DNA from: a virus
Length of the DNA: 64,000 nucleotides
Strand: one strand, 5' to 3'
Virus record (IMG/VR): IMGVR_UViG_3300020438_000007
Location: 1-64,000 of that record
The position numbers and the translations under genes were made by a program. The notes beneath the pieces are model-generated. The model saw only the letters and a list, made by a program, of their open reading frames with translations, was not told the origin of the DNA and searched no databases. Shown piece by piece: positions 1-64,000 of this stretch. Each line of letters begins with the position of its first letter. Positions within the stretch are counted from its first letter, which is position 1.

Positions 1-19
1 GTAATGTAGACGCAACCAT
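1..19 (-). CDS. Possible partial CDS running off the left edge
   Basis: An ATG at 19-17 on the minus strand opens a frame that leaves the window after six codons. An AAAGG-type ribosome binding site lies about eight bases upstream, and the frame begins just past the terminator that follows psbA, which is where the next gene of this strand is expected. Too little is visible for any functional call, and it could be chance. Confidence 0.3.
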
Positions 20-60
20 TTAATTTTACCTTTAAAAACATCTAAATTATTTGTGTAAGC

Positions 61-97
61 AAAAGAAAAGGGGTCGTGAAGACCCCTTTGTTTTTTT
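61..97 (-). terminator. Rho-independent terminator after psbA
   Basis: A perfect nine-base inverted repeat, AAAGGGGTC (67-75) and GACCCCTTT (81-89), encloses a five-base loop. On the minus strand it is followed by a TTTTCTTTT tract and on the plus strand by seven T, so it could work both ways. It lies 18 bases beyond the psbA stop codon and would end the psbA transcript. Confidence 0.85.
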
Positions 98-114
98 GCG
101 ATGTGGTTAAGTTA

Positions 115-1203
115 TTAACCGATGGAAGGTGCAGTAAGAGCAACAGGAGTTGACTCAGCAGCAGCGAGATCCAAGGGGAAGTTGTGAGCGTTACGCTCGT
201 GCATGACTTCCATACCCAGACCAGCGCGGTTAAGCACGTCTGCCCATGTTGGAATCACTTTACCACTTGCGTCTACAACCGACTGGTTGAAGTTGAATCC
301 GTTAAGGTTGAATGCCATAGTTGACACACCCATTGCAGTAAACCAGATGCAAACCACTGGGAATGCTGCTAGGAAGAAGTGAAGTGAACGTGAGTTGTTG
401 AAAGATGCGTATTGGAAGATCAAACGACCGAAGTAGCCATGAGCTGCAACGATGTTATATGTTTCTTCTTCTTGTCCGAACTTGTAACCATAGTTCTGAG
501 ACTCTTGCTCAGTTGTTTCTCTGATTAGAGAAGATGTTACGAGTGAACCGTGCATTGCACTGAATAATGAACCACCGAAGACACCAGCCACTCCAAGCAT
601 ATGGAAGGGGTGCATTAGGATATTGTGCTCTGCCTGGAACACGAACATGTAGTTAAAAGTACCTGAGATACCAAGTGGCATTGCATCAGAGAAAGAACCT
701 TGACCGAAAGGATACACTAAGAATACAGCGAATGCTGCAGACACTGGTGCTGAATAAGCAACACAGATCCAAGGACGCATACCTAAACGGTATGAAAGTT
801 CCCACTGACGACCACAGTATGCTGTGATGCCGATTAGGAAATGGAAGACTACAAGTTGGAATGGACCACCGTTATACAACCACTCATCGAGTGATGCTGC
901 TTCCCAGATTGGGTAGAAGTGAAGTCCGATAGCATTTGAACTAGGAACAACTGCACCAGAGATGATGTTGTTACCGTACATTAAAGAACCTGCTACTGGT
1001 TCTCTGATTCCGTCGATGTCTACTGGAGGTGCTGCGATGAAAGCAATGATGAAACATGTTGCTGCTGCCAACAAGCATGGGATCATCAGTACGCCGAACC
1101 AGCCGACATAGATGCGGTTGTCAACTGAGGTTACCCAGCTGCAGAATTCGTCCCATCCTGAGAGGAGACCACCGCGTTGTTTTGAACGTGAAAGAGTTGT
1201 CAT
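115..1203 (-). CDS. psbA: Photosystem II D1 protein
   Basis: Encodes the 362-residue D1 reaction-centre protein of photosystem II, which binds the primary donor chlorophylls, QB and the Mn cluster in the thylakoid membrane. Five hydrophobic helices are visible. The C-terminus carries the HERNAH and NFPLDLA ligand region and an [15 protein letters not shown] tail that CtpA would remove. The residue matching D1 position 130 is Gln (GRQWELS), the low-light D1:1 type. The ATG at 1203 is chosen because D1 proteins start MTT; upstream in-frame codons would add an unrelated 19-residue extension. Phage psbA is known to be expressed in infected cyanobacteria to replace photodamaged host D1. A hairpin leader precedes it and a strong terminator follows. 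Confidence 0.98.
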
Positions 1204-1250
1204 TTGAAAAAGGGTTAGGTAATAGTGCAGGGATACACCGATAAAATATT

Positions 1251-1273
1251 CCTTCGCCACCCTCAGGCGGAGG
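1251..1273 (-). promoter_or_regulatory. Hairpin in the psbA 5' leader (PhotoRC-like)
   Basis: On the minus strand, CCTCCGCC and GGCGAAGG pair (seven of eight positions, one C-A mismatch) around a seven-base loop, about 48 bases before the psbA start. Conserved hairpins called PhotoRC motifs are known upstream of psbA in marine cyanobacteria and cyanophages. The position and form fit, but I cannot confirm the family by eye. Confidence 0.5.
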
Positions 1274-1346
1274 TATAAGAGACGTAATTTAATGACCCAT
1301 AGGTCTCGGTTAGCGGGTCAGAAAGATGTTGGAATCAACACCCCTA

Positions 1347-1384
1347 CATTTATATATGTTAACAGAACTTTACACTTCTGTCAA
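1347..1384 (-). promoter_or_regulatory. Candidate psbA promoters (sigma70-type and late-like)
   Basis: A TTGACA (1384-1379) is followed after 17 bases by TAACAT (1361-1356), a plausible host sigma70-type promoter. Overlapping it, TATAAATG (1354-1347) matches the T4 late promoter TATAAATA in seven of eight positions. Both would give a leader of about 145 bases for psbA. The -35 box overlaps the end of the upstream small gene. Confidence 0.5.
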
Positions 1385-1515
1385 GTGTCTTCTTGGATTT
1401 CTTTCTTTTTTCTTAACCTTTCCAGAAACTCCTCGTCAGGCGTGAATACTATAGGTCCTTCGGAGATTCTTTCCTCCAACTCATCGAGCAGTGGATCCTT
1501 TTCATTCTGATTCAT
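1381..1515 (-). CDS. Small acidic hypothetical protein
   Basis: A 44-residue acidic and helical protein starting MNQNEKDP and ending in KKKEIQEDT. The ATG at 1515 overlaps the end of the preceding gene by 14 bases; the open frame extends to 1575, but that would need a longer overlap. No recognised domain. It is the last gene before the psbA promoter. Confidence 0.55.
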   Translation of the reverse strand: MNQNEKDPLLDELEERISEGPIVFTPDEEFLERLRKKKEIQEDT

Positions 1516-2161
1516 GTCGTTCTTTGCTAGTTTTCCAAAAATAATTTTCTTCTGATCCCAGTCCATCCCGATCATGACCGTTCTCTACTTGATAGTAGAC
1601 AGTAGACACCTTGAAGTCGGGGTCTGTTGGTTTCTCAGGAGTCAGACTGTTATCATAAATTCTCATCCTATTGTTAGGGTACAAAGCGAATTGTCCATTG
1701 TCAAGCTCTAAAAGATTAAAACTTTTATGTTCTGGTGGTTGTTCACTCGTAGAATAATCTATTGCGTCTATGTCCTGATGATAGTTGTCAAGAGTACAGA
1801 TGTATGTTCCTGTTTGATTGCCGAAATCTCTAGTCATGATCTCGTAGTGCATTGATCCAATGAACTGTTTCTGCACTGCTACTACACCATAGTCCATACA
1901 GTTCCAGAACTGTAAGTTGTGAAGTGTCAGGTCTGGTGTTGGTAACTCTGGTGATGCTACGAAAGCACTGATGGGTAACTTATCATACATCGCTGCATAC
2001 TCTGGTAGGTATGTCTCAAAGTAAAAGGCACGGCCTGGGATAGACTTTGCAGACACCCAGTATCCCTCTACAAATTCTCCGTGGCCACTCTTATGATCTG
2101 TTAGGTATTCTTTTCGCACCCACACATGATAGGAGGGTAAATTACAAATTAGTGCTGGCAT
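1502..2161 (-). CDS. Conserved cyanophage protein of unknown function
   Basis: A 219-residue soluble protein starting MPALICNLPSYHVWVR. The in-frame ATG at 2161 is preferred to an upstream start at 2218 because the preceding membrane-protein gene ends at 2142. It is rich in Tyr, Trp and Asp, has no signal peptide, and has no motif I recognise. It resembles proteins I have seen near hli and psbA in T4-like cyanophages; that is recollection, not a search. Confidence 0.75.
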   Translation of the reverse strand: MPALICNLPSYHVWVRKEYLTDHKSGHGEFVEGYWVSAKSIPGRAFYFETYLPEYAAMYDKLPISAFVASPELPTPDLTLHNLQFWNCMDYGVVAVQKQFIGSMHYEIMTRDFGNQTGTYICTLDNYHQDIDAIDYSTSEQPPEHKSFNLLELDNGQFALYPNNRMRIYDNSLTPEKPTDPDFKVSTVYYQVENGHDRDGLGSEENYFWKTSKERHESE

Positions 2162-2351
2162 TTCTTTCGTATTGTGGTGGTGTGTAGTGATCATTCCAAT
2201 GGCGAATGTTGCCTGCAATGATAAAACAATTAGTTACTACTAGTTGGACAAAGATAAAAGTTCTTATTAAAGCAATCTTATCGGCCTCTTTATCAGACCT
2301 ACCAGACTTGTCTCCAAGTGCTTTTGCCCATACTCTCCAGATTTTTTTCAC
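2142..2351 (-). CDS. Small membrane protein
   Basis: A 69-residue protein with a basic N-terminal part (MKKIWRVWAKALGDKSGR) and one hydrophobic helix (about residues 30-48). It overlaps the next gene by 20 bases. Small proteins of this form recur in the psbA/hli region of cyanophages. Function unknown; an inner or thylakoid membrane location is inferred from the helix. Confidence 0.7.
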   Translation of the reverse strand: MKKIWRVWAKALGDKSGRSDKEADKIALIRTFIFVQLVVTNCFIIAGNIRHWNDHYTPPQYERNASTNL

Positions 2352-2377
2352 TCAAATTATAGTTCTATTATAATGAT

Positions 2378-2710
2378 TTATCCAACTTTCTGCAACCCCT
2401 GTACCACATTCGACTTCACATCTAAAAGTCCTTCTGCACTAAACCAAGGAGCATTCTCCCAGCTGAAACCTTCTCCAAATGTGTTGTCTGCATTGGCAAC
2501 ATACCAATGACATGATGAATCTGGTACATCTACGGCGCATTTAGACCAATCATCAGACCATTGAGGAACTTGTACCCACAATGTCTCTGCGTAAGCTGTT
2601 TGACTTGCACCGAATAACAATACAAATACTGTTATCCAACCAAACAGTCTAGGAATAAACTCTAGTGCCATTGGGCGTTTATATACTTCCATTACATCAT
2701 GGTAGTTCAT
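2378..2710 (-). CDS. Secreted or periplasmic hypothetical protein
   Basis: A 110-residue protein. The ATG at 2710 (MNYHDVMEVYKRP) overlaps the stop of the preceding micro-gene as TAATG, which decides the start. A hydrophobic stretch ending SQTAYA followed by ETLW looks like a signal peptide cleaved near residue 41. The mature part has two cysteines (KCAVDVPDSSC) and several tryptophans. It probably acts in the periplasm or lumen; no family recognised. Confidence 0.7.
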   Translation of the reverse strand: MNYHDVMEVYKRPMALEFIPRLFGWITVFVLLFGASQTAYAETLWVQVPQWSDDWSKCAVDVPDSSCHWYVANADNTFGEGFSWENAPWFSAEGLLDVKSNVVQGLQKVG

Positions 2711-2814
2711 TATATTAATCCTACTGATCCTGCTACAGTTCCTACTGCAACAAAGAACGCGAACTCTGCAAGTCCCAACCATGCAGGTGGGATGTTTAAA
2801 AATTGTTTGGTCAT
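2710..2814 (-). CDS. 34-residue membrane peptide
   Basis: Encodes MTKQFLNIPPAWLGLAEF and a hydrophobic helix to the C-terminus. A clear GAGGAG ribosome binding site precedes the ATG at 2814. The stop overlaps the next start (TAATG), implying translational coupling. The size and single helix recall small photosystem or cytochrome subunits, but I do not recognise a match. Confidence 0.65.
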   Translation of the reverse strand: MTKQFLNIPPAWLGLAEFAFFVAVGTVAGSVGLI

Positions 2815-2841
2815 TTAAGCTTGTACTCCTCAGCTATTAGT

Positions 2842-2916
2842 TTATGAAAATACGAACGGTAGTCCGTTGATTGCAGTAAATGCTACTGCACATGCAAATG
2901 TTAATGTGTAAATCAT
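2842..2916 (-). CDS. 24-residue hydrophobic peptide
   Basis: Encodes MIYTLTFACAVAFTAINGL and a few more residues, almost wholly hydrophobic. Its ATG overlaps the previous stop (TAATG), as for most neighbours, which is the main reason to accept so short a gene. Probably a single-pass membrane peptide; function unknown. Confidence 0.5.
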   Translation of the reverse strand: MIYTLTFACAVAFTAINGLPFVFS

Positions 2917-3089
2917 TATGTTCCTTGGTATACTGGTGTCATTATCCCACCTTCGGGGTCATCATCGTCATCGTCACCCGATGCTCTTAAAAACAACTCA
3001 AACAATACGAGAACAGTCATGGGATATAAACACCAGACTAATGCTTTCCAATACGGAAATGATTCGGCAATAAACTGATATTCATTCAT
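2916..3089 (-). CDS. 57-residue membrane protein with acidic tail
   Basis: Starts MNEYQFIAESFPYW, has one membrane helix (about residues 14-36), then a run of six Asp and a conserved-looking end MTPVYQGT. A second possible ATG lies four bases downstream in another frame that soon stops. The gene is coupled by TAATG to the next one. Function unknown. Confidence 0.65.
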   Translation of the reverse strand: MNEYQFIAESFPYWKALVWCLYPMTVLVLFELFLRASGDDDDDDPEGGIMTPVYQGT

Positions 3090-3148
3090 TTATTATCCCT
3101 TTGTGTTGAATTGTAAATTTATCCTATGTTTTTATTTAGTTTTGTAAA

Positions 3149-3179
3149 GTTCTAGGGTAAAAAAATTTGACCCTAGAAC
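3149..3179 (-). terminator. Stem-loop at the end of the hli run
   Basis: A perfect ten-base inverted repeat (GTTCTAGGGT at 3149-3158, ACCCTAGAAC at 3170-3179) with an A/T-rich loop overlaps the stop of the 34-residue gene at 3173. The tract after it on the minus strand (TTTACAAAAC) is a weak T-run. It may be a terminator, an attenuator, or an mRNA end stabiliser separating the hli run from the small-gene run. Confidence 0.5.
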
Positions 3180-3277
3180 ATACCAACTGCGTTAGTGGTC
3201 GTGCTTACGATCACTGAAATCATAAAGATGTATGGTACAACCTTAAATGGTACTGGTTGTCTCTTTACTGAGTTCAT
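3173..3277 (-). CDS. 34-residue membrane peptide after hli
   Basis: Encodes MNSVKRQPVPFKVVPY, then a helix ending TTTNAVGMF. Its ATG at 3277 overlaps the stop of the hli gene (TAATG). The basic N-terminus and single helix suggest a thylakoid or plasma-membrane peptide made together with the high-light-inducible proteins. No family recognised. Confidence 0.65.
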   Translation of the reverse strand: MNSVKRQPVPFKVVPYIFMISVIVSTTTNAVGMF

Positions 3278-3399
3278 TACACAAAGCCAGGAATTATTTG
3301 ACCTGTTGTTAGATATGCACCTAACCCTGCGATGATGCCAAGCATGGCAAGTCTGCCATTAAGTTTCTCAGCAACTGATTTTGATTCCTTATCTGTCAT
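3277..3399 (-). CDS. hli: High-light-inducible protein (HLIP)
   Basis: A 40-residue single-helix chlorophyll-binding protein (MTDKESKSVAEKLNGRLAML, then a helix ending TTGQIIPGFV). The chlorophyll-binding ExxNGRxAM motif and the TGQIIPG end are diagnostic. HLIPs bind chlorophyll and carotenoid near photosystem II and protect it under high light. The ATG at 3399 overlaps the stop of the preceding hli gene; the longer frame to 3477 would run through that gene and is rejected. Confidence 0.93.
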   Translation of the reverse strand: MTDKESKSVAEKLNGRLAMLGIIAGLGAYLTTGQIIPGFV

Positions 3400-3506
3400 T
3401 AAAAGATGCCTGGAATAATTTGTCCTGTTAAAGCATATGCGCCTACTGCTGCAACGAAACCGAGCATAGCTGCCCAACCGTTAAATCTTTCTGCTTCTGG
3501 TGTCAT
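3399..3506 (-). CDS. hli: High-light-inducible protein, short form
   Basis: Encodes 35 residues, MTPEAERFNGWAAMLGF followed by a helix ending GQIIPGIF. It has the ExxNGxxAM motif with Trp in place of the usual Arg (NGWAAM); the Glu that would pair with that Arg remains. An AAAAGG ribosome binding site precedes the ATG at 3506. It lies between two other hli genes and is coupled to the next by TAATG. Confidence 0.88.
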   Translation of the reverse strand: MTPEAERFNGWAAMLGFVAAVGAYALTGQIIPGIF

Positions 3507-3555
3507 GATAGTGTACCTTTTATGTGTTTAAAATGTGTATGATTGGAATCTTCCT

Positions 3556-3747
3556 TTAGAAGATGCCTGGGATGATTTGACCTGTTGTTGTGTATGCAAC
3601 AAGTAATGATACGAAACCGAGCATAGCCCAACGTCCATTCATTTTTTCAGCGTTCTTGCCATACCCTTCATAGGATTCGTCAAGAGTCATCTGAGGTTCG
3701 ATAGAATAGATATTCTGTCTTCCGCCTTGTTCTGTAACAGTTGTCAT
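3556..3747 (-). CDS. hli: High-light-inducible protein, long form
   Basis: A 63-residue HLIP with a hydrophilic N-terminal extension of about 30 residues before the motif AEKMNGRWAMLGF, and the end TTGQIIPGIF. It is the first gene after a perfect sigma70-type promoter, so this hli run is probably transcribed early by host RNA polymerase. Role as for other HLIPs: photoprotection of the infected host's photosystems. Confidence 0.93.
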   Translation of the reverse strand: MTTVTEQGGRQNIYSIEPQMTLDESYEGYGKNAEKMNGRWAMLGFVSLLVAYTTTGQIIPGIF

Positions 3748-3771
3748 TGAATTATTAAGAAACGTAACATA

Positions 3772-3800
3772 ATTATATAGTAAAGTTTAAATTTTGTCAA
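3772..3800 (-). promoter_or_regulatory. Consensus sigma70-type promoter for the hli operon
   Basis: TTGACA (3800-3795), a 17-base spacer, and TATAAT (3777-3772): both boxes are exact consensus. Transcription would start near 3765, about 18 bases before the hli start at 3747. Confidence 0.85.
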
Positions 3801-3829
3801 GAAACTTAACAATTAAATATTTCCAAGTT

Positions 3830-3997
3830 CTAATATTCGTACTCTTTTAAGACTTCTAGGACGCAGTTTAGAGCCTGCTGTGCTGCTGCTCTCTGTCGAT
3901 CATCCCATTCTGAATACCATGTCTTGTCATACAATCCATTCTTCATCTTTAATAGTCTGGCGGTCATGTCAACCTTTGATAGTCTACCAGTGCTCAT
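3830..3997 (-). CDS. Small hypothetical protein
   Basis: A 55-residue soluble, helical protein (MSTGRLSKVDMTARLLKMK, ending LKEYEY). Its ATG overlaps the stop of the 2OG oxygenase gene as ATGA, so the two are translationally coupled. Its stop lies just before the hli promoter. No recognised family. Confidence 0.65.
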   Translation of the reverse strand: MSTGRLSKVDMTARLLKMKNGLYDKTWYSEWDDRQRAAAQQALNCVLEVLKEYEY

Positions 3998-4533
3998 GAT
4001 TGATTTGGTCCTCTAGGGGGTTCTGTAAGGTAAATGTTACCTGATATCGTAGTTCCCTCTCCGCCACTCGTTACAAAGTGTTCTATCCATGAGGGGAAGA
4101 TAATAATATTACCAGCGGGAACGTTGGGAATGAAATCCATAGAGATTGCAGTACCATACATTGCCCACTGATTCATTATTAATTTACGAGAAGGATTCAT
4201 AAAAACAGTTCTGGAATGATCCACAGACTCCACAATAATGAAACTCCATTGAGCCCCTGAGTGGATGTGTGGATCTTGCCAGTCGTGTTTCTCATATTTG
4301 TTACGCCACACCTGACCAATCACAAAATCATCTGGTATGAACTGTTGTACGCACTCTGCAATGAGTCCTTTAACATATTCATATGATTCATCAGTGAACT
4401 TATCATGTCCCAGTGTTGTAGGACAATCACTAAGGAATGTAGGTTGAAAATCCTCAGATACCAAATTGACCTCATCTAGATCGATGGATTCAACAAAAAA
4501 TGGTGCCGAGAATATTGCGTGTGGATTTCTCAT
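3994..4533 (-). CDS. 2OG-Fe(II) oxygenase-like protein
   Basis: A 179-residue protein of the double-stranded beta-helix oxygenase type common in cyanophages (TIGR02466-like). Metal ligands appear as H89 and H91 (PHIHSGAQW) and H152 (WIEHFV), followed by the core strand ISGNIYL. The Arg that usually binds 2-oxoglutarate is replaced by Thr in the stretch GEGTTISGN, so cosubstrate binding may differ. Likely role: hydroxylation of an unknown protein or small molecule. Its expression would end before the hli promoter. Confidence 0.75.
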   Translation of the reverse strand: MRNPHAIFSAPFFVESIDLDEVNLVSEDFQPTFLSDCPTTLGHDKFTDESYEYVKGLIAECVQQFIPDDFVIGQVWRNKYEKHDWQDPHIHSGAQWSFIIVESVDHSRTVFMNPSRKLIMNQWAMYGTAISMDFIPNVPAGNIIIFPSWIEHFVTSGGEGTTISGNIYLTEPPRGPNQS

Positions 4534-4550
4534 GTTGTAATTATAACAGA

Positions 4551-4589
4551 AAAAAGACCCACTGCAATCACAGGGGTCTTTTTGTTTTT
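4551..4589. terminator. Bidirectional Rho-independent terminator
   Basis: AAAAAGACCC (4551-4560) pairs perfectly with GGGTCTTTTT (4574-4583), with T-rich sequence on both sides. It separates the secreted-protein gene ending at 4610 from the oxygenase gene starting at 4533. Confidence 0.8.
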
Positions 4590-4609
4590 ATATACTAACG
4601 TATCTATGT

Positions 4610-4960
4610 TTAGAAAACGTACTTAGCACCGACTTTAACACCGTATCCATTGTCTGCACCATCAGCAGTTTGGAAAGTTACTTCACCATAACCAAGAACT
4701 GTCTCTGACAAATCAACAGATCCACCTGCCTTAGCAAGGAATTCTGTGTCGCCATCAGTACCGTCAGGTGAGTTTACGATAGGACCGCCTTGAACGAACC
4801 AGTTGGAACCTTCGTAACCAAGTGCGAACTCAGTTGTATTTCCAGTGTAGTCCCCACCAGTGAATGAAGAATTGGCTTCTACATTTACATAAGGACCTGC
4901 GAACGCGGCACCAGCGAAAAGGGGTGCAGCAGCTAAAGCTGCGATTACATTTTTGAACAT
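4610..4960 (-). CDS. Secreted outer-membrane-like beta protein
   Basis: A 116-residue protein with a typical signal peptide (MFKNVIAALAAAPLFAGAAFA) and a mature domain of alternating, aromatic-rich beta strands (FALGYEGSNWFVQGG, LGYGEVTFQ). It ends in YVF, and a terminal Phe is the usual sign of outer-membrane barrels recognised by BamA. About 95 mature residues is short for a barrel. It is a single-gene unit with its own strong promoter, hairpin leader and terminator, so it is probably made early and in quantity. Role in the host envelope unknown. Confidence 0.75.
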   Translation of the reverse strand: MFKNVIAALAAAPLFAGAAFAGPYVNVEANSSFTGGDYTGNTTEFALGYEGSNWFVQGGPIVNSPDGTDGDTEFLAKAGGSVDLSETVLGYGEVTFQTADGADNGYGVKVGAKYVF

Positions 4961-4983
4961 TTAAAATTTCTCTCTAATTTACT

Positions 4984-5144
4984 TGCTGATTTGTTACCAG
5001 CAGATGATGGAAGTCTCGACATGACTTCGTGTTAGGTTTTGAACTTAACAGACCTAGCGCGAGTAATTGAGGCATTCGGAATACTTGTTCTCCCACAACA
5101 CGTCTGTTATGGAATGGTGACCCTGGCGGAATCGCCAGTTCCAT
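4984..5144 (-). ncRNA. Structured 5' leader with four hairpins
   Basis: Between a consensus promoter and the secreted-protein start at 4960, the transcript can form four perfect stems in a row: (1) CTGGCG/CGCCAG with a four-base loop, enclosed by ATGGAA/TTCCAT (5109-5144); (2) AACAGAC/GTCTGTT (5047-5108); (3) GAAGTC/GACTTC (5010-5028); (4) TGCTG/CAGCA (4984-5002). The first stem begins at the predicted transcript 5' end. This suggests a cis-regulatory RNA, riboswitch-like element or stable small RNA. A 56-codon frame (5144-4974) overlaps it and looks incidental. Confidence 0.55.
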
Positions 5145-5150
5145 TTATTT

Positions 5151-5179
5151 AGTATACCACATGATCGATATCGCGTCAA
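5151..5179 (-). promoter_or_regulatory. Sigma70-type promoter for leader and secreted protein
   Basis: TTGACG (5179-5174), a 17-base spacer and TATACT (5156-5151), each one base from consensus. Transcription would start near 5144, at the base of the first hairpin of the leader. Confidence 0.8.
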
Positions 5180-5186
5180 GTGTTAC

Positions 5187-5993
5187 TTATCCCTGACCTT
5201 GATTTCTGGGATCACCACCAGCGATCCTACCTAGATAAGGATCAAAATCGGATAACATATCAATGGTGATATCCCCACCTCTTGTATTCCAGAGTTCTCT
5301 GAGACCATCGTGACTACCCCTATGGAAGACCTCAATGTGTTCCTCATGGATTGAGGAACCTAGTTCGATCTTGTATAGGAAGACAGGACAGGCATAAGCT
5401 GCACCTGAGTTGTAGATCAGGTCATCAGCGACAGGTCTGGGTTTCACGCCATTGTCGAGTTTGTATTTCTCTCCTCTGACATGAAGTTTCAATAGTTTCT
5501 GAGCATGATGTCTAGTTATTACATAACATGCAGTAGAAAAGTCATTAATAAATCTACGATGAACCTGTACATGTAATTCGCCAGGGCAAATTACTGCAAC
5601 TTGGACTGTATCCCAGTCGTATGGCATCCTAGAGATGAATTGTCTCCATGTAAATGTCCAGAACTGTGCGATACTAATATCACAATCATCTTCCATGATG
5701 ATTGCATAGGGTTCATCAGTCTCTTCAACAAAATGTTTGAGTGCTTTGAGGTGTGATGTTACACATCCTATCTCTCCAGCAGTAATACTATCTGGATACT
5801 TACCAGTTAATATATCACTTAGATCATCCCCTGTAGAGGGTCTACCATCGTATGCAGAGATACGAGTATAGTTTTCTATCTCCCATTCCTTAAGTTGATT
5901 TGACATCCACTCCATTCTCTCTGGCTGTTCATCCAGATTAATAATGTAAAGAGGACCGAATCCTTTAAGTTTGTATGCGGCTTTATTTGACAT
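5187..5993 (-). CDS. Glycosyltransferase family 25-like
   Basis: A 268-residue GT25-type transferase of the kind used in LPS side-chain synthesis. Visible features: the N-terminal YIINLDEQPERMEWM that typifies GT25, the GEIGCVTSHLKAL motif (about residues 75-88), and the metal-binding EDDCDI (about residues 102-107). It would add a sugar to a lipopolysaccharide or glycoprotein. Last gene of the polysaccharide cluster; its 5' end overlaps the preceding gene by 11 bases. Confidence 0.85.
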   Translation of the reverse strand: MSNKAAYKLKGFGPLYIINLDEQPERMEWMSNQLKEWEIENYTRISAYDGRPSTGDDLSDILTGKYPDSITAGEIGCVTSHLKALKHFVEETDEPYAIIMEDDCDISIAQFWTFTWRQFISRMPYDWDTVQVAVICPGELHVQVHRRFINDFSTACYVITRHHAQKLLKLHVRGEKYKLDNGVKPRPVADDLIYNSGAAYACPVFLYKIELGSSIHEEHIEVFHRGSHDGLRELWNTRGGDITIDMLSDFDPYLGRIAGGDPRNQGQG

Positions 5994-6492
5994 CGAAAAA
6001 GAATGTTTGTGTGAGTCTACTTGTTTCTAATGTGTTCCCGAAGCCAGGAACTATACTTCTATGATACAACACTTTGCCGCGATACGCAACCAGTCTATTG
6101 TAAATATTTCCTACACCGATATTCATATCACTATCGGGAGACTGATAGATAGCAGTTCCAGAATCAAGAATAGGATTGGGAGTCAGATATAATACTGCTG
6201 CCCACTCTCCTTGATCTTCTCCCTGACTATCAACATGAACCCAAGTTTCTGTTCCTTCTTGGCATGATTGAAAACAAAAACTATCCTGTGTCCAATCCCA
6301 TACTATCTCTCCTCCGAGAGTAGTCTTTAGTTTGGTCTCTACCTCTGTCTGTAGATCACCACCCAAAGCAGTATTTGATCTGACACCTGGCACAGATTTT
6401 TGAATCCTATCATAATCTAAGGATAAGGCATGAAACCTTATCCTGTCTGGGTCATCTAAAAAATTATCTATTACAATTAGATTACGTTCCAT
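5983..6492 (-). CDS. DUF6445-like oxygenase-fold protein
   Basis: A 169-residue protein with the 2OG-Fe(II) oxygenase arrangement H86-x-D88 (WVHVDSQ), H144 (LYHRS) and R159 (TSRLTQTFFF). The VPGFGNTLETSRLTQ segment fits DUF6445 proteins, which are frequent in cyanophages and marine bacteria. It probably hydroxylates a sugar or protein substrate, given its position between glycosyltransferase genes. It overlaps the GT25 gene by 11 bases. Confidence 0.75.
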   Translation of the reverse strand: MERNLIVIDNFLDDPDRIRFHALSLDYDRIQKSVPGVRSNTALGGDLQTEVETKLKTTLGGEIVWDWTQDSFCFQSCQEGTETWVHVDSQGEDQGEWAAVLYLTPNPILDSGTAIYQSPDSDMNIGVGNIYNRLVAYRGKVLYHRSIVPGFGNTLETSRLTQTFFFDVK

Positions 6493-6560
6493 TGCTCAAC
6501 CTGACAGACCAAAAAATAGCCAGAGATTTTTTTACGGTATTTTTGAAACTAAAAGTGAAA

Positions 6561-7418
6561 TTAGGTAACGATCCAACCATCACAATATAAATCCTTTAGA
6601 TTTTTATCTTTGTAATCTGGCCCGAACCATTGCTTAGGTGCAACAACTTTACCTCTACCATTTTGTAACCATGCACCCCACCATGATAAGGAGGAGTTGG
6701 CGATGATTGCACCAGAGCATAAACTCATGATGCAAATATCAACAAATGGTTCATAAGATCCATCAGGATATTTGTCTGTTGGTTCTGATATGAGGAACCT
6801 ATCATCAGCAAAGAACTCTTGTTCTTTTACCCACTCAGGAGAGTCCGAACATACAACCACAGGTTGATCCTCTGGGAACTCCTTGAGTGCCTTCTCATAG
6901 TATTCTACGGGTTGTGGAGGGTGTTGACCAGAACATTCGGTGTAAGACCATTTGAATCCTCTGGCATCGACTAGGTTGGGATCTCCTCTCCTAACATGCA
7001 GAAACAATGGAGCCTGATCTAATGAATCTACCATCTCCTTACAAGGTCCTAGAATAGAATCATGAAAAGTAAAATCTCTCCTGATATCTTGTTCTATATT
7101 TTTAAAATATTTTTCTGTCTGAAAGAATCCAAATAAACTTACATCATTAGGACACATCCTATGGAGTTCTTCATCAAACTCAAAATGTTTTTCGATTACA
7201 ACAGGAGCATGACCTCTATCAAGAACTGCAAGATTACTTCTTCCCACACTCTCTAATGTAAATGCTCTGTGTAAACTATAATTATCTACTCTCTTGGATT
7301 CAAAAGGTGGAATACCAAACTCGTATCCACGCATCGCAGAGATACCCCTAACGGCAGCATATTGAAACATCTGATTACCTAGTCTGCCTAGGTTTCCCAT
7401 TTGATTAAAGGCCAGCAT
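6561..7418 (-). CDS. GT11 alpha-1,2-fucosyltransferase-like (copy 1)
   Basis: A 285-residue GT11 enzyme. The N-terminal GNLGRLGNQMFQYAAVRG is the glycine-rich start of the family; LHVRRGD (about residues 140-146) is the HxRRxD nucleotide-sugar motif; NSSLSWWGAWL is the C-terminal signature. The family transfers L-fucose (or L-galactose) from a GDP-sugar to a terminal sugar. It is one of three related copies here, alternating with other cluster genes. It overlaps the preceding gene by 14 bases. Confidence 0.88.
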   Translation of the reverse strand: MLAFNQMGNLGRLGNQMFQYAAVRGISAMRGYEFGIPPFESKRVDNYSLHRAFTLESVGRSNLAVLDRGHAPVVIEKHFEFDEELHRMCPNDVSLFGFFQTEKYFKNIEQDIRRDFTFHDSILGPCKEMVDSLDQAPLFLHVRRGDPNLVDARGFKWSYTECSGQHPPQPVEYYEKALKEFPEDQPVVVCSDSPEWVKEQEFFADDRFLISEPTDKYPDGSYEPFVDICIMSLCSGAIIANSSLSWWGAWLQNGRGKVVAPKQWFGPDYKDKNLKDLYCDGWIVT

Positions 7419-8241
7419 TTAGTTCTTCCCCCCTACGTTTGATGTAGTCTAGTTTTGAATAATATTGTGTAACGGACTCTTTATCTTGAGTCCTAATCCA
7501 GTTCCACAATCTATCGTTGTCTTGAAACTTAGGATTGTGGTAGTGTGAATTGAATGTTCTACCGTGTTCAAAGTGGTAGATGTCATCAATAACTCTGCCA
7601 ACTTTAAATCCAAAAAGATTTAGTCTGTAATAAAACTCACAATCTTCTGCACCCCATGAGATAAATTCTTCATTCCATAGTCCAGCAGATACTTCTGCGG
7701 TTTTAGTTATCATCTGACCCCATCCAATAGACGACGGAATCCTAACTTTAGCATCTTTCAGAACTTCAAAGTCAGCATCAGATCCATCATGTGATGATAG
7801 AAAATTATCCAATAGTTGATCAGAATAAGTTACTGCCCACTGATAGATACCACATCCGAAAGGATAGACAGCATCAGATCCTTCCCTCGTGATGGCACGG
7901 TGAGCAAGTTCATGTGAGTTCTTCGGAACAACAACGTCCACATCATGATTATAAATGATGGGAGTGTCAGCGAGAACACATAGGTCATTAAGGATTCTAG
8001 TTTTATGAAAGAACGTCTCGGTACTCTGTTCAAAAACATGTTTGAGTTGTGATGTGTCCTTTACATAATTTTTAATACGAGGTAAAGCACTCTCACTAAA
8101 GTGTGATTGAGTGTCAACTTCTTTAACAATAATCTTTGCTTCGGGGAAACATTTTAAGATATAGGTAACAGAAGTAATAACATTACGAAGTCTATCTTCT
8201 GTCTCAATCCTACATGGAAGTAGGTAGGTGAGGTCTTTCAT
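7405..8241 (-). CDS. Galactosyltransferase-like glycosyltransferase (GT2/GT7 type)
   Basis: A 278-residue GT-A fold transferase. It has the N-terminal TYLLPCRIETEDRLRN, a DVDVVV metal motif (about residues 100-105) and WGAEDCEFYYRL (about residues 194-205), matching the WGxED motif of the beta-1,4-galactosyltransferase C-terminal domain. Likely adds a hexose in the glycan built by this cluster. It shares a single base with the next GT11 gene (stop/start overlap). Confidence 0.8.
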   Translation of the reverse strand: MKDLTYLLPCRIETEDRLRNVITSVTYILKCFPEAKIIVKEVDTQSHFSESALPRIKNYVKDTSQLKHVFEQSTETFFHKTRILNDLCVLADTPIIYNHDVDVVVPKNSHELAHRAITREGSDAVYPFGCGIYQWAVTYSDQLLDNFLSSHDGSDADFEVLKDAKVRIPSSIGWGQMITKTAEVSAGLWNEEFISWGAEDCEFYYRLNLFGFKVGRVIDDIYHFEHGRTFNSHYHNPKFQDNDRLWNWIRTQDKESVTQYYSKLDYIKRRGEELNAGL

Positions 8242-9167
8242 TATTCTGGTTCAATATATGATGGATCATTATGTAATTTAACCCAACGTGGAGGAATCAA
8301 ATCGCTCATGTCATACATGTCATACTTAATTCCAAACCAAGGATCGGGGGCAACAACTTGCCAGTGTCTTTGGATAGAGTTTTTACCCATCTTATCTCCA
8401 CCTTTCTGCAACCATGCACCCCACCATGATAATGATGAGTTAGCAATGATACCACCACCGCATAGTGTCATAAGACAGAGATCAATGTATGGTACAGATG
8501 CACCATCTCCAAACTCCTCATACGAGGCATCAGAGAACAGGAATCTATCCCCCTGTAACCATTCTTGTTCCTTACACCAATCAATAGTATCAGAAACAAC
8601 TACAACATTCTTATCTTCTGGAAACTTTGATAGTGCCTGAATGTAATATTCTTTCTTACAAATAGGATGATACTCTTGCACCATTTGATAAGACCATTTC
8701 TCTCCTCTTCTGCCTGTCACATTAGGATTACCTCTGCGAACATGTAGGAAGATATTATTATCTTGTCCACCATTCCCATCAATAAATTCTTGACATGGTT
8801 CTAGATATTCTTTCTTGAATGTAAAGTCATGTCTAATGTCGGCAGAGATACTTTCAAAATAATATTCTGTCTGAAAATTACCAGAGAAGTTAGTGTTGTC
8901 TTCACACTCATTATAGATCTTCTCATTGAAAGCCATGTCTCTATAGACTTCCTGTTTAGCAAAGAATGGTTCTCCCTGATTCTCTGGGAGACAACCACTC
9001 AATTCAAAGGCATCAAACAAACCATAGTTGTCTAACCTATCTGCATTTGGGCCTGGTACTACCCAATTAAACCCACGGTGTGCAGCAACACCTCTTACAA
9101 AAGCATACTGGAACATTTGATTCCCAAGTCTACCTTCGTTACCTAATCCTTGAAATGAAATAGCCAT
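8241..9167 (-). CDS. GT11 fucosyltransferase-like (copy 2)
   Basis: A 308-residue paralogue of the gene at 6561, with GNEGRLGNQMFQYAFVRG at the N-terminus, LHVRRGN in place of LHVRRGD (the motif Asp is Asn), and NSSLSWWGAWLQ. It is somewhat longer at the C-terminus. The Asp-to-Asn change could alter donor use. Directly adjacent to, and coupled with, the amidase gene at 9167. Confidence 0.85.
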   Translation of the reverse strand: MAISFQGLGNEGRLGNQMFQYAFVRGVAAHRGFNWVVPGPNADRLDNYGLFDAFELSGCLPENQGEPFFAKQEVYRDMAFNEKIYNECEDNTNFSGNFQTEYYFESISADIRHDFTFKKEYLEPCQEFIDGNGGQDNNIFLHVRRGNPNVTGRRGEKWSYQMVQEYHPICKKEYYIQALSKFPEDKNVVVVSDTIDWCKEQEWLQGDRFLFSDASYEEFGDGASVPYIDLCLMTLCGGGIIANSSLSWWGAWLQKGGDKMGKNSIQRHWQVVAPDPWFGIKYDMYDMSDLIPPRWVKLHNDPSYIEPE

Positions 9168-10012
9168 TATTTAATCAATTTAATGTAGGGATACTCATCA
9201 GACATTCGACCATCATAATTCTTAAACTCATCATTTGATTCTAAGTCATAATAGAAGAATTGTCTACCATATCTAGGTACAGTTTTCTGCCATCCTAGAA
9301 AATTTATAACACCACTTGGAGTGGAAGTAATTGATTGATCTATAAGATCTTCATTACCATTCCAACTCCAAGGAACACAAGAGTCAACAGTAATGATAGT
9401 TGATTTACTTTTGAAAGCAGTCATTCTGAGGAACCCCTCACTATAACCACTAAAAGCATCATTCCTTTTATCATTTCTATTCCATTTCATACCATTAGTA
9501 GCGTGAAATATAATAGATAAATTTCTATCCACAAGATGTCTCTCACAAAAAGCAATACCCATCTCTTCTGAACTGCCCCACATATCATTACATACCATCC
9601 CAACAACAGGAAGAGAATCTAAGTAAAAATATCTTATGGGATCAGTTTCTAATCTACCCAAGCAGTAGTCTGAGGGAATACAATAAGTCTTATGAGTTAT
9701 TGTATTCAATTTTCCAGACTTATCATAATGTCTGATTTGATTTCTATGAATCAAACCAATGTGTTCTTTTTCTTTGAATAATGTTCCTAAGTGTAGTCCA
9801 ACTCCAGTATTGTGTTGTTCTATTTCTTTAAGAGCATCTTTCAATTCTTCATCTTTATCTTGCCAACCATTACAGTATCCAGATAAAGCACCCTCTGGTG
9901 TTAGGAGGTGATCAACTGCATTTTGTTTAGCCCAATCTAATGATTTTAATATCTCTATCTTATTAGATTGAATATTAGAACCAACAGGAATCTGAGCCCC
10001 TGCAATTCTCAT
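9167..10012 (-). CDS. Nitrilase-superfamily amidase (glutaminase-like)
   Basis: A 281-residue carbon-nitrogen hydrolase. The catalytic triad is visible: E40 (TPEGALSGY), K108 (THKTYCIP) and C141 (GMVCNDMWG). The stretch after K108 (CIPSDYCLGRLETDPIRYF) resembles the glutaminase domain of glutamine-dependent NAD synthetases, and nadE lies two genes upstream. It may release ammonia from glutamine for NadE or for a sugar amidotransfer; a stand-alone amidase is the alternative. The fold call is firm, the substrate is inference. Confidence 0.8.
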   Translation of the reverse strand: MRIAGAQIPVGSNIQSNKIEILKSLDWAKQNAVDHLLTPEGALSGYCNGWQDKDEELKDALKEIEQHNTGVGLHLGTLFKEKEHIGLIHRNQIRHYDKSGKLNTITHKTYCIPSDYCLGRLETDPIRYFYLDSLPVVGMVCNDMWGSSEEMGIAFCERHLVDRNLSIIFHATNGMKWNRNDKRNDAFSGYSEGFLRMTAFKSKSTIITVDSCVPWSWNGNEDLIDQSITSTPSGVINFLGWQKTVPRYGRQFFYYDLESNDEFKNYDGRMSDEYPYIKLIK

Positions 10013-10013
10013 G

Positions 10014-10868
10014 TTACCAATAGTGTGTCTGCCAACGGGCAGGAACCATCATACTTGTATCTAAGTGTGACATGGCAGAACCATACCACTTCTCTGGATC
10101 AGGGGCGATGACTTTACCCCTATCCCTTTGCAACCATGCACCCCACCAACTGAATGAACTGTTAGCAATGATTGCACCAGAACAAAGACTCATCAAACAT
10201 AGATCAACCTGAGGCAGAAGAGTATTCTGCATCTGTCCTGTGCCATCAATAGTTTGATATTCATATCTCTCAGGATTATCATTGAAGATAAACCTATCGT
10301 TCTCAAAGAATGATTGTTTCTTACACCAATCAATATCATCTGTGAATACAAAGCATGGAGTATCAGGACTCCAAAATTCTAACGCAGTCTCAAAATATGA
10401 TAGCGGGAGGATGGGATGGAATTCTTCTCTTCCGATGTTGTCAGACTGTCTAATGTGAAGAAAAATAGGAGGGCTATCCAAACTATTGATGTAAGCAGTA
10501 CAAGGTTCGAGAACATCTTTCTTAAAAGTGAAATCTTCAAGGATCTGATCTGCAATGTGTACAAAGTAATCTTCTGTCTGTAGATAGGCATCTATATTGA
10601 CACCATCTGTACAATAAAATAATCCTTCATCAAAAGCATGTGTAGATTCTTTTACTGTCATGGCATCATTGAACCCAAGATTCTCAGGTTTTACATGCTT
10701 CATTTCAAAGGTATCAAACAATCCATAATTATCTTTATGATTGCAGTCAGGTGGTGGAATCATCCACTGATACTGATTATAATTTGCGATTCCTCTGAGT
10801 GAGGCATACTGGAACATTTGGTTTCCAAGTCTACCATTACTACCGAGGCGATTATAACTAATCGTCAA
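10014..10868 (-). CDS. GT11 fucosyltransferase-like (copy 3)
   Basis: A 284-residue third GT11 paralogue: SNGRLGNQMFQYASLRG at the N-terminus, NSSFSWWGAWLQ near the C-terminus. The donor motif is more degenerate (LHIRQSD instead of LHVRRGD). It is the most divergent of the three and may use a different acceptor or donor. It overlaps the dehydrogenase gene by four bases (ATGA type). Confidence 0.83.
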   Translation of the reverse strand: MTISYNRLGSNGRLGNQMFQYASLRGIANYNQYQWMIPPPDCNHKDNYGLFDTFEMKHVKPENLGFNDAMTVKESTHAFDEGLFYCTDGVNIDAYLQTEDYFVHIADQILEDFTFKKDVLEPCTAYINSLDSPPIFLHIRQSDNIGREEFHPILPLSYFETALEFWSPDTPCFVFTDDIDWCKKQSFFENDRFIFNDNPERYEYQTIDGTGQMQNTLLPQVDLCLMSLCSGAIIANSSFSWWGAWLQRDRGKVIAPDPEKWYGSAMSHLDTSMMVPARWQTHYW

Positions 10869-12016
10869 AGGTCAATCCTCCATGTCTTCTCATGTATTTC
10901 ATTATAGTTCTTGACGAAGATAAGACTATCGCCATAATCTTCTTCTAGTTCCTCGCTATATTCATCAACAACAGCATCAATCTCTTGAACATATACCGTG
11001 TGACCATCCTTTAAAAGATCTTCTACTAGTCTAAGTCGTGGACTTTCAACTATAAGATCACATCCTATCTTGTAACCAATACTATCAATAAAGAAAGGTA
11101 GTCCGTCTACATTTCTTTCTACACAGTAGTTCTTAATGAACTCTGCATGTGCTTCATTGAAATCATCAGTTACTTGAGGAAGACTATACTTAAGACCAAC
11201 CTTATCAGCATAGTGTCCTAAAGCACGGTTGTCACGGGGCAGACAAGGACCTCCGAAACCTAAACCATAGTTCAAATATTTAGACCCAATCCTACTGTCC
11301 TGTCCGATAGATGATAGAACGTTTTTGATCTCATCACCACACCCAGAATTGTATAGAATCTGACCCATCATGTTAGCATAACTGATCTTATATGTAAGGA
11401 AACAATTAATACCAATCTTAGTAATCTCTGCAGCAGTATTAGACATGGGGTAGAAGTCTACATCTCTATCCATGATTCCACAGTAGATTGATTTGATAAG
11501 TTCAAATCCTTCCTCATCATTGCCACCACACAGAATCATATCTGCATTTCTCATGTCTCTGATAATTGTTCCCTGTGCAACAAACTCAGGACTATAGAAT
11601 ACACTTATACCTCTATCCTCCAATGTTTTGTCTACCTTATCAACAAAGCCTGGATTGGTTGTGCATCCAACAATAAATTTCTTACCCTCTAAATTAGGAG
11701 ATCTAATTAGATCAGACACCACTTCATCAACTAAACTACAATCGTAACTACCATCTTCTAGAGATGGCGTAGGAACAAAGGTAAAGATAACATCAGAAGA
11801 TTTTATAACATCAATATTACTAGTAGTTGCTCTAAGTTTTGTTGATCGAAGTAAAAGATCTTCTACCTCTGGTTCATTACTATAAAGTTCTTTAGCGGTA
11901 AGTTTATTGACATAACTTGGGTTTATGTCAGAAACATATACATCATGACCAGCGGACTCTGCAAGCAGGGCAAAACAAATGCCAAGTCTTCCAGCACCGA
12001 TAACACCGATTTTCAT
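10865..12016 (-). CDS. ugd: UDP-glucose/GDP-mannose dehydrogenase family
   Basis: A 383-residue nucleotide-sugar dehydrogenase that oxidises a UDP- or GDP-hexose to the uronate with two NAD+. N-terminal Rossmann motif GVIGAGRLG, central YSPEFVAQGTIIRD, and active-site C258 in GFGGPCLPRDN. The usual FGGSCFPKD has Pro, Leu and Arg changes here, but the catalytic Cys is kept. UDP-glucose is the most likely substrate; GDP-mannose is possible beside the GDP-sugar genes. It would supply uronic acid for the cluster's glycan. Confidence 0.82.
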   Translation of the reverse strand: MKIGVIGAGRLGICFALLAESAGHDVYVSDINPSYVNKLTAKELYSNEPEVEDLLLRSTKLRATTSNIDVIKSSDVIFTFVPTPSLEDGSYDCSLVDEVVSDLIRSPNLEGKKFIVGCTTNPGFVDKVDKTLEDRGISVFYSPEFVAQGTIIRDMRNADMILCGGNDEEGFELIKSIYCGIMDRDVDFYPMSNTAAEITKIGINCFLTYKISYANMMGQILYNSGCGDEIKNVLSSIGQDSRIGSKYLNYGLGFGGPCLPRDNRALGHYADKVGLKYSLPQVTDDFNEAHAEFIKNYCVERNVDGLPFFIDSIGYKIGCDLIVESPRLRLVEDLLKDGHTVYVQEIDAVVDEYSEELEEDYGDSLIFVKNYNEIHEKTWRIDL

Positions 12017-12023
12017 TGTGAAA

Positions 12024-12785
12024 TTAAACCTCTAATTTGTACGTTGGGATAGGATCCATTTTATGTTTGTTTTGGGCATTAAATCTGTTCAAGATTTCTA
12101 AGGCAGGACCTGCACCAGTTTCCATTGCCTCTTCTAGTTGTTCGTATGAAGCACCAATCTGGTCTTCATCGTTTCTACCATCCTCCCACAGTCCATCTGT
12201 AGGAGTTGCATTGATGATCTCAGTAATCACTCCGAGTTCTCTTCCGAGCTCTCTGACTTCTGATTTATAAAGGTCCGCAATCGGAGCAATGTCAACCCCA
12301 CCATCACCATACTTAGTATAAAAACCGACTCCATAGTCCTCCACTTTGTTTCCTGTTCCAACCACTATACCACCCACATTGGCAGCGACATGATATAGTG
12401 TCACCATCCGTAGTCTGGATTTAGTATTGGCTTTCGCCATTGGATTACCAGTATACTCCACACCTACCTCACTTGTCAAATCAGACATAAGTTTAGCATA
12501 GGATTCTGATAGATCTGCTTTTAGAATTTTCACATTAGGATACATTGAACTTAACCAATACATGTGTGCATCGGATAGAGTTTCTTGTTCTTTGTTTTGA
12601 TTCAATGGCATACCTACAAGGTAAGTCGGTTTACCTGTTTTTACTGCAAGAGTAGAAGCAACAGCAGAATCAATTCCACCAGACACTCCTACTACAAAAC
12701 TATTAATATTATTTGTGTGTGTATATTTGCACAACCACCCAACCATATCAATGGTGAGTGATTTATAATCTTTGATTCGATTCAT
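12024..12785 (-). CDS. nadE: NAD synthetase, ammonia-dependent type
   Basis: A 253-residue N-type ATP pyrophosphatase. The P-loop is SGGIDS (35-40), followed by the NadE signatures GTGNKVEDYGVGFYTKYGDG, IAPIADLYKSEVRELG and DGLWEDGRNDEDQIG. The enzyme amidates nicotinic acid adenine dinucleotide to NAD+ using ammonia. It lacks the fused glutaminase domain; a separate nitrilase-family gene lies at 9167. Rare in phages. NAD supply could feed the dehydrogenases and epimerases here or counter NAD-depleting host defences (inference). Confidence 0.9.
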   Translation of the reverse strand: MNRIKDYKSLTIDMVGWLCKYTHTNNINSFVVGVSGGIDSAVASTLAVKTGKPTYLVGMPLNQNKEQETLSDAHMYWLSSMYPNVKILKADLSESYAKLMSDLTSEVGVEYTGNPMAKANTKSRLRMVTLYHVAANVGGIVVGTGNKVEDYGVGFYTKYGDGGVDIAPIADLYKSEVRELGRELGVITEIINATPTDGLWEDGRNDEDQIGASYEQLEEAMETGAGPALEILNRFNAQNKHKMDPIPTYKLEV

Positions 12786-13594
12786 TTTCTAGTGGCTAGA
12801 ATGACAGTGTTTTCATAATCACGACCTGTATCAAAGGTGTAATCTTTTTTGATCTTCTCAATGAAATCATTATAATAGAATTCATTAAAGTTGACAAGGT
12901 TGTATATCATATAAACATATTTTGAATTAGTAATAACCTTATCGTAATATGCCATCTGTGTAGGAAGATCACACTCGGATAGAGCGTAGTTACTGATGAA
13001 TAAATCTACATCTTTAATCTCTTCGTACTCTGTACATGGAATACATGTTACCTTATCTTTCAGATCTTCAAACTGATCTAGATATTTTCTCTGCAAGGCA
13101 GATACTTCTGGTAAGTCGATCAAAATATATTGATCAAACTCACACACTTTACTCAAGACTCTACAGAGTCCACCATATCCACCACCTACTTCAACAACCT
13201 TACCAACTTCAGCACCATCAAGTAAGAATCCCATCTCAAAAGTATTCTTCATATACCTAAGAGTTGTAGGAGATATTGTACCAGTCATGCCTGGATACGG
13301 ATACAGTTCTGGATTACCAATCTTGTCATTCTCCTTGAATGACTCAAGGTTATCCCATACGGCATCCTCATTCATATCCTTACAGATGTTTAGATATGCC
13401 TGTCCTTGATCCTTGAGTACATGTTCTAGAATAGTTTTGTACTTTGGATTGGATTTGAAGTTTGCAAAGGCATCATCAGATGCAACTGCTTCCTTACATG
13501 CTTCAAGATATTCTACAGCGATTTGATCTTCTGCTTGCCATCCGCTGCGATCATCTTGAACAGCAGTGGCAGATACGTCAATGATTTCACTCAT
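12782..13594 (-). CDS. Putative sugar O-methyltransferase
   Basis: A 270-residue SAM-dependent methyltransferase. The SAM-binding motif I is VVEVGGGYGGLCRV (about residues 132-145), followed by YILIDLPEV, and YMIYNLVNF near the end. The layout fits the putative sugar O-methyltransferase family found in polysaccharide clusters. It would cap or decorate a sugar. It overlaps both neighbours by four bases (ATGA). Confidence 0.78.
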   Translation of the reverse strand: MSEIIDVSATAVQDDRSGWQAEDQIAVEYLEACKEAVASDDAFANFKSNPKYKTILEHVLKDQGQAYLNICKDMNEDAVWDNLESFKENDKIGNPELYPYPGMTGTISPTTLRYMKNTFEMGFLLDGAEVGKVVEVGGGYGGLCRVLSKVCEFDQYILIDLPEVSALQRKYLDQFEDLKDKVTCIPCTEYEEIKDVDLFISNYALSECDLPTQMAYYDKVITNSKYVYMIYNLVNFNEFYYNDFIEKIKKDYTFDTGRDYENTVILATRK

Positions 13595-14568
13595 GTTAAT
13601 TGTGGTTTCTGATTTCTAAGTGGGTCTAGTTGTGCAAAGTAGTTTCCATACATGTAATCCTCTGCGACTCTCATGCACTGAGCAGTCTCAAAGTTTTCTT
13701 GTATTACATCTTTCTTGGATTCATAATACTCTGGTGTGAGTTTATCCCAAGGAATATTCTCCCAAGGTGTTTTCTCATCTAGGAAGATGATACCTTCTGG
13801 ATTGAAGTATTGTGCTACTCCAACAGTTCCATAATAGACTGGAATAGTTCCACACGCAAAACAATCTGTCAACTTCTCCGTAAAGTAAGTTGGATAGTTT
13901 GCATTTTCTACTGCAAAAGAGAACATATAATCTCTCAATGCTCTTGACTTTTCTGTCAGTGGTAACTCTTGGGGTAATCCCCAACCAAATAAATCATCAC
14001 CACCTTGTTTTTTGAAGTAAGATTCTACAACTTTAAGGCGACGTTGATGTCCTAGAGTATATCCTTTGTTAGATGCGACCATTGAGACAAGTTTTGACTT
14101 CTTATAGACTGCCCTATCCATGACCCAAGGAGCAGCATTAGATAAACAATAGAGAAATTTGCCATCTGCGCCACTCTCATTCGTTAGTCTCTGATCAGCA
14201 GTAAAGATCCCATCAACCCGACTAGCAACAAAATCATAATTCTCTTCTATGAATTTATACTGTTCTGGAATAATTTCCCTTGACTCTAACAACCAGATAA
14301 ACTTTGGGTTATCGCTGGTGTCCTCCAAGACTTTTAGTGCCTCCCCATTCACATAGAGATTTACTAGACCAGTTCCGTTACGAATCCATCTAGTGTAAAC
14401 CGACCTATTGTTTGCCGAAGTAGATGGTTCTAATGAATCATTACAATAAAGATTGATAGGAAATTTTGAGTCAGGTCCTAGAACAGGAAAGTCCATTCCT
14501 GTAGGACTCTTCTTGGCTTTATCAACTGCCTCTCTCAGTGCTGCTGCCTCAGCATCATACTTATTCAT
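13591..14568 (-). CDS. GT10 alpha-1,3/4-fucosyltransferase-like
   Basis: A 325-residue protein whose C-terminal half has the GT10 signature: FSFAVENANYPTYFTEKL then DCFACGTIPVYYG. GT10 enzymes move L-fucose from GDP-fucose to GlcNAc or glucose in a Lewis-type linkage. With three GT11 genes it makes a fucose- or galactose-rich glycan likely. The N-terminal 80 residues are less conserved. It overlaps the next upstream gene by eight bases. Confidence 0.82.
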   Translation of the reverse strand: MNKYDAEAAALREAVDKAKKSPTGMDFPVLGPDSKFPINLYCNDSLEPSTSANNRSVYTRWIRNGTGLVNLYVNGEALKVLEDTSDNPKFIWLLESREIIPEQYKFIEENYDFVASRVDGIFTADQRLTNESGADGKFLYCLSNAAPWVMDRAVYKKSKLVSMVASNKGYTLGHQRRLKVVESYFKKQGGDDLFGWGLPQELPLTEKSRALRDYMFSFAVENANYPTYFTEKLTDCFACGTIPVYYGTVGVAQYFNPEGIIFLDEKTPWENIPWDKLTPEYYESKKDVIQENFETAQCMRVAEDYMYGNYFAQLDPLRNQKPQLT

Positions 14569-15469
14569 AGTCTTTCCTCATCTCCTCAAATACTTTTTTC
14601 AAACCTTCTGGAACCGATGTTTTGGGGTTCCAAAACTTCTGGATGAATGGGTCGGGAACGTTCCTAGCATCCTTTTGCACTTCATCCTTCGACTGTGCTG
14701 GAGTAACCGTGATCTCCTTGCCAATACCCGAAAATAATAACTTAATTTCAGACGCAATCTCCAACACAGTTGTATAAACACCAGTAGTAATATGAAGTTC
14801 ATCGTCAGAACAGAGATCGTGGTATGTCTCCATAACAGTCTCCAACGCCTCACAACAGTCCTCCGCATAAAGAAATTCCCTCGCTTCAGTTCCGTCTGTC
14901 ATCATATCTATATCACCAGACTCAAACCCTTTACGGATGAAATCTGTAATGACATGTGCCTTGTTCATGTCTTTCTCAATACCATATACATTCCAGAACT
15001 TGACAATCAATCCACCAAGAGACTTAGTATAAAGTTCACCAACTCTCTTCAATACACCATAAGGAGAGTAAGACATGTTACTCATCTGAGATGATGCAAA
15101 GACAAATGGTTTCTTGTGTTTCTCAAGTAGACCAAAGGCATTTGCCATCAGTCTTGTATTATTATCTATGAACTGAAAAGTATGTTGATACTTTTTAAGA
15201 TAGTGTGATCCTCCTACATCAAAGGCGAGGAAGTACACAAAATCTGCCATATAAATTTTGGCTTCAAGTTCACCATTAGGAATGACTGTCATGTCCTGTT
15301 CACTACCATTAGTGATATCAAACTCAAGGACTTCATTCCCCATACGATTAAGATAATCAGTCAGATATGCTCCAACTTGACCACCCGATCCCAATACTAA
15401 AATCTTACGAGGTTTTAAAGTCTCGTAATACATGTCTTCATAATCCATATTTGAAATAATAACCTCCAT
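14561..15469 (-). CDS. NAD-dependent epimerase/dehydratase (SDR)
   Basis: A 302-residue extended short-chain dehydrogenase. Rossmann motif LVLGSGGQVGAYL; catalytic YGVLK (YxxxK) near residue 130. The ATG at 15469 (MEVIISNMDYEDM) overlaps the previous stop as ATGA and decides the start; a TTG nine bases upstream is less likely. It probably converts a nucleotide sugar for this cluster; GDP-fucose synthase or an O-antigen epimerase are candidates. The exact substrate is not visible. Confidence 0.75.
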   Translation of the reverse strand: MEVIISNMDYEDMYYETLKPRKILVLGSGGQVGAYLTDYLNRMGNEVLEFDITNGSEQDMTVIPNGELEAKIYMADFVYFLAFDVGGSHYLKKYQHTFQFIDNNTRLMANAFGLLEKHKKPFVFASSQMSNMSYSPYGVLKRVGELYTKSLGGLIVKFWNVYGIEKDMNKAHVITDFIRKGFESGDIDMMTDGTEAREFLYAEDCCEALETVMETYHDLCSDDELHITTGVYTTVLEIASEIKLLFSGIGKEITVTPAQSKDEVQKDARNVPDPFIQKFWNPKTSVPEGLKKVFEEMRKDYE

Positions 15470-16056
15470 CAAATCCAATCAACAGAATGCTTCTCATCAA
15501 AATTGACAAGACCTGTACCACTCATGTGGCCAATCTCAGTGACATTAATCTTAGGATATGTAATTCTATTCCAGAAGTCCTCGATCTCAGGCCATTGAGG
15601 TCCAATATCATCTAGGAGAACAATACCTTTCCAACCTTTCTCTTCTAAAAATTCAAACATCTCTTCCTCTGCCGTTCCATCATGAGGATCAACATCAATC
15701 ATTATAATAGAAATATGATCCCAATTCAAGTCATCCGATCTAAAGTCTTGAATCTTAAACTCGACATTATCTTTCTTGATTCCTTCTGATGCACCTTGCT
15801 CAACTAAGTCATAACTAATAACTCTATTTTTGTCATTGTATGATAGTGCAAGGGCAGAACCACCTGTCCTTGTACCAACATCTAAGATAATAGAATCATT
15901 GAATTGTGTAGATAACCAAGAATACAATCGGTATTCACTCTGACCAGCAGAGAGCCAGTCATTTGGGTTGAGTGATTGTTCTGCAAGATGCGAAACATCT
16001 AGACTACTGATTGCATCCTTATCAAGTTGAATTGTTTTCTTAGTTACTTTTCGCAT
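15469..16056 (-). CDS. Class I SAM-dependent methyltransferase
   Basis: A 195-residue Rossmann methyltransferase: motif I ILDVGTRTGGSALAL, then VISYDLVE, and an acidic IIMIDVDPHDG typical of small O-methyltransferases (Methyltransf_24-like). The ATG at 16056 (MRKVTKK) is chosen over a TTG at 16083. Position in the cluster suggests methylation of a sugar intermediate; a small-molecule target is also possible. Confidence 0.72.
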   Translation of the reverse strand: MRKVTKKTIQLDKDAISSLDVSHLAEQSLNPNDWLSAGQSEYRLYSWLSTQFNDSIILDVGTRTGGSALALSYNDKNRVISYDLVEQGASEGIKKDNVEFKIQDFRSDDLNWDHISIIMIDVDPHDGTAEEEMFEFLEEKGWKGIVLLDDIGPQWPEIEDFWNRITYPKINVTEIGHMSGTGLVNFDEKHSVDWI

Positions 16057-17095
16057 GTTCCAATACCTTTGGTGTAATTTCAACTACGCCATGTTGACGA
16101 GATTTAATTTGTTCAGTGATCCAAGCATAAGTCTTGGAGATACCTTCTTCAAGAGTCTGTGAATAATCCCATCCAAGTTTCTCACGAATGAGATCATTGT
16201 TTGAATTACGTCCACGGACACCCAAAGGTGCATCGAGTTTGTGTGCCTTTCTAACAACCTTACCTGATACCTTAGCAGCAGTTTCTACTAACTGATTGAT
16301 AGTAACCATTTCTTCAGAACCAATGTTAACAGGTCCTGCAAAATCAGAATCAATCAGCCTACGAGTTGCTTCAATACACTCATCAATGAAGAGGAAGGAT
16401 CTCGTCTGCAATCCATCACCCCATACCTCGATCGTTCCTCCCACCTCTGGGAGTAGTGAGACCTTACGACAGATTGCGGCGGGAGCCTTTTCCTTTCCTC
16501 CATCCCATGTTCCTTCTGGTCCAAAAATGTTATGATAACGAGCCACAGAAACGTCAAGGTTGTAGTTGCGAGCATATGCAAAATACAATCTCTCTGAAAA
16601 TAGTTTCTCCCATCCATACTCAGAGTCTGGATTGGCTGGGTAGGCAGAGTTTTCACGACAATCAGGATTGTCTGGATCTAATTGATTATGTTCTGGGTAC
16701 ATACAAGCAGAACTAGAATAGAAGATTTTAGTTTTGTTTACATCTAACAATCTATTCAATGCAACTTGTTCGTTCAATACATTAAGATTGATCGAAGCTG
16801 AGTTGTGCATGATGTCAGCGGAGTGTTCATCTGTAAAGATATATCCAGCACCACCCATATCGGCAGCGAACTGGTAGATCTCATCGAAAGCATCTCCTTC
16901 CACATCTAAGACTCTTGCCACAAGTCCTACTTCTCTAAGATCACCTCGAACAAAATCATCGGCAGCACTCATAGAAAAATCGGGGTACTTAATATCAACG
17001 CCACGAACCCAATACCCTTCTGATCGTAGTCGTTTTACCATGTGACTTCCAATGAAGCCACCTGCACCCAATACTAGTGCTGTCTTCTTATCCAT
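16040..17095 (-). CDS. gme: GDP-mannose 3,5-epimerase
   Basis: A 351-residue SDR enzyme with close matches to plant-type GME: LVLGAGGFIGSHM, AADMGGAGYIFTDEH, NSASINLNVL, the SSSACMYPE Cys used in epimerisation, catalytic SEYGWEKLFSERL, and RYHNIFGPEGTWDGGKEK. It converts GDP-D-mannose to GDP-L-galactose (and GDP-L-gulose), which GT11/GT10 enzymes could use in place of GDP-fucose. The ATG at 17095 is chosen over a TTG at 17107. It pairs with the phosphomannomutase at 23348. Confidence 0.88.
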   Translation of the reverse strand: MDKKTALVLGAGGFIGSHMVKRLRSEGYWVRGVDIKYPDFSMSAADDFVRGDLREVGLVARVLDVEGDAFDEIYQFAADMGGAGYIFTDEHSADIMHNSASINLNVLNEQVALNRLLDVNKTKIFYSSSACMYPEHNQLDPDNPDCRENSAYPANPDSEYGWEKLFSERLYFAYARNYNLDVSVARYHNIFGPEGTWDGGKEKAPAAICRKVSLLPEVGGTIEVWGDGLQTRSFLFIDECIEATRRLIDSDFAGPVNIGSEEMVTINQLVETAAKVSGKVVRKAHKLDAPLGVRGRNSNNDLIREKLGWDYSQTLEEGISKTYAWITEQIKSRQHGVVEITPKVLEHAKSN

Positions 17096-17129
17096 AGTTG
17101 TATACAAGTTTGAGAAATAAACTTCATCT

Positions 17130-17137
17130 TATTTATT
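17130..17137 (-). promoter_or_regulatory. Candidate late promoter
   Basis: AATAAATA, seven of eight bases of the T4 late consensus, lies in the short gap between the epimerase genes, about 35 bases before the gme start. A chance AT-rich match is possible. Confidence 0.3.
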
Positions 17138-17140
17138 GTA

Positions 17141-17878
17141 TCACGCACTGACCGTTTTCGCAATAACCGTATCCAAAATGTTCACAGTTGGAAACCAACC
17201 GAGCTCCATGAGAGGCATGATATCTGCACATAATGAATCAGGTTCATTAGGTGTGTCTTCCTTGATAGGAAGATGTCCCATACCCATGGCACTGGCCAAT
17301 TCTATTACAGAAGTTTTATGTCCTGTTCCAACATCAATCGTACCTGTAAATGAACTAGGAATCAAAGTCGCAATCGCTCTGACAACATCCAATACATGAA
17401 CCCAATCTCTCTCATGTCTTGTGATATACTTTGCAGTTCCTTGTTTCAACATTTCATATAACATATCATCTCTACTACCTTCCTCTGCCCAGACATTAAA
17501 AAACCTCATACCCACACTATTAGGTGGAGCCATGAGTTCATTTACTTTCTTTGTTATTGCATAAGGATTTTGCCACCAACCGTATGCACCAGCAGAACTT
17601 GCATACAACAAGCGAGTACCATACTTTCTACAATAATCAAATATGGGTTTAGATTTTTCAACGTTGTTCTCCCAGAATTTATCAGGATTATCTACACTAT
17701 CTCTGAGTGCAGCATAGGCAGCAAGATGAACTATGAGATCATAGTCTGCACATCCAACGTCTGCAAAGTCTCCTATGTCATCTGGTCTGTCCAGTCCATC
17801 AACATCAAAGATGTCACTGAGAAAATCAAAGACATGACTGCCAATGAAACCTTTGTGACCTGTTACTAATACTTTCAT
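17141..17878 (-). CDS. NAD-dependent epimerase/dehydratase (SDR, short)
   Basis: A 245-residue SDR with Rossmann motif VLVTGHKGFIGSHVF, the ASSAGAYG active-site Ser strand, and a YAITK (YxxxK) catalytic motif near residue 106. It is about 60 residues shorter than typical UDP-glucose epimerases, so it may be a reductase/epimerase such as a dTDP- or GDP-sugar enzyme. First sugar gene of the cluster; it overlaps the small gene before it by four bases. Confidence 0.75.
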   Translation of the reverse strand: MKVLVTGHKGFIGSHVFDFLSDIFDVDGLDRPDDIGDFADVGCADYDLIVHLAAYAALRDSVDNPDKFWENNVEKSKPIFDYCRKYGTRLLYASSAGAYGWWQNPYAITKKVNELMAPPNSVGMRFFNVWAEEGSRDDMLYEMLKQGTAKYITRHERDWVHVLDVVRAIATLIPSSFTGTIDVGTGHKTSVIELASAMGMGHLPIKEDTPNEPDSLCADIMPLMELGWFPTVNILDTVIAKTVSA

Positions 17879-18084
17879 TTTCTTTTCTTTCTATGCCTTG
17901 CAATCCAATTCCGTGCAGTGGCATCATTAAGAGATGTGTGTAGGATCTCTCCTTTATATACTATCACTCTTTTGGATTTACCGCAAGGAACTGCTGCGTA
18001 TCCATCTTTAGTAAAGAAACCCATCTTAGTATCCTTATAAAAATTATAAGTTGATTTGAGTTCCTTCTCTTCTGGAGTCATCAT
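17875..18084 (-). CDS. Small basic hypothetical protein
   Basis: A 69-residue protein with a basic C-terminus (ATARNWIARHRKKRK) that could bind nucleic acid. Start ATG at 18084 or one codon later. It is coupled by short overlaps to the oxygenase gene before it and the SDR gene after it. No family recognised. Confidence 0.65.
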   Translation of the reverse strand: MMTPEEKELKSTYNFYKDTKMGFFTKDGYAAVPCGKSKRVIVYKGEILHTSLNDATARNWIARHRKKRK

Positions 18085-18731
18085 TTTTTAACTTCAAATG
18101 TGAGATGATTATTACAATCCCCAAAGAACTTGCCGTCTAGATTGTAATTGAATGAGATACTATATCTGTCCTCATTAGAAAATGATGGAGTCACAGAGTG
18201 ATCTAGATGTGCAGGGAAAAGAAATAGACCACACTCTTCTGGTTGGAATCTTTTCTCAAAACTATTGAGATCATCATATCCAGTCACAGATGGTTCCCAA
18301 TAACTATTGATCCAAGTGGCATTTCTTGTAGTAAACATAATATCACCACTATTCTCAGGAACCTGTAGATAAAACACTCCAGCAAACTGAGTATTGTTGT
18401 GACGATGTTCTGCAATATAATTCCCTTTCTTTTGTAGGTTACCCCAAGAATTAATTCTTTTCAACCCATGTCTATCCAAATCAAGTTGTAAAGACTTAGC
18501 GAACCTATAAATTTCATTATTAATAGTATTCTCTAACTTCATCAACTCTGGACTTAACAATAGATCCGCTTGCAGTTTCGTTGTCTCTCCGTTAGGTCTG
18601 TTGACTATATCCATATCTTGTGCCCATTCACATGTCTTTAGAAAGTCCAACATGTGTTTTAATTCAGATGGTCTAAAATCTAGGACAGTTTGATAAACTG
18701 GAGTTGGAAATAATATATGAATATGTGACAT
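18081..18731 (-). CDS. 2OG-Fe(II) oxygenase (TIGR02466-like)
   Basis: A 216-residue oxygenase of the family abundant in cyanophages, starting MSHIHILFPTPVYQ. Ligands: H109-x-H111 (AEHRHNNTQFAGVFY), H178 (HLDHSVTP), and R189 in DRYSISFNYN for the 2-oxoglutarate carboxylate. The ATG at 18731 overlaps the stop of the next oxygenase gene (ATGA). All catalytic residues are kept, so it is probably active; substrate unknown. Confidence 0.85.
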   Translation of the reverse strand: MSHIHILFPTPVYQTVLDFRPSELKHMLDFLKTCEWAQDMDIVNRPNGETTKLQADLLLSPELMKLENTINNEIYRFAKSLQLDLDRHGLKRINSWGNLQKKGNYIAEHRHNNTQFAGVFYLQVPENSGDIMFTTRNATWINSYWEPSVTGYDDLNSFEKRFQPEECGLFLFPAHLDHSVTPSFSNEDRYSISFNYNLDGKFFGDCNNHLTFEVKK

Positions 18732-19348
18732 CACTCAGCATTTAAACTTTCATTGTATTGTTGATCCAAGCATCCCGCCGTGTTAACCTGTTGTAATCCT
18801 ATGTTACCTTGATACCAACCAGTAGCGATATACTTATCAGTCATAGGAGGATTACCTCTATGTAAATGAGTGTATCCGCCAGGCCAAATAAGAATAGTTC
18901 CTTTTGTAGGTTTTACTTTTCTCTTCTGGTATAAAAATTCTGTCTCTCCTCCCTCTTCAACGTCATTTAAATACACCATCCATGCCATAGTTCTATTGTT
19001 TAGATTCCAATTCACATTTTCTGCATGGAATAGATGATACCCATTTGTAGGTTCTGTCTTTTGAAGTAAACATAGAGAACTTACATAACTGAAATTGCCT
19101 AGGTAGGTGTATTCATTGATGTAATGAAACAAACAATTATTAACATACTTCATCATCTGGGAACACTCACTAGGAGAGAATCCATCTAAACATATCTGTT
19201 TATCTTTTACATGACTAAAGTTTCTTTTGAAGTCCACAAACTCCGCCTTATCCATATAGTTTACGAGAAAATCACAGAAGCGTGGGTCTACTGCGTTCTG
19301 AAAAATTCCAATAAAATCATGAAATTCATTTACAATTTGGGTTTCCAT
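18731..19348 (-). CDS. Prolyl 4-hydroxylase-like 2OG-Fe(II) oxygenase
   Basis: A 205-residue oxygenase of the P4H type: GYHLFHAENVNW (H108-x-E110), YLNDVEEGGETEF, then GGYTHLHRGNPP (H163) and K172 for 2-oxoglutarate. Similar phage proteins may hydroxylate proline or other residues in fibres or host proteins (inference). Back to back with another oxygenase gene. Confidence 0.85.
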   Translation of the reverse strand: METQIVNEFHDFIGIFQNAVDPRFCDFLVNYMDKAEFVDFKRNFSHVKDKQICLDGFSPSECSQMMKYVNNCLFHYINEYTYLGNFSYVSSLCLLQKTEPTNGYHLFHAENVNWNLNNRTMAWMVYLNDVEEGGETEFLYQKRKVKPTKGTILIWPGGYTHLHRGNPPMTDKYIATGWYQGNIGLQQVNTAGCLDQQYNESLNAE

Positions 19349-19352
19349 TATG

Positions 19353-19595
19353 TTACCAAAGATTTAATGGGCAATGTGCCGCTGAAAATTTGACCTTATT
19401 TACTAAGAAACAACCACACTCCTTGCATAAGTGTCGGTCTGGATCAAAACGATTACAGTCTCTACATATATCTATTCGTGCTTTCTTTACCTCTTCTGGA
19501 ACCATTAAGGTTCCGTCAAAGACGAAACCTTTTACAATATCGTAAGCAGTTCTAGAAAGATTTTTGGCTTTCTCTGGTAGAGAGGGATCAGTCAT
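19353..19595 (-). CDS. Zinc-ribbon small protein
   Basis: An 80-residue protein with a helical N-terminus and a C-terminal Cys cluster: ICRDCNRF, LCKECGCF and HCPLNLW, giving at least four metal ligands in CxxC pairs. A compact zinc-binding domain is clear; its partner is not. It overlaps the upstream gene by eight bases. Confidence 0.75.
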   Translation of the reverse strand: MTDPSLPEKAKNLSRTAYDIVKGFVFDGTLMVPEEVKKARIDICRDCNRFDPDRHLCKECGCFLVNKVKFSAAHCPLNLW

Positions 19596-19866
19596 TCGTA
19601 ACGGAATCCGTTACATAACAAGGAACCCCTGCTGGGTCTAACCATTTAGCATACTCAAAATCTTCAATAGCAAGAAGCAGTTGATCACCATTATCAAACA
19701 GATAGATATCTGAATACCTCTTAGTATACTCATGTGCTTTTTGCAAACGGAAATCAGGTTTACCATTTAGTTGAATGTAACCCCTTTGCACATAGCGGTA
19801 GGGGAACCTCTCATGGATCACGGTAGTCTTAGTCGTTGCGACAGACTTTGGATCTAAATCATTCAT
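19588..19866 (-). CDS. Hypothetical protein
   Basis: A 92-residue soluble protein (MNDLDPKSVATTKTTVIHER), Tyr-rich with predicted mixed alpha/beta structure. No motif recognised. It overlaps both neighbours by four to eight bases within a three-gene unit that starts at the promoter at 20102-20130. Confidence 0.65.
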   Translation of the reverse strand: MNDLDPKSVATTKTTVIHERFPYRYVQRGYIQLNGKPDFRLQKAHEYTKRYSDIYLFDNGDQLLLAIEDFEYAKWLDPAGVPCYVTDSVTND

Positions 19867-20078
19867 TGGGAAACTCCTAGATCTTCTGCAATCAGACTCA
19901 TTAGCAATGAATACTCCTGTTCTGGATCCTCATCGCTGAACTCATAACCTTCTCCCTTATAGTACCTCAAAACTTTTTTGTAAATCTTTGGATACTTGAA
20001 GTCGAGCGCAAACTCTTGATCTACTGCTCCCTCCAAAGCATCAAGATTTTTCTTGAACTTAGAAATGAAAGTGGACAT
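19863..20078 (-). CDS. Hypothetical protein, first gene of a promoter-led unit
   Basis: A 71-residue, probably helical protein (MSTFISKFKKNLDALEGAV) with an acidic C-terminal half. It is the first gene after a strong sigma70-type promoter, so it is likely early. No family recognised. Confidence 0.65.
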   Translation of the reverse strand: MSTFISKFKKNLDALEGAVDQEFALDFKYPKIYKKVLRYYKGEGYEFSDEDPEQEYSLLMSLIAEDLGVSQ

Positions 20079-20101
20079 TTTCCGATTGTGTTTACGTTAC
20101 T

Positions 20102-20130
20102 ATTGTAGTCCTGTATTCAGTTTTTGTCAA
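20102..20130 (-). promoter_or_regulatory. Sigma70-type promoter
   Basis: TTGACA (20130-20125), a 17-base spacer and TACAAT (20107-20102). It would start transcription near 20095, 17 bases before the gene at 20078. The -35 box overlaps the end of the upstream antitoxin-like gene. Confidence 0.8.
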
Positions 20131-20327
20131 GCACCGTCGTCATGATTCCACATGTGCTCAATATCTTGAGCCTGTCCCGAATCGATAACTGGTTTTAGTA
20201 CATCCTTATGTGGAACAAGTGCTACCTGTCCATCAGGAGTATCTATTACAAAGGTCTCTCCAGCATGGGCTCGATCGACCAATTCTTCAAAGTTTTCTTC
20301 TAAGTATTGGAGAGAAATAATTTGCAT
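20127..20327 (-). CDS. Phd/YefM-like antitoxin protein
   Basis: A 66-residue protein whose first 45 residues follow the Phd/YefM antitoxin pattern: MQIISLQYLEENFEELVDRA, GETFVIDTPDGQVALVPH. The tail (IDSGQAQDIEHMWNHDDGA) is short and acidic, as in toxin-binding ends. No toxin gene lies beside it, so it could neutralise a host toxin or act as a small DNA-binding regulator. It shares one base with the peroxiredoxin gene. Confidence 0.7.
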   Translation of the reverse strand: MQIISLQYLEENFEELVDRAHAGETFVIDTPDGQVALVPHKDVLKPVIDSGQAQDIEHMWNHDDGA

Positions 20328-20965
20328 TAGATTGTCTGAGTTGTAGGCAAGTGATCCATAGATCCTGGCAACTCTAGTCCGCTTGGGGTGGACTCATTTA
20401 ATGATTTAATGCGATCAATTTGATCTCTGTTCTTTAAGCACTCCAACATTTGAGCTGCATGAGTAAGTTCAAATGGATCGTTAGGTAAGTTGTCTCTAGT
20501 TGCAACACCATCTGGTGTCTCTTCCTCAAGGTAAACCATCTGTGTATTGTTCTCAACTAACATGACCCACCGCCATGCTCTCATTCCCATACCTTTATTG
20601 TACATCTTGACTGAACATTGGGTTGCAGCCATTCCACCTTGTTTTGCAAGTCGTAAAATGTATGCTCCGTTTCCATCTGGAAGATACTTAAGGTTCTTAA
20701 TCTTCATATCTTTGAACCACTTATCCATAACAAATGAGTCGTTCATAGACACAACATAGATCTCATCAACAACAGTTTCTTTGATGAAGGTGTCATAAAG
20801 TTTCTCATACTCTTTGACCATTTCTGTACATGGAGGTGTGAAAGCACCACACACAGAGACGAGAAGAACATCCTTACCTTCAAACAATGAGTGTACTGAT
20901 TTCTTTGCTAATTTTTTAGATTTGTTATTCCAAAAGAACAACTCAGCATCAGGCAATAAATTCAT
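20327..20965 (-). CDS. Peroxiredoxin-like protein (Prx5 type)
   Basis: A 212-residue thioredoxin-fold protein with the peroxidatic motif GAFTPPCT (about residues 40-47; compare PGAFTPTCS). The Prx5-like layout includes EIYVVSMNDSFVMDKW. It would reduce hydrogen peroxide or alkyl peroxides, useful when photosynthesis continues in infected cells. The C-terminal 40 residues extend beyond a typical Prx5 core. Confidence 0.85.
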   Translation of the reverse strand: MNLLPDAELFFWNNKSKKLAKKSVHSLFEGKDVLLVSVCGAFTPPCTEMVKEYEKLYDTFIKETVVDEIYVVSMNDSFVMDKWFKDMKIKNLKYLPDGNGAYILRLAKQGGMAATQCSVKMYNKGMGMRAWRWVMLVENNTQMVYLEEETPDGVATRDNLPNDPFELTHAAQMLECLKNRDQIDRIKSLNESTPSGLELPGSMDHLPTTQTI

Positions 20966-21001
20966 TTTTCTAATTTACTTTCATGTATAGTATGTATATG
21001 A

Positions 21002-21214
21002 TTACTCAGGCAGATCCCTGAGTGCCTCAAGTTTAATAAACTGTTCGTTGAGATTATAGTGTAACTTATAATTTACAGTTGTCAAGTAAAACCCAGTAAT
21101 TTCTGATCCGTCACAACTGTATCCATAGCCTGTAAGTTTTTCATTTACTCCGTCAATTTTCAATGACTTACCTTTTTCGAGGTAACTGTGGTACTTCTCG
21201 TCTAGACTGATCAT
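21002..21214 (-). CDS. Small hypothetical protein
   Basis: A 70-residue soluble protein (MISLDEKYHSYLEKGKSL), mostly beta by its pattern. No known motif. It overlaps the zinc-ribbon gene before it by four bases. The end of the gene contains a CTCAGG/CCTGAG hairpin (21005-21022) that may slow transcription. Confidence 0.6.
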   Translation of the reverse strand: MISLDEKYHSYLEKGKSLKIDGVNEKLTGYGYSCDGSEITGFYLTTVNYKLHYNLNEQFIKLEALRDLPE

Positions 21215-21465
21215 CGTTCTTCGTAGGTTATTTTTCTAACGCCTCTTCGACGGCGTTCTTCTTGGTATTTTAGATCATCAGATGTCAGAATACCATCATA
21301 TCTGACAGTTTTGTCATATTCTGTAAGGATTACCTGACCTAGATCCTTCGCACCAACGGTTTCGTCTACAACCTTCATTTGATTTTCACATTTACAGACT
21401 TGAATCTTAGTTGTTGCTTTCAATTCTGTATTACATAGTTTGCATCTCGCTTTCAGCATCTTCAT
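21211..21465 (-). CDS. Zinc-ribbon protein
   Basis: An 84-residue protein with an N-terminal ribbon (RCKLCNTELKATTKIQVCKC, four Cys in CxxC and CxC) and a C-terminal basic stretch (QEERRRRGVRK). Two starts are possible (21465 or 21459); an AAAGG sequence fits either. A similar protein recurs in cyanophages (from memory). A role in nucleic-acid or protein binding is plausible. Confidence 0.72.
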   Translation of the reverse strand: MKMLKARCKLCNTELKATTKIQVCKCENQMKVVDETVGAKDLGQVILTEYDKTVRYDGILTSDDLKYQEERRRRGVRKITYEER

Positions 21466-21889
21466 TTACCTTTAAAACTAACTCGAACTCCCTCAATATA
21501 GAAGCTTCTGGATCTTGGTCTCTAATATTACAGTATTCCAACCACCTAAGAGCAGTCTTCTCTGGATCTTTTAATCCCTTTCCATATAAAATAGTGTAAG
21601 GTCGATTCTCTAAACTGTTAAATTTTGCTACCAAGTATTCTGGGTAATTTCCAATCAAGTCACAGAGTTCATCTCTGTCAACATCAACTTTGTACATTTG
21701 AAATTCATTACCATAAACAGAGTGAAATAACCCTGCCCTCACCTCATCATCTGGTCTTCCGTAGGAACACAACATACCAGCTACTCTTAGAGAGTGTGAT
21801 AAGAGATCTCCATCCAAGCCAGTAGAGTCTGTGTGAGGTATTTGATCAACCCCAAGATTGACCATGTAGTTTATGTATTCGTCCATCAT
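21431..21889 (-). CDS. HD-like protein (DUF6817-type)
   Basis: A 152-residue helical protein with HSLRVAGMLCSYG and AGLFHSVYGNE, which match the histidine-containing helices of DUF6817/HD-like proteins. Canonical HD phosphohydrolases keep a consecutive His-Asp pair, which I do not see, so metal use is uncertain. It might act on nucleotides. It overlaps the cupin gene by four bases (ATGA). Confidence 0.65.
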   Translation of the reverse strand: MMDEYINYMVNLGVDQIPHTDSTGLDGDLLSHSLRVAGMLCSYGRPDDEVRAGLFHSVYGNEFQMYKVDVDRDELCDLIGNYPEYLVAKFNSLENRPYTILYGKGLKDPEKTALRWLEYCNIRDQDPEASILREFELVLKVNEDAESEMQTM

Positions 21890-22464
21890 CCTGACATATT
21901 AATCGTAAGTGACAATCTAGGTTCGGGACTAGCTACTACCGTGTGCATAGTTCCCTCTGGTATGATAAGAACATCTGATGGACCTACTTCACTCTTCTGT
22001 CCATTGATACTCCATGTGCAAGTGCCATAGAGTGGTTTTACTATGACATGATATTCGTGATTGTGTGGATCAAAACTTGGTCTATTAAAAACAGTTCCAG
22101 TACTTAAGTATAGATTAGCATTAGTTTCTGATCCTTTATATTCAAATAGTTTATCATCAAGAGATCTAAGATCTGCTGTCAGATCCATGACGTTACTCAG
22201 GAGACTAGTGAATCCAAGATCAAATAACCTCTTCCATTTGTCGTAGATTATATAACCTCTAGAGTCAAAAAATCCATTGGATTTTTTCTGACACTGATTG
22301 ATAACTTCGAGAGATGGTTCTGGCCATCTATATTTTATTTGAAGCAGATCAAGAATACCTTCTTCATCTAAATTTATTTCATGTGCGTTTATGATATCGG
22401 CCGCCTCTTGGAGATACGGCATAGCATCAGGGACAGGTGGTCTCCACTGTTGATAACTATTCAA
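21886..22464 (-). CDS. Cupin/JmjC-like protein
   Basis: A 192-residue protein ending in a cupin barrel: FDPHNHEYHVIVKPLYG (several His), then VLIIPEGTMHTVV. The metal-ligand pattern HxH...H fits a cupin or JmjC-type hydroxylase. The start codon is probably TTG at 22464, preceded by GGAAGAG; the next ATG would remove the first 14 residues. Substrate unknown. Confidence 0.65.
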   Translation of the reverse strand: MNSYQQWRPPVPDAMPYLQEAADIINAHEINLDEEGILDLLQIKYRWPEPSLEVINQCQKKSNGFFDSRGYIIYDKWKRLFDLGFTSLLSNVMDLTADLRSLDDKLFEYKGSETNANLYLSTGTVFNRPSFDPHNHEYHVIVKPLYGTCTWSINGQKSEVGPSDVLIIPEGTMHTVVASPEPRLSLTINMSG

Positions 22465-22624
22465 TCTCTTCCCTCCATTCTTCGTAAAAAGCTATGGCTT
22501 CCTCATAGGCACCCTGTTCGTACAGGTCATGAATCCTGTCAATGATGTAATCTTTTGTAAGTTTTTCCTCTTGATAATCTTGGGTGAATTGAGAGAGGTC
22601 GGATTGGAATGATGGGTCAAGCAT
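22457..22624 (-). CDS. Small acidic helical protein
   Basis: A 55-residue protein (MLDPSFQSDLSQFTQDYQEE), predicted all-helical, with a TPR-like stretch (YEQGAYEEAIAFYEEW). It overlaps the GIY-YIG gene by eight bases and the cupin gene by eight bases. No family recognised. Confidence 0.62.
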   Translation of the reverse strand: MLDPSFQSDLSQFTQDYQEEKLTKDYIIDRIHDLYEQGAYEEAIAFYEEWREEIE

Positions 22625-23054
22625 CGAAGTAGTCCTTTCGGTAGTAACGTCCTAGCACATTAGAATTATAGTATGCAGGCTCTCCGTTGTCAAGAGCCTC
22701 AGTCAATACGTTATTTAGAAAGAGTTGTCTGGTCTCCTCATAGTTGGTTTTTCCTAGTGTAGTATGAAGGGATATTATCTCTCTGCTAAAGGTGTCCTTA
22801 CCGTACTCCTTAACGTCGGCCTTGAGTTCTGGGGAACTTCCATAATACTTCTTCCAATCGGACTCTGAAGTAACTCTCCTTTTACCACCTTTTGGCTTAC
22901 GTCTCTGCACGAAATACTTTCTACCGATGTACTTTTTACCTGTTGTCTTATTAGTAATGAGGTAGACGAAACCGAAGAAATCGCCAATGTCGTCAGTAGT
23001 AAAAGGTTTACCCTCATATAGCCAGGGGTTTTCGTAAACTCCTCCTTCAACCAT
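22617..23054 (-). CDS. GIY-YIG domain protein
   Basis: A 145-residue protein with the GIY-YIG core as GFVYLITNKTTGKKYIGRKYF (the first motif reads FVY, the second YIG) and a following basic segment. The fold suggests a nuclease, perhaps homing-like or acting on recombination or repair intermediates. It is free-standing, not inside an intron, and similar ones are common in cyanophages. Confidence 0.72.
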   Translation of the reverse strand: MVEGGVYENPWLYEGKPFTTDDIGDFFGFVYLITNKTTGKKYIGRKYFVQRRKPKGGKRRVTSESDWKKYYGSSPELKADVKEYGKDTFSREIISLHTTLGKTNYEETRQLFLNNVLTEALDNGEPAYYNSNVLGRYYRKDYFDA

Positions 23055-23064
23055 ATCATGATTT

Positions 23065-23193
23065 TCATATCTTCACACTATGTATATGAGGTCTCTGATC
23101 CTGTTGTACCCACCACTGCATCGAACAAACATACAATGTTTGGAATAGTATTAGGGATAATATAATTGTTACATTCTGCCATTGAATTGTCAT
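23065..23193 (-). CDS. 42-residue membrane peptide
   Basis: Starts MTIQWQNVTIILSLILF with one helix, then a Trp/Gln/His-rich tail. Its ATG overlaps the stop of the next gene (ATGA), arguing that it is real. Function unknown. Confidence 0.5.
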   Translation of the reverse strand: MTIQWQNVTIILSLILFQTLYVCSMQWWVQQDQRPHIHSVKI

Positions 23194-23351
23194 GACCAAA
23201 TCCTAGTTAGTTGACGAACATCTGTTACACCATAGAGTGCCTTGACAGTTCGTTCTGCATCCTCTCTTAAATTAGATGGTGAAAAGAATTCTACTTTTGT
23301 TAATCTATTTGAGTCAAGTAGAATCTGCGCTGACCACTTAGTTTCTTTCAT
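23190..23351 (-). CDS. Small hypothetical protein
   Basis: A 53-residue soluble protein (MKETKWSAQILLDSNRLTK), compact alpha/beta by pattern. Coupled by ATGA to the phosphomannomutase gene before it and the membrane peptide after it. No family recognised. Confidence 0.62.
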   Translation of the reverse strand: MKETKWSAQILLDSNRLTKVEFFSPSNLREDAERTVKALYGVTDVRQLTRIWS

Positions 23352-24037
23352 GTCAATTTATTCCAAGTGTCTTTCCAATCTGTGACTGTCACAACCATAC
23401 CTAGTTTGTTATCTGTAATGGCATCTGCTAATGGTCTATCATTACCACCTTCTTCCATCCTATCTCCAAAGAATACTAAATCACCGTCAGGAAAGTCTCT
23501 AATGATCTGACCCTTATCACTTCCCTTACTTGAAATGTCAACACCTGTTATACCACCAACAAAGGCATGTAACTCTGGAAACTTTTCATTGAATCTAGTT
23601 GATATTCCTTCTCTCTCTTTCTTAATATCATCCCAATCACTATAAACTAATCTCTCTGTATGATTGGCACCTCTACCAACAATACTAAAGTTGACACAGC
23701 CTGGTCTTTCTTCTATATGGTTTCCTGTTCTTACAGGGAAGTGACTCTCATGTAGTTCTTCTAGAAGATGTTCCTTTGCATCTAATGGCAACGTCCAATC
23801 GTTTCTGAATGTCAGAAGATCTCCCTCATAAACATCATTACCAGCACAATTATACACCCTCTTACAATTACAGTAAAGAAGGTGTGTAATTTGTTCTATA
23901 GTTTTCTCTCTATTACTTCCTGTTACCAGATAAACTTCGTTTGCCAAGGCAAAACTGTTGAAGAATATTAGAAAGTCAGGGTCAATCTTTTGTCTACTGG
24001 GTGTGAGAGTCCCATCGACATCAAAAATATATTTCAT
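23348..24037 (-). CDS. Phosphomannomutase, eukaryotic HAD type
   Basis: A 229-residue HAD-superfamily (IIB) enzyme resembling PMM2: FDVDGTLTPSRQKI (catalytic D6 and D8), VTGSNREKT, the cap motif RPGCVNFSIVGR, and FFGDRMEEGGND. It would convert mannose-6-phosphate to mannose-1-phosphate, the precursor of GDP-mannose used by the GME and fucosyltransferase genes. Bacteria usually use the ManB/AlgC type, so the eukaryotic form is notable. Its ATG sits about at the predicted transcript start. Confidence 0.85.
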   Translation of the reverse strand: MKYIFDVDGTLTPSRQKIDPDFLIFFNSFALANEVYLVTGSNREKTIEQITHLLYCNCKRVYNCAGNDVYEGDLLTFRNDWTLPLDAKEHLLEELHESHFPVRTGNHIEERPGCVNFSIVGRGANHTERLVYSDWDDIKKEREGISTRFNEKFPELHAFVGGITGVDISSKGSDKGQIIRDFPDGDLVFFGDRMEEGGNDRPLADAITDNKLGMVVTVTDWKDTWNKLT

Positions 24038-24043
24038 TTATCC

Positions 24044-24071
24044 ATTATACACATTATAAAAAGTTTGTCAA
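24044..24071 (-). promoter_or_regulatory. Sigma70-type promoter before PMM
   Basis: TTGACA (24071-24066), a 16-base spacer, and TATAAT (24049-24044). Only six bases separate the -10 box from the ATG at 24037, so the mRNA would be leaderless or nearly so. Confidence 0.75.
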
Positions 24072-26420
24072 CTATTCTCCGCCTCCGTCGCCTCCGCCGT
24101 TCCCGCCACCATTTCCACCGTTACCGTTTCCACCATGTCCATTACCATTACCGTTTCCATTCTTTCCATTGGTATCATCATCTGAATTGTCTGGTTTTAA
24201 CATTCCGCCATAACCAACTCTATATCCTTTAGGGATAGACTTGCATTTCTTATCATCATTACAATAGTATTCACCTTCACCACACTTTTTCTTCTCTTCA
24301 TCTATTTCATTCTTTCTTACATACTCCTTTCCACCAGCCCCTATGTCAGTTACCTTAACTTTGATCTTTGATGGATCTTTAAGTTTAACTTTAACCATTG
24401 GTTTCTTTGCTTCAATTACAGGAGAGTACTCATCCCTTAGATGATCTGGAATGATGTCAGATACATATTTTTTATGTTCTTTTCTCTGTAGAAGTCTCCT
24501 CCCTCTAGCACCAGCATCCATAGCTTTCATAGGCTCTTTCAACACTGCCTGTTTTCTCTTGACTGCCGCCACCATACCACCAAGTTTCTCAGAAATCAAC
24601 TCACCTGTCTCAGGTTCGTAACCACAGTTCCATGCTCTGAGAGATTTATTGATTCTGGAATCAGGATCTCTTGCAGTCTTAGCAGAGGTAAGTTTTGATT
24701 TCATACCTTTCATTCTTGCACAGAATGATGCTCTTCTCTTGTTACCTTTCTTTTTACTGGGTGCTTTAAGATCTGAGCCTGGATTAGCTCTCTCGTAAGA
24801 CTTACGACCCTTCTCATTCAAACCACCCGAAGAGTTCTTACCAGCCTTTCTTGTCCATGCTGCAGCTTCTGTCATAGAAAGATCAGGAGTATGATCTGCT
24901 GCAAGAGTTCTGTAATCTGGTTCACCCTTCTTTACTGTTCCCTTTTTCTTTGCCATGTTGGCAAGATCTTTTGGTTCTTCTTTTGATTTGTTCCTTGTAG
25001 GATCAATAGAACCCTCAGTAAATTTTACAGGACTTGAGACAGTTCCCTTTCCATCAACATATTTTGTGACTCTAGGGTTCTTCTCATCATCATTTCTAAA
25101 ATCCTTATGTGTTTTTTTCCACTTCTGCCTTGTCATCTCAACAGTTTCTTTCAACTTTTTCTTTTTAGACACCATCATATCTTCCAATCTCTTCTTCTTA
25201 GAGACTGCAATAGCAGACTGTTGTGCTGCATTTTGTGCCTCACCCATCATTTTGGGTCCACCTGCTTTCTTCTCTGCCACTTTCTTTTCATTGGGATTCT
25301 CATTGCCTATGGCAAGATTCCTCATCTTCTGCTTCTTCTGTGCATCCTTATGTTCTTTAGGATTAATCTCAAAGCTATCATTGATCTGAGTAGTGGGGTT
25401 TAGAGTTTCTTTCTTCGCCTTTTCCTGTCTCCTCTTCTTTTCTTTTTGAACTCTCTTCAACATAAACTTATTAGATGGCATACTCTGATCCATCTTACTA
25501 AACTTATCGTGAAGTCTATCCAAGTTGATGTCAGTCTGCCTGTGCATCTTAGCATCTTCTAAGATGTCCCTAAAATTTTCTTTAAGACCCTTAGTTTTCT
25601 TACCTCTTCGGTCTGCATGGTCTGCTCTTCTATCTCTTTGGACACCGCCACCAAGTGGTTCAGATCCATAAGGATTACCGTATCTTTCAAGTCTTTTACC
25701 TGATCTTTTATGATCTGGTACTAATTTGTCAACCTTTGCTTCGTTCACTTTCTTCTTAGGTTTATCAGTACTAACATATGTAGGTTTTGCCGCACCTGAC
25801 TTGGACTGTTGGCCTGGATCTGCTGCCTTCTTTCTCCTTGCCGCAGACTGCCTTTCTGACTTAGACATACTTGCACGTTTAGATGATGACACACACTTAG
25901 GAGTACCCTCGCCTGGCTCGTCACTAGCACAGGTTCCACCTGTAACTACATTAACCCAACCACCTTTACCATCTTTAGACTTGGATCCTTTGAACCACTG
26001 ACGTAGATTACCTTCCTTAACCTCTGGTGTCTTAGGAATCATAACAGGTTCAAACATCTTCTTCTTAGCCCAGTCATCTGGAATCATGAGATGTTTTGCT
26101 TTGAACTGCATGTGTAGAAGAGTAGTGTCAATACCATTCCTTGAAGAAATTTTCTTCATCAGGTCGTCAACTTCACCGTAAGATGGGTAGTCTAATTTTT
26201 CTAGACCATCTTCTAGTTCTTTTACAGCGACTGACTCATTCATTTTTTTCTTCTCAGGTAATCCTTTATGTTTAGTAGATGCAAATTTCTTTACATCTTT
26301 TCTCTTCATGCTGGCAGCAGCTCTTTGAACCTCAAGCGTTTTTTCTCCCTTGAGAGTACCTTTTTGAGCCGCTCTAACAATCCCGAAGAATTTTTGTTGT
26401 TTTTTGGAGACTGCTGGCAT
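24072..26420 (-). CDS. Large basic low-complexity protein (DUF3008 N-terminus)
   Basis: A 782-residue, very Lys-rich protein. The N-terminus MPAVSKKQQKFFGIVRAAQKG fits DUF3008. Further blocks are recognisable in cyanophage virion proteins: RQWFKGSKSKDGKGGWVNVV (about residue 138), AAWTRKAGKNSSGGLNEKGR, and RRASFCARMKGMKSKLTSA. The C-terminus is a run of Gly/Asn repeats. Likely a packaged internal or virion protein that binds DNA; the composition argues against an enzyme. Confidence 0.7.
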   Translation of the reverse strand: MPAVSKKQQKFFGIVRAAQKGTLKGEKTLEVQRAAASMKRKDVKKFASTKHKGLPEKKKMNESVAVKELEDGLEKLDYPSYGEVDDLMKKISSRNGIDTTLLHMQFKAKHLMIPDDWAKKKMFEPVMIPKTPEVKEGNLRQWFKGSKSKDGKGGWVNVVTGGTCASDEPGEGTPKCVSSSKRASMSKSERQSAARRKKAADPGQQSKSGAAKPTYVSTDKPKKKVNEAKVDKLVPDHKRSGKRLERYGNPYGSEPLGGGVQRDRRADHADRRGKKTKGLKENFRDILEDAKMHRQTDINLDRLHDKFSKMDQSMPSNKFMLKRVQKEKKRRQEKAKKETLNPTTQINDSFEINPKEHKDAQKKQKMRNLAIGNENPNEKKVAEKKAGGPKMMGEAQNAAQQSAIAVSKKKRLEDMMVSKKKKLKETVEMTRQKWKKTHKDFRNDDEKNPRVTKYVDGKGTVSSPVKFTEGSIDPTRNKSKEEPKDLANMAKKKGTVKKGEPDYRTLAADHTPDLSMTEAAAWTRKAGKNSSGGLNEKGRKSYERANPGSDLKAPSKKKGNKRRASFCARMKGMKSKLTSAKTARDPDSRINKSLRAWNCGYEPETGELISEKLGGMVAAVKRKQAVLKEPMKAMDAGARGRRLLQRKEHKKYVSDIIPDHLRDEYSPVIEAKKPMVKVKLKDPSKIKVKVTDIGAGGKEYVRKNEIDEEKKKCGEGEYYCNDDKKCKSIPKGYRVGYGGMLKPDNSDDDTNGKNGNGNGNGHGGNGNGGNGGGNGGGDGGGE

Positions 26421-26421
26421 G

Positions 26422-26787
26422 TCATGTACCTAATCCTTTTCCTGATTTCATGTTTTCTTTACTACCGTATCTAGCTTTTGTTTCTACATACCCCTTTGTA
26501 TTATCACCATAACCCATCTCTTTGGCATCTGACTTAAGTTTTTGGTTTGCATTATGTTGTTTAAGATACTTACCTTCACCATCAGTCTTCGCACCTTTCA
26601 CTTTAGGTTTCTGGTTACTACCACTTCTCATGATAGCACCTTTACCATACTGAGCTGTGATGGATTTCTTTACTGCGTCCATTACAGAATCTTTAGATTT
26701 AGATAATGGTTTCTTAGTTCCACCTACATCATAACCTGTTTCTTTTTTGAGACGAGTCGCCTCTTGAAAATCTTGGAAGTTCTTCAT
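26422..26787 (-). CDS. Basic virion-type protein with capsid-targeting-like N-terminus
   Basis: A 121-residue Lys-rich protein starting MKNFQDFQEATRLKKE, which resembles the T4 internal-protein targeting sequence (MKTYQEFIxEA) with a possible protease site after E9. The rest is low-complexity Gly/Lys. It lies in a block of three basic proteins (24.1-28.1 kb). Probably packaged into the head; inference from composition. Confidence 0.65.
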   Translation of the reverse strand: MKNFQDFQEATRLKKETGYDVGGTKKPLSKSKDSVMDAVKKSITAQYGKGAIMRSGSNQKPKVKGAKTDGEGKYLKQHNANQKLKSDAKEMGYGDNTKGYVETKARYGSKENMKSGKGLGT

Positions 26788-28094
26788 TTCTTTTTACCTA
26801 AGTCTTTAATAGATGACGTACCTTGAACAATCTTTGAACGTCCATAGGGGTTTCTGACATCATCATTGTCAGCAGACTTACGATACCTTTCTGGTTGTCC
26901 TCTACCAGTTGTGTTATTTCTTTTCTTACCATCAAAAGAAGTATATTGATTGGAAGTTTTGTTTTTCCTACCTTTAAAGGCATATTCATCATTTCTTCTA
27001 CCCATCTTGTTTGCAAGACTTTTACTTATGCCCTTGTCTTCATTACCTTCACCAGCACCAGCATTGTAAGCGGCCATTCTGTTCTCATCAAGTGAGTCCA
27101 GTTCATCTCTCCAATTAGAGAAACTACTCATCTGGATTGCTGCTACCTTTTGTTGTAACTTTGTATCCTGTTTGTTGTCTTTCTTGATTATCTTATTAAC
27201 CAATGCTTTTTTGGCCATGTTAGCCGATTTTAATTTCCGTTCTGCTTGTCTTTGTGAAGCTTGATTGACTGGTGACATAGACATTTCATCTAGGTTGTGA
27301 TCAACTTCTTCTTTCTTTGAACTGTTACCATAGTTTGCAGCACCCTTCTTGCGACACTGTACTAATCTACCTGATGCGTATGCAGATGGCCAAACACTTG
27401 CACTTGCTTTTACTTTTTTATAACAAGCGTCTTTCTTACCACTACCACTTCCTTTCTTATCTTCTTCGGTAACTACTTCTTCTTTATTCAGGATCGCCTG
27501 CCTACGTCCTGAAGGATCTTGTATTGCAATGCGACGTTGCATCTGCTTATTGGCTTCTTTCGATTTACCATGATGTGCAGCGACAACTTCTTTAGCATAA
27601 GCTTTATCAGCCTGACGTGACATCTTCTCTTTAGGAAGTGGTTTGTATCCTTCTAAAAGAGCCTCCAGAACCATATCTCTAGAACCCCAAAGATCATTCT
27701 CACTAATAAATGCCTCTACTAATTCTTCATCAGACCATCTGTCTGTGTCATATCCCTCTTCTACAATACCTGTCAACCAAGTATCAAATGTCTCTCTATG
27801 ATTCTCTTTCTCTAGGAGTTTAAGTGTATTCCATTCCGATCTATACTTTCCTTCCTTCTTTAATTTCTTTTGTTGCCAAGAGTCAAGTGCCTGATCTGGA
27901 CGTTTCCCTGATGCCATCTCAGATTTCTTATGAGCTTGAAATGCAGAAGCGGACTTCGCTCTGTCAGCATCCCTCTGTTGGTTCTTTGCAGCTTGATCTT
28001 GAATCTTTTTCTTTACATTGTCCTCATTCTTTTGTAGATTAGGATGTAAAGGCGATTCATAAATTGCAGAATAGGCTTCAGAAAGTTTGTCCAT
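26784..28094 (-). CDS. Basic virion-type protein with DUF5872-like segment
   Basis: A 436-residue basic protein starting MDKLSEAYSAIYES. A conserved-looking block KKDACYKKVKASASVWPSAY then GRLVQCRKKG (about residues 220-250) matches DUF5872-like modules. A FSNWRDELDSLDEN motif occurs near residue 330. The ATG at 28094 is chosen because an upstream start at 28121 would precede the likely transcript start of the late promoter. Likely head-internal or structural. Confidence 0.7.
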   Translation of the reverse strand: MDKLSEAYSAIYESPLHPNLQKNEDNVKKKIQDQAAKNQQRDADRAKSASAFQAHKKSEMASGKRPDQALDSWQQKKLKKEGKYRSEWNTLKLLEKENHRETFDTWLTGIVEEGYDTDRWSDEELVEAFISENDLWGSRDMVLEALLEGYKPLPKEKMSRQADKAYAKEVVAAHHGKSKEANKQMQRRIAIQDPSGRRQAILNKEEVVTEEDKKGSGSGKKDACYKKVKASASVWPSAYASGRLVQCRKKGAANYGNSSKKEEVDHNLDEMSMSPVNQASQRQAERKLKSANMAKKALVNKIIKKDNKQDTKLQQKVAAIQMSSFSNWRDELDSLDENRMAAYNAGAGEGNEDKGISKSLANKMGRRNDEYAFKGRKNKTSNQYTSFDGKKRNNTTGRGQPERYRKSADNDDVRNPYGRSKIVQGTSSIKDLGKKK

Positions 28095-28125
28095 TTTAAA
28101 AGGATACAGTATAGCTATCATAACG

Positions 28126-28146
28126 TATTTATTATATCAATAAATA
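28126..28146. promoter_or_regulatory. Palindromic divergent late promoter pair
   Basis: TATTTATT (28126-28133), five bases, then AATAAATA (28139-28146): the same late-promoter box (seven of eight of TATAAATA) on both strands, forming a perfect palindrome. The plus copy serves the tail-fibre gene at 28176, the minus copy the basic virion proteins from 28094. The two polymerases would face apart and their boxes nearly touch. Confidence 0.65.
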
Positions 28147-28175
28147 GAAGACAGGGACTCTATATTTTTAGCTAA

Positions 28176-30731
28176 ATGGCTCGTCAGGGAATATTTACTG
28201 GATTCACACCGAATGATGGTCTGGGAGATTCCCTTGCCTTAGGCGCATCCAAAGTAAATCAAAACTTTACAGAGATTTATACTACCTTCGGTGACGGTAC
28301 AAATCTCAGTGTTAATGCAGGGAGTGCTGGTACTTGGACGAAGGCAGGGAACACAGGAATTTACACAAGTAAGAACGTTGGCATCGGTACGACTGATCCT
28401 ACTGCTTCTTTATTTGTATCAGGTAATGTTCAATTAACAGGTATTACAACTGGAACATTCGTTGGAGATGGTTCTGGTCTAACAGGTGTGACCGCAGTTG
28501 GTCAAGGTGTTGTTATAAAAGACAGTGGAACACTAGTTGGTGTTGCACAAAGTCTTAACTTAGATAAGAATTTAACTGTCACACAGGTGTTTGGTGGAAA
28601 TGTAACAGTTTCTGCTGCTGATACTGTAGGATTTGCGTTCACTTCTGGATTCTCTACTACATCTGCATACGCAAACGTTTCTGGAGTATCAACCACTGCA
28701 ACAACTGCTGGGTTTGCTGACACTGCAACACTGGCATACACTGCAAACTTCGCCACGATTGCTGGTATCGTAACTTACTCACAGGCATCTGGTATTGCAA
28801 CCAACTCTGGTGTTGCTGAGTATGCAAAGGTAGCTGGTATCGCATCATACGTTGCCAATGCAGGGTTCTCAACCATGGCGGGGTATGCACATACCGCAGG
28901 CATCGCCACAGTCGCACAGAATTTAACAGGAACTCCTTCTATTGTTATCGACAATATCAATTCTGCGATTGGTATTGTGACCATGCCTGGTCAAGGTAGT
29001 AAGATGCGTTTCGACTTTGACGCAACAGGTGATCTACCCCAATCAACCTCTTGGAGAGGTATGTTTGCATGGGCAAACAACACCAAGACTGCATATGTTT
29101 CCAGTGGAACCACAATGGGTGGTTACAATGGTTGGAGACAGATACTTCATCAGGATGACGAAGGCAACTACTTTACAGTAGGTGTCATAACTGCATCCAA
29201 GTTTGCTGGTGATGGATCTGGACTTACAAACTTACCATCAACAGATAGTATTTGGAGAACAAACTCCACTGGTATTCACACTCTCAGCAACGTTGGTCTT
29301 GGAACTACCAACACAGAAGGATATAAACTTAACGTACTAGGTAACTTAAAGTTACAAGGCAGACTGGACGGAACTGCAACAGATAATATACTACCTCACT
29401 TGTGGTCAACCTACGCATCTCTACCATCATCATCCACTTATCATGGTGCATTTGCTCACGTTCATGAGACAGGAAAGGCATACTATGCACACGCTGGTTG
29501 GAATGAACTGGTCAATAAAAATCAAGATCAATCGGTTGGAACTGGAACTGAAAACTATAGAGTTGGTGTTCTAACTGCAATATCATTTACTGGAGATGGA
29601 TCTGGTTTAAGTAATATCAATGTATCATACGCAGCTTCAGCTGGTATTGCAACTCTATCACAAGGACTAGAAGGTAAACCAGACATCTTAGTTGCTAACA
29701 TCAACTGTACTGGTATTACTACTAGTGCAACATTCGTTGGAGATGGTTCTGGACTGACAGGTATCACTGCATCTGGTAGTGGTATTATCATCAGAGAAGG
29801 CGGCACACTCGTAGGAACTATTGGAACTGTAAACTTCGGAACTGGTTTCGATGTTTCCCCTGCATCTGCTGGTGTAGTAACAGTCACCACATCAGGTGGC
29901 GGCGGTGGTGGTATCTCTGGTATTGTATATCAGGAGGAAGGATCTACTGTTGGTACTGCACAAACCGTTAACTTCATTGGTGTTGCATGTACAGTAACAC
30001 ATAGTGGTGGAGTTGCAACTGTCAACTTGGCAGGAGCAGTACCATTCACAGGACCTGCTGCAAGCATAACTGCACTTGACATTACACAGTATGAAGCAGC
30101 ATATGGATGGGGTGATCACTCTGGTGCTGGATATCTGACAGGTATAGGTGGTCAAGGATTAGGTAATCTAAACAACGTTTCTAATGTATCTCCAAGTACA
30201 AGTGATGTATTAACATGGAGTGGATCACAGTGGGCACCAGCCGCACCTACAGGTGGTAGTGGTGGAATAATAATTAAAGAAGAAGGAAGTCAAGTTGCAG
30301 CAGGAATCACCTCACTTAATTTTGTTGGATCTACTGTAAGTGCAACTGCTTCTGGAACAGATGGAACTATCACAATCACTTCTGGTGGTGGTGGAGGTGG
30401 CAGTATTTCCACAACTGGAGTTGGAACATACACTGCATCTGCTGGTGTGGAACAACAGGTAGATTCATGGTCTAAGTTAAGTTACTCTGGTGCAGAGTAC
30501 ACATTTATGATTGGTCTAGGAACATTCAGACAATCACAGAAAGTTCTTGTCATGCACGATGGAACTACGGCGTTCTCACAAGAATATGGCATCATGTTCT
30601 CTCCAGAACAACAGGTATCAATCGCTGCAACTGTAAGTAGTAACAACGTTCTAGTTAAAGTTACTCCTGAGTCAGGGATATCTGGTTTATCAACATACAG
30701 ATTCGTTAAAACTTTTATTGAGAACCTATGA
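28176..30731 (+). CDS. Tail fibre-like structural protein
   Basis: An 851-residue protein, first gene of the plus-strand block. The N-terminus (MARQGIFTGFTPNDGLGDSL, then GASKVNQNFTEIYTTFGDG) matches the 1099-residue fibre at 40979. Many short repeats follow (VGDGSGLTG three times or more, GIGTTDPTASLFV, AGIAT), typical of trimeric beta fibres. The C-terminal 110 residues are not repetitive and probably bind the receptor or the next fibre subunit. Its stop overlaps the next start (ATGA). Confidence 0.85.
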   Translation: MARQGIFTGFTPNDGLGDSLALGASKVNQNFTEIYTTFGDGTNLSVNAGSAGTWTKAGNTGIYTSKNVGIGTTDPTASLFVSGNVQLTGITTGTFVGDGSGLTGVTAVGQGVVIKDSGTLVGVAQSLNLDKNLTVTQVFGGNVTVSAADTVGFAFTSGFSTTSAYANVSGVSTTATTAGFADTATLAYTANFATIAGIVTYSQASGIATNSGVAEYAKVAGIASYVANAGFSTMAGYAHTAGIATVAQNLTGTPSIVIDNINSAIGIVTMPGQGSKMRFDFDATGDLPQSTSWRGMFAWANNTKTAYVSSGTTMGGYNGWRQILHQDDEGNYFTVGVITASKFAGDGSGLTNLPSTDSIWRTNSTGIHTLSNVGLGTTNTEGYKLNVLGNLKLQGRLDGTATDNILPHLWSTYASLPSSSTYHGAFAHVHETGKAYYAHAGWNELVNKNQDQSVGTGTENYRVGVLTAISFTGDGSGLSNINVSYAASAGIATLSQGLEGKPDILVANINCTGITTSATFVGDGSGLTGITASGSGIIIREGGTLVGTIGTVNFGTGFDVSPASAGVVTVTTSGGGGGGISGIVYQEEGSTVGTAQTVNFIGVACTVTHSGGVATVNLAGAVPFTGPAASITALDITQYEAAYGWGDHSGAGYLTGIGGQGLGNLNNVSNVSPSTSDVLTWSGSQWAPAAPTGGSGGIIIKEEGSQVAAGITSLNFVGSTVSATASGTDGTITITSGGGGGGSISTTGVGTYTASAGVEQQVDSWSKLSYSGAEYTFMIGLGTFRQSQKVLVMHDGTTAFSQEYGIMFSPEQQVSIAATVSSNNVLVKVTPESGISGLSTYRFVKTFIENL

Positions 30732-32944
30732 TTCATACTAGTACGAACACTCTCGATAGGTCAGGCCTGGCTACCAAGCCAGTTGGAACTGATGACAAGA
30801 AGGCATACTCTATTAAATGTTATACCAAAAATGATTGGGTATTCATTCATGAGGAACTAGAGAAAGATGGATCATTGGAAGATAACATTCCTGATCCAAC
30901 AATAGTATGTCCTGACAAGAAGGAACATAGTGATACCAGAGCAACTTACATGTTGACTGATGCGGAAGCAGAGGATTTAAGAAAACATGAGAAGGTACAG
31001 TGGGTCTGTATTGACTATGATGTATATCCAGGCAACTATTCTCCAGATCCAAAAGATATTATCGCTGGTGTACAAAAATTTGGTAGGTTCAATAAGACAG
31101 TATCTAACTACAGAGCATGGAATACTTCGCCAACAGGCACTAGGCCACCAACAACCCAGGCTGGTATTGGTGCAACAGATAAGAACAGAACTGGATATCA
31201 AATACTAAGACATACACAAAAAGAAAACCCTTGGGATGCAACATCCACTGGGCTGACTGGATCTGATCATCTAATAATAGAGACTGAACCAAAGCAATTA
31301 GGTGATGGCACTGGTGTAGATGCAATCGTAGCTGATGATGGTTTCTGGATTGCACACCCAGAATTTGTAACAACTGACGATGATCCTGTAGGTTGGTCAA
31401 CAGGAAACGCATTAACATGGAGTGGTATATCTACAACTCCAGGCACATGTGGTGTTCTAGATGTACTTCTTGATGGTCCATATTATATTGACCCAGCATG
31501 GTTCAATGCAGATCCAGGCAATAGATTGATTCAACGTTGGGACGGAACAACAGTACCAGTAGAGTCTGTTGCAAGAGCATGGTGGTCTGATTCAAGTCAG
31601 AGATCAGTAGGATTCTCTACCATTGGCACTACAAATGGTTTCAGTGCTTCATATAGTAGACAAAGTTGCAACGGAAGTAACACACAGAAACCAACCAACG
31701 GTTCTGATCACGGAACTCAGTGTTCTGGTCAAGTATATGGTAAGAATTATGGATCGGCATATAACTGTAACAAATGGGTATTGAATGGTATCGGTGGTTC
31801 TAATGCTGGAATCAATGGTAGTCAATTTGATATACAGAAACTCTTCCACTTATATAAACCAAACTATGATAGACATTCTGCTATCACTGGTAAAGAAAAT
31901 GATACTAAAAACCCCACACTATCAAGTAATAGTTGGGGTTACAGATCTAGCTCTATACATACCACAGGTTACTATTGGTATAGACCATCAGCAACAGATG
32001 GATCAGAGACTGGCGTATCCTATAGTAGTGGTGCTGAACCAGAATTCATTGATTTACTAGGCGCATATGGTGATAGTAATAGGTGTAAAGGAGAGATGGT
32101 AGAAAGTTCTGTAACTGCTGCTGGTGATGAGTTAGCTGAGGCGGGAGTTATCTTCGTCTGTGCTGCTGGTAATAGTAATCAGACTCAATGTAGTCCTGGC
32201 GATCTTGACTTTGATAATTATTGGGCTACCAGTTCTCAAGGTAACAGTTCTTCCTTAGAATCCGCAACTCATAGTGAATTTGGATTGACATGTTATAACA
32301 CTATCAATAGAAGAGGATGGCCACAGGCACTAGGTAAAACCACATCTGGATTATCTACTGCTGGAACTGAATATGCTGCTATTAATATTGGTGCATTAGA
32401 TGATCAAATTACAAGTAGTGGACTAGGTGGTAACACCACAGACTACAAAGAAAAGAAAGTGAACTATAGTGATATGGGAACAGGTATTGATTGTTATGGT
32501 GCTGCTGATGACACACTCACAGCAGATGGAAGAGCATCATCTCTTACATATGTTCACCCAGAAACATATACTGGTCTCACACTTACCCCATATGATATTG
32601 ATTTTGGTGGTACTAGTTCTGGATGTCCTACATGTGCTGGTTGGTTAACTACCAAACTACAATATAATAGAGATTGGACTTGGAGAGAAATAAAAGATTG
32701 GTTGAAAAACCAGTGTGGTAGTCAATCTCCTGACAGATTTTACTATGGTGATAACATTACATCTTTCACTGCAACAACAGCTGCATGGGAAGATATGTAT
32801 TCCGTTCAGATGTATGGTCAAGGACCTGTTGTCATCTGGGATGCTCCTACTGGTTCACCTACCGAACCCAAAAAACCTGAGATAAAAATCACCAACTCCC
32901 CTAACCTTAAAATCAGTGGTGGAGTTGAGATAAAGTTCTCTTAA
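30728..32944 (+). CDS. Subtilisin-like (S8) serine protease, fibre-associated
   Basis: A 738-residue protein with all catalytic elements of peptidase S8: Asp near 203-204 (VDAIVADDGF), His327 (GSDHGTQCSG), oxyanion Asn481 (VCAAGNSN) and Ser629 (FGGTSSGCP). The Asp-to-His gap (about 120 residues) is much longer than usual, leaving room for an insert. No signal peptide. Placed between fibre genes and translationally coupled to one, it is probably a virion enzyme that cuts a fibre, capsule protein or host surface protein. Confidence 0.85.
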   Translation: MIHTSTNTLDRSGLATKPVGTDDKKAYSIKCYTKNDWVFIHEELEKDGSLEDNIPDPTIVCPDKKEHSDTRATYMLTDAEAEDLRKHEKVQWVCIDYDVYPGNYSPDPKDIIAGVQKFGRFNKTVSNYRAWNTSPTGTRPPTTQAGIGATDKNRTGYQILRHTQKENPWDATSTGLTGSDHLIIETEPKQLGDGTGVDAIVADDGFWIAHPEFVTTDDDPVGWSTGNALTWSGISTTPGTCGVLDVLLDGPYYIDPAWFNADPGNRLIQRWDGTTVPVESVARAWWSDSSQRSVGFSTIGTTNGFSASYSRQSCNGSNTQKPTNGSDHGTQCSGQVYGKNYGSAYNCNKWVLNGIGGSNAGINGSQFDIQKLFHLYKPNYDRHSAITGKENDTKNPTLSSNSWGYRSSSIHTTGYYWYRPSATDGSETGVSYSSGAEPEFIDLLGAYGDSNRCKGEMVESSVTAAGDELAEAGVIFVCAAGNSNQTQCSPGDLDFDNYWATSSQGNSSSLESATHSEFGLTCYNTINRRGWPQALGKTTSGLSTAGTEYAAINIGALDDQITSSGLGGNTTDYKEKKVNYSDMGTGIDCYGAADDTLTADGRASSLTYVHPETYTGLTLTPYDIDFGGTSSGCPTCAGWLTTKLQYNRDWTWREIKDWLKNQCGSQSPDRFYYGDNITSFTATTAAWEDMYSVQMYGQGPVVIWDAPTGSPTEPKKPEIKITNSPNLKISGGVEIKFS

Positions 32945-32950
32945 TAAATA
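32943..32950 (+). promoter_or_regulatory. Late promoter
   Basis: AATAAATA, seven of eight bases of the T4 late consensus, lies 19 bases before the fibre-cupredoxin gene at 32969. It overlaps the stop codon of the protease gene, a typical T4 arrangement. Confidence 0.5.
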
Positions 32951-32968
32951 CTAAAAAGTACTAGCGAA

Positions 32969-33832
32969 ATGGCAGAAAAATCATTTGGTGTAAAGGACCT
33001 GAATATAGTTGGAGCGAGTGGTGATCCAACTATAGAAAGTAATGGCGACCTTAATTTAAAAGCTGGTCAAGTTGCAATCCAAACTAACACCACAATCACA
33101 GGAGTAGTTACTGCAACATCATTCAGTGGTAATGGATCAGGATTAACAGGAGTTACTGCTTCTGGAACTGGTATCATCATCAAAGATGGTGGATCAACAG
33201 TTGGAACTGCTGGAACCATAGACTTTGGAGCAAACTTAAGTGTGTCCGCACTATCAGGTGCAGCTGTGACTGTGACTGCGAGTGCTGGCGGAATCACTAT
33301 TGAAGATGAAGGCAGTGCATTATCCACAGCTGCAACCACACTAGACTTTGTTGGAGGTGGAGTGGTTGCATCTGGTACTGGAGCAGAAAAAACAATTACT
33401 ATTGCTGGTGCATCTGTCCCTGCAAACTTAACTGCAACAACCTTAGATGTAGTTGGAATCGTAACTGCTGGTAGTTTTGTTACCGATCTAATTACTGGAA
33501 ACGGAAGTGATCGTGGATTCTGTACTAGATATTATGTAACTGCAAACGGTGCTTCAGACTATAGATTTGCAGGGCCTGGAATACTTAATACTGTAGGTGA
33601 TCCTACTCTATATCTACATAGAGGATTCACATACTTGTTTGAGAACTCAACTGGTAGTTCACACCCATTCCGTATTCAATTTACAGGAACAACTACAGGT
33701 GTGGGAACATATGTCAGTGGAAGTCAGAATGGAGCACAGATATTTACAATACCTCACGATGCTCCACTCAGTTATGAATATCAATGTACTGCACATGCCA
33801 GTATGAAAGGAACATTTATTATCCCTAATTAG
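32969..33832 (+). CDS. Fibre-repeat protein with C-terminal cupredoxin-like domain
   Basis: A 287-residue protein. Residues 1-170 carry the same fibre repeats as the gene at 28176 (GNGSGLTGVTASGTGIIIKD, GSTVGTAG). Residues 185-287 form a small beta domain with the type-1 copper ligand set: H232 (SSHPFRIQF) and C273-x2-H276-x2-M279 (YQCTAHASMKG), spaced as in amicyanin. The fold call is good; whether it binds copper and acts in electron transfer or as a rigid adhesion domain is inference. Confidence 0.78.
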   Translation: MAEKSFGVKDLNIVGASGDPTIESNGDLNLKAGQVAIQTNTTITGVVTATSFSGNGSGLTGVTASGTGIIIKDGGSTVGTAGTIDFGANLSVSALSGAAVTVTASAGGITIEDEGSALSTAATTLDFVGGGVVASGTGAEKTITIAGASVPANLTATTLDVVGIVTAGSFVTDLITGNGSDRGFCTRYYVTANGASDYRFAGPGILNTVGDPTLYLHRGFTYLFENSTGSSHPFRIQFTGTTTGVGTYVSGSQNGAQIFTIPHDAPLSYEYQCTAHASMKGTFIIPN

Positions 33833-33833
33833 T

Positions 33834-34436
33834 ATGTCACCATTAGCATTTGGAATTGGAAAGTCAAGGGGAGCTCAATTTGATGCTCCAGTATTCTACT
33901 CAAATTTATTACAGTTTTACTGGCACTGGACTGACGGTAAGGACTTTGATCTCAGATGTGAGTTCATTCGTCCTACTCAATTAGCTGGTCTAGTAGTAGG
34001 AACTGACAAACTATCTCAGATTGTAGATAGTGGTGGTTCAGTTACATACATGAAATGGGGTGGAGATAACACCCAAGACACAGAAGGATATGAAGGTGTA
34101 TACATTGACATAAATGCAATCAAAACTGTGCCAGGCGGACTTGCAAACAATGTTATAGAACTAGATTTCAGAGGTATGTGGTATGCAGAAGTTGGCACAA
34201 ACCCAGTAGTAGTAAGAGGTTCTGCATATCAAGGCGGAACAATGTCATTAGAAAGAGACACACCTAACGTGCCTGGATTTGGTTTTGTTAACGTAGGTTA
34301 CGCTCAATCCTTTACAAATTACAAAGAAAGTATACCCAAAGTTGTTACAAGTGTTGACCGAGAAGGAACTGGTCAACGATTAGGCCGCGCCATCATTGAC
34401 TTAAACACATTTGAGATAACTTTTCTAGATTACTAG
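33834..34436 (+). CDS. Virion-type structural protein
   Basis: A 200-residue protein (MSPLAFGIGKSRGAQFDAPV) with a beta-rich pattern and no signal peptide. It starts two bases after the cupredoxin-fibre gene, so the two are co-translated. No recognised domain; probably a fibre or baseplate accessory protein. Confidence 0.65.
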   Translation: MSPLAFGIGKSRGAQFDAPVFYSNLLQFYWHWTDGKDFDLRCEFIRPTQLAGLVVGTDKLSQIVDSGGSVTYMKWGGDNTQDTEGYEGVYIDINAIKTVPGGLANNVIELDFRGMWYAEVGTNPVVVRGSAYQGGTMSLERDTPNVPGFGFVNVGYAQSFTNYKESIPKVVTSVDREGTGQRLGRAIIDLNTFEITFLDY

Positions 34437-34471
34437 TATCAAATTGTATCAAATTATATAATTTCTCTGCG

Positions 34472-34479
34472 TATAAATA
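34472..34479 (+). promoter_or_regulatory. Exact T4-type late promoter
   Basis: TATAAATA is an exact match to the T4 late promoter box. It lies 27 bases before the first secreted-protein gene (start 34506), so transcription would begin just ahead of it. Confidence 0.75.
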
Positions 34480-34505
34480 CAGGCAGACTAAGAGTGGGAA
34501 ATCAC

Positions 34506-35018
34506 ATGAAAAGATTTTTACCTTTAATTATGCTTTTGATGGCGGCTCCCATGGCAGCGAGGGCCGATTTAACACACCGTTTGACTACGAGTACACAACT
34601 TACCGTAGACAGCGCAGCAACTCAGGCCACAAGGATTGGGTCAACCTATAGTGTACAAGGTACAAACATTACCGCAGGCACAATGGGTGGACTAACAAAG
34701 TCTTCTGGGGATAGTATTTCAACAGCGGCTGCTAGTCAAACTCAAGGTGCATACACAGTTACAACTGCTGGCTCTGCCTTCAGCTTAAGTGAATCATTCA
34801 CTTTAGGCGATGCAGTAAATCCAATCGGAACTGGTGTTGACGTATCTTCGGGTGTTGTCGTTGACATGCCTGCCTATGGTAGTGTAATCACTCAAAGTGG
34901 CGGCGTGGCAGGGAGTCTTGCTGGTACAATTACTTCAGCGGGCGTTATGACACTAACAGCTGGCGGGGCAGGCACATCTGCTACTGGGCAATTTGTTTCA
35001 GAAATCTCGATAGATTGA
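34506..35018 (+). CDS. Secreted late protein 1
   Basis: A 170-residue protein starting MKRFLPLIMLLMAAPMAARA, a clear signal peptide, followed by a Thr/Ser/Gly-rich beta sequence. The upstream ATG at 34494 would add MGNH before the signal and is less likely. No Cys in the mature part. It follows an exact late promoter and opens a run of three secreted proteins. Role unknown; possibly acts at the host envelope late in infection. Confidence 0.75.
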   Translation: MKRFLPLIMLLMAAPMAARADLTHRLTTSTQLTVDSAATQATRIGSTYSVQGTNITAGTMGGLTKSSGDSISTAAASQTQGAYTVTTAGSAFSLSESFTLGDAVNPIGTGVDVSSGVVVDMPAYGSVITQSGGVAGSLAGTITSAGVMTLTAGGAGTSATGQFVSEISID

Positions 35019-35027
35019 ACATGAGTA

Positions 35028-35522
35028 ATGAAGAAACTTCTAACGACATTTGTGACAGTTGCGGTTGCCATTGTCCTTGCGAATGTGAGGACTGCGAAGG
35101 CTGTGCCTGTGGTGCCTAATTTCCAACAGGGCAGCATGACATCTCGGACCGAAACGACTTCGACAGTGACCGAGACTATAAATTCAATTGATATGAGGAC
35201 AGGATGGGAGTATTCGGTAACGGGCACAGGGGTTTCCAACAATGGAGAATCACTCAACCCACCAGTGAGTACATCAACAGTGAATGTAACACCAAGCAGT
35301 TCAGCGGGTTCAACAGGGGGAGCATTAGTAACAGGACAAGTAACAAGTTCCTTCGACTCCTTAGACTTCTCCAACCCAAACAGTTTTACAATAACAAATC
35401 CAGGCGGAAGCTTTCAATTCACACAGAGCTACCAAGGGCCTGGCATGACCAACCAGACAATAATACAGAGAGTGACCGCCATAGAAAGCGTGACCGACAC
35501 AACTTCAACGTTTACACAATAG
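35028..35522 (+). CDS. Secreted late protein 2
   Basis: A 164-residue protein with a signal peptide (MKKLLTTFVTVAVAIVLANV, cleaved near AKA) and a Ser/Thr-rich mature domain containing NFQQGSMTSRTETTSTV and MRTGWEYSVTG. It is probably anchored or secreted as a fibre-like protein. The following gene's frame overlaps its 3' end, which is unusual (see findings). Confidence 0.72.
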   Translation: MKKLLTTFVTVAVAIVLANVRTAKAVPVVPNFQQGSMTSRTETTSTVTETINSIDMRTGWEYSVTGTGVSNNGESLNPPVSTSTVNVTPSSSAGSTGGALVTGQVTSSFDSLDFSNPNSFTITNPGGSFQFTQSYQGPGMTNQTIIQRVTAIESVTDTTSTFTQ

Positions 35523-36358
35523 GTACATTAGTACTATCAATTATCTCTCCAACGGCGGCATTAGCAGAGAATGTTGGAGGGGTATCAGCGACAGCAAATC
35601 CAATAGCGAACAGCTCGGGCAGTGTTACAAATCAAGCTATACAGGTGCTACAAGGACCGTATATAACTAATACTTACGGTGGTGGCGTGCAATGTCAAGG
35701 TGCTACTGTCAACTTCACACCCTACTTACAATTTGCGGACAGTAGAAAAGATCCTTGGAGAGATTTCTACATGGAGCCACAATATAATACTACTGACTTT
35801 ACTGGTCGTACTTCACAACAAACTGTCACAGTAAAAAACTATCCTTGGGAGTCATGGTATGACACAAGGACTAAAGCAGATGGAACTAGATGGTTCCCCG
35901 ATGGTGAAGACATGGATATAGTTGTAGATGTAGATGGTCCCAATGGCATACCAGACAATCCAGGCCAAGTACTCTGGGAGAAACCTGTTCGTACTAATAT
36001 GGTAGCAAACCAGTCATTCAATCTTGGTTTATCTGCTACTCTTTCTATACCACTCAACAGAGGTTTGCAAAAGAAATGTAGTGAAGCAGCACAGGCACAA
36101 AATGATATGCAAAAACAATTACTTGCCAATAAGCGCCTCGACTTTGAACTAGCAAGACTCAAGAATTGTGGTGAATTGAAAAAAACTGGCATATTTTTCC
36201 ACCCCAAATCACCATACCATTCTGTATGTGCTGACGTGGTAGTTACAAATCCTGGCGGTCAACTACTTCCGCACACACATGACATGCCTAAACCAAATTG
36301 GAAAGAAGAAAAACCAAATGGCAGTGCATCTGATCTAGAAACATTTCAAATACCCTAA
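35204..36358 (+). CDS. Secreted late protein 3 (start uncertain)
   Basis: The open frame starts at 35204, but the first 105 residues lie in the alternate frame of the previous gene. A signal-peptide-like segment (TIGTLVLSIISPTAALAENV) begins just after that gene's stop, so the real N-terminus is probably near 35490-35520. No ATG, GTG or TTG is in frame there; an ATA overlapping the TAG stop or a -1 frameshift are the options. The mature part has a DxDGxxxxPD-like segment and four Cys, and ends with the HTHDMPKPNWKEE region. Confidence 0.65.
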   Translation: MGVFGNGHRGFQQWRITQPTSEYINSECNTKQFSGFNRGSISNRTSNKFLRLLRLLQPKQFYNNKSRRKLSIHTELPRAWHDQPDNNTESDRHRKRDRHNFNVYTIGTLVLSIISPTAALAENVGGVSATANPIANSSGSVTNQAIQVLQGPYITNTYGGGVQCQGATVNFTPYLQFADSRKDPWRDFYMEPQYNTTDFTGRTSQQTVTVKNYPWESWYDTRTKADGTRWFPDGEDMDIVVDVDGPNGIPDNPGQVLWEKPVRTNMVANQSFNLGLSATLSIPLNRGLQKKCSEAAQAQNDMQKQLLANKRLDFELARLKNCGELKKTGIFFHPKSPYHSVCADVVVTNPGGQLLPHTHDMPKPNWKEEKPNGSASDLETFQIP

Positions 36359-36909
36359 TGTTTAGACCACCCTATTGGTCTCATGATAACATTAAGATTC
36401 CAGATAGTATAATAAACACATTAAAATTAAGATTGTCCAACGTAGAATTGATTGACAATCATAAAAGTTCTTACTGGATGAATCGAGAGTATGCAGAGAA
36501 GAGACCAGATGAATTTCTAAATGAAAGATACGATATTATCGTAGAAGATATCGTAAAGAATGTAGGCGTCTTCAATGAATCAACATACGCATATACATAC
36601 TGGACACAACTATATGATCATGGTAATAACATAGGACCACATAATCATGTAGATAAAAAATGTCCGGCTGATATATCTTGGGTTCACTTCCTAGATGTGC
36701 CAGATCAAAAGTGTTTTCGTTTTACTGACACTCAAGGAAATACATTAGTTCCTGACAATCAAAGTAATGGTGATATAATTTGTTTTCCCTCGTGGTTATG
36801 GCATGAAACCATACCAACTGATGAACAAAGATTGATTGTCTCTGGTAATATAAGCTTAAACTTTGATGATGTTGATATGTCTAAGTATAAATCAATACCT
36901 ACTTACTAG
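36358..36909 (+). CDS. 2OG-Fe(II) oxygenase (TIGR02466-like)
   Basis: A 183-residue oxygenase: H95-x-H97 (GPHNHVDKK), H149 (WLWHETIP) and R158 (EQRLIVSGN). Its ATG overlaps the previous stop (TAATG). It lies at the end of the plus-strand virion block and meets the minus-strand block tail to tail (11-base overlap). It could modify a fibre or secreted protein made from the same late transcript (inference). Confidence 0.82.
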   Translation: MFRPPYWSHDNIKIPDSIINTLKLRLSNVELIDNHKSSYWMNREYAEKRPDEFLNERYDIIVEDIVKNVGVFNESTYAYTYWTQLYDHGNNIGPHNHVDKKCPADISWVHFLDVPDQKCFRFTDTQGNTLVPDNQSNGDIICFPSWLWHETIPTDEQRLIVSGNISLNFDDVDMSKYKSIPTY

Positions 36910-37774
36910 ACTTCTTTAAGTCCTTTAACATATTCTTTTTGTTACCGAACCTTAGTTCTGGTAATCCTTTTTCTTTTCTATACTTATTAGTTTTTATCTC
37001 GTTTGCGGAAAGTTTCCTCTCTTTCTTACCTAATGCTTTCTGAACTCTCTTGATAACCTGTTTGACTAAGGGTTTGATAACTCTTAGTAAGAGAGGCGTT
37101 GCAGCTGCAGCAGCAGTAGCCACTATAGCAATTGATGCAGTAGTAGTTGCCTGATTGGCAGAAGGCAAAAATTTCTCTACAACTGTAGTAGATTCATACA
37201 ATGTCTCACAAATTTTTTGCTTAGGATTATTTGGATCAGTTATTAACTGGTGTCCAGTCACCCTCTCGTCTCCCGACGAAGTTACATCACCCACTCTAAG
37301 TTCATTAGGACCAGGGCACTCAGGATCTTTATATCCTCCTGTAGTATCTGGTCGTTCAGTATTGGAATCTGGTGGTGAAGGTGGATCACCTGTATCCACA
37401 CCACCTGTAACTTCTTCTGGTTCTCCGTATACTGTAGTCCACGTCAGTTCATTAGCTTGATAATCAGGTGGTTCGTAGTATGGCATACCGCCATCACATA
37501 ATACCACGTTACCTTTAGGGTCATCATTGACCAAATTTTTATTTCTAGATGGATCTCTCTTAGCGTTCTCTTTGTTTACCTTGACACACCCTGGCATGTC
37601 TACAATAGGCACTCCTATGTTCACAGTCACAGGTGGCGTGAAAGGAACTGACTGTGGAGTATTTCTCATCCAAGGTCTATTGATATTTGCAATATCAAGT
37701 GTACCTGTGTCTATGTTCTGGATGAGTCTTAATCCAGTACCATTTACATAGATCTGTGGAATATCATTTGGCAT
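36899..37774 (-). CDS. Virion-type protein with membrane segment
   Basis: A 291-residue protein. The N-terminal 190 residues are Pro/Asp/Gly-rich and probably surface-exposed; one hydrophobic stretch (ASIAIVATAAAAATPLLL) follows near residue 212, then a Lys-rich C-terminus. No catalytic motif. The layout fits a structural or membrane-anchored phage protein. It overlaps the next gene by 11 bases. Confidence 0.65.
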   Translation of the reverse strand: MPNDIPQIYVNGTGLRLIQNIDTGTLDIANINRPWMRNTPQSVPFTPPVTVNIGVPIVDMPGCVKVNKENAKRDPSRNKNLVNDDPKGNVVLCDGGMPYYEPPDYQANELTWTTVYGEPEEVTGGVDTGDPPSPPDSNTERPDTTGGYKDPECPGPNELRVGDVTSSGDERVTGHQLITDPNNPKQKICETLYESTTVVEKFLPSANQATTTASIAIVATAAAAATPLLLRVIKPLVKQVIKRVQKALGKKERKLSANEIKTNKYRKEKGLPELRFGNKKNMLKDLKKSSK

Positions 37775-38006
37775 TAGGGATCACCATCTTCAATCCCCTA
37801 ACTTGGCCAGATTGACTAGGCCATGCTTCTTTTAAAGCAGAACGAACTTCTTCTCTAACTACTTCTCTAATTTGTTGTAGTTGCACTTCCTGTCTTTTTT
37901 CAGGACCACCCAGTTGTTGATCAATAAGTTGACCTCCACCCATCACTGCACCAGTTCCTACAACTGCTACTGCGGTTCCATAGGTAGCTATTTTTTGTAT
38001 ATCCAT
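37764..38006 (-). CDS. Small membrane-anchored protein
   Basis: An 80-residue protein with an N-terminal membrane helix (IATYGTAVAVVGTGAVMGGG) and an amphipathic helix (QLQQIREVVREEVRSALKE) likely to form a coiled coil. It shares its first base with the end of the neighbouring zinc-binding gene. Function unknown. Confidence 0.62.
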   Translation of the reverse strand: MDIQKIATYGTAVAVVGTGAVMGGGQLIDQQLGGPEKRQEVQLQQIREVVREEVRSALKEAWPSQSGQVRGLKMVIPNAK

Positions 38007-38251
38007 CAGTGATCGGGGGTATCATCATCTTTAGGTAAACCTAAGTCACCTAATTTATCTAGGAAAGCTGCACGTTGTTCCCATGTTTGTCCACTAGTAG
38101 AACCTTTACATGGGTTAATACACTGCTCAAAGTCATGAACGTTACAAACTAACCCTGCAAGATCATGAGGACATCCTTCTTTACCTGTTGACCAATACAG
38201 TTGGTCATCTATCCACTTAGCTTCACATTTTGGACATGTTTTAATATTCAT
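38006..38251 (-). CDS. Zinc-binding small protein
   Basis: An 81-residue protein with Cys pairs TCPKCEAKW, GCPHDLAGLVC, and CINPCKG, plus His residues, implying a zinc-ribbon-like fold. The acidic C-terminus ends DDDTPDH. Coupled by a four-base overlap to the next upstream gene. Function unknown. Confidence 0.65.
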   Translation of the reverse strand: MNIKTCPKCEAKWIDDQLYWSTGKEGCPHDLAGLVCNVHDFEQCINPCKGSTSGQTWEQRAAFLDKLGDLGLPKDDDTPDH

Positions 38252-38451
38252 AATGAGTCACTATCACAATTAATGTACTGTCTTTCGAGAATTAGTTTAT
38301 AGAAATTATTTTTCAAATCTCTCAAACGTTCTTGTTCATCTGGATCAATATTGTTTCCTGGCCATTTTTCTAAATGGAAGCACAATGATTGGTAGATTTG
38401 TTTTACGGAACTATATTCTAACTCGAAAGCAAACCAAAGTTCTTCGTCCAT
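38248..38451 (-). CDS. Small helical protein
   Basis: A 67-residue acidic, helical protein (MDEELWFAFELEYSSVKQIY). The ATG at 38451 is chosen over a TTG one codon upstream. No motif recognised. It is the first gene after a 47-base gap that contains no clear promoter. Confidence 0.6.
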   Translation of the reverse strand: MDEELWFAFELEYSSVKQIYQSLCFHLEKWPGNNIDPDEQERLRDLKNNFYKLILERQYINCDSDSL

Positions 38452-38498
38452 CAAGGTCCTCCCCTTGCGTGACTATAAAGAACTATTTAGTGTTGATA

Positions 38499-38750
38499 CT
38501 AGAAGGGACTCGTAGGCACGTCAGGTAACGTTGACGGTGCAGTTGCATCCATGCCTGGAGTAGTAAGTCCTCCTAATGCTCCGCCACCAAGAGCACCACC
38601 AAGAGATCCAGTGACTGCCTCCATTACTTGACCTTTGACGTTATCTACGATTGCGTCCTTATTTACATATAGATACCCAGCAGCACCCACGACGGTGAGG
38701 GATACAATACCACTAGCAAGAGCGATTCCATTTACGATTTTTTGAAACAT
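38499..38750 (-). CDS. Small membrane protein with Gly-rich region
   Basis: An 83-residue protein with an N-terminal membrane helix (IALASGIVSLTVVGAAGYLY) and a Gly/Ala stretch (GSLGGALGGGALGGL). The size and layout recall phage lysis or membrane proteins, but no holin motif is clear. The preceding gene starts three bases upstream of its stop region. Confidence 0.62.
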   Translation of the reverse strand: MFQKIVNGIALASGIVSLTVVGAAGYLYVNKDAIVDNVKGQVMEAVTGSLGGALGGGALGGLTTPGMDATAPSTLPDVPTSPF

Positions 38751-38752
38751 AA

Positions 38753-39217
38753 TTACATCTCATATTTTTTAGGATCAGTTTCGGTAGTTATTTTTAAAGG
38801 TGCTTGTTCAATACGAATAGTTTGTGCTGGTGCAGTTTGTGATGCTGCAGCAATCAGTTTTTCCATATCTGCCTTTGTTATTCCACTGCCACTACCAGAA
38901 GCAGTACCGTTACCATTCATCTTCATAGTACCGTCACCTTTCTTAGATGCGGTCTGAATGCCAAAGCTCGCCAAAACGCCTGTAAAGACCGAAGCTATAA
39001 AAGTTGGATCAATTTTCTGTTGAGGAATGCCTGGAATGGCAACATAATTTAATGTCAATATCCCGCCGGACCAAACCAACACACCAAGGCGAACAAATGT
39101 ACTAATGATAGCACCTCGATCATCCTCATCGGGTAGGATTTTGTCTTTTAATTTTCCGAGAGGGCCTTTTGGTTTCTCTTCTTCTTTCTTAGGCGGAGTT
39201 TTAATAGATTCTGACAT
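38753..39217 (-). CDS. Membrane protein with two helices
   Basis: A 154-residue protein: a basic N-terminus (KTPPKKEEEKPKG), two hydrophobic segments (about residues 40-60 and 70-88), and a Gly/Ser-rich C-terminus. This resembles small holin-like proteins, which is a suggestion only. The neighbouring gene starts three bases away. Confidence 0.6.
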   Translation of the reverse strand: MSESIKTPPKKEEEKPKGPLGKLKDKILPDEDDRGAIISTFVRLGVLVWSGGILTLNYVAIPGIPQQKIDPTFIASVFTGVLASFGIQTASKKGDGTMKMNGNGTASGSGSGITKADMEKLIAAASQTAPAQTIRIEQAPLKITTETDPKKYEM

Positions 39218-39250
39218 GGTAAAATATTATAACCTTAGTATATATAAGAT

Positions 39251-39496
39251 CTATCTAGGAAACAATATTCCTTTTGCTGGTCTATCATCGTCAGTATATT
39301 GACGAGTATCTCCAGTCATTCCTAGAAGTGGATAATTATAATTACCATAATTAGTATTTCCACTACCAGTCCTAGTACCAACAGTGGTAGTGTAACTAGA
39401 CTTTGTAGTGAGTTTTAAAAAGTAGTTGACTCCGCTTGTATTTTCATTGTAATCTACAGGAGGAGTTTGTAACTTTGAAATTGTAAAGTTATTCAT
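39251..39496 (-). CDS. Small structural-type protein
   Basis: An 81-residue Thr/Tyr/Gly-rich beta protein (MNNFTISKLQTPPVDYNE). No signal peptide or helix. It starts at the base where the 492-residue gene ends, so both are co-expressed. Probably a minor virion component. Confidence 0.6.
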   Translation of the reverse strand: MNNFTISKLQTPPVDYNENTSGVNYFLKLTTKSSYTTTVGTRTGSGNTNYGNYNYPLLGMTGDTRQYTDDDRPAKGILFPR

Positions 39497-40974
39497 CAGA
39501 CCTTCCTAGCAACGAATAATAATCCACGAGTTGTTGTACTTTGATTGTAACATCCTTGTATCACAGTCCAAACCTCAGTGCCACTTATAGTAATAGTATC
39601 TCCCTGTTGTATGTTTATTGAAGGAGCATTATATACAAAGTCTATTAGTGCAAAGTCTTCGGGCATATTATATGGTGAAGGAACCATCATGGCGTTTAGA
39701 GGTATTCCTTTTATGACTGCATTGAAATCGGCGGCAGGATCTACACTAGTGGTTACACCAAATCCAGTGTTACCGTTAGTGTCATAAGTAGCATCTCTAT
39801 TGTAGATTTTTGGATGGTAAGCATAAGCATAATTGCTAGGACTACCGATCGCAAGGTTAGATGTATAAATTGTCTGAAGACCATCGTTGTCTCTATCATA
39901 TGGTGCCTCTGCTGCCCTCCTCTGATAATTTGGATGATCAGAAGAACCATAAGGAGTTGTTTTAAACGTTAATTGAACGTGTAGACTCTCACTAGTGTAT
40001 GGTTCTATCTCCGTGTTTCCCGCTAGACATACATGATCAAGATCCCATATAGGTGTAGTAAAATTATGAGGAATCCATGTATAAAAAGTATTGTCTCTCA
40101 ACTTAGTTGATGATAGTGTAGGTTGTCTATATGAAAACACAACAAAATTAGGATCAATTCCTGATCTAAAAACATTCAAATCTAATTGAAAATTATTAGA
40201 AGAAGCGACTGTATGTGTTCCATCTGTACCTTGGAAATATTGAGATTTAGGACCATTATATCGACCTCCATAACCCTCATCAAGACCCCATCTTGTATCT
40301 AGGTATCTATCACCAGCAAATCTTGGGACATAATTGGAAGAACCATTGCCACCATGATCATCCCCATCACCAGTGGGATTTACATCTAATGGGTGGAAGA
40401 AAGGTCCAGCCTGATGTTCTATAGTAGTTGTGCTGGGTGCTTGGAATGCTCGGTAGGTTACTCCATACTTTTTATTATCTTGTATCTTATGTCTTAATAC
40501 TCCATAAGGATAAGTAACGTTTGCATCTACATTCTTGGTATAAAAAGCATTAGTAGTGGTTCCATATGACACACTATTATCAACAAACACGGTACAACCC
40601 CAACCAACTCCAGAGTTTGGCATAGACGCTTCGCCTGGTGCGAATGTTAAGTATTCTCCATTGGTATATCCAATTCCAGGCTTGTTAACATATACCAAAT
40701 TAGGATCACCATAGTATCTTCGCATATAGAAAGAAGCACCAGTACCTACACCAGTGGTTGAAATCTGTTCTGCATCATAATAATATGAGTAAAATGCGGT
40801 ATTGGTAGGGTCGTCGTCTTGATACATACCATAATCAACTAGACCAGTGACGATACCAGTATGATCGCACTTATCATGCCATCCCAACCATGTGAAGGCA
40901 CTCTCTATTTGAGTGATCATTTGTTGCTTGGTATAACCAGAGTTGATCGTAAACGTATTAGTACTAATTGCCAT
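39496..40974 (-). CDS. Fibre-associated structural protein
   Basis: A 492-residue protein starting MAISTNTFTINSGYTKQQMI, then IESAFTWLGWHDK. It is rich in Tyr, Asn and Gly with long beta stretches. I recognise no enzyme motif. It lies directly downstream of the large fibre gene and is probably a fibre tip or adhesin subunit. Confidence 0.7.
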   Translation of the reverse strand: MAISTNTFTINSGYTKQQMITQIESAFTWLGWHDKCDHTGIVTGLVDYGMYQDDDPTNTAFYSYYYDAEQISTTGVGTGASFYMRRYYGDPNLVYVNKPGIGYTNGEYLTFAPGEASMPNSGVGWGCTVFVDNSVSYGTTTNAFYTKNVDANVTYPYGVLRHKIQDNKKYGVTYRAFQAPSTTTIEHQAGPFFHPLDVNPTGDGDDHGGNGSSNYVPRFAGDRYLDTRWGLDEGYGGRYNGPKSQYFQGTDGTHTVASSNNFQLDLNVFRSGIDPNFVVFSYRQPTLSSTKLRDNTFYTWIPHNFTTPIWDLDHVCLAGNTEIEPYTSESLHVQLTFKTTPYGSSDHPNYQRRAAEAPYDRDNDGLQTIYTSNLAIGSPSNYAYAYHPKIYNRDATYDTNGNTGFGVTTSVDPAADFNAVIKGIPLNAMMVPSPYNMPEDFALIDFVYNAPSINIQQGDTITISGTEVWTVIQGCYNQSTTTRGLLFVARKV

Positions 40975-40978
40975 TGTT

Positions 40979-43900
40979 TTAAGCTTCTAGTTGTAGGATA
41001 GTAAGATAGCCTGTAATAGACTGGGTATGAGTAGAAAGGTTTTTGATTGATACATAAATGGTTGTCCCGACAGGACTGTCCATGTTACCACCTATAGTGA
41101 ATGGAGAGAATGTTCCACTGGTTTCTACACCAACAGATCTAAACTCACCAACAATTCCAGATCCTGGCGAAGGGTCTTCCCCTTCACTACGAGTGAGGTC
41201 CGCAGCTCTAGATGCACTATCAGTATATATGCGAATCCACGCATCAGTGGACACTCCCACCTTCATCAAAGCATAAGATTTGAATCCAGTTATGTCAGTG
41301 TTACCAATACCATATCTTGCAATGGCAGTAGTAGTCCCAACAACAGTTGATCTTGATTGTAATGATCCACCTGATGCGGTAACTGAAGCAATTCCAGCAG
41401 CAGAGTAAGTAACATCAAGTCCATCACCAAAGTTTACAGTTCTTGCAGAACCAATGTTGACATCATTATCTTCAACAACAATACCAGATCCAGTGGCATT
41501 GACGTTCAATAGATTAGAACCATCAATCGCTGGTAGAATACCAGTGATATTACCAGCAGGGACATCAGTAAGTCCAGAAGCAGAACCTTTAAATGATGTG
41601 GAGGATGTTACACCAGTAACATTCAACCCATATGGAGATGCAGTAACAGCCGAACCAACTGCAAGTTGATTGGCGATAGTTGCATTGTGTCCAACCTCAA
41701 GACTTCTATAAACTTTTACAAGTCTGTCTGGAGTTGACCCTGCACTATAGATTCTTAATGCTTCTTTCTGAACAGCAGGGATGCCTGGATCAGTGGTCTT
41801 GAATATAAAACTTCCATCCTCGCCAGAAGAATCTGTTCCAGAACTTATCTGGAATATCATCTGATTCTGTAAGGAATCATCTAGTTTTATCCAACCATAA
41901 GTACCCAACAATAAGGTTTGATTATTTAAACGTAAATTACCAATCAGTTGAGTCTGACCCTGCACTGTGAGAGGGAATGTTGGATTAGTTGTGCCTATAC
42001 CTATGTTGCTAAGGGTATGAATACCAGCATTTGTACTTACAAATTGTTGTTCACTACCAGTAATAGTAGCAACTCCAGCACCAAATGTTACTCCGAGATT
42101 GTCTGCAAAATCAACAGTCGCAGCAGTACCAACCACACTACCACTGTTTCTAATTTCAACACCAGTACCAGATGCAACCACACCAGTAAGTTGTGATCCA
42201 TCCAATGAAGGCAAAGCACCTGTCAACTGTGAAGCATTTAATGATCCATAGAATCCTGTCGCAGATACAATACCAGAAACAGTCAGTGCCTCTGTGATAA
42301 CAGTGGTTTTTATACCAACATCACCACTTGCATTGATAGTCTGACGAATGTTTCCTTGTCCATCAGATAATACAACAAAGTTAGAGGTAGTTCTGATGTC
42401 AAGATCAGCACTATTACCTCGATACGAACCTAGTAATACGTTAAAAGATCCAGTTGTTAAGTCTCGGCCTGCGTCATTACCTAGTGCAAGGTTGAAAGAT
42501 CCAGAAGTAGTACCATAAAGAGATAAGTTACCGACAGCAACGTTGTATCCACTACCACCACTCAATGATCTTAATGATTGATCACCAACACCAATATTAT
42601 TATTAGAACCACTACCTATAATTGAGTTACCAACCTTGAGGTTGACTCCACTAGGAGTTTGAATCCTTCCAGACACAACTGTAGTAACACCTGTGTTGTT
42701 AAATCCATCAACATCAAGAGTGCCTTTGATATTTGCATTACCATTAGCGGTGAATACCTTGGCTGGATCTGGGCATGTCATACCCACACCAACTCTTGCA
42801 GTGGTTCCAATACCTATCTGGCCAGGCAATCCATCGTTATTCCATATCGAACCAGTAGCAGTACTACTAATCGTTACGATACCACAAGTAGGACTAGTAT
42901 TGATTAGAACATTATTACCTTCAACAATAGAAGTAACAATACCTGTTAGTTTATTACCTGATCCATAATACTCACCAATTACTGTCACTCCAAGAGCCAC
43001 AGTCTCCAAACGCTTCGTTCCATTTTGGAATAGCTCTACCGCTCCGCCTGGTTTAAAGTTTGCTAACTGGTTGGAGTTGGCATCAGTAATTTTTATGTCC
43101 GAATCTGATACTAATTTGAACGCAGTTCCATCATATGTTATATGTGCATCATCAGCATCTCCAAAGTTTGCCTTAAGTAAATCTGGTATCTTTAATCCAC
43201 CATTAGATGCCTTAGTAATCGTCACATTACCGTAGACTTCAAGAGCTTGATTCGCTATAGTGGTTCCTATACCAACATTAGATGATGTAACAATACCACT
43301 GACATTCTTTGTCCAATATCCAGTTCCAAAACCAGCGACACCACCAGCGAAGTCAATCGCAACGTTAGTTATACCTGTAATTTTACCCTGATTATTGACT
43401 ACAATCTGTGGAACTATTGTGGTATTACCATACGTTCCATCACTCGCACCAGTTAAATTAATTAATGCTCCACCATTACCATAAAATTCTGCAGCAGTAA
43501 TGATACCAGTAGTGTTTACACTAGAATCACCCTGTAATGTTACAGCAGCATCTGCAAGAGTGGCCTTTGGAGCAGTAACCTGTGCAGAGTATGATAGTAC
43601 AGACCAGTTAGAACCACCTACGGCAACTACCCAGTCACCAGAATATACACTAGAGATGCCTGGGTTGGAATAGGTTGCAATACCAACATCAATACCACCC
43701 TTAGAGACAATAAAATAGTCACCTGTAGTAATACCAGATGACGCAAGTGTCTGTCCTATGCCAGTGTATGCTCTTCCCTGTCCAACAACTGTCAGTGCGG
43801 TGACAACACCAGCAACTGCATCAAAGAATCCAACGATGTTTAAGTTGGTTCCAAGAGCATTGATCTGTGATTGAAGAACCGCAGCACCTACATTGGTTGC

Positions 43901-44278
43901 AATACCAGTAAGTTGAGATCCATCTCCATGATAAGTTGTTGCAGTAACAATACCACCAGCAACAAATCCAGACGCACCAACTACGTCTGTAGTAAACCCA
44001 ACGTCATTAGTAAACGATGATAGTACAGATGGTGTGTTTGTAAAATTATTATAGTCTAGGTAATATGATGGTGTTTGTCCATTGAGATTCAGAGAGTTAG
44101 TCGAAATCCCAGCAGTGAGAGCAAAACCAGTAGTATTAGAGGCGTTTAAAGTTAGACCGTCACCAATCGAATTATAAATCTCATTGAAGTTTGCGTTAAC
44201 TTTGATGGCACCCTGTCTCAGGGTATCACCTGTGCCGTCATTACTACTTTGCCCAGCATTTATTAACTGTTTCGACAT
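40979..44278 (-). CDS. Large tail fibre protein
   Basis: A 1099-residue fibre. The N-terminus (NDGTGDTLRQGAIKVNANF then NEIYNSIGDG) is shared with the fibre at 28176 and probably attaches to the tail. Repeats follow: VGIGTTIANQALEVYGNV-like blocks, GDGSQLTG, SGIVSATGFYG. The C-terminal 130 residues (from about LQSRSTVVGTTTAIARYG) differ in style and are the likely receptor-binding module. A late promoter lies just upstream, after nrdB. Confidence 0.85.
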   Translation of the reverse strand: MSKQLINAGQSSNDGTGDTLRQGAIKVNANFNEIYNSIGDGLTLNASNTTGFALTAGISTNSLNLNGQTPSYYLDYNNFTNTPSVLSSFTNDVGFTTDVVGASGFVAGGIVTATTYHGDGSQLTGIATNVGAAVLQSQINALGTNLNIVGFFDAVAGVVTALTVVGQGRAYTGIGQTLASSGITTGDYFIVSKGGIDVGIATYSNPGISSVYSGDWVVAVGGSNWSVLSYSAQVTAPKATLADAAVTLQGDSSVNTTGIITAAEFYGNGGALINLTGASDGTYGNTTIVPQIVVNNQGKITGITNVAIDFAGGVAGFGTGYWTKNVSGIVTSSNVGIGTTIANQALEVYGNVTITKASNGGLKIPDLLKANFGDADDAHITYDGTAFKLVSDSDIKITDANSNQLANFKPGGAVELFQNGTKRLETVALGVTVIGEYYGSGNKLTGIVTSIVEGNNVLINTSPTCGIVTISSTATGSIWNNDGLPGQIGIGTTARVGVGMTCPDPAKVFTANGNANIKGTLDVDGFNNTGVTTVVSGRIQTPSGVNLKVGNSIIGSGSNNNIGVGDQSLRSLSGGSGYNVAVGNLSLYGTTSGSFNLALGNDAGRDLTTGSFNVLLGSYRGNSADLDIRTTSNFVVLSDGQGNIRQTINASGDVGIKTTVITEALTVSGIVSATGFYGSLNASQLTGALPSLDGSQLTGVVASGTGVEIRNSGSVVGTAATVDFADNLGVTFGAGVATITGSEQQFVSTNAGIHTLSNIGIGTTNPTFPLTVQGQTQLIGNLRLNNQTLLLGTYGWIKLDDSLQNQMIFQISSGTDSSGEDGSFIFKTTDPGIPAVQKEALRIYSAGSTPDRLVKVYRSLEVGHNATIANQLAVGSAVTASPYGLNVTGVTSSTSFKGSASGLTDVPAGNITGILPAIDGSNLLNVNATGSGIVVEDNDVNIGSARTVNFGDGLDVTYSAAGIASVTASGGSLQSRSTVVGTTTAIARYGIGNTDITGFKSYALMKVGVSTDAWIRIYTDSASRAADLTRSEGEDPSPGSGIVGEFRSVGVETSGTFSPFTIGGNMDSPVGTTIYVSIKNLSTHTQSITGYLTILQLEA

Positions 44279-44309
44279 TATCGTCTTCTGATAGGGCTAC
44301 ACTATAGTA

Positions 44310-44317
44310 TATTTAGA
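44310..44317 (-). promoter_or_regulatory. Candidate late promoter for the large fibre
   Basis: TCTAAATA (seven of eight bases of TATAAATA) lies 32 bases before the fibre start at 44278 and just after the nrdB stop. Confidence 0.45.
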
Positions 44318-45448
44318 CTACAGTTTAAATCCACTAAATTGGTTCTTCTTGATATCTTGTTTGATACCACCAACAACGTAGGATTCAACCTCTGTTTCCT
44401 GTGGTGCAACCTGTAATCCTTTAGATGAGATCCAGTGTTGTGTCCAAGGCAATGGATTGTTCTTCAATGGTTGATCATAGATTGGATCAAACCCAAGAGC
44501 TTTCATTCTCTTGTTAGCAATCCACTCAACATATTGATTGAGTAGTTTATCATTCAAACCAATCATAGAACCATCTTTGAACAGATACTCTGCCCATTCT
44601 TTCTCTTCTTCAACGGCATTTTTGAACATGCTTATTACATTATCTTTTTCCTCTTCTGCGATTTGTTGCATTTCTGGATCATCGCCATCGGCCCACTTCT
44701 TGAGAATCTGTTGTGTGAGAACTAAGTGTTGGTTTTCATCCCTACTGATGAGGGATATAATTTTTGCCGATCCTTCCATAAGCTTAAGCTCTCCAAATGC
44801 AAACGAGCACGCAAAGGAGACATAGAACCTAATTCCTTCCAGAATATTGACGTTTGCAACCGCTCTGTAGAGTTTTCTCTTGAGTTCATGTATTGTCCAT
44901 TGTGATGAAGGTGAATCTTTCCAGTCTTTATCCCACATATGTCCCTGCCCATACTGTTGGGCTTCATTAATAAAGTCATCATATGCTGCTGTTACAGAGT
45001 TTGCTCTCTTTAAAATCTTTTCATCATTTAGAATCGTGTCAAAGACTTCGCCTGGATCTGGATACACGTTCTTGATAATATATGTATAGGATCTAGAATG
45101 TATCGTCTCCATAAATTGCCACACATTCATAGCACCTTCCAACTCAGGAAGAGCACAGTATGGAGAGAATGCCATGCCAGGACCACGACCTTGTACAGAG
45201 TCCAAGAGGATCTGATACTTGAGGTTTGACGTGAAGATGTGCTTCTGTTCTGGTCTTAGTGATTGGAAGTCGGCTCTATCTTTCTGTAGAGATACCTCCT
45301 CTGGTCTCCAGAAATACCCTAGCATTTGAGTTGTTAATTTATCAAACACTGGATACTTATATTCATCATATCTTTGGACTCCAAGTGGAGCACCAAAGAA
45401 CATTGGTTGAGTCTTTGTGTCTACTTGCTGTTTATTAAAAACAGTCAT
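44318..45448 (-). CDS. nrdB: Ribonucleotide reductase class Ia, small subunit
   Basis: A 376-residue R2 subunit. The ferritin-like fold carries the di-iron ligands and tyrosyl radical site; visible signatures are DRADFQSLRPEQKHIF, EGAMNVWQFMETIHSRSYTYI and SRDENQHLVLT. It reduces ribonucleotides with NrdA to make dNTPs for phage DNA. The ATG at 45448 (MTVFNKQQ) is chosen; a GTG 33 bases upstream would overlap nrdA. The usual C-terminal NrdA-binding tail is present (NQFSGFKL). Confidence 0.93.
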   Translation of the reverse strand: MTVFNKQQVDTKTQPMFFGAPLGVQRYDEYKYPVFDKLTTQMLGYFWRPEEVSLQKDRADFQSLRPEQKHIFTSNLKYQILLDSVQGRGPGMAFSPYCALPELEGAMNVWQFMETIHSRSYTYIIKNVYPDPGEVFDTILNDEKILKRANSVTAAYDDFINEAQQYGQGHMWDKDWKDSPSSQWTIHELKRKLYRAVANVNILEGIRFYVSFACSFAFGELKLMEGSAKIISLISRDENQHLVLTQQILKKWADGDDPEMQQIAEEEKDNVISMFKNAVEEEKEWAEYLFKDGSMIGLNDKLLNQYVEWIANKRMKALGFDPIYDQPLKNNPLPWTQHWISSKGLQVAPQETEVESYVVGGIKQDIKKNQFSGFKL

Positions 45449-45461
45449 TCTCTCTACTTTT

Positions 45462-47759
45462 TTAGATGGTGCAGCTGTCACACTCTTGCTCCTCGGATAG
45501 TTCTGTGAATAGTTTTTCTAATTGTGGTTTCGCATCGTCAAGGTCTACATCATCACTCTTCATATCATAAGTATTCTGATAGTATGAGGTCTTCCAACCA
45601 TATTTGTATGTGGCGAGAAGATCCTGTGCCATAACAGAAATAGGCACTTCATTATCTGGATACTGGGTTGGATTATAACTCCAGTTCCCACTGATGGCCT
45701 GATCAAAGAACTTCTGCATTACTGCAACTACCTTGATGTACCCATCATTACCTTCCATATCCCATAGTAGGGTATAGTTATTTTTCAAATGTCCATAAGA
45801 CGGAACAACTTGCTTAAGAGGTCCTTTCTTTGATTTTTTAATGGACAAGTAGTCTCTAGGAGGCTCGATTCCATTTGTTGCGTTTGACACAACGGAACTG
45901 CTCTCTGAAGGCATCTGTGCGGACAGAGTGCTGTGCCTGAGTCCGTGTTCTTTGATAGATTCCCTAAGACTACCCCAATCATGATTCAATCCTACCTGTG
46001 TAATCTCATCTACATCTCTTTTGTATGTATCAATCGGTAGGATTCCATCTGCATATTTTGTGGATCCAAAGTCAGGACATCTACCTTTTTCTTTTGCTAG
46101 TTGATTAGATGATCTCAACAGATAGTATTGGAATGATTCGGTAAGTTTATGTACCGTATCCCAAGCACCTTGTGAGTCGTACTTGTGTCCATTCTTAGCA
46201 AGATAATGTGCAAGACCAATGAAACCTATTCCAAGGGATCTACGACCCAGTGTGGCAAGTTCTGCCGCTTTCACAGGATAGTCTTGATAGTCAATCAACT
46301 CTTCTAGAGATCTCACAGAGAGGTCACAAAGGTCTTCCAACTCTTCTAATCTAGTGATCTTACCTACATTGATGGCAGATAGGATACAGAGTGCAATCTC
46401 ACCGTCTATGGCATCAATATGTTGAAGAGGTTCTGTGGGTAGAGTGATCTCTTGGCAGAGATTACTCATACTTATCTTATCCTTGAAGGAAGAGTGTTCA
46501 TTACAGTGATCAATATTCATGATATAGATACGACCTGTCTCTGCTCTCTCCTTAAGGAGAGACATTATTAGTTTTTGAGCTCCGATTGTGGTCTTGGGGA
46601 TTGATTCATCCAGTTCGTAACGGCAATATAACTCATCAAAGTCAGGGGTCCCAAAACTCTCAAACAAGTCAGGACAACTATGGGGAGAAAAAAGCGTGAT
46701 TTCTTTATCTTCGATAAACCTTTCATAGAAAAGTTTTGAGATTTGGATTGAGTAGTCGAGTTTTCTGACACGGTTATCTTCTGTTCCTTTGTTGTTCTTG
46801 AGAACTAAAATGTCCTCTATTTCTTGGTGCCAAATGGGGAAGTGTACCGTCGCGCTTCCACCTCTGATGCCATTTTGAGTGCAACATCTGACAGTGCTCT
46901 CAAACTTTTTAAGAAACGGTACGACACCCGTGTGTTGAACCTCTCCGCCCCTGATCTTACTGTTGATCCCACGGATGCGGCCTGCGTTGATACCGATACC
47001 AGCCCTCTGAGCGACATAGCGACCGATGGCCATATCACTACTAAAAATACTATCCAAGGTGTCGTCAACATCAACCAGAACGCAAGACGCAAACTGCCGA
47101 ATGGGTGTTCGTACACCTCCCATGATGGGGGTTGGGATGTTGATTTTGTGTCGGGAAATGGCATTGTAGTAACGTGTAACGTAATCGAGTCTTGACTCTG
47201 GTGGATACTCTGCAAAGATAGTCATTGCAATGAGCAAGTACATGAACTGTGGTGTCTCGTATAGAGACCCAGTGCTTCTATCCTGTACAAGATACTTGTC
47301 AACAACTTGTCTTAGACCAGCATAGGTGAACAAATAGTCACGGTCGTGGTCAATAATTTTATCTAAAGATTCAATTTCTGATTTAGAATACTTAGTAAGT
47401 ATATCACTATCATATATACCCTTCCCAATTCCTCGATTGATCTGATCAATCAGTGTTGGCAGTTCATGAATTCTACCGTATAAGTTCTTACGGAGACCAA
47501 AGAGAAGAAGTCTAGCAGCAACATATTGATAGTTTGGAAATTCCAAATCAATCAGATCACTTGCCGACTTGACGAGGATGCCTTGGATTTCGGAGGTGTT
47601 AATTCCATCATAGAATTGGATTCCAGATTGGATTTCGACTTGACTTGCAGATACCCCTGCAAGACCTTCACAAGCTTGTTCAACCATCTTGTGCATCTTT
47701 TCTAAGTCAAGAGGCTCAATGTGTCCAGCTCTCTTTACTACTTTAATCCCATTGCTCAT
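45462..47759 (-). CDS. nrdA: Ribonucleotide reductase class Ia, large subunit
   Basis: A 765-residue R1 subunit. The N-terminal ATP-cone-like region (IKVVKRAGHIEPLDLEKM) is shortish. Active-site features: FASCVLVD, NLCQEITLPT, and a C-terminal ECDSCTI redox pair. It catalyses ribonucleotide reduction with NrdB; together they supply dNTPs beyond those salvaged from the host. Its first codon overlaps the primase gene end by four bases (ATGA). Confidence 0.94.
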   Translation of the reverse strand: MSNGIKVVKRAGHIEPLDLEKMHKMVEQACEGLAGVSASQVEIQSGIQFYDGINTSEIQGILVKSASDLIDLEFPNYQYVAARLLLFGLRKNLYGRIHELPTLIDQINRGIGKGIYDSDILTKYSKSEIESLDKIIDHDRDYLFTYAGLRQVVDKYLVQDRSTGSLYETPQFMYLLIAMTIFAEYPPESRLDYVTRYYNAISRHKINIPTPIMGGVRTPIRQFASCVLVDVDDTLDSIFSSDMAIGRYVAQRAGIGINAGRIRGINSKIRGGEVQHTGVVPFLKKFESTVRCCTQNGIRGGSATVHFPIWHQEIEDILVLKNNKGTEDNRVRKLDYSIQISKLFYERFIEDKEITLFSPHSCPDLFESFGTPDFDELYCRYELDESIPKTTIGAQKLIMSLLKERAETGRIYIMNIDHCNEHSSFKDKISMSNLCQEITLPTEPLQHIDAIDGEIALCILSAINVGKITRLEELEDLCDLSVRSLEELIDYQDYPVKAAELATLGRRSLGIGFIGLAHYLAKNGHKYDSQGAWDTVHKLTESFQYYLLRSSNQLAKEKGRCPDFGSTKYADGILPIDTYKRDVDEITQVGLNHDWGSLRESIKEHGLRHSTLSAQMPSESSSVVSNATNGIEPPRDYLSIKKSKKGPLKQVVPSYGHLKNNYTLLWDMEGNDGYIKVVAVMQKFFDQAISGNWSYNPTQYPDNEVPISVMAQDLLATYKYGWKTSYYQNTYDMKSDDVDLDDAKPQLEKLFTELSEEQECDSCTI

Positions 47760-48757
47760 ACTCGTTTCCAGGCTTGTAATTTTAATTTGGCTTCTAAACC
47801 TTGGTAGATATTTGATTCTACCACTCTTTGCACACTTTGTCCACTGAGATACATATCATTTATGTCCTTTTCAAGAATATTCTTAGGGAAGATTACGACT
47901 CTATCACCCTTATCGATAGTGGTGGCAAGTCTTTCGACTATTTGTCTGTTCCTTGGTTCATTGTCATATACCCATACAGGATTAGTGATTCCCCATTTGG
48001 AAACATCACCATCCGCTCCACACATTGCGATTGAATTAGGAATGAATGTGGAGTCAAATGGTCCTTCTGTAACGTAAACAGTTTTTCCAGTATTGATATC
48101 ATCAAGACCATAAATCTTCGGAGCATCGTCCTCCAACATGATCGTAATATATTTGATCTTGGATCTAGAGAGCAAAGATCTCCCTTGGTATCCTACAAGT
48201 GTACCTTTGTACCTAAGCGGAATGATGATTCTCGGTTCATCATTGTTGACATCATCAAACGTGTGCTTTTGTGCATTAGTCCACTCCTTAAAGTTTTTAC
48301 AGTAGTACAAATTTTCTAGTATTTTACCAGTAATTTCTCTACTCTGTTCTAGGTATGTTCGAGCGGGGTGTGATGTATTTAGACTGGCGATATTTTCTAG
48401 ATCTATCTTAAATTTGTCTTTAATAAATACAGGTTTTGGTATGTCAAATTTAGGTACAGGAGTGTTAGATCCCAGTCCCACAGTACCTTTCTTGTACCTC
48501 TCCATGATATACTGCTTGTGTAAAACAGTATCTTGATCCCGAAGAAAATTAGTAAGTGTCTTAGAAACGCCACAGTTATGACACTTAAAATTATAATCAT
48601 TTTTTATAGGATATAGGAATCCCCTTGCTTTATTCTTATGCTTACTAGAATCCCCACAGTAAGGGCATCTGAAATTATATAATCCTCTACTCTTCTTTGA
48701 AAACTTTTGTAGTCTAGCTGATACTAAACTTATGTATTTGCTGTCTACTAGGTTCAA
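47756..48757 (-). CDS. 61: DNA primase, T4 gp61-like
   Basis: A 333-residue primase. The N-terminal zinc finger is CPYCGDSSKHKNKARGF then KCHNCGVSK (four Cys); the TOPRIM motif is VYVTEGPFDS (about residue 230), followed by DNEPRN. It makes RNA primers for lagging-strand synthesis with the gp41 helicase at 60183. The start is a TTG at 48757 (no ATG in that part); it overlaps the preceding gene by 44 bases. Confidence 0.9.
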   Translation of the reverse strand: MNLVDSKYISLVSARLQKFSKKSRGLYNFRCPYCGDSSKHKNKARGFLYPIKNDYNFKCHNCGVSKTLTNFLRDQDTVLHKQYIMERYKKGTVGLGSNTPVPKFDIPKPVFIKDKFKIDLENIASLNTSHPARTYLEQSREITGKILENLYYCKNFKEWTNAQKHTFDDVNNDEPRIIIPLRYKGTLVGYQGRSLLSRSKIKYITIMLEDDAPKIYGLDDINTGKTVYVTEGPFDSTFIPNSIAMCGADGDVSKWGITNPVWVYDNEPRNRQIVERLATTIDKGDRVVIFPKNILEKDINDMYLSGQSVQRVVESNIYQGLEAKLKLQAWKRV

Positions 48758-49142
48758 TGTTGACTACTCTTTCGACTCCTAGTATAACAGATGATTGATT
48801 ATTCTGCAACCCCTGTAGGAGTTTCTGACCCATAGGACTGACGAAAACAGATATGACACCAATACCACCAGCGATTGTCCACATCTTCTTCTCCATCATC
48901 CTCAGGCGTTCCTCTACCTTTCTTATATCTCTCTCACATCCCTTCTTAATTTCTGTTGTTGACTTATCTAAGTCCTTGTGTAATGATTCTACCTTCTCGA
49001 ATAGAACTGCATCTATCCTGTCTTGCTTATCAAGCTTCTCATTATGGACAGCAAGAAGTTGCCCCATCTTTACAGAGTTCTCCTGTAATGAGTCTACAAC
49101 TCTTTCGAGTCTTTCTATTATAGCAGTGTTAATGTCAGACAT
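48714..49142 (-). CDS. Coiled-coil membrane protein
   Basis: A 142-residue protein: a long heptad-rich coil (residues 1-85, IIERLERVVDSLQENS and so on), then one hydrophobic segment (MWTIAGGIGVISVFVS), and a short C-terminal tail. It resembles bacteriophage membrane coiled-coil proteins (spanin- or holin-linked), but no lipobox or holin signature is clear. The ATG at 49142 is preferred over 49169. It overlaps the primase start by 44 bases. Confidence 0.65.
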   Translation of the reverse strand: MSDINTAIIERLERVVDSLQENSVKMGQLLAVHNEKLDKQDRIDAVLFEKVESLHKDLDKSTTEIKKGCERDIRKVEERLRMMEKKMWTIAGGIGVISVFVSPMGQKLLQGLQNNQSSVILGVERVVNIEPSRQQIHKFSIS

Positions 49143-49194
49143 TATTGATTCTTCGGAAGTGCCTTCCACAAACTAGGTGTTTATACTTCGTAAA

Positions 49195-49202
49195 TATTTA
49201 TG
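49195..49202 (-). promoter_or_regulatory. Late promoter
   Basis: CATAAATA (seven of eight of the late consensus) lies about 53 bases before the start of the coiled-coil gene at 49142 and just after the small gene at 49210. Confidence 0.45.
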
Positions 49203-49209
49203 AATTTTA

Positions 49210-49365
49210 TTATCTCTTTTTATTTGCTGCTTCTTTCCACCTTCTCAATATTGTTCCCTTAAAAGGTAGATCATATCCAGCAACAGGACCTTTGGAATCT
49301 GCAGCAGAAGTGAAACCACCTGTACCAGCAGTCATCATCTCATTAAATTCCTTAAAAGTCTTCAT
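49210..49365 (-). CDS. Small protein with capsid-targeting-like N-terminus
   Basis: A 51-residue basic protein starting MKTFKEFNEMMTAG, close to the T4 internal-protein leader MKTYQEFIxEA. The C-terminus is basic (ILRRWKEAANKKR). Its ATG overlaps the previous stop (ATGA). Likely packaged in the capsid; short proteins of this kind are cleaved by the head protease in T4. Confidence 0.62.
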   Translation of the reverse strand: MKTFKEFNEMMTAGTGGFTSAADSKGPVAGYDLPFKGTILRRWKEAANKKR

Positions 49366-49733
49366 AATTCCTTGAGACACTGTAAACAAGTATCATCCAT
49401 AGGCACTTCATGTAGTGCCGATTTGGGATACTCAGGAAATCTACCTAAGTATACAACAAAAGTTTTAACAACAGGCCAGAGATCCTTATCTATCTTAAAA
49501 AATAGAAGAGGTGTCGCTGCTTCACCAAAAACATTGTAGAGGATTATGAAATGGTTAATAAGTAAATGGGCTTTCAAAACGCCAGTAGTTTTATAGCGTT
49601 TCAAAAGCCTCTTTACCCATTTGAATCTTTTCAGATCTTCTTCAAAATCTTCCTTGGTGACTGCGTGAGGGTTTTCGTAATTCTTAATTGCAAAAATTAC
49701 ATAATTATTTTCATTCAGTTCAGAAAACTTCAT
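49362..49733 (-). CDS. Conserved cyanophage protein (DUF7207-like)
   Basis: A 123-residue helical protein (MKFSELNENNYVIFAIKNYE) with a central KRFKWVKRLLKRYKTTG. Its start is the ATG at 49733. This fits the DUF7207 family of T4-like phages, to which no function is known to me. It is coupled by ATGA to the small gene at 49210. Confidence 0.7.
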   Translation of the reverse strand: MKFSELNENNYVIFAIKNYENPHAVTKEDFEEDLKRFKWVKRLLKRYKTTGVLKAHLLINHFIILYNVFGEAATPLLFFKIDKDLWPVVKTFVVYLGRFPEYPKSALHEVPMDDTCLQCLKEL

Positions 49734-49764
49734 CAATCATTTAATTCTATATTATGTAGGTCGT

Positions 49765-50355
49765 TTATGCAACGACTGTAATCGATCCAGCAGCAGTTCC
49801 GATTGAAGCAATGTTAGTAATTGTGGAGTTGGTAGCTTTACCAGCATCCTTAATTGTTCCACTGTTCAATGCAAGTGCGTTTGCACCAATGACTAAAACG
49901 TCATCTTCGTTAGTTGCAGCGTTAGCAGCACCAAGAGTGATTCTGAATACTAATTCGTTAGTACCTGTTCCACTAGTATATGCTGCAGCGTGTGGTCCAC
50001 GACCTGATCCAGTACCTTGGTTTCCGTTAGTAATGGCAAGTGTAGGTGTTCCACCTGTTGTAACAACATCTACTGCTTCGTTAAATCTAACTCGTACATC
50101 AATGTTACCACCATCTGACTTGTCAAATGCGGTTGTGATGAATTCGATTTGTGTAATGTCTGCAGCACCGATACTTGTAGCGAGTTCACCAATAGCAACC
50201 AGAATCTCTGGATCTGCATTAGCGTTGTCGTTACCAGTTAAGGCACCATTTTCTAACACCCAACCAGACTTTGTAGCAAAACATTGCTTCTTCTGTTCGT
50301 CGGTCAGAAACTTAGGCTTTGACTCGTCCGAGTCGGTTGCTCCCCAAAGAGGCAT
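49765..50355 (-). CDS. Structural protein with Ig-like region
   Basis: A 196-residue protein starting MPLWGATDSDESKPKFLTDEQ. The remainder is Ala/Thr/Gly-rich beta sequence (ITLGAANAATNEDDVLVIGA). Similar short proteins are found in cyanophage virions. A late promoter (50391) sits 36 bases before the ATG. Confidence 0.75.
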   Translation of the reverse strand: MPLWGATDSDESKPKFLTDEQKKQCFATKSGWVLENGALTGNDNANADPEILVAIGELATSIGAADITQIEFITTAFDKSDGGNIDVRVRFNEAVDVVTTGGTPTLAITNGNQGTGSGRGPHAAAYTSGTGTNELVFRITLGAANAATNEDDVLVIGANALALNSGTIKDAGKATNSTITNIASIGTAAGSITVVA

Positions 50356-50390
50356 GGGCTTTTCTCCAATTTAAGACTTCTTTCTAGATT

Positions 50391-50398
50391 TATTTATG
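50391..50398 (-). promoter_or_regulatory. Late promoter for the structural protein
   Basis: CATAAATA (seven of eight of TATAAATA) lies 36 bases before the start at 50355 and just after the stop of the preceding gene. Confidence 0.55.
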
Positions 50399-50400
50399 GT

Positions 50401-50595
50401 TTAGCGGCTTTGAATCGAAGCTTTAACCGTCTCAAGTAACTTGTCATCCATGTCTGTCTTAGTCATTTTGACTGCTTTAGACAGAATAACGAGGCACAAG
50501 TCAATTAATTTCTCACCAAGTTCCGCATCATCGGGAATCTTAGCGACGGCATCTGATACAATTTTAGATGCAAAGGGTAGTAAAAAAGATAGCAT
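50401..50595 (-). CDS. Small helical hypothetical protein
   Basis: A 64-residue protein starting MLSFLLPFASKIVSDAVAK, ending DKLLETVKASIQSR; probably two helices, with a hydrophobic start but no clear signal. Conserved in appearance among cyanophages from memory. It precedes the late promoter at 50391. Confidence 0.68.
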   Translation of the reverse strand: MLSFLLPFASKIVSDAVAKIPDDAELGEKLIDLCLVILSKAVKMTKTDMDDKLLETVKASIQSR

Positions 50596-50631
50596 AATCT
50601 TATAGCAAGTTACACTATATATACGAGCACT

Positions 50632-51735
50632 TTATAAAAAACTATCAAACATTTTCTCTCTGAATTGTAGGTTCCAATCTAGTATGTAATTCCAATTACA
50701 TTTAGTAGGATCGATACCCTCATAAAGTTCTTTCGCACCCTTACTAGCCATCTGCCAGAAAGGAGTATCAAAGTTAGAACCATTTAGATAGTGTAAGTTG
50801 ATGAACTTAATTACTTCATCCATGATACTTTGGTACATATTATTGTCGTACTTATTATCTAAGATCAGATCTATAATCATTCCATTTATTAGACCATAAC
50901 AACCAAGAGATGTTGCTTGTATGGGTTCTAGAAACAAGGCACGGTTACCATTGACAAATATATTACCATCTTCATTGACTAGACTCTTAGCATAGTAGTT
51001 CTTAAAGGAGAACTCTCTGCAATCTCTACTGTGGGACTCAATCTGATACTCTTGTAGGATATCTATGAGACTTGATTGTGCTTCTAGTTGTGATGTAATA
51101 TTAGAATTATACAAGTAACCCCAACCACTTCTATCTCTTAAAGGTATACCAAACATCCACCCATGTTCATGAGCAATATGGTAGGTATACTCCCAATCTC
51201 CAGGCGTGTATGACTTTACTACGATACCAGAGTCTAAGTAAACTTTATCTGTGATAATATAATCAGAGTAATCCTCTGGATATCCTCTACAATCAACTAC
51301 AAAATCATATACTTCACCATCAATAGATACCTTTTTACCTAAAGACTTTATTTCTTTTACTGTCCTAAGTTTTTCTGAGAAGTTCTGATACATCTTATTG
51401 AGCCTAGGTAAGATAAACCTAGGCAATTTTGTAGTATCAAACTGTATTCCATATGATCCAGAAGCAAAAGGAATGAAATGATCGCCATTCCAATTCTTAA
51501 ATTGAACTCCAAACTTTATAGTAGAACCTAGTTCATCTGCATCAAAATGATGAACATAGTCCACACCACAACTCAAGGCATGTGGAAATGAAACCAGAGA
51601 AGACTCACCAACTTCTATAGGATTGATGGTTCTACTATGGATTAGATCTACCTTAAAAAACTTTGGCAGTGACTCTAAGAGGGAAACAATACAATATAGT
51701 CCCGCTGTACCAGCACCGACTACGGCTACTTTCAT
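50632..51735 (-). CDS. Tryptophan halogenase-like flavoprotein
   Basis: A 367-residue FAD protein of the flavin-dependent halogenase family (PrnA-like): FAD motif VVGAGTAGLYCI, EVGESSLVSF, IKFGVQFKNW (the Lys that would carry the chlorinating adduct is kept), and NGNRALFLEPIQATSLG. The WxWxIP motif typical of active halogenases is instead GWMFGIPL, so it may be a related oxygenase or redox enzyme. It needs a reduced-flavin partner, which I do not see here. Confidence 0.8.
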   Translation of the reverse strand: MKVAVVGAGTAGLYCIVSLLESLPKFFKVDLIHSRTINPIEVGESSLVSFPHALSCGVDYVHHFDADELGSTIKFGVQFKNWNGDHFIPFASGSYGIQFDTTKLPRFILPRLNKMYQNFSEKLRTVKEIKSLGKKVSIDGEVYDFVVDCRGYPEDYSDYIITDKVYLDSGIVVKSYTPGDWEYTYHIAHEHGWMFGIPLRDRSGWGYLYNSNITSQLEAQSSLIDILQEYQIESHSRDCREFSFKNYYAKSLVNEDGNIFVNGNRALFLEPIQATSLGCYGLINGMIIDLILDNKYDNNMYQSIMDEVIKFINLHYLNGSNFDTPFWQMASKGAKELYEGIDPTKCNWNYILDWNLQFREKMFDSFL

Positions 51736-51948
51736 TTAGTCTTTCCAACCACCTGCTTTTAACCAGTTATTGTAGTGTGGATTATCCCAGTTATCACTAA
51801 TCTCATAAGATGGAATGACAACCTCTTGGATATATCTACGATTCTCTTCCACAAGTCTTACCTTGTGATCTATCTGAGCACCCCACCAAACTGCTGCACC
51901 TACTTGTGCTGCTAAGAATGTGAGTAATGGTATTGGTAAATTTTTCAT
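51736..51948 (-). CDS. Small membrane-anchored protein
   Basis: A 70-residue protein with an N-terminal helix (PIPLLTFLAAQVGAAVWWG) and a soluble tail rich in Asn and Trp (DNPHYNNWLKAGGWKD). Its end abuts the flavoprotein gene. Function unknown; a membrane-anchored partner of the flavoprotein is conceivable. Confidence 0.65.
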   Translation of the reverse strand: MKNLPIPLLTFLAAQVGAAVWWGAQIDHKVRLVEENRRYIQEVVIPSYEISDNWDNPHYNNWLKAGGWKD

Positions 51949-51949
51949 T

Positions 51950-52414
51950 TTAACCCTCGTTTAGTGTACCTCTAGATCTACGGAGAACTCGTAGTTCCTC
52001 AAAGTCTTTTTGTTTTTTACCACCATCATATGGCCAAGCATAACCCTCACCAATCATTTCTTCGTTGATTGACACAGGCTCGTCCCCAATGTAAAGCCAA
52101 CCAAGAAGACGCCCATATTTGCCAACCCCACCGACAAGTTCAGTACGGATAAGAAGATCATCGTCACCAGCCACCGCCTTCTGGAGTTTCTCTTTGAGCC
52201 AATTCGTCGCATCAATTCCAAGAGCTTTCTCCTCTAAGTCTCTAGTTCTTTTCTCAGGTGTGTCAATACCAGCAACTCGAACTCTCTCTTTCTTCGTCAG
52301 ATCAAATCCAAGATCAATAGTAACATCGATAGTATCTCCGTCAACTACCTTGTTAATTTTCGTCACTCGGAAGTTGTAACAACTCTTTCGTGACGGTGGG
52401 GTCATTGCTCCCAT
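51950..52414 (-). CDS. Thermonuclease-like protein (SNase fold)
   Basis: A 154-residue staphylococcal-nuclease-like protein: KVVDGDTIDVTIDLGF, RVRVAGIDTPEKR (catalytic Arg and Asp region), then GKYGRLLGWLYIGD and a C-terminal RRSRGTLNEG. The fold matches thermonucleases that cut DNA and RNA with calcium. A GGAG at a proper distance supports the ATG at 52414. It may help degrade host DNA or act in the virion; no signal peptide is seen. Confidence 0.85.
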   Translation of the reverse strand: MGAMTPPSRKSCYNFRVTKINKVVDGDTIDVTIDLGFDLTKKERVRVAGIDTPEKRTRDLEEKALGIDATNWLKEKLQKAVAGDDDLLIRTELVGGVGKYGRLLGWLYIGDEPVSINEEMIGEGYAWPYDGGKKQKDFEELRVLRRSRGTLNEG

Positions 52415-52604
52415 AGTAAAACTCCATTAATGCTTTATTTATGGAGTCTTCTGGGGAAGTTCTCCATCGTTTCCGCCTTTCATTTCTTGCTTCTTCAAAC
52501 GCTTCATAAAGTTGGTCGTATATATCATCCCCCATCATCGGACTTGCCATGACTGGCATGGCTGTCATGAGAGTGAGTAACATCATTCGGAAAAAAATGG
52601 TCAT
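52353..52604 (-). CDS. Small secreted protein
   Basis: An 83-residue protein with a signal peptide (MTIFFRMMLLTLMTAMPVMA) and an acidic, helical mature part (DIYDQLYEAFEEARNERRKR). Its 3' end overlaps the thermonuclease start by 62 bases and its 5' end overlaps another small gene. It may act in the periplasm, perhaps with the nuclease. Confidence 0.62.
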   Translation of the reverse strand: MTIFFRMMLLTLMTAMPVMASPMMGDDIYDQLYEAFEEARNERRKRWRTSPEDSINKALMEFYYGSNDPTVTKELLQLPSDEN

Positions 52605-52683
52605 ATCTTATAATATAGTATATTAGAATAGAAATTGCAACCAGCAGTATAAAAATCATCCATACAATACTCCAGACTATCAT
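52525..52683 (-). CDS. Membrane protein with His-rich tail, overlapping frame
   Basis: A 52-residue protein (MIVWSIVWMIFILLVAISIL, then a His/Ser/Asp-rich tail ending SHGKSDDGG). Its start overlaps the stop of the gene at 52680 (ATGA), and its last 80 bases lie in another frame inside the secreted-protein gene. The coupling argues for a real gene; the overlap argues for care. Confidence 0.5.
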   Translation of the reverse strand: MIVWSIVWMIFILLVAISILIYYIIRYDHFFPNDVTHSHDSHASHGKSDDGG

Positions 52684-52910
52684 AATGTTCTCTCTTTTGA
52701 CTTAATGAGATCAATCCTTGCTCTTAAATTTACTTCAGAATCTCTTTGAAGATGTCCATAAAACATATTCATATGAGTTTCAACCGTCTTCCATCCATGA
52801 TATTTTTTATGAGATCTTACCTTCATATAGTAGTCATGGAGTAGAAGTTTGGCATCATGTACCGTCATCCACTCATGTATTAGAGTTAAGTTGATGGCAT
52901 CCTGTTCCAT
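52680..52910 (-). CDS. Hypothetical protein
   Basis: A 76-residue soluble protein (MEQDAINLTLIHEWMTVHDA), His- and Met-rich and helical. No recognised motif. It lies between two small genes in a tightly packed unit. Confidence 0.62.
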   Translation of the reverse strand: MEQDAINLTLIHEWMTVHDAKLLLHDYYMKVRSHKKYHGWKTVETHMNMFYGHLQRDSEVNLRARIDLIKSKERTL

Positions 52911-52911
52911 T

Positions 52912-53199
52912 TTACAAAGTCCTTTCTAATCTGGTTGTTGCTTGGTCGGGAAAGTCTCTAGGTCTACTGTCGGTTGCGTTGTCGGTCTTGGGAGAACCTT
53001 CGTTCGCCTTCATAGTATGTTGATAGTTTGGTCTTGGGTATCTGATACGAAAGGGATCAGGCATCCAGTATGTTACTTGCCATTCTTGTTCTGGACATAA
53101 CTCAAGATGTTTCTCTACAGTATGGGAGAAACTACCAAGTTGAATGTAACCATCGTGACTGACACATCTGCCATCGCCAGTGTCAACCAAGAACATCAT
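52912..53199 (-). CDS. Hypothetical protein
   Basis: A 95-residue protein starting MMFLVDTGDGRCVSHDGYI, with a C-terminal Pro/Arg-rich tail. The ATG at 53199 (or one codon later) is chosen over a TTG at 53226 that would overlap the previous gene more. No family recognised. Confidence 0.6.
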   Translation of the reverse strand: MMFLVDTGDGRCVSHDGYIQLGSFSHTVEKHLELCPEQEWQVTYWMPDPFRIRYPRPNYQHTMKANEGSPKTDNATDSRPRDFPDQATTRLERTL

Positions 53200-53207
53200 T
53201 TTACTAC

Positions 53208-53507
53208 TCAATCTCTTTGTCTCCAATCGTCAGATCTTTCTTGATGAAACCAGTCTACCACTTCATCTGGATTAAAGAAACCCCTACGGTGATTGTTTGA
53301 ATCGGGGTCTCCTAAATTCAAACCGTTAAGAAAAGAATCGTCTGGATTCGTATTCATACGTCTTGCTGTACTCAGCATACCTCTTGCGGACGTATTTGCT
53401 TTTGCTAATTTCTGTGCCCATATCATATCATCTATACTTACTTCTGTGCCTGCTGCGATAGATTTACATATGCCTTCTAGGCGAAGGCGATAAGCGGTGG
53501 ATAGCAT
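53208..53507 (-). CDS. Conserved small protein
   Basis: A 99-residue protein (MLSTAYRLRLEGICKSIAAG) with two helical blocks (VSIDDMIWAQKLAKANTSAR) and a basic C-terminal half. I recall similar cyanophage proteins but not a function. Confidence 0.65.
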   Translation of the reverse strand: MLSTAYRLRLEGICKSIAAGTEVSIDDMIWAQKLAKANTSARGMLSTARRMNTNPDDSFLNGLNLGDPDSNNHRRGFFNPDEVVDWFHQERSDDWRQRD

Positions 53508-53517
53508 TTGTTAATGT

Positions 53518-53545
53518 GTAGTATTACTATAATTTATAATACTAC
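53518..53545 (-). terminator. Inverted repeat at the PTOX stop
   Basis: GTAGTATTA (53518-53526) pairs perfectly with TAATACTAC (53537-53545); the PTOX stop codon (53542) is inside the right arm. It is AT-rich with no clear T-run, so it may stabilise the mRNA end or act as a weak terminator. The loop also contains TATAAATT, a late-promoter-like box (7/8), so it could serve the gene at 53507. Confidence 0.4.
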
Positions 53546-54045
53546 ATTACCATAGACATTGCATGTTGCAATTCTTTAGCATGTTGTAATTCGTCTTCTG
53601 CAATCTCTTGTATCTTTGTATCTTCTGGATGAACACTTAAATATTTTGTGTAGGTTTCAAATGCGTGCTTTTCTATCTTCATGTTTATGTCGTAAGCGTC
53701 CACAGGATCAATGAGATAATACCCAACCATGATCCAATAATAAACCAGAACAAGATGCTTGGCACAGAAACGGTCGATCCAATATTTATTTCCTTCCCTG
53801 CGTTCCATCTCTTCCAAGTGTTCTGTTTCATTGAGAGCCTGATAGAAGTGTTCTTTCATCAAGTATATATGATCCTTTCCTCTAAGTCCAAGGGATTCTC
53901 TAAAGTGTAACACACTGATAAATGCAAAGTAGGGTGCTCTCGCAATGACTTCCAATACCCAGAACCTTTGGAAAGGTCTGTTATGGTAAAGGAAGTCAAG
54001 TATTCCTATGGTTACACTTAATATTATAGTGTTAAATTGTTTCAT
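53542..54045 (-). CDS. PTOX: Plastoquinol terminal oxidase
   Basis: A 167-residue member of the alternative oxidase family (PTOX). The di-iron site is visible as RFWVLEVIARAPY (E32), LNETEHLEEM (ExxH), and EDELQHA (ExxH), with central hydrophobic and Tyr/Trp-rich helices. PTOX moves electrons from plastoquinol to oxygen; in phage-infected cyanobacteria it is thought to relieve over-reduction of the quinone pool. Its first codon overlaps a tiny membrane-peptide gene (ATGA). Confidence 0.92.
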   Translation of the reverse strand: MKQFNTIILSVTIGILDFLYHNRPFQRFWVLEVIARAPYFAFISVLHFRESLGLRGKDHIYLMKEHFYQALNETEHLEEMERREGNKYWIDRFCAKHLVLVYYWIMVGYYLIDPVDAYDINMKIEKHAFETYTKYLSVHPEDTKIQEIAEDELQHAKELQHAMSMVM

Positions 54046-54134
54046 TGTGCGTAGGCAATTTGCGGTAAGTATATCATTGCGAATGTAATTGCTGTAAATA
54101 TTATAATAGTAGATGCTATTGGGAAATGTTTCAT
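54042..54134 (-). CDS. 30-residue membrane peptide before PTOX
   Basis: Encodes MKHFPIASTIIIFTAITFAM and an end YLPQIAYAQ. It overlaps both the upstream gene and PTOX by ATGA, so it would be made at a fixed ratio with PTOX. It could be a small subunit or anchor of the oxidase, or a leader peptide for translational coupling. Function inferred from place only. Confidence 0.55.
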   Translation of the reverse strand: MKHFPIASTIIIFTAITFAMIYLPQIAYAQ

Positions 54135-54295
54135 ACGTCTTCTTTCAGAATTTCATACAAAGAAAAAGGATGTTCCTGTAGATAGGGAACATCCTTCTTC
54201 GCTTGTTCTTGTGCTTGAAATGAGGTTTCTGCGTATTCGCAGATATGATGCTCAAAATTCTCTTTGTCGTGCCAACCAAGGGTGTAGTGGGACAT
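54131..54295 (-). CDS. Small soluble protein, first gene of the PTOX unit
   Basis: A 54-residue protein (MSHYTLGWHDKENFEHHICE) with several His and acidic residues. It follows an exact late promoter and is coupled by ATGA to the membrane peptide. Its coding region contains the stem GGATGTTCC/GGAACATCC followed by T-rich sequence, which could cause partial termination. No family recognised. Confidence 0.62.
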   Translation of the reverse strand: MSHYTLGWHDKENFEHHICEYAETSFQAQEQAKKDVPYLQEHPFSLYEILKEDV

Positions 54296-54320
54296 GATAG
54301 TTTCAACTCCAGTACGCTAT

Positions 54321-54328
54321 TATTTATA
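54321..54328 (-). promoter_or_regulatory. Exact late promoter for the PTOX unit
   Basis: TATAAATA on the minus strand exactly matches the T4 late consensus and lies 26 bases before the first gene of the PTOX unit (54295). A GGAG follows before the start codon. It points to late rather than early expression of PTOX. Confidence 0.75.
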
Positions 54329-54373
54329 ATAACATACTAGGTATAAACCACTAGTTATGTGTGGACTTACTGA

Positions 54374-54646
54374 CTATCCGATTGTGTATCCAGCTGCTGC
54401 ACCCAAGACTTCAGCATTGGCCGCAAAGATTGCTTCGGTTGATTTTTTCTCTACAAACTCAACAGTATTGGCCGGCATTGTGAACGTTCCTGTTGTGGTT
54501 GATCCACCAACAGAATCAATAACACTTACCAATCTTGCAGTGCTACCATTGTTAACAAGACGCACTACCGTCGCACTTCCGAATGTAGAAGCATTAGCAG
54601 CATCTGTGCCACATGCGGCTTGAGTTCCTTTTATGTTAGTTAACAT
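54374..54646 (-). CDS. Small virion-type protein
   Basis: A 90-residue protein (MLTNIKGTQAACGTDAANAS) of beta strands rich in Thr, Val and Gly. No signal peptide. Its place after the internal head-protein block suggests a minor structural protein. Conserved in appearance among cyanophages from memory. Confidence 0.68.
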   Translation of the reverse strand: MLTNIKGTQAACGTDAANASTFGSATVVRLVNNGSTARLVSVIDSVGGSTTTGTFTMPANTVEFVEKKSTEAIFAANAEVLGAAAGYTIG

Positions 54647-54652
54647 GATTCC

Positions 54653-56200
54653 TTAATAACCTCTCTTATATTTAGCGGATTCATCCTCTGGGTTGATGAT
54701 GATTGTATTTTTACCACTCATGGGTTTAATCTCTTTGTTCTTATCTGGATACTTTTTATCAGTTTCCCAGATAAATTCTTCACGCCAGTCAGAGTATGAC
54801 TCATTTCTTTGTTCAGAGACTCCCATTTTTTTCAGTGCTGCTGCTTTTGCTTTATCCTTCTGCATCTGAGCATAGGTTCTCATGTTTTTCTTGCCCGCAG
54901 CCTTTGCCTCCTGTTCCGCTTTGATGAAATTAGTTGCCTCTTTGACTTCTTTTGCCTTTTCATCTCTCAATCCTTGAATGATTTTATCTGCTGCGTTTCT
55001 TGTCTGCTCTTTACTACTTGCTTTAGTTGCTGGTCTACCCCTCTTACCACTAGTAGATCCTTTTGGTCTACCAGCTTTCTTCGGAACTGATGTTGCCTTA
55101 ACAGTGATTGCCTTATCTCCACTCTCATCATCTTTCTTTCCCTGTGCTTTCATGGCGGCCATGAGTCTATTAGCGCCTGCGTCAGACTTCTTGTTCTTCT
55201 CATTCTGATTGATAGCAGCTTTGACTGCACCCTTCACTATAGGAGAATTGGTCTTCCCACCTTCTCCACCTGTTGTAGTAAGTTTTCCGCCTGGTGATCT
55301 TACAATGTTTCCAATTTTCTGTCCAGAGTCTTTCTCTACTTGGTTCTTAGCAGAGGTGTCTTTCGATGCTGTTTTAATCTGTTTTTCAACTGTTTTATTA
55401 TCAGGCGATTTTGTGAACTTCCTCATCGACGAAGAGTCTTTACTCTGTGTGGGAGTCTTGGATGTATCATTAGTAGTTTGTTTCCTTACCTTTCTAGATT
55501 CTCTATACTTATCCTCTGCTGTTTTTCTTGCAGCTGCTCTTCTTTCCTGGCCTGGTCTATACTTTTCAGCATCACCTGTGATAGTTTTACCACCAGAAGT
55601 TTTTACTTCTTGGGGTTTGTCCATACCAATAAACTTTTTGCCAACACCCTTAAGTGCTGTACCAAGTACACCCCTAGTTCCAGTACCACCAGTAGTAACT
55701 TTATCTGAATCAGAACCTGTAACTTTACTTCTTGGTAATCCTTTTGTGTCTTGTGCTTTCTTTTTATCTTTATAAGCAGAGATGCCACCACCAATAGTAG
55801 ATTGAGCTCTACCAGCCAGGGCTCTCATATTAGTTCCAAGTCCAGTTCCTCTGGTTGCATCTTCTTTATCTGGTCTGTATTTTGCAAATCCTGATACAGC
55901 TCCGCCTACTGCGGAAAGTTGTCTTTGTCCTCTATCAGACGATGCGTACTTACTTGCTCTATCTTTATTCCTATCTAACGTCGCCTGTATCCCTCTTTTC
56001 TTAGTTCCATCGTTTAATCTTCCAGCCCTTGTAGGAATACTAGGAGCCTGAGCACCTTTAGTTACAGGAGATCTAGCTCCTGTAGTGGTGGACTTAACAG
56101 AAGCTGTAGTTTTAGTTTTATCAAAACGTTTTGAGACATCCACTCCAACAATCTCAGTTATTGGAGACTGTTCATATTCAAATTGTTCAAAGCTTTTCAT
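54653..56200 (-). CDS. Internal-type head protein with AT-hook-like motifs
   Basis: A 515-residue very Lys-rich protein starting MKSFEQFEYEQSPITEIVG, an internal-protein-like leader. Near residues 380-396 it has two AT-hook-like cores (AGRPKGSTSG and KRGRPATKA). The C-terminus has SYSDWREEFIWETDKKYPD and ends KYKRGY. It is probably packaged with DNA in the capsid or binds phage DNA before packaging. Confidence 0.7.
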   Translation of the reverse strand: MKSFEQFEYEQSPITEIVGVDVSKRFDKTKTTASVKSTTTGARSPVTKGAQAPSIPTRAGRLNDGTKKRGIQATLDRNKDRASKYASSDRGQRQLSAVGGAVSGFAKYRPDKEDATRGTGLGTNMRALAGRAQSTIGGGISAYKDKKKAQDTKGLPRSKVTGSDSDKVTTGGTGTRGVLGTALKGVGKKFIGMDKPQEVKTSGGKTITGDAEKYRPGQERRAAARKTAEDKYRESRKVRKQTTNDTSKTPTQSKDSSSMRKFTKSPDNKTVEKQIKTASKDTSAKNQVEKDSGQKIGNIVRSPGGKLTTTGGEGGKTNSPIVKGAVKAAINQNEKNKKSDAGANRLMAAMKAQGKKDDESGDKAITVKATSVPKKAGRPKGSTSGKRGRPATKASSKEQTRNAADKIIQGLRDEKAKEVKEATNFIKAEQEAKAAGKKNMRTYAQMQKDKAKAAALKKMGVSEQRNESYSDWREEFIWETDKKYPDKNKEIKPMSGKNTIIINPEDESAKYKRGY

Positions 56201-56207
56201 GTGTATC

Positions 56208-57059
56208 CTACTTCTGGATGGACTTGTGTGCTTTAAGAATAGAACTTGCGTGTTTCTCTACAGTCTCTTCTGACATAGTTTCTTCCACTTCCTCTTCTTG
56301 TTTAGAGAACGAAACTGGACTCTTGACATTGAAACTCTCGTTCTTAGGACGGCAATCATTCACCATCTTGTTTCCTTTCTTCTTCATTCCGACTTTCTTA
56401 TGAGTATCCCAACAGGCAACTTCATCTACGTTCTCTACTTCTTCCTTCTTCATTGCCTTTCCGATTGCGTCACGACGATTCTTAAGGTATGAATCAGACT
56501 TATCTACATCACCATCATTATCAACATCAGCATCTTCCTTTCCGACTGGATCTAATTTCTTTTTCTTTTTCTTTCCTTCCTCTAAAGGAGTTACTTGATA
56601 CCTTGTACCAGACATCTCTCCAAGAGTAGTAAGGTTTGCTGCAACCTGATCCCAGAGTCTATTGGCCAAGTTCTCATCTGGATTACCTAATGGTTTTGGA
56701 GTAACAACATCAGTAATCTCATGAGTTAAATTACCATCCATATCATGCAATTCAACAGATTCACTGTTGTTAAGTTGACCCTTTCCTCTAAGTTTATCAG
56801 CAGTATCTTTAACTTTTCCGACACCATCAGCAACAGCACCAACCTTACCAGCAATGTTTGCAGCCTTAGAAAGTCCACCCATTACTTTAGCACCCTTAAT
56901 GGCACCCATGGCGGCCTTTGCTGCCAGTAAAGAACCAGTAACTACAGCCTCATCAGTCTGTTCCTTATCATCATGCTCGATGACTTTACCATCAGTATCT
57001 TTCTGATGATGTTCATACATTGATTTATAAGCATTAACCAGTTTTGAATCGTCAGTCAT
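56208..57059 (-). CDS. Virion-type protein with calcium-binding loop
   Basis: A 283-residue protein starting MTDDSKLVNAYKSMYEHHQK. It has a hydrophobic Ala/Gly-rich segment (about residues 40-75), a Lys run (KKKKKKL), and an EF-hand or dockerin-like loop DADVDNDGDVDKSDSY with acidic residues at all ligand positions. A second part is Glu-rich. It is probably a structural or internal protein. A late promoter lies just before the gene. Confidence 0.68.
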   Translation of the reverse strand: MTDDSKLVNAYKSMYEHHQKDTDGKVIEHDDKEQTDEAVVTGSLLAAKAAMGAIKGAKVMGGLSKAANIAGKVGAVADGVGKVKDTADKLRGKGQLNNSESVELHDMDGNLTHEITDVVTPKPLGNPDENLANRLWDQVAANLTTLGEMSGTRYQVTPLEEGKKKKKKLDPVGKEDADVDNDGDVDKSDSYLKNRRDAIGKAMKKEEVENVDEVACWDTHKKVGMKKKGNKMVNDCRPKNESFNVKSPVSFSKQEEEVEETMSEETVEKHASSILKAHKSIQK

Positions 57060-57095
57060 GATAGTAAAAAAATTAGATAGGCCTTGATCTATCCT

Positions 57096-57103
57096 TATTT
57101 ATC
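57096..57103 (-). promoter_or_regulatory. Late promoter
   Basis: GATAAATA (seven of eight of the late consensus) lies 37 bases before the start of the gene at 57059 and overlaps the stop of the nucleotidyltransferase gene. Confidence 0.5.
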
Positions 57104-58466
57104 CCTTTCCAACTTTGTAAGGTATAGATGTATCATTATATTTTACTCCAGGTCCACTAGGAGGATCATTAGGATTCTTTACTTTCTTGCCATCATGGTA
57201 AGAACCACTGGTAATTGGTTTAATAATAGGATCATTATTCCATTTCTTATCACCTTGGCCTGGTGTCATTCTCTGCATGTATTGTCTATACTCATCTGTC
57301 CCTACATCATATGCCTCTGTCAAGTCTTTTAACCATGCTTTGTACATAGTAGACTCTGGAGTTTGTACGATAACATGATTCGCACCTCTTCTAGTAATTC
57401 TACCTCTCACTCCAGTGTTTACATTCTCTACTAATGATCCTACTTTATAACATTGCTCGTTGAGATATGCAATTCTCAATCCAAATGGATCTAACTTAGG
57501 TGCATACTGCCATGTCTCAGAAGCTAATGATCCTCTAAGTTGATCATCAGTGGCTCCCATAGATTTTTGAATGAGGTTGAAGAGATTTTTTTTCTCCATA
57601 TTACCTAAGTTGGGAATACCTTTTGCAAATCCTTTGAAGTCATCCTTTGCTACTGCATCTCTCATCTTAGATGCAGACATACCCTCTACACCATCTGAGT
57701 CTGGATCTCTTGCACCAGCAGATATGACTTGAAGATCCTCAAAATCATATAAGTCACCATTATATTTCTGTGCAAGACTTTGGAATTCGGAGAGTCTATC
57801 TTGTCCTACAACTATTGTTATTGCTTTGTATCCTAGATTGAAGGCACCTGTAAGAACATCAAATATAGTTCTTGCATTAGGATCATCTTTGATATCCTCT
57901 TCATAATCTGGGAACATCTTCCTCATATATTCTATTTTCGCACCAGGCTGTAGAGGATTCTTCTTAGAATCTACACTACGACTTGGATATACCTTCAAGT
58001 CAAATCCTAGTCTGTTTGCTTCTGATTTTGCTTTTTGTAATAACTTTTCGTGTCCTACTGTTGGTGGATTGAATCTACCAAATACAACTACTGCACCCTC
58101 GCTAGCAGGATTTCCCATCACCTCTGCTGTCTGTTTATCCGATTCGCCAGGCTCAGGTGATTTGGTTGCGGTAGAAGAAGGATCTTCCTTTGGTTTTGGT
58201 TTTGGAGAAGATGCAACTGGAGCAGGTGCTTTCTTCTGGACAGTGGGTTTCTCAGGTGTGGCAACTTTAGTAGATTTTGGATCGTCGGTGGCGGCCGCAC
58301 CCCCTCCTCCTGTGTATTGAAGTTTACCGCTTACAGTTTTTGCAACGAATTTACCCTTAGCATCATACCAGCCTCCATGACCGTCGCCCTTTAGTCCCTT
58401 GAGTTTAGCCTCAGTGGATGCAGCAGTCTTTACAGCTTCTGTTAAAAATTGACCGAAGGATTTCAC
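57099..58466 (-). CDS. Nucleotidyltransferase (HxGH) with capsid-targeting-like leader
   Basis: A 455-residue protein. The GTG start at 58466 gives MKSFGQFLTEAV, close to the T4 internal-protein targeting leader, with a LTE-A protease site after residue 10. A TTG at 58475 would add three residues. Residues 11-115 are a linker; residues 126-260 form a nucleotidyltransferase core with GRFNPPTVGH (HxGH-type) and MSASKMR (the ISxxxxR motif of NMN/NaMN adenylyltransferases). Its substrate could be an NAD precursor or a CTP-dependent sugar. A packaged enzyme is inferred. Confidence 0.78.
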   Translation of the reverse strand: MKSFGQFLTEAVKTAASTEAKLKGLKGDGHGGWYDAKGKFVAKTVSGKLQYTGGGGAAATDDPKSTKVATPEKPTVQKKAPAPVASSPKPKPKEDPSSTATKSPEPGESDKQTAEVMGNPASEGAVVVFGRFNPPTVGHEKLLQKAKSEANRLGFDLKVYPSRSVDSKKNPLQPGAKIEYMRKMFPDYEEDIKDDPNARTIFDVLTGAFNLGYKAITIVVGQDRLSEFQSLAQKYNGDLYDFEDLQVISAGARDPDSDGVEGMSASKMRDAVAKDDFKGFAKGIPNLGNMEKKNLFNLIQKSMGATDDQLRGSLASETWQYAPKLDPFGLRIAYLNEQCYKVGSLVENVNTGVRGRITRRGANHVIVQTPESTMYKAWLKDLTEAYDVGTDEYRQYMQRMTPGQGDKKWNNDPIIKPITSGSYHDGKKVKNPNDPPSGPGVKYNDTSIPYKVGKG

Positions 58467-58491
58467 AAATATCAATAGACGAGTACAGTTT

Positions 58492-58499
58492 TATTTATC
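58492..58499 (-). promoter_or_regulatory. Late promoter for the nucleotidyltransferase
   Basis: GATAAATA (seven of eight bases) lies 26 bases before the GTG start at 58466, consistent with late expression of a virion-bound protein. Confidence 0.5.
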
Positions 58500-58502
58500 C
58501 TA

Positions 58503-59762
58503 TTAAGATATCTTATTAAACTTAACAGCAAGATTTTGGAATTGACCCATCTTGTGCATTGCACCTACTTTATTAGTTCTAGTTGTGAAAGCCATTGACA
58601 TGACTGAACCATCACTCAATACAATATTAAAATCTTGCTTACCACTACCCGCTTGAGCCCTCACACTTGTTACAGCCGTCAAGGCAGCAGACAATTTTTC
58701 ATTAGTATTATCTAAACTCGCATCAGTTTCTGTGGCCTTTACCGTTATTGCTGGAGTTCTGAATCCTGAGTATGCAATCTTTTGAGTAATATATTTTTTT
58801 GCCATAACAAAATTACTATTGAAAAGATTGATCAACTCCTGTCTCACAATATTCAAATTAGAATCATATAATCTATTATACTCAGCCTCATTCTGTTGTT
58901 CAAATTCAAAAGTCTTTAGTGCCAGTCTTGATGTTCCCCAGAAGGCTTTATCAGATGCTTCGATACCTTCTATGGATTCATAGTTTGGCCATAGTTTATC
59001 TTTGATTGCATTGTAAGAACTCTGTTCACCAAAGAAATCAAATATTGGTTTCACATATGTGTTCAACTTAGGTTCAGCAGATTTTGCAGTTCCAGCCTTT
59101 AGACTGATACCTAACATACCACCATTTCTATACTGGATAAAGATATCGCCAGGATGACTTCCATCTACACCACTTGGTTTTGCTCTGTATCCCCAGTAAC
59201 ATTGTGCAATAGGATGTTTTGCATTATGAGATCTCAACCACTTTGTTATATTCTTTGCGTTCGTTACTTTTGTTTGGAATGATCCGTTCTCTGCCTGATC
59301 TATAAATTTCTTTCCAGCAACTGCATCCTGTGATGTTAGATAGTATGCAGCATTAGGATTATTAGCCTTTCTAATTGCTTGATAAAAATCTCTAACTGAT
59401 AGGTTAGGATTGATACCGTTCATAAAAGCAATACATGGAAACAGTTCTGTCATGGAAGAGTTCAACGTTGTCATTGACATACCACCCTTTCTGGGTTTGT
59501 ATATAAACATTAAAATAGTTCCGTCACCCATCCTTACACAGGATACAGGAACGGAACTAACAGATTTCTGTTCGTTATAAACTCTGCCTAGTCTTGATAG
59601 AAGTCCTTCTACGTCTGCTTTAGTTTTATCTCTGTCATCAGACTTAACGAGATAAGTAACTGACCTAGAAGTTGCACCTTTTACTTCTACATCTCTATCA
59701 GGAATATTAATCTCCTGTAAGATCTGATTAAGTTCTAATACTTCCTCAGCAGTTCTAGCCAT
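58503..59762 (-). CDS. Hypothetical protein with PD-(D/E)xK-like motif
   Basis: A 419-residue soluble protein. A stretch SHPGDIFIQYRNGGMLGISL then KAG (about residues 210-232) has the D...xxK order of restriction-endonuclease-like nucleases. No other catalytic signature is clear. The C-terminal third has a repeated-looking beta part (ALTAVTSVRAQAGSGK). Its role may be DNA processing or a virion function. Confidence 0.65.
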   Translation of the reverse strand: MARTAEEVLELNQILQEINIPDRDVEVKGATSRSVTYLVKSDDRDKTKADVEGLLSRLGRVYNEQKSVSSVPVSCVRMGDGTILMFIYKPRKGGMSMTTLNSSMTELFPCIAFMNGINPNLSVRDFYQAIRKANNPNAAYYLTSQDAVAGKKFIDQAENGSFQTKVTNAKNITKWLRSHNAKHPIAQCYWGYRAKPSGVDGSHPGDIFIQYRNGGMLGISLKAGTAKSAEPKLNTYVKPIFDFFGEQSSYNAIKDKLWPNYESIEGIEASDKAFWGTSRLALKTFEFEQQNEAEYNRLYDSNLNIVRQELINLFNSNFVMAKKYITQKIAYSGFRTPAITVKATETDASLDNTNEKLSAALTAVTSVRAQAGSGKQDFNIVLSDGSVMSMAFTTRTNKVGAMHKMGQFQNLAVKFNKIS

Positions 59763-59778
59763 GACTTTTTGATACTAT

Positions 59779-60183
59779 TTAGAGGTCTCCCTCCTGTCTG
59801 TTCTCGGAATAATGCACATCAAAACTACCGCCTGGATATCTTTTCTCTAGTTTCTTGACGTTTGTTTCAATTACCTCGTCAAATGATACGTCCAGTGCCA
59901 TACATGCTTGTGCTACATACCACATTACATCTCCCAATTCGGTAATAAGATGATGTTTGTTTGCACCATTCCAAGGCTTTCCTTGGAAAACCATCTTCTT
60001 TACAATCTCAGTAAACTCACCCGCTTCAGCAGATACACCTACCGCAGCAGTCAAAAGTCTTTCAATGTTCGCACCCTGTCCATCCAACTCAACCATACGG
60101 TCAGCGAGATTAACAAAATCTTTGGAAGCGTCAGAGGTTACGGCATCTACAAATGTCTCGTACCTTTTAAAATCAATAGTCAT
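59779..60183 (-). CDS. mazG: MazG nucleotide pyrophosphohydrolase
   Basis: A 134-residue MazG/NTP-PPase family protein with AEAGEFTEIVKKM (EAxE motif) and LITELGDVMWYV (ELGD), the metal-binding helices of the family. Cyanophage MazG has been proposed to hydrolyse ppGpp or, by later work, preferentially dGTP/dCTP to adjust nucleotide pools to phage DNA. It starts on the base where the helicase gene ends, so the two are coupled. Confidence 0.93.
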   Translation of the reverse strand: MTIDFKRYETFVDAVTSDASKDFVNLADRMVELDGQGANIERLLTAAVGVSAEAGEFTEIVKKMVFQGKPWNGANKHHLITELGDVMWYVAQACMALDVSFDEVIETNVKKLEKRYPGGSFDVHYSENRQEGDL

Positions 60184-61565
60184 TAGAATTTCAACGTTGC
60201 GAACTTGTTTTTGATCTTTTTAGATTCATCATTATTATACTCCTCATCCTGTCCACTGTCAACTATGCCATCCTGAGCACTCTGGTCACAATCAAATAGT
60301 TTCATCTTTGAACGATCAATACCAATAACAAATCTCTTATTCATATTGATATCGTTGTATCTATTCTTCAACTGTTTGATCATAATTTGATTTACTTCCT
60401 CTAATTCCTCCGTAGAAATAAGAGCAAACATAAGGTCGGCAGTAGCGGGAAGACCGAATGACTCAGAGGTATCTGTAATATCAACGTCACTGTTACTATA
60501 CCCACTACGAGTGGTTTGAGTTGCGGATACAATAGGAAGGTTCGCTTCAACTGCGAGACCCCTAAGTTCCTCTGCGATTGCTTTGATGTAGGAGTATGAG
60601 TTGACATTAGAACCAGCTCTATAACGTGATGATGCACATATGTTTAAGTAATCAATAAAGATAATATCAGGTTTGAAAGACTTTTTAAGTGCAAGTTCAT
60701 TCAACAAACCTTTGAAATGTCCTGAGTGTGCAGCGGCAGTGGGATACTCTTTGATGATAAGATTACCTTGAGTCTTTTCTGACAATTTAGTAACCTTAGT
60801 TTCAAACATCTGACGAGGAATCTCTGTCAACTGTTGTATAGGTATGTTTAAAAGATTAGCATCAATTCTTTCAGCAATCTTTTCCTCAGCCATCTCAAGC
60901 GTGATGTATAATACGTTCTTGCCTTGGAGTAACATACTGCTTGCGACATGACACATAAACAAAGACTTACCAACACCAGTGCCAGCGAGAGCAATATTGA
61001 GTGTTTTATTTGGAAGGCCACCCTTTGTAATCTTGTTGAGAAATTCGAGGTCAAACTCGATTCTATCTTCCTTCTTGTGATATGAGTCAAATCTCTCCTC
61101 ATAATCCTCTAAGTAATCGTGTCCAACATGGTTATCAAATCCAACAGCAAGTGCATCTGATAGGATAGCAGGGATAGCATCGACACCTTTCTTGATATCA
61201 TGTCCGTCTGCAATAGAGATACTCTCGACCAGTGCAAGATAGATTGCTCTTTCCTTACACCATTTCTCTGTAGTATCTATCAACCAATCATCTACAGCAT
61301 CTTCTTTACTTGTCTGACTTAGACAATCTAAAATTTCTTTGTAGGTATCATCATTGATATCCTTTCTCTTCTCACATTCAATGGAGAGAATCTCTACAGT
61401 AGGGCACTTGTCATAGTCTACAATAAATCTTGCACACTCTTCAAATATAATCTTATCTGTCGTCTTGTCAAAGTAATCGGGTTTTAGGAAAGGCAATACC
61501 TTCCTTGTATAATCCTCATTGAATATGAGATTCTTGATGATCGTATTTTCAATAGTTTCAATCAT
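60183..61565 (-). CDS. 41: Replicative DNA helicase, T4 gp41-like (DnaB family)
   Basis: A 460-residue hexameric 5'-3' helicase. Walker A is ALAGTGVGKSLF (about residues 193-203), Walker B is IIFIDYLNI, followed by SATQTTRSG. It unwinds the fork with the gp61 primase. The N-terminal domain is helical and binds primase. Its start overlaps the stop of the oxygenase gene at 61562 by four bases (ATGA). Confidence 0.95.
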   Translation of the reverse strand: MIETIENTIIKNLIFNEDYTRKVLPFLKPDYFDKTTDKIIFEECARFIVDYDKCPTVEILSIECEKRKDINDDTYKEILDCLSQTSKEDAVDDWLIDTTEKWCKERAIYLALVESISIADGHDIKKGVDAIPAILSDALAVGFDNHVGHDYLEDYEERFDSYHKKEDRIEFDLEFLNKITKGGLPNKTLNIALAGTGVGKSLFMCHVASSMLLQGKNVLYITLEMAEEKIAERIDANLLNIPIQQLTEIPRQMFETKVTKLSEKTQGNLIIKEYPTAAAHSGHFKGLLNELALKKSFKPDIIFIDYLNICASSRYRAGSNVNSYSYIKAIAEELRGLAVEANLPIVSATQTTRSGYSNSDVDITDTSESFGLPATADLMFALISTEELEEVNQIMIKQLKNRYNDINMNKRFVIGIDRSKMKLFDCDQSAQDGIVDSGQDEEYNNDESKKIKNKFATLKF

Positions 61566-62104
61566 TGATAATGAAGATATGTACTCATAATGTACTTTGG
61601 TGATCCGTCTTTAACAGGATATCCTCTGTGTGGATATTGCCATGTGGGAGGGAATACTAACACTCTACCAGTTTTAGGTTGAACTGTCAATTCATTATAT
61701 GGAAAGTCGGTCTCTCCGCCTACAAAATCATCATTAAGATAAAAGAGAAAAGCAAGGTATCTCTTTGCACTCATGTGATCTTGAACATCAGTATGCAATC
61801 CAAACTGGTCACTGCCTGGATCATACTTTTTAATTCTAAATTCTTCAAAGAAAAATCTGTCAGGGAACCACTCCACATATTCTGGCAGATCTTTCTTATA
61901 TCGTTTTATTACATCTACAGTTTTGTAACACAACAACTGTACAAACTTATCAAACTTGCCAGCCGTGTTTAAATTAACTTGAGTAAAATCAGGTACTCCA
62001 CCATTTTCTACTCTCTGCTTTTTCTCACAGTTTTCATATGTTTCTATGATAGATTTGCATAATGATTCATCAAAAACCTCATAGGTCTTGATGAATTTAT
62101 CCAT
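61562..62104 (-). CDS. Prolyl 4-hydroxylase-like 2OG-Fe(II) oxygenase
   Basis: A 180-residue oxygenase starting MDKFIKTYEVFDESL (ATG at 62104; the longer frame to 62209 would run inside uvsX). H104-x-D106 (FGLHTDVQDH), H159 (YPHRGYPV) and K170 form the active site. It sits between uvsX and gp41 and is co-transcribed with them. All residues are kept, so it is probably active on a protein target. Confidence 0.88.
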   Translation of the reverse strand: MDKFIKTYEVFDESLCKSIIETYENCEKKQRVENGGVPDFTQVNLNTAGKFDKFVQLLCYKTVDVIKRYKKDLPEYVEWFPDRFFFEEFRIKKYDPGSDQFGLHTDVQDHMSAKRYLAFLFYLNDDFVGGETDFPYNELTVQPKTGRVLVFPPTWQYPHRGYPVKDGSPKYIMSTYLHYQ

Positions 62105-63098
62105 AGCTAAAGGTATCCCCTGCAACCTTCTCCAACTTTGCCATAACTTCGTCAGTAAAATATTCTTCGGGGGAAGCCAGAATTTGTTTGGCATAGATCT
62201 TCTTACCATTCATCTCATAACGACCAGCAACATTCTTCCACAGACCACCAAGTTCTCCTAGTTCTAGAAGACCATAGTATCTGTCAAGACCTCTCTCATC
62301 ATAGTAAAGTCTGATAGCGACTTCCTTATTTTCTTTACTCAGACGCGACTTGTGCGTCTTAGCTTTAATAAGATTTCCAACGACTTCCGTTCCTTCCTTT
62401 TCTTTAGCCTTTCTAAGATAAATGATTGTGCTCGCTGCATACTTGAGACCGCTGCCTCCGCCCATCTCTTTGGTGGGAACGTATGATCCGATGACATCAT
62501 AGGTATGATTAGTAACTATTAGTGGAATCTTTGCCTGACCAAGTTTAAGAGTTAACATTCTAAATGCACCCTTGACAAGTTGAGATTTGGTCATGTCTCT
62601 GACTTGTTTATCATCTAGTGCGTCACGAATCTCTTTCTCTGTGGATAACATACCAAGAGAATCCAATACAAACATACAAGGTTTGCGATTGTCCTCATCT
62701 GTCTTAAGGTATATATCTACGGCTTTAAGTGCCTTCTGTCTAAACTCTTCGATTGTTACCACATTGACAACAACGAGCCTTTCGAGATCAACTCCTCTAG
62801 ACTCAAGGAGTCCCCTATTGACAGCAGCTTCAGTATCAAAATAGAGACAATACCCATCAGGGTTAGTGTCAAGGAAATTTTTAACGACAGCGAGGCTGAA
62901 GAAAGTTTTTCCAGTGCTAGACTCCCCAGCAATAGCAGTAATCTTATTCCGAGATACACCACCAAATATACTACCTGATACGAGTCCGTTAAAAATGTAC
63001 GAACCTGTGTCAATAAATTCTTCAGTCGATTCTGCCTCGGAGGCAAGGTGGGTGTACTCATCTCCTATCTCTTTGACTATTTCTTTTAAAAAATCCAT
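62097..63098 (-). CDS. uvsX: UvsX RecA-like recombinase
   Basis: A 333-residue T4-type recombinase: Walker A GESSTGKT (58-65), Walker B CMFVLDSLGML, and VTNHTYDVIG. It coats single-stranded DNA and drives strand exchange for recombination-dependent replication, repair and genome exchange. Its 3' end overlaps the next gene by eight bases. Confidence 0.95.
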   Translation of the reverse strand: MDFLKEIVKEIGDEYTHLASEAESTEEFIDTGSYIFNGLVSGSIFGGVSRNKITAIAGESSTGKTFFSLAVVKNFLDTNPDGYCLYFDTEAAVNRGLLESRGVDLERLVVVNVVTIEEFRQKALKAVDIYLKTDEDNRKPCMFVLDSLGMLSTEKEIRDALDDKQVRDMTKSQLVKGAFRMLTLKLGQAKIPLIVTNHTYDVIGSYVPTKEMGGGSGLKYAASTIIYLRKAKEKEGTEVVGNLIKAKTHKSRLSKENKEVAIRLYYDERGLDRYYGLLELGELGGLWKNVAGRYEMNGKKIYAKQILASPEEYFTDEVMAKLEKVAGDTFSYG

Positions 63099-63113
63099 AA
63101 TGATTCACTTCTA

Positions 63114-63773
63114 TTATAATTCTACCACAGACCACAATAAATTACCAGCAATTGATATTCTTGGTTCATTTGTGTTATAAAATGGATACACTTGATGATG
63201 TAATGTCGATGGAAATAACATCAGGGTGCCTTCCATTTCTGGACTCATGAAGATAGGATACTCAATGGTATTCCCTAGAATATCATTGTAGGTAAACTGA
63301 AAATCAGATGCAGCTTTAGAATGGAATGGTAGGTTGTGTTGATCCTCATGGTGTGTGGGGATCTTCATCCAGATCACAAATGATGTAATCCCTGAGTGGG
63401 CGTGTTCTGGATTGAACTCAGTTTGATATTGGTAGTTTACCCACCAATTCATTCTAAGTTCTGTTGTATATTTTAGATCTAAACTTGGGTCAAGATCTAT
63501 AGGAGGAAAGTAATGCTTTGGGTCTTCATCTATCAACTGTTGTGTTAGAGGACCTACAACTTCATCTTTGAATTTGTTAGCGTCGTCTTTCAATCCTAGA
63601 CTGCCAGTTATATTTCCAGCAAGTCTGTAACTGTAATCGTTACTATTATTGACATTATCTTTCTCCGCCTGTTTAACCACAGACCAAAGATAAGTCATCC
63701 ACTTATCATTAAGTTTAGTCTTATACAATGGCATATTGGGTAATTTAAACCCTTCCCATGCTATGTCACTCAT
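63114..63773 (-). CDS. 2OG-Fe(II) oxygenase-like protein
   Basis: A 219-residue oxygenase: H124-x-H126 (PEHAHSGITSFVIW), H192 (TLHHQVYP) and R205 in EPRISIAGN. It has an N-terminal helical region of about 100 residues. It overlaps the small zinc-ribbon gene at its 5' end by eight bases and precedes uvsX. Substrate unknown. Confidence 0.85.
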   Translation of the reverse strand: MSDIAWEGFKLPNMPLYKTKLNDKWMTYLWSVVKQAEKDNVNNSNDYSYRLAGNITGSLGLKDDANKFKDEVVGPLTQQLIDEDPKHYFPPIDLDPSLDLKYTTELRMNWWVNYQYQTEFNPEHAHSGITSFVIWMKIPTHHEDQHNLPFHSKAASDFQFTYNDILGNTIEYPIFMSPEMEGTLMLFPSTLHHQVYPFYNTNEPRISIAGNLLWSVVEL

Positions 63774-63912
63774 CTCTCTTTGGATAATAAACTTCTACAT
63801 AAGATTCACACTTAGGACATGAAAGATTAGTTACGAAACTATACTCCTCAGCAAAGGGACAATCAGTATCCCCTCCCCATATGAGTTCAGTGTTGCAGTG
63901 CCAACAATTCAT
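63766..63912 (-). CDS. Zinc-ribbon small protein
   Basis: A 48-residue protein with CWHCNTELIWGG and LSCPKCESY (four Cys in two CxxC pairs), a compact zinc ribbon. The ATG at 63912 overlaps the stop of the gene before it (ATGA). Too short for a further call. Confidence 0.68.
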   Translation of the reverse strand: MNCWHCNTELIWGGDTDCPFAEEYSFVTNLSCPKCESYVEVYYPKRDE

Positions 63913-63992
63913 TTCTTAAAAACTCCAAGTTTTGCTAGTAGATATACTGACAATATTGTCCAGAATACAACTTCTAATCCTATATTATTCAT
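63909..63992 (-). CDS. 27-residue membrane peptide at the right edge
   Basis: Encodes MNNIGLEVVFWTILSVYLLA and a basic end KLGVFKK. Coupled by ATGA to the zinc-ribbon gene. A single-pass membrane peptide; function unknown. Upstream sequence lies outside the window. Confidence 0.5.
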   Translation of the reverse strand: MNNIGLEVVFWTILSVYLLAKLGVFKK

Positions 63993-64000
63993 AGACCTAC

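Follow-up and report, generated by a model that had tools for sequence, protein, structure and literature searches.

A leader resembling that of T4 internal head proteins on a cyanophage nucleotidyltransferase and on basic proteins of the same phage

A nucleotidyltransferase encoded by a T4-like cyanophage begins MKSFGQFLTE/A (here and below, the slash marks a known, predicted, or possible cut), matching the leader of the T4 internal proteins and ending in an exact cleavage site. We estimate a probability of about 0.82 that this enzyme belongs to the internal head proteins, produced by the cyanophage in the T4 way, and that the leader is a modular tag. According to this explanation, the N-terminal helix MKSFGQF would dock through F4 and F7 into the prohead's scaffold core of gp22, by analogy with T4; gp21 would cut at the L-T-E/A site seen here, as in gp23, and release the mature enzyme inside the head. 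The enzyme would stay in the virion, as published for homologues, and would presumably reach the cell together with the DNA and act at once, raising or restoring NAD. Small Lys-rich proteins that carry this leader would be DNA-associated internal proteins. In T4-like cyanophages and in further T4-like phages of aquatic habitats, the leader, often with a small shared beta module behind it, would serve to load a wide range of unrelated enzymes and basic proteins.

Four proteins of the phage share an MKxFxxF N-terminus

The window (the whole stretch of DNA analyzed, 64,000 nucleotides) comes from a T4-like cyanophage genome of 230,739 bp near S-SSM7. All six N-termini on its minus strand that an earlier note had named beforehand were found in the sequence (Table 1). 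Four of them, including MKSFEQFEYE on the Lys-rich protein at 54653 to 56200, begin MKxFxxF, and these are not a product of chance: four such proteins were found in the genome, compared to 0.11 expected given how often the residues occur at positions 2, 4, and 7 of 266 ORFs, an expectation that is somewhat generous because two of the four begin at a start codon other than the first. The S-SSM7 orthologues retain the N-termini (MKSFGQFLTEA, MKSFEQFEYE, MKNFQEFQEA, and MKTYKELKEMM).

The description of these N-termini as capsid-targeting-like leaders held for the targeting residues (aromatic at position 4, F at position 7), since all four proteins carry F4 and F7. It held only in part for processing: an exact [LI]-x-E/A immediately after the leader occurs in the nucleotidyltransferase alone, as had been claimed for that protein, whereas among the other three a delayed ITE was found only in the 54653-to-56200 protein and the FQE and FNE ends are noncanonical. 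The same genome encodes gp21 (Peptidase_S77, genome positions 91781 to 92227; E = 6.5 × 10−39), and its gp23 contains FQSLTE/ASPTN, with LTE/A as in the enzyme.

Table 1. Leaders, modules, and proteins located in the window
Feature	Position	Strand	Evidence or remark
Whole nucleotidyltransferase, T4-GC190/cyanophage cytidyltransferase/NMNAT-like, 455 aa	57099..58466	-	83% identical to SSSM7_194
Leader MKSFGQFLTE, predicted gp21 cut E10/A11	58437..58466	-	F4, F7, L8, E10 are the T4 IPIII determinants (PMC9026906)
Second N-terminal module, GLKGDGHGGWYDAKGKFVAKTVSGKLQY (residues ~22-51); a small beta domain directly behind the predicted cut	58314..58403	-	pLDDT ~90
Adenylyl/cytidylyltransferase-like catalytic domain, GRFNPPTVGH ... 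GMSASKMR	57558..58100	-	PHROG 395 cytidyltransferase, E = 1e-99
C-terminal beta domain, about residues 343-386	57309..57440	-	Predicted strands, pLDDT ~80-85; kept in family
Second leader form MTDDSKLVNAYKSMYE on protein 56208-57059	57012..57059	-	N-terminal motif conserved in relatives
Leader MKSFEQFEYEQSPITE of 515-aa Lys-rich protein 54653-56200, possible cut ITE16/I	56153..56200	-	F4, F7; delayed ITE
Leader MKTFKEFNE (then M) of 51-aa protein 49210-49365, possible cut before MM	49339..49365	-	First seven residues as in T4 IPI
Copy of mature gp23 N-terminal arm in 51-aa protein, MMTAGTGGFTSAADSKGPVAGYDLP	49264..49338	-	Alignment; PHROG 696 major head protein, E = 4.5e-8
Second leader form MDKLSEAYSAIYE within 26784-28121	28056..28094	-	S-SSM7: LSEAYSAIYE/A
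Leader MKNFQDFQE (then A) of 121-aa basic protein 26422-26787	26761..26787	-	F4, F7; kept in SSSM7_235
782-aa basic GC119-family protein, no leader	24072..26420	-	Pfam: DUF3008 at N-terminus, DUF6321

The leader is conserved across the enzyme family

Homologues of the enzyme were picked by catalytic domain alone, and 77 untruncated loci were counted. The leader was present in all 77 (73 strict, 4 close variants). Among the strict leaders, F7, a hydrophobic residue at position 8, and E10 were invariant (73/73 each), F4 and A11 were nearly so (70/73 and 69/73, respectively), and other positions were variable. Mutagenesis of T4 IPIII assigned targeting to residues 4 and 7 and processing to residues 8 and 10 (PMC9026906); the conserved positions 4, 7, 8, and 10 coincide exactly with these determinants of capsid targeting and gp21 cleavage. 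In terms of entropy, the leader (1.10) is conserved like the catalytic domain (1.12), while the linker drifts (2.19). The ORF in the window has a GTG start, with an upstream TTG also possible; a start-codon artifact was ruled out because the equivalent codon is ATG in 72 of 73 relatives. Jumbo-phage homologues without the leader begin at the catalytic domain or slightly upstream of it, and in some relatives that carry the leader (L071), a P-loop kinase-like part is added.

T4-GC190 is a core family in cyano-T4 phages. Enzyme residues 2 to 51 match phrog_3561, to which S-CREM2 gp12 belongs (the Cas9 label of gp12, found to be without Pfam or NCBIfam support, was set aside), and the second N-terminal module is also present in virion-type kinases. 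PDB fold matches of the catalytic domain were PPAT and NaMNAT, mostly PPAT, and the nearest PDB sequence was 1F9A (MJ0541; E = 0.026). GRFNPPTVGH and GMSASKMR are nearly invariant across the family and correspond to the (H/T)xGH and C-terminal S-x-S/T-x-x-R motifs of nucleotidyltransferases. The proposed NMNAT-like identity is thus upheld by fold and motifs but not by profile score: the TIGR01526 match reached 18.6 bits against a curated NMNAT cutoff of 341, for which reason we call the enzyme NMNAT-like only, and its Pfam match was subthreshold. The most likely activity would be that of an NMN/NaMN-type adenylyltransferase, with a weak substrate assignment.

Leader proteins are found in cyanophage virions

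Published proteomes place the enzyme family in virions of S-SM1, S-SCSM1, and S-CREM2. Homologues of several basic proteins of the window are annotated virion proteins in S-SCSM1. ORF97 of that phage, the orthologue of the 51-aa protein, is annotated in the same way; the counterparts of the 51-aa protein's leader end YKELKE/MM in S-SSM7 and LIRE/MI in S-SCSM1. The expectation that leader proteins occur in virions agrees with the published record for these homologues, but one S-SCSM1 leader protein, ORF30 (MKTFKQFMSES), was undetected in the virion proteome. In S-CREM2, the strict leader occurs in 4 of 219 CDS, all four in the virion proteome (P = 0.003; P = 0.00035 without structural proteins), and a looser pattern occurs in six CDS, again all detected (P = 1.4 × 10−4; P = 5 × 10−6 without structural proteins). 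These leader-bearing virion proteins include a SAM lyase, a kinase, and the nucleotidyltransferase.

An unlikely alternative is that the leader is a true gp21-processed core-binding signal but its cargo serves head assembly or DNA condensation rather than acting as effectors; the enzyme would be packaged, but its activity would matter only after late synthesis. Such a role would suit the core status of the enzyme family, the head-assembly role of T4 IPIII (PMC9026906), and the mostly small and basic cargos. However, a structure-only function fits poorly with the three S-CREM2 enzymes, all bearing the leader, and with catalytic motifs that hardly vary, and the T4 internal proteins and Alt are injected (PMC9026906).

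We consider it improbable that the enzyme is instead cytoplasmic and copurifies with virions, its N-terminal helix having another job. The authors of two cyanophage proteomes allowed for carry-over of abundant protein and did not decide whether packaging is genuine for the NMNAT-like enzyme, the SAM lyase, and the kinase. Against this explanation, at least three phages gave independent detections of the enzyme, leader proteins are enriched among the detected proteins of S-CREM2, and nothing else evidently accounts for an invariant E10 with A11 after it. The absence of the leader from the jumbo-phage homologues also argues against it.

The leader precedes many unrelated cargos

A leader scan of IMG/VR gave at least 120 loci, whereas a permuted pattern, run against the entire collection, gave 12. 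Besides the enzyme, the leader scan yielded at least 89 other cargos, mostly basic, in at least 47 unrelated families; the net charge of the 89 was +7.5 per 100 aa, versus −1.1 in neighboring ORFs (P ~ 1 × 10−20). Of 24 records with the leader, 17 also contained gp21; of 4 records picked up by the permuted pattern, none did. The motif is short, but this excess over the permuted pattern, together with the excess in the single genome and the presence of the leader in every homologue, leaves chance resemblance to the T4 leader scarcely credible. For one cargo family (L193, L180, and L204), an ADP-ribosyltransferase identity suspected from a look at the sequences was dropped; there was no Pfam or PHROG match and no relative in the phage collection, and the structure model (pLDDT 43) was useless.

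We lean toward a broader reading, in which one N-terminal delivery tag in aquatic T4-like phages, followed in many enzymes by a small GHGxW beta module, packs and injects a large, fast-changing arsenal. This arsenal would comprise at least 47 cargo families, with methyltransferase, acetyltransferase-like, and cell-wall enzymes among them, in addition to NAD-type nucleotidyltransferases, SAM lyase, and kinases. With a single delivery tag, injected phage effectors could therefore be listed directly from DNA, including the small basic protein that copies the gp23 arm.

A second N-terminal form and a companion protein

Two further proteins had been proposed to share a second leader form, which reads LxxAYxx[MI]YE. 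The N-terminus within 26784 to 28121 is MDKLSEAYSAIYES; an ATG nine codons upstream is an equally possible start, from which the S-SSM7 counterpart is annotated. The form is N-terminal in relatives, its [IM]YE end is compatible with a cut, and the S-SCSM1 virion protein ORF89 begins with it (MDSKTFNSLSEAYAAVYS); ORF92, the homologue of the protein at 56208 to 57059, is also annotated as a virion protein. Sharing and conservation were confirmed, but we did not accept this form as a T4-type leader, as the T4 targeting pattern MKx[FY]xxF is absent. Its candidacy as a capsid targeting sequence, which has no functional precedent, is only suggestive. The 782-aa protein is likely a companion internal or structural protein: in S-SCSM1 its homologues ORF29 and ORF93 carry a virion-protein annotation and, indirectly, its S-SSM7 homologue is noted as "similar to S-SM1 protein".

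Significance and relation to known systems

Proteins that enter with phage DNA are usually known from proteomics only, where carry-over is hard to exclude. The leader supplies a specific mechanism and a predicted mature N-terminus (A11), and phage sequences from the environment could be searched with it to list effectors that are probably injected. Likely examples are anti-defense enzymes or enzymes that restore NAD, at work during the first minutes after the main phototrophs of the ocean are infected. That the enzyme is packaged had been known; what appears to be unreported in the literature searched is the explanation by a leader, how widely it applies, and the shared second module. The same search found no report tying the T4-GC190 enzyme to a capsid targeting leader or gp21 cleavage.

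The closest known system is that of T4 IPI, IPII, and IPIII, which share the N-terminal MKx[FY]xxF[LI]xE/A or a delayed ITE/A, basic cargo, a gp21 protease in the same genome, and conservation of positions 4, 7, 8, and 10; the delayed ITE of IPI (MKTFKEF...ITE19/A) resembles that of the 54653-to-56200 protein. Unlike in T4, one cargo is an enzyme of 455 aa that has an additional conserved beta module behind the predicted cut, the relatives infect cyanobacteria, and cleavage and injection are predicted from the T4 precedent. Like T4 Alt, a packaged and injected ADP-ribosyltransferase, the enzyme would be carried in the head and presumably injected, but its fold is unrelated, its leader is of the internal protein type rather than that of Alt, and Alt is also cut at its C-terminus. 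The window enzyme is a member of the cyanophage citidylyltransferase/NMNAT family (T4-GC190; PHROG 395). It shares with NMNAT/NadR and PPAT the fold and the (H/T)xGH-type and SxSxxR-type motifs, and the P-loop part of the L071 relatives recalls the kinase-like addition of NadR; in contrast, its sequence is distant from these enzymes and its substrate is putative.

Leader conservation in the enzyme family

Relatives of the nucleotidyltransferase (here, the enzyme) were gathered by aligning the catalytic domain alone, so that the comparison would not be circular. Of 79 family loci, 77 extend upstream of the gene start. The T4 internal protein-type leader MKx[FLY]xxF[LIFV]xE (strict leader) was present in 73 of these 77, and the remaining four carried close variants (MKFKQFLSEA, MKFASFISEA, and, twice, MNFVDFIKEA). 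Among the 73, F7 and E10 were invariant, position 8 was hydrophobic throughout, and A11 was kept in 69, while positions 3, 5, 6, and 9 varied. Conservation was about equal in the leader and the enzyme, and lower in the linker. Homologues from jumbo phages G17, GAP32, and MIJ3 carry no such leader and start at the catalytic domain or just ahead of it.

In the T4 record, IPII and IPIII begin MKTYQEFIAE/A, IPI begins MKTFKEF with ITE/A at 19, and gp23 (major capsid protein) has FLTE/A at 65; the IPI cut at 19 fits a mature length of 76 out of 95 residues (PMC3012670). Mutational work on IPIII assigns targeting to residues 4 and 7 and processing to residues 8 and 10 (PMC9026906), which also places cleavage by the prohead protease gp21 after L/I-x-E. 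Apart from K2 and A11, the conserved positions of the enzyme family are these T4 determinants.

Leader proteins in the window and in virions of relatives

Judged by sequence, the source phage (230,739 bp; the window covers its first 64 kb) is T4-like, a cyanomyovirus whose head genes are of the T4 type, because the enzyme shares 83% identity with SSSM7_194 of Synechococcus phage S-SSM7 (Kyanoviridae) and the gene neighbourhood matches. All six N-termini that the earlier note had read as capsid-targeting-like are present in the sequence. MKxFxxF starts occur on four window proteins, against ~0.11 expected in the genome, and are kept in S-SSM7. S-SCSM1 ORF89, an annotated virion protein, has a variant of the second leader form (LxxAYxx[MI]YE) at its start. 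Three collected loci (L335, L343, and L352) encode ~90-aa proteins with this form at the N-terminus (KLxQAYxDMYEKK) and a stretch containing cysteine after it.

Features of the window, its source genome, and related phages
Feature	Coordinates	Observation
Window protein	24072-26420	Homologues S-SCSM1 ORF29 and ORF93, annotated virion proteins
121 aa	26422-26787	Leader
Window protein	26784-28121	Second leader form inside
738 aa	30728-32944	S-SSM7 positional counterpart annotated with subtilase domain (PF00082), adjoins tail-fibre/baseplate connector
51 aa, basic	49210-49365	Leader
515 aa, Lys-rich	54653-56200	Leader; earliest [LI]-x-E at residue 16
Window protein	56208-57059	Second leader form; homologue S-SCSM1 ORF92, annotated virion protein
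Enzyme	57099-58466 (-)	MKSFGQFLTEA; GTG start at 58466
gp23	Genome 88949-90376	Beyond window
gp21 (Peptidase_S77)	Genome 91781-92227	Beyond window
S-CREM2 gp154, nucleotidyltransferase		MKNFSSFLTEA; virion
S-CREM2 gp6, SAM lyase		MKDFDSFLEEF; virion
S-CREM2 gp14, kinase		MKRFDAFLTEE; virion
S-CREM2 gp13, small		MKDLHSFLTEQ; virion
S-CREM2 gp12	L015:7704-10313	LRFASFMAEA close to N-terminus; virion
S-SCSM1 ORF93	L360:31626-31835	N-terminus DUF3008-like; C-terminus RTFKEFLEYIE, leader-like
Leader-bearing nucleotidyltransferases, and similar	L071:2505-3809; L027:11230-12507	P-loop kinase-like part C-terminal (profile evidence for L071)
DUF6267-type leader proteins	L043:6418-7623; L116:5149-6393; L161:5457-6701	K(W/F)DGAPA, resembling ligase nucleotidyl-transfer motif
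Leader cargo family	L193:11022-11570; L180:659-1219; L204:3822-4379	Conserved HYTS...GFxDSPSTGxYHP...VYTTP

The enzyme's family, T4-GC190, is present in S-SM1 virions (PMC3037559), and its member ORF91, the NMNAT-like enzyme, which begins MKSFLQFLKEA, in those of S-SCSM1 (PMC9602691). S-CREM2 virions contain the five proteins tabulated (PMC10665884). Four of the 219 annotated S-CREM2 genes carry the strict leader, and all four were virion-detected (P = 0.003; P = 0.00035 without known structural proteins). A looser pattern gave six of six (P = 1.4 × 10−4; 5 × 10−6 without known structural proteins); it was picked once these sequences had been inspected, so the strict-leader P value is the fairer figure. 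S-SCSM1 was less clean, with one (ORF30) of its two strict leader genes undetected in virions. S-CREM2 gp12 is annotated Cas9/Csn1, a label without a Pfam or NCBIfam match; it falls in PHROG 3561, a family of unknown function. An N-terminal extension ahead of the leader is common to gp12 and S-CRM01 g128.

Beyond its leader, the 51-aa protein repeats the mature gp23 N-terminal arm in alignment (PHROG 696 major head protein, E = 4.5 × 10−8). Its counterparts SSSM7_213 and S-SCSM1 ORF97, an annotated virion protein, have [LI]-x-E immediately ahead of the copied arm, and IMG/VR counterparts (L133, L065) carry the full leader. The copy also occurs in virion-detected S-CREM2 gp160. A possible role for the 51-aa protein is docking to the capsid lattice or competition for it.

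A second module and the putative activity

Residues 2 to 51 of the enzyme align with the beginning of PHROG 3561, to which gp12 belongs. The enzyme's GHGxW-type stretch also follows the leader in the S-CREM2 kinase and recurs in kinases of S-CRM01, S-H34, and S-N03; this module is confidently predicted as a small beta domain (residues ~30 to 51). Leader and module may form a moving delivery unit. The enzyme has an adenylyltransferase superfamily fold (PPAT, NaMNAT) with intact nucleotidyltransferase motifs; the closest PDB sequence is MJ0541 (E = 0.026), which we take to be an NMNAT. "NMNAT-like" is a fair label for the putative activity. The leader-bearing relative L071 has a P-loop kinase-like part by profile, a layout also seen in NadR.

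Breadth of the leader in IMG/VR

Scanning IMG/VR DNA for MKxFxxF[LF]xEA gave at least 120 loci, nearly all of those listed being true gene starts. The permuted-residue control gave 12 in the whole collection, mostly short or internal. Together with a second scan restricted to MKTF, the matches listed held at least 89 distinct cargos besides the nucleotidyltransferase, in at least 47 unrelated families. Median net charge per 100 residues was +7.5 for listed cargos versus −1.1 for other ORFs at the same loci (P ~ 10−20). Recognised domains included DUF6267, methyltransferase, glucosaminidase, DPBB lytic-transglycosylase-type, and DUF5661, with weak GNAT and HAD matches. Of 24 large records bearing the leader, 17 encode Peptidase_S77; the remainder are mostly fragments. 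S-CRM01 g132 is a DUF6267-type version without the leader. The L193/L180/L204 family vaguely resembles ADP-ribosyltransferases, an assignment for which neither database nor structural support was obtained.

Relation to T4 and T-even phages

The enzyme in virions and capsid targeting leaders in T-even phages are already published; T-even internal proteins, inhibitors of GmrSD restriction enzymes, were discovered through the leader (PMC12373910). A capsid targeting sequence tied to cyanophage enzymes was not found in the non-subscription papers searched; PMC9026906 was alone among them in containing both terms, with cyanophage once. New here are a leader carried by the cyanophage enzyme and by other virion enzymes, how widely that leader occurs, a second module in common, and the copied gp23 arm. 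By analogy with T4, cyanophage cargo would be cleaved and injected. The delayed [LI]-x-E of the 515-aa protein resembles the IPI site, and the leader-like C-terminus of S-SCSM1 ORF93 may be compared with T4 Alt, which is reportedly C-terminally processed as well.
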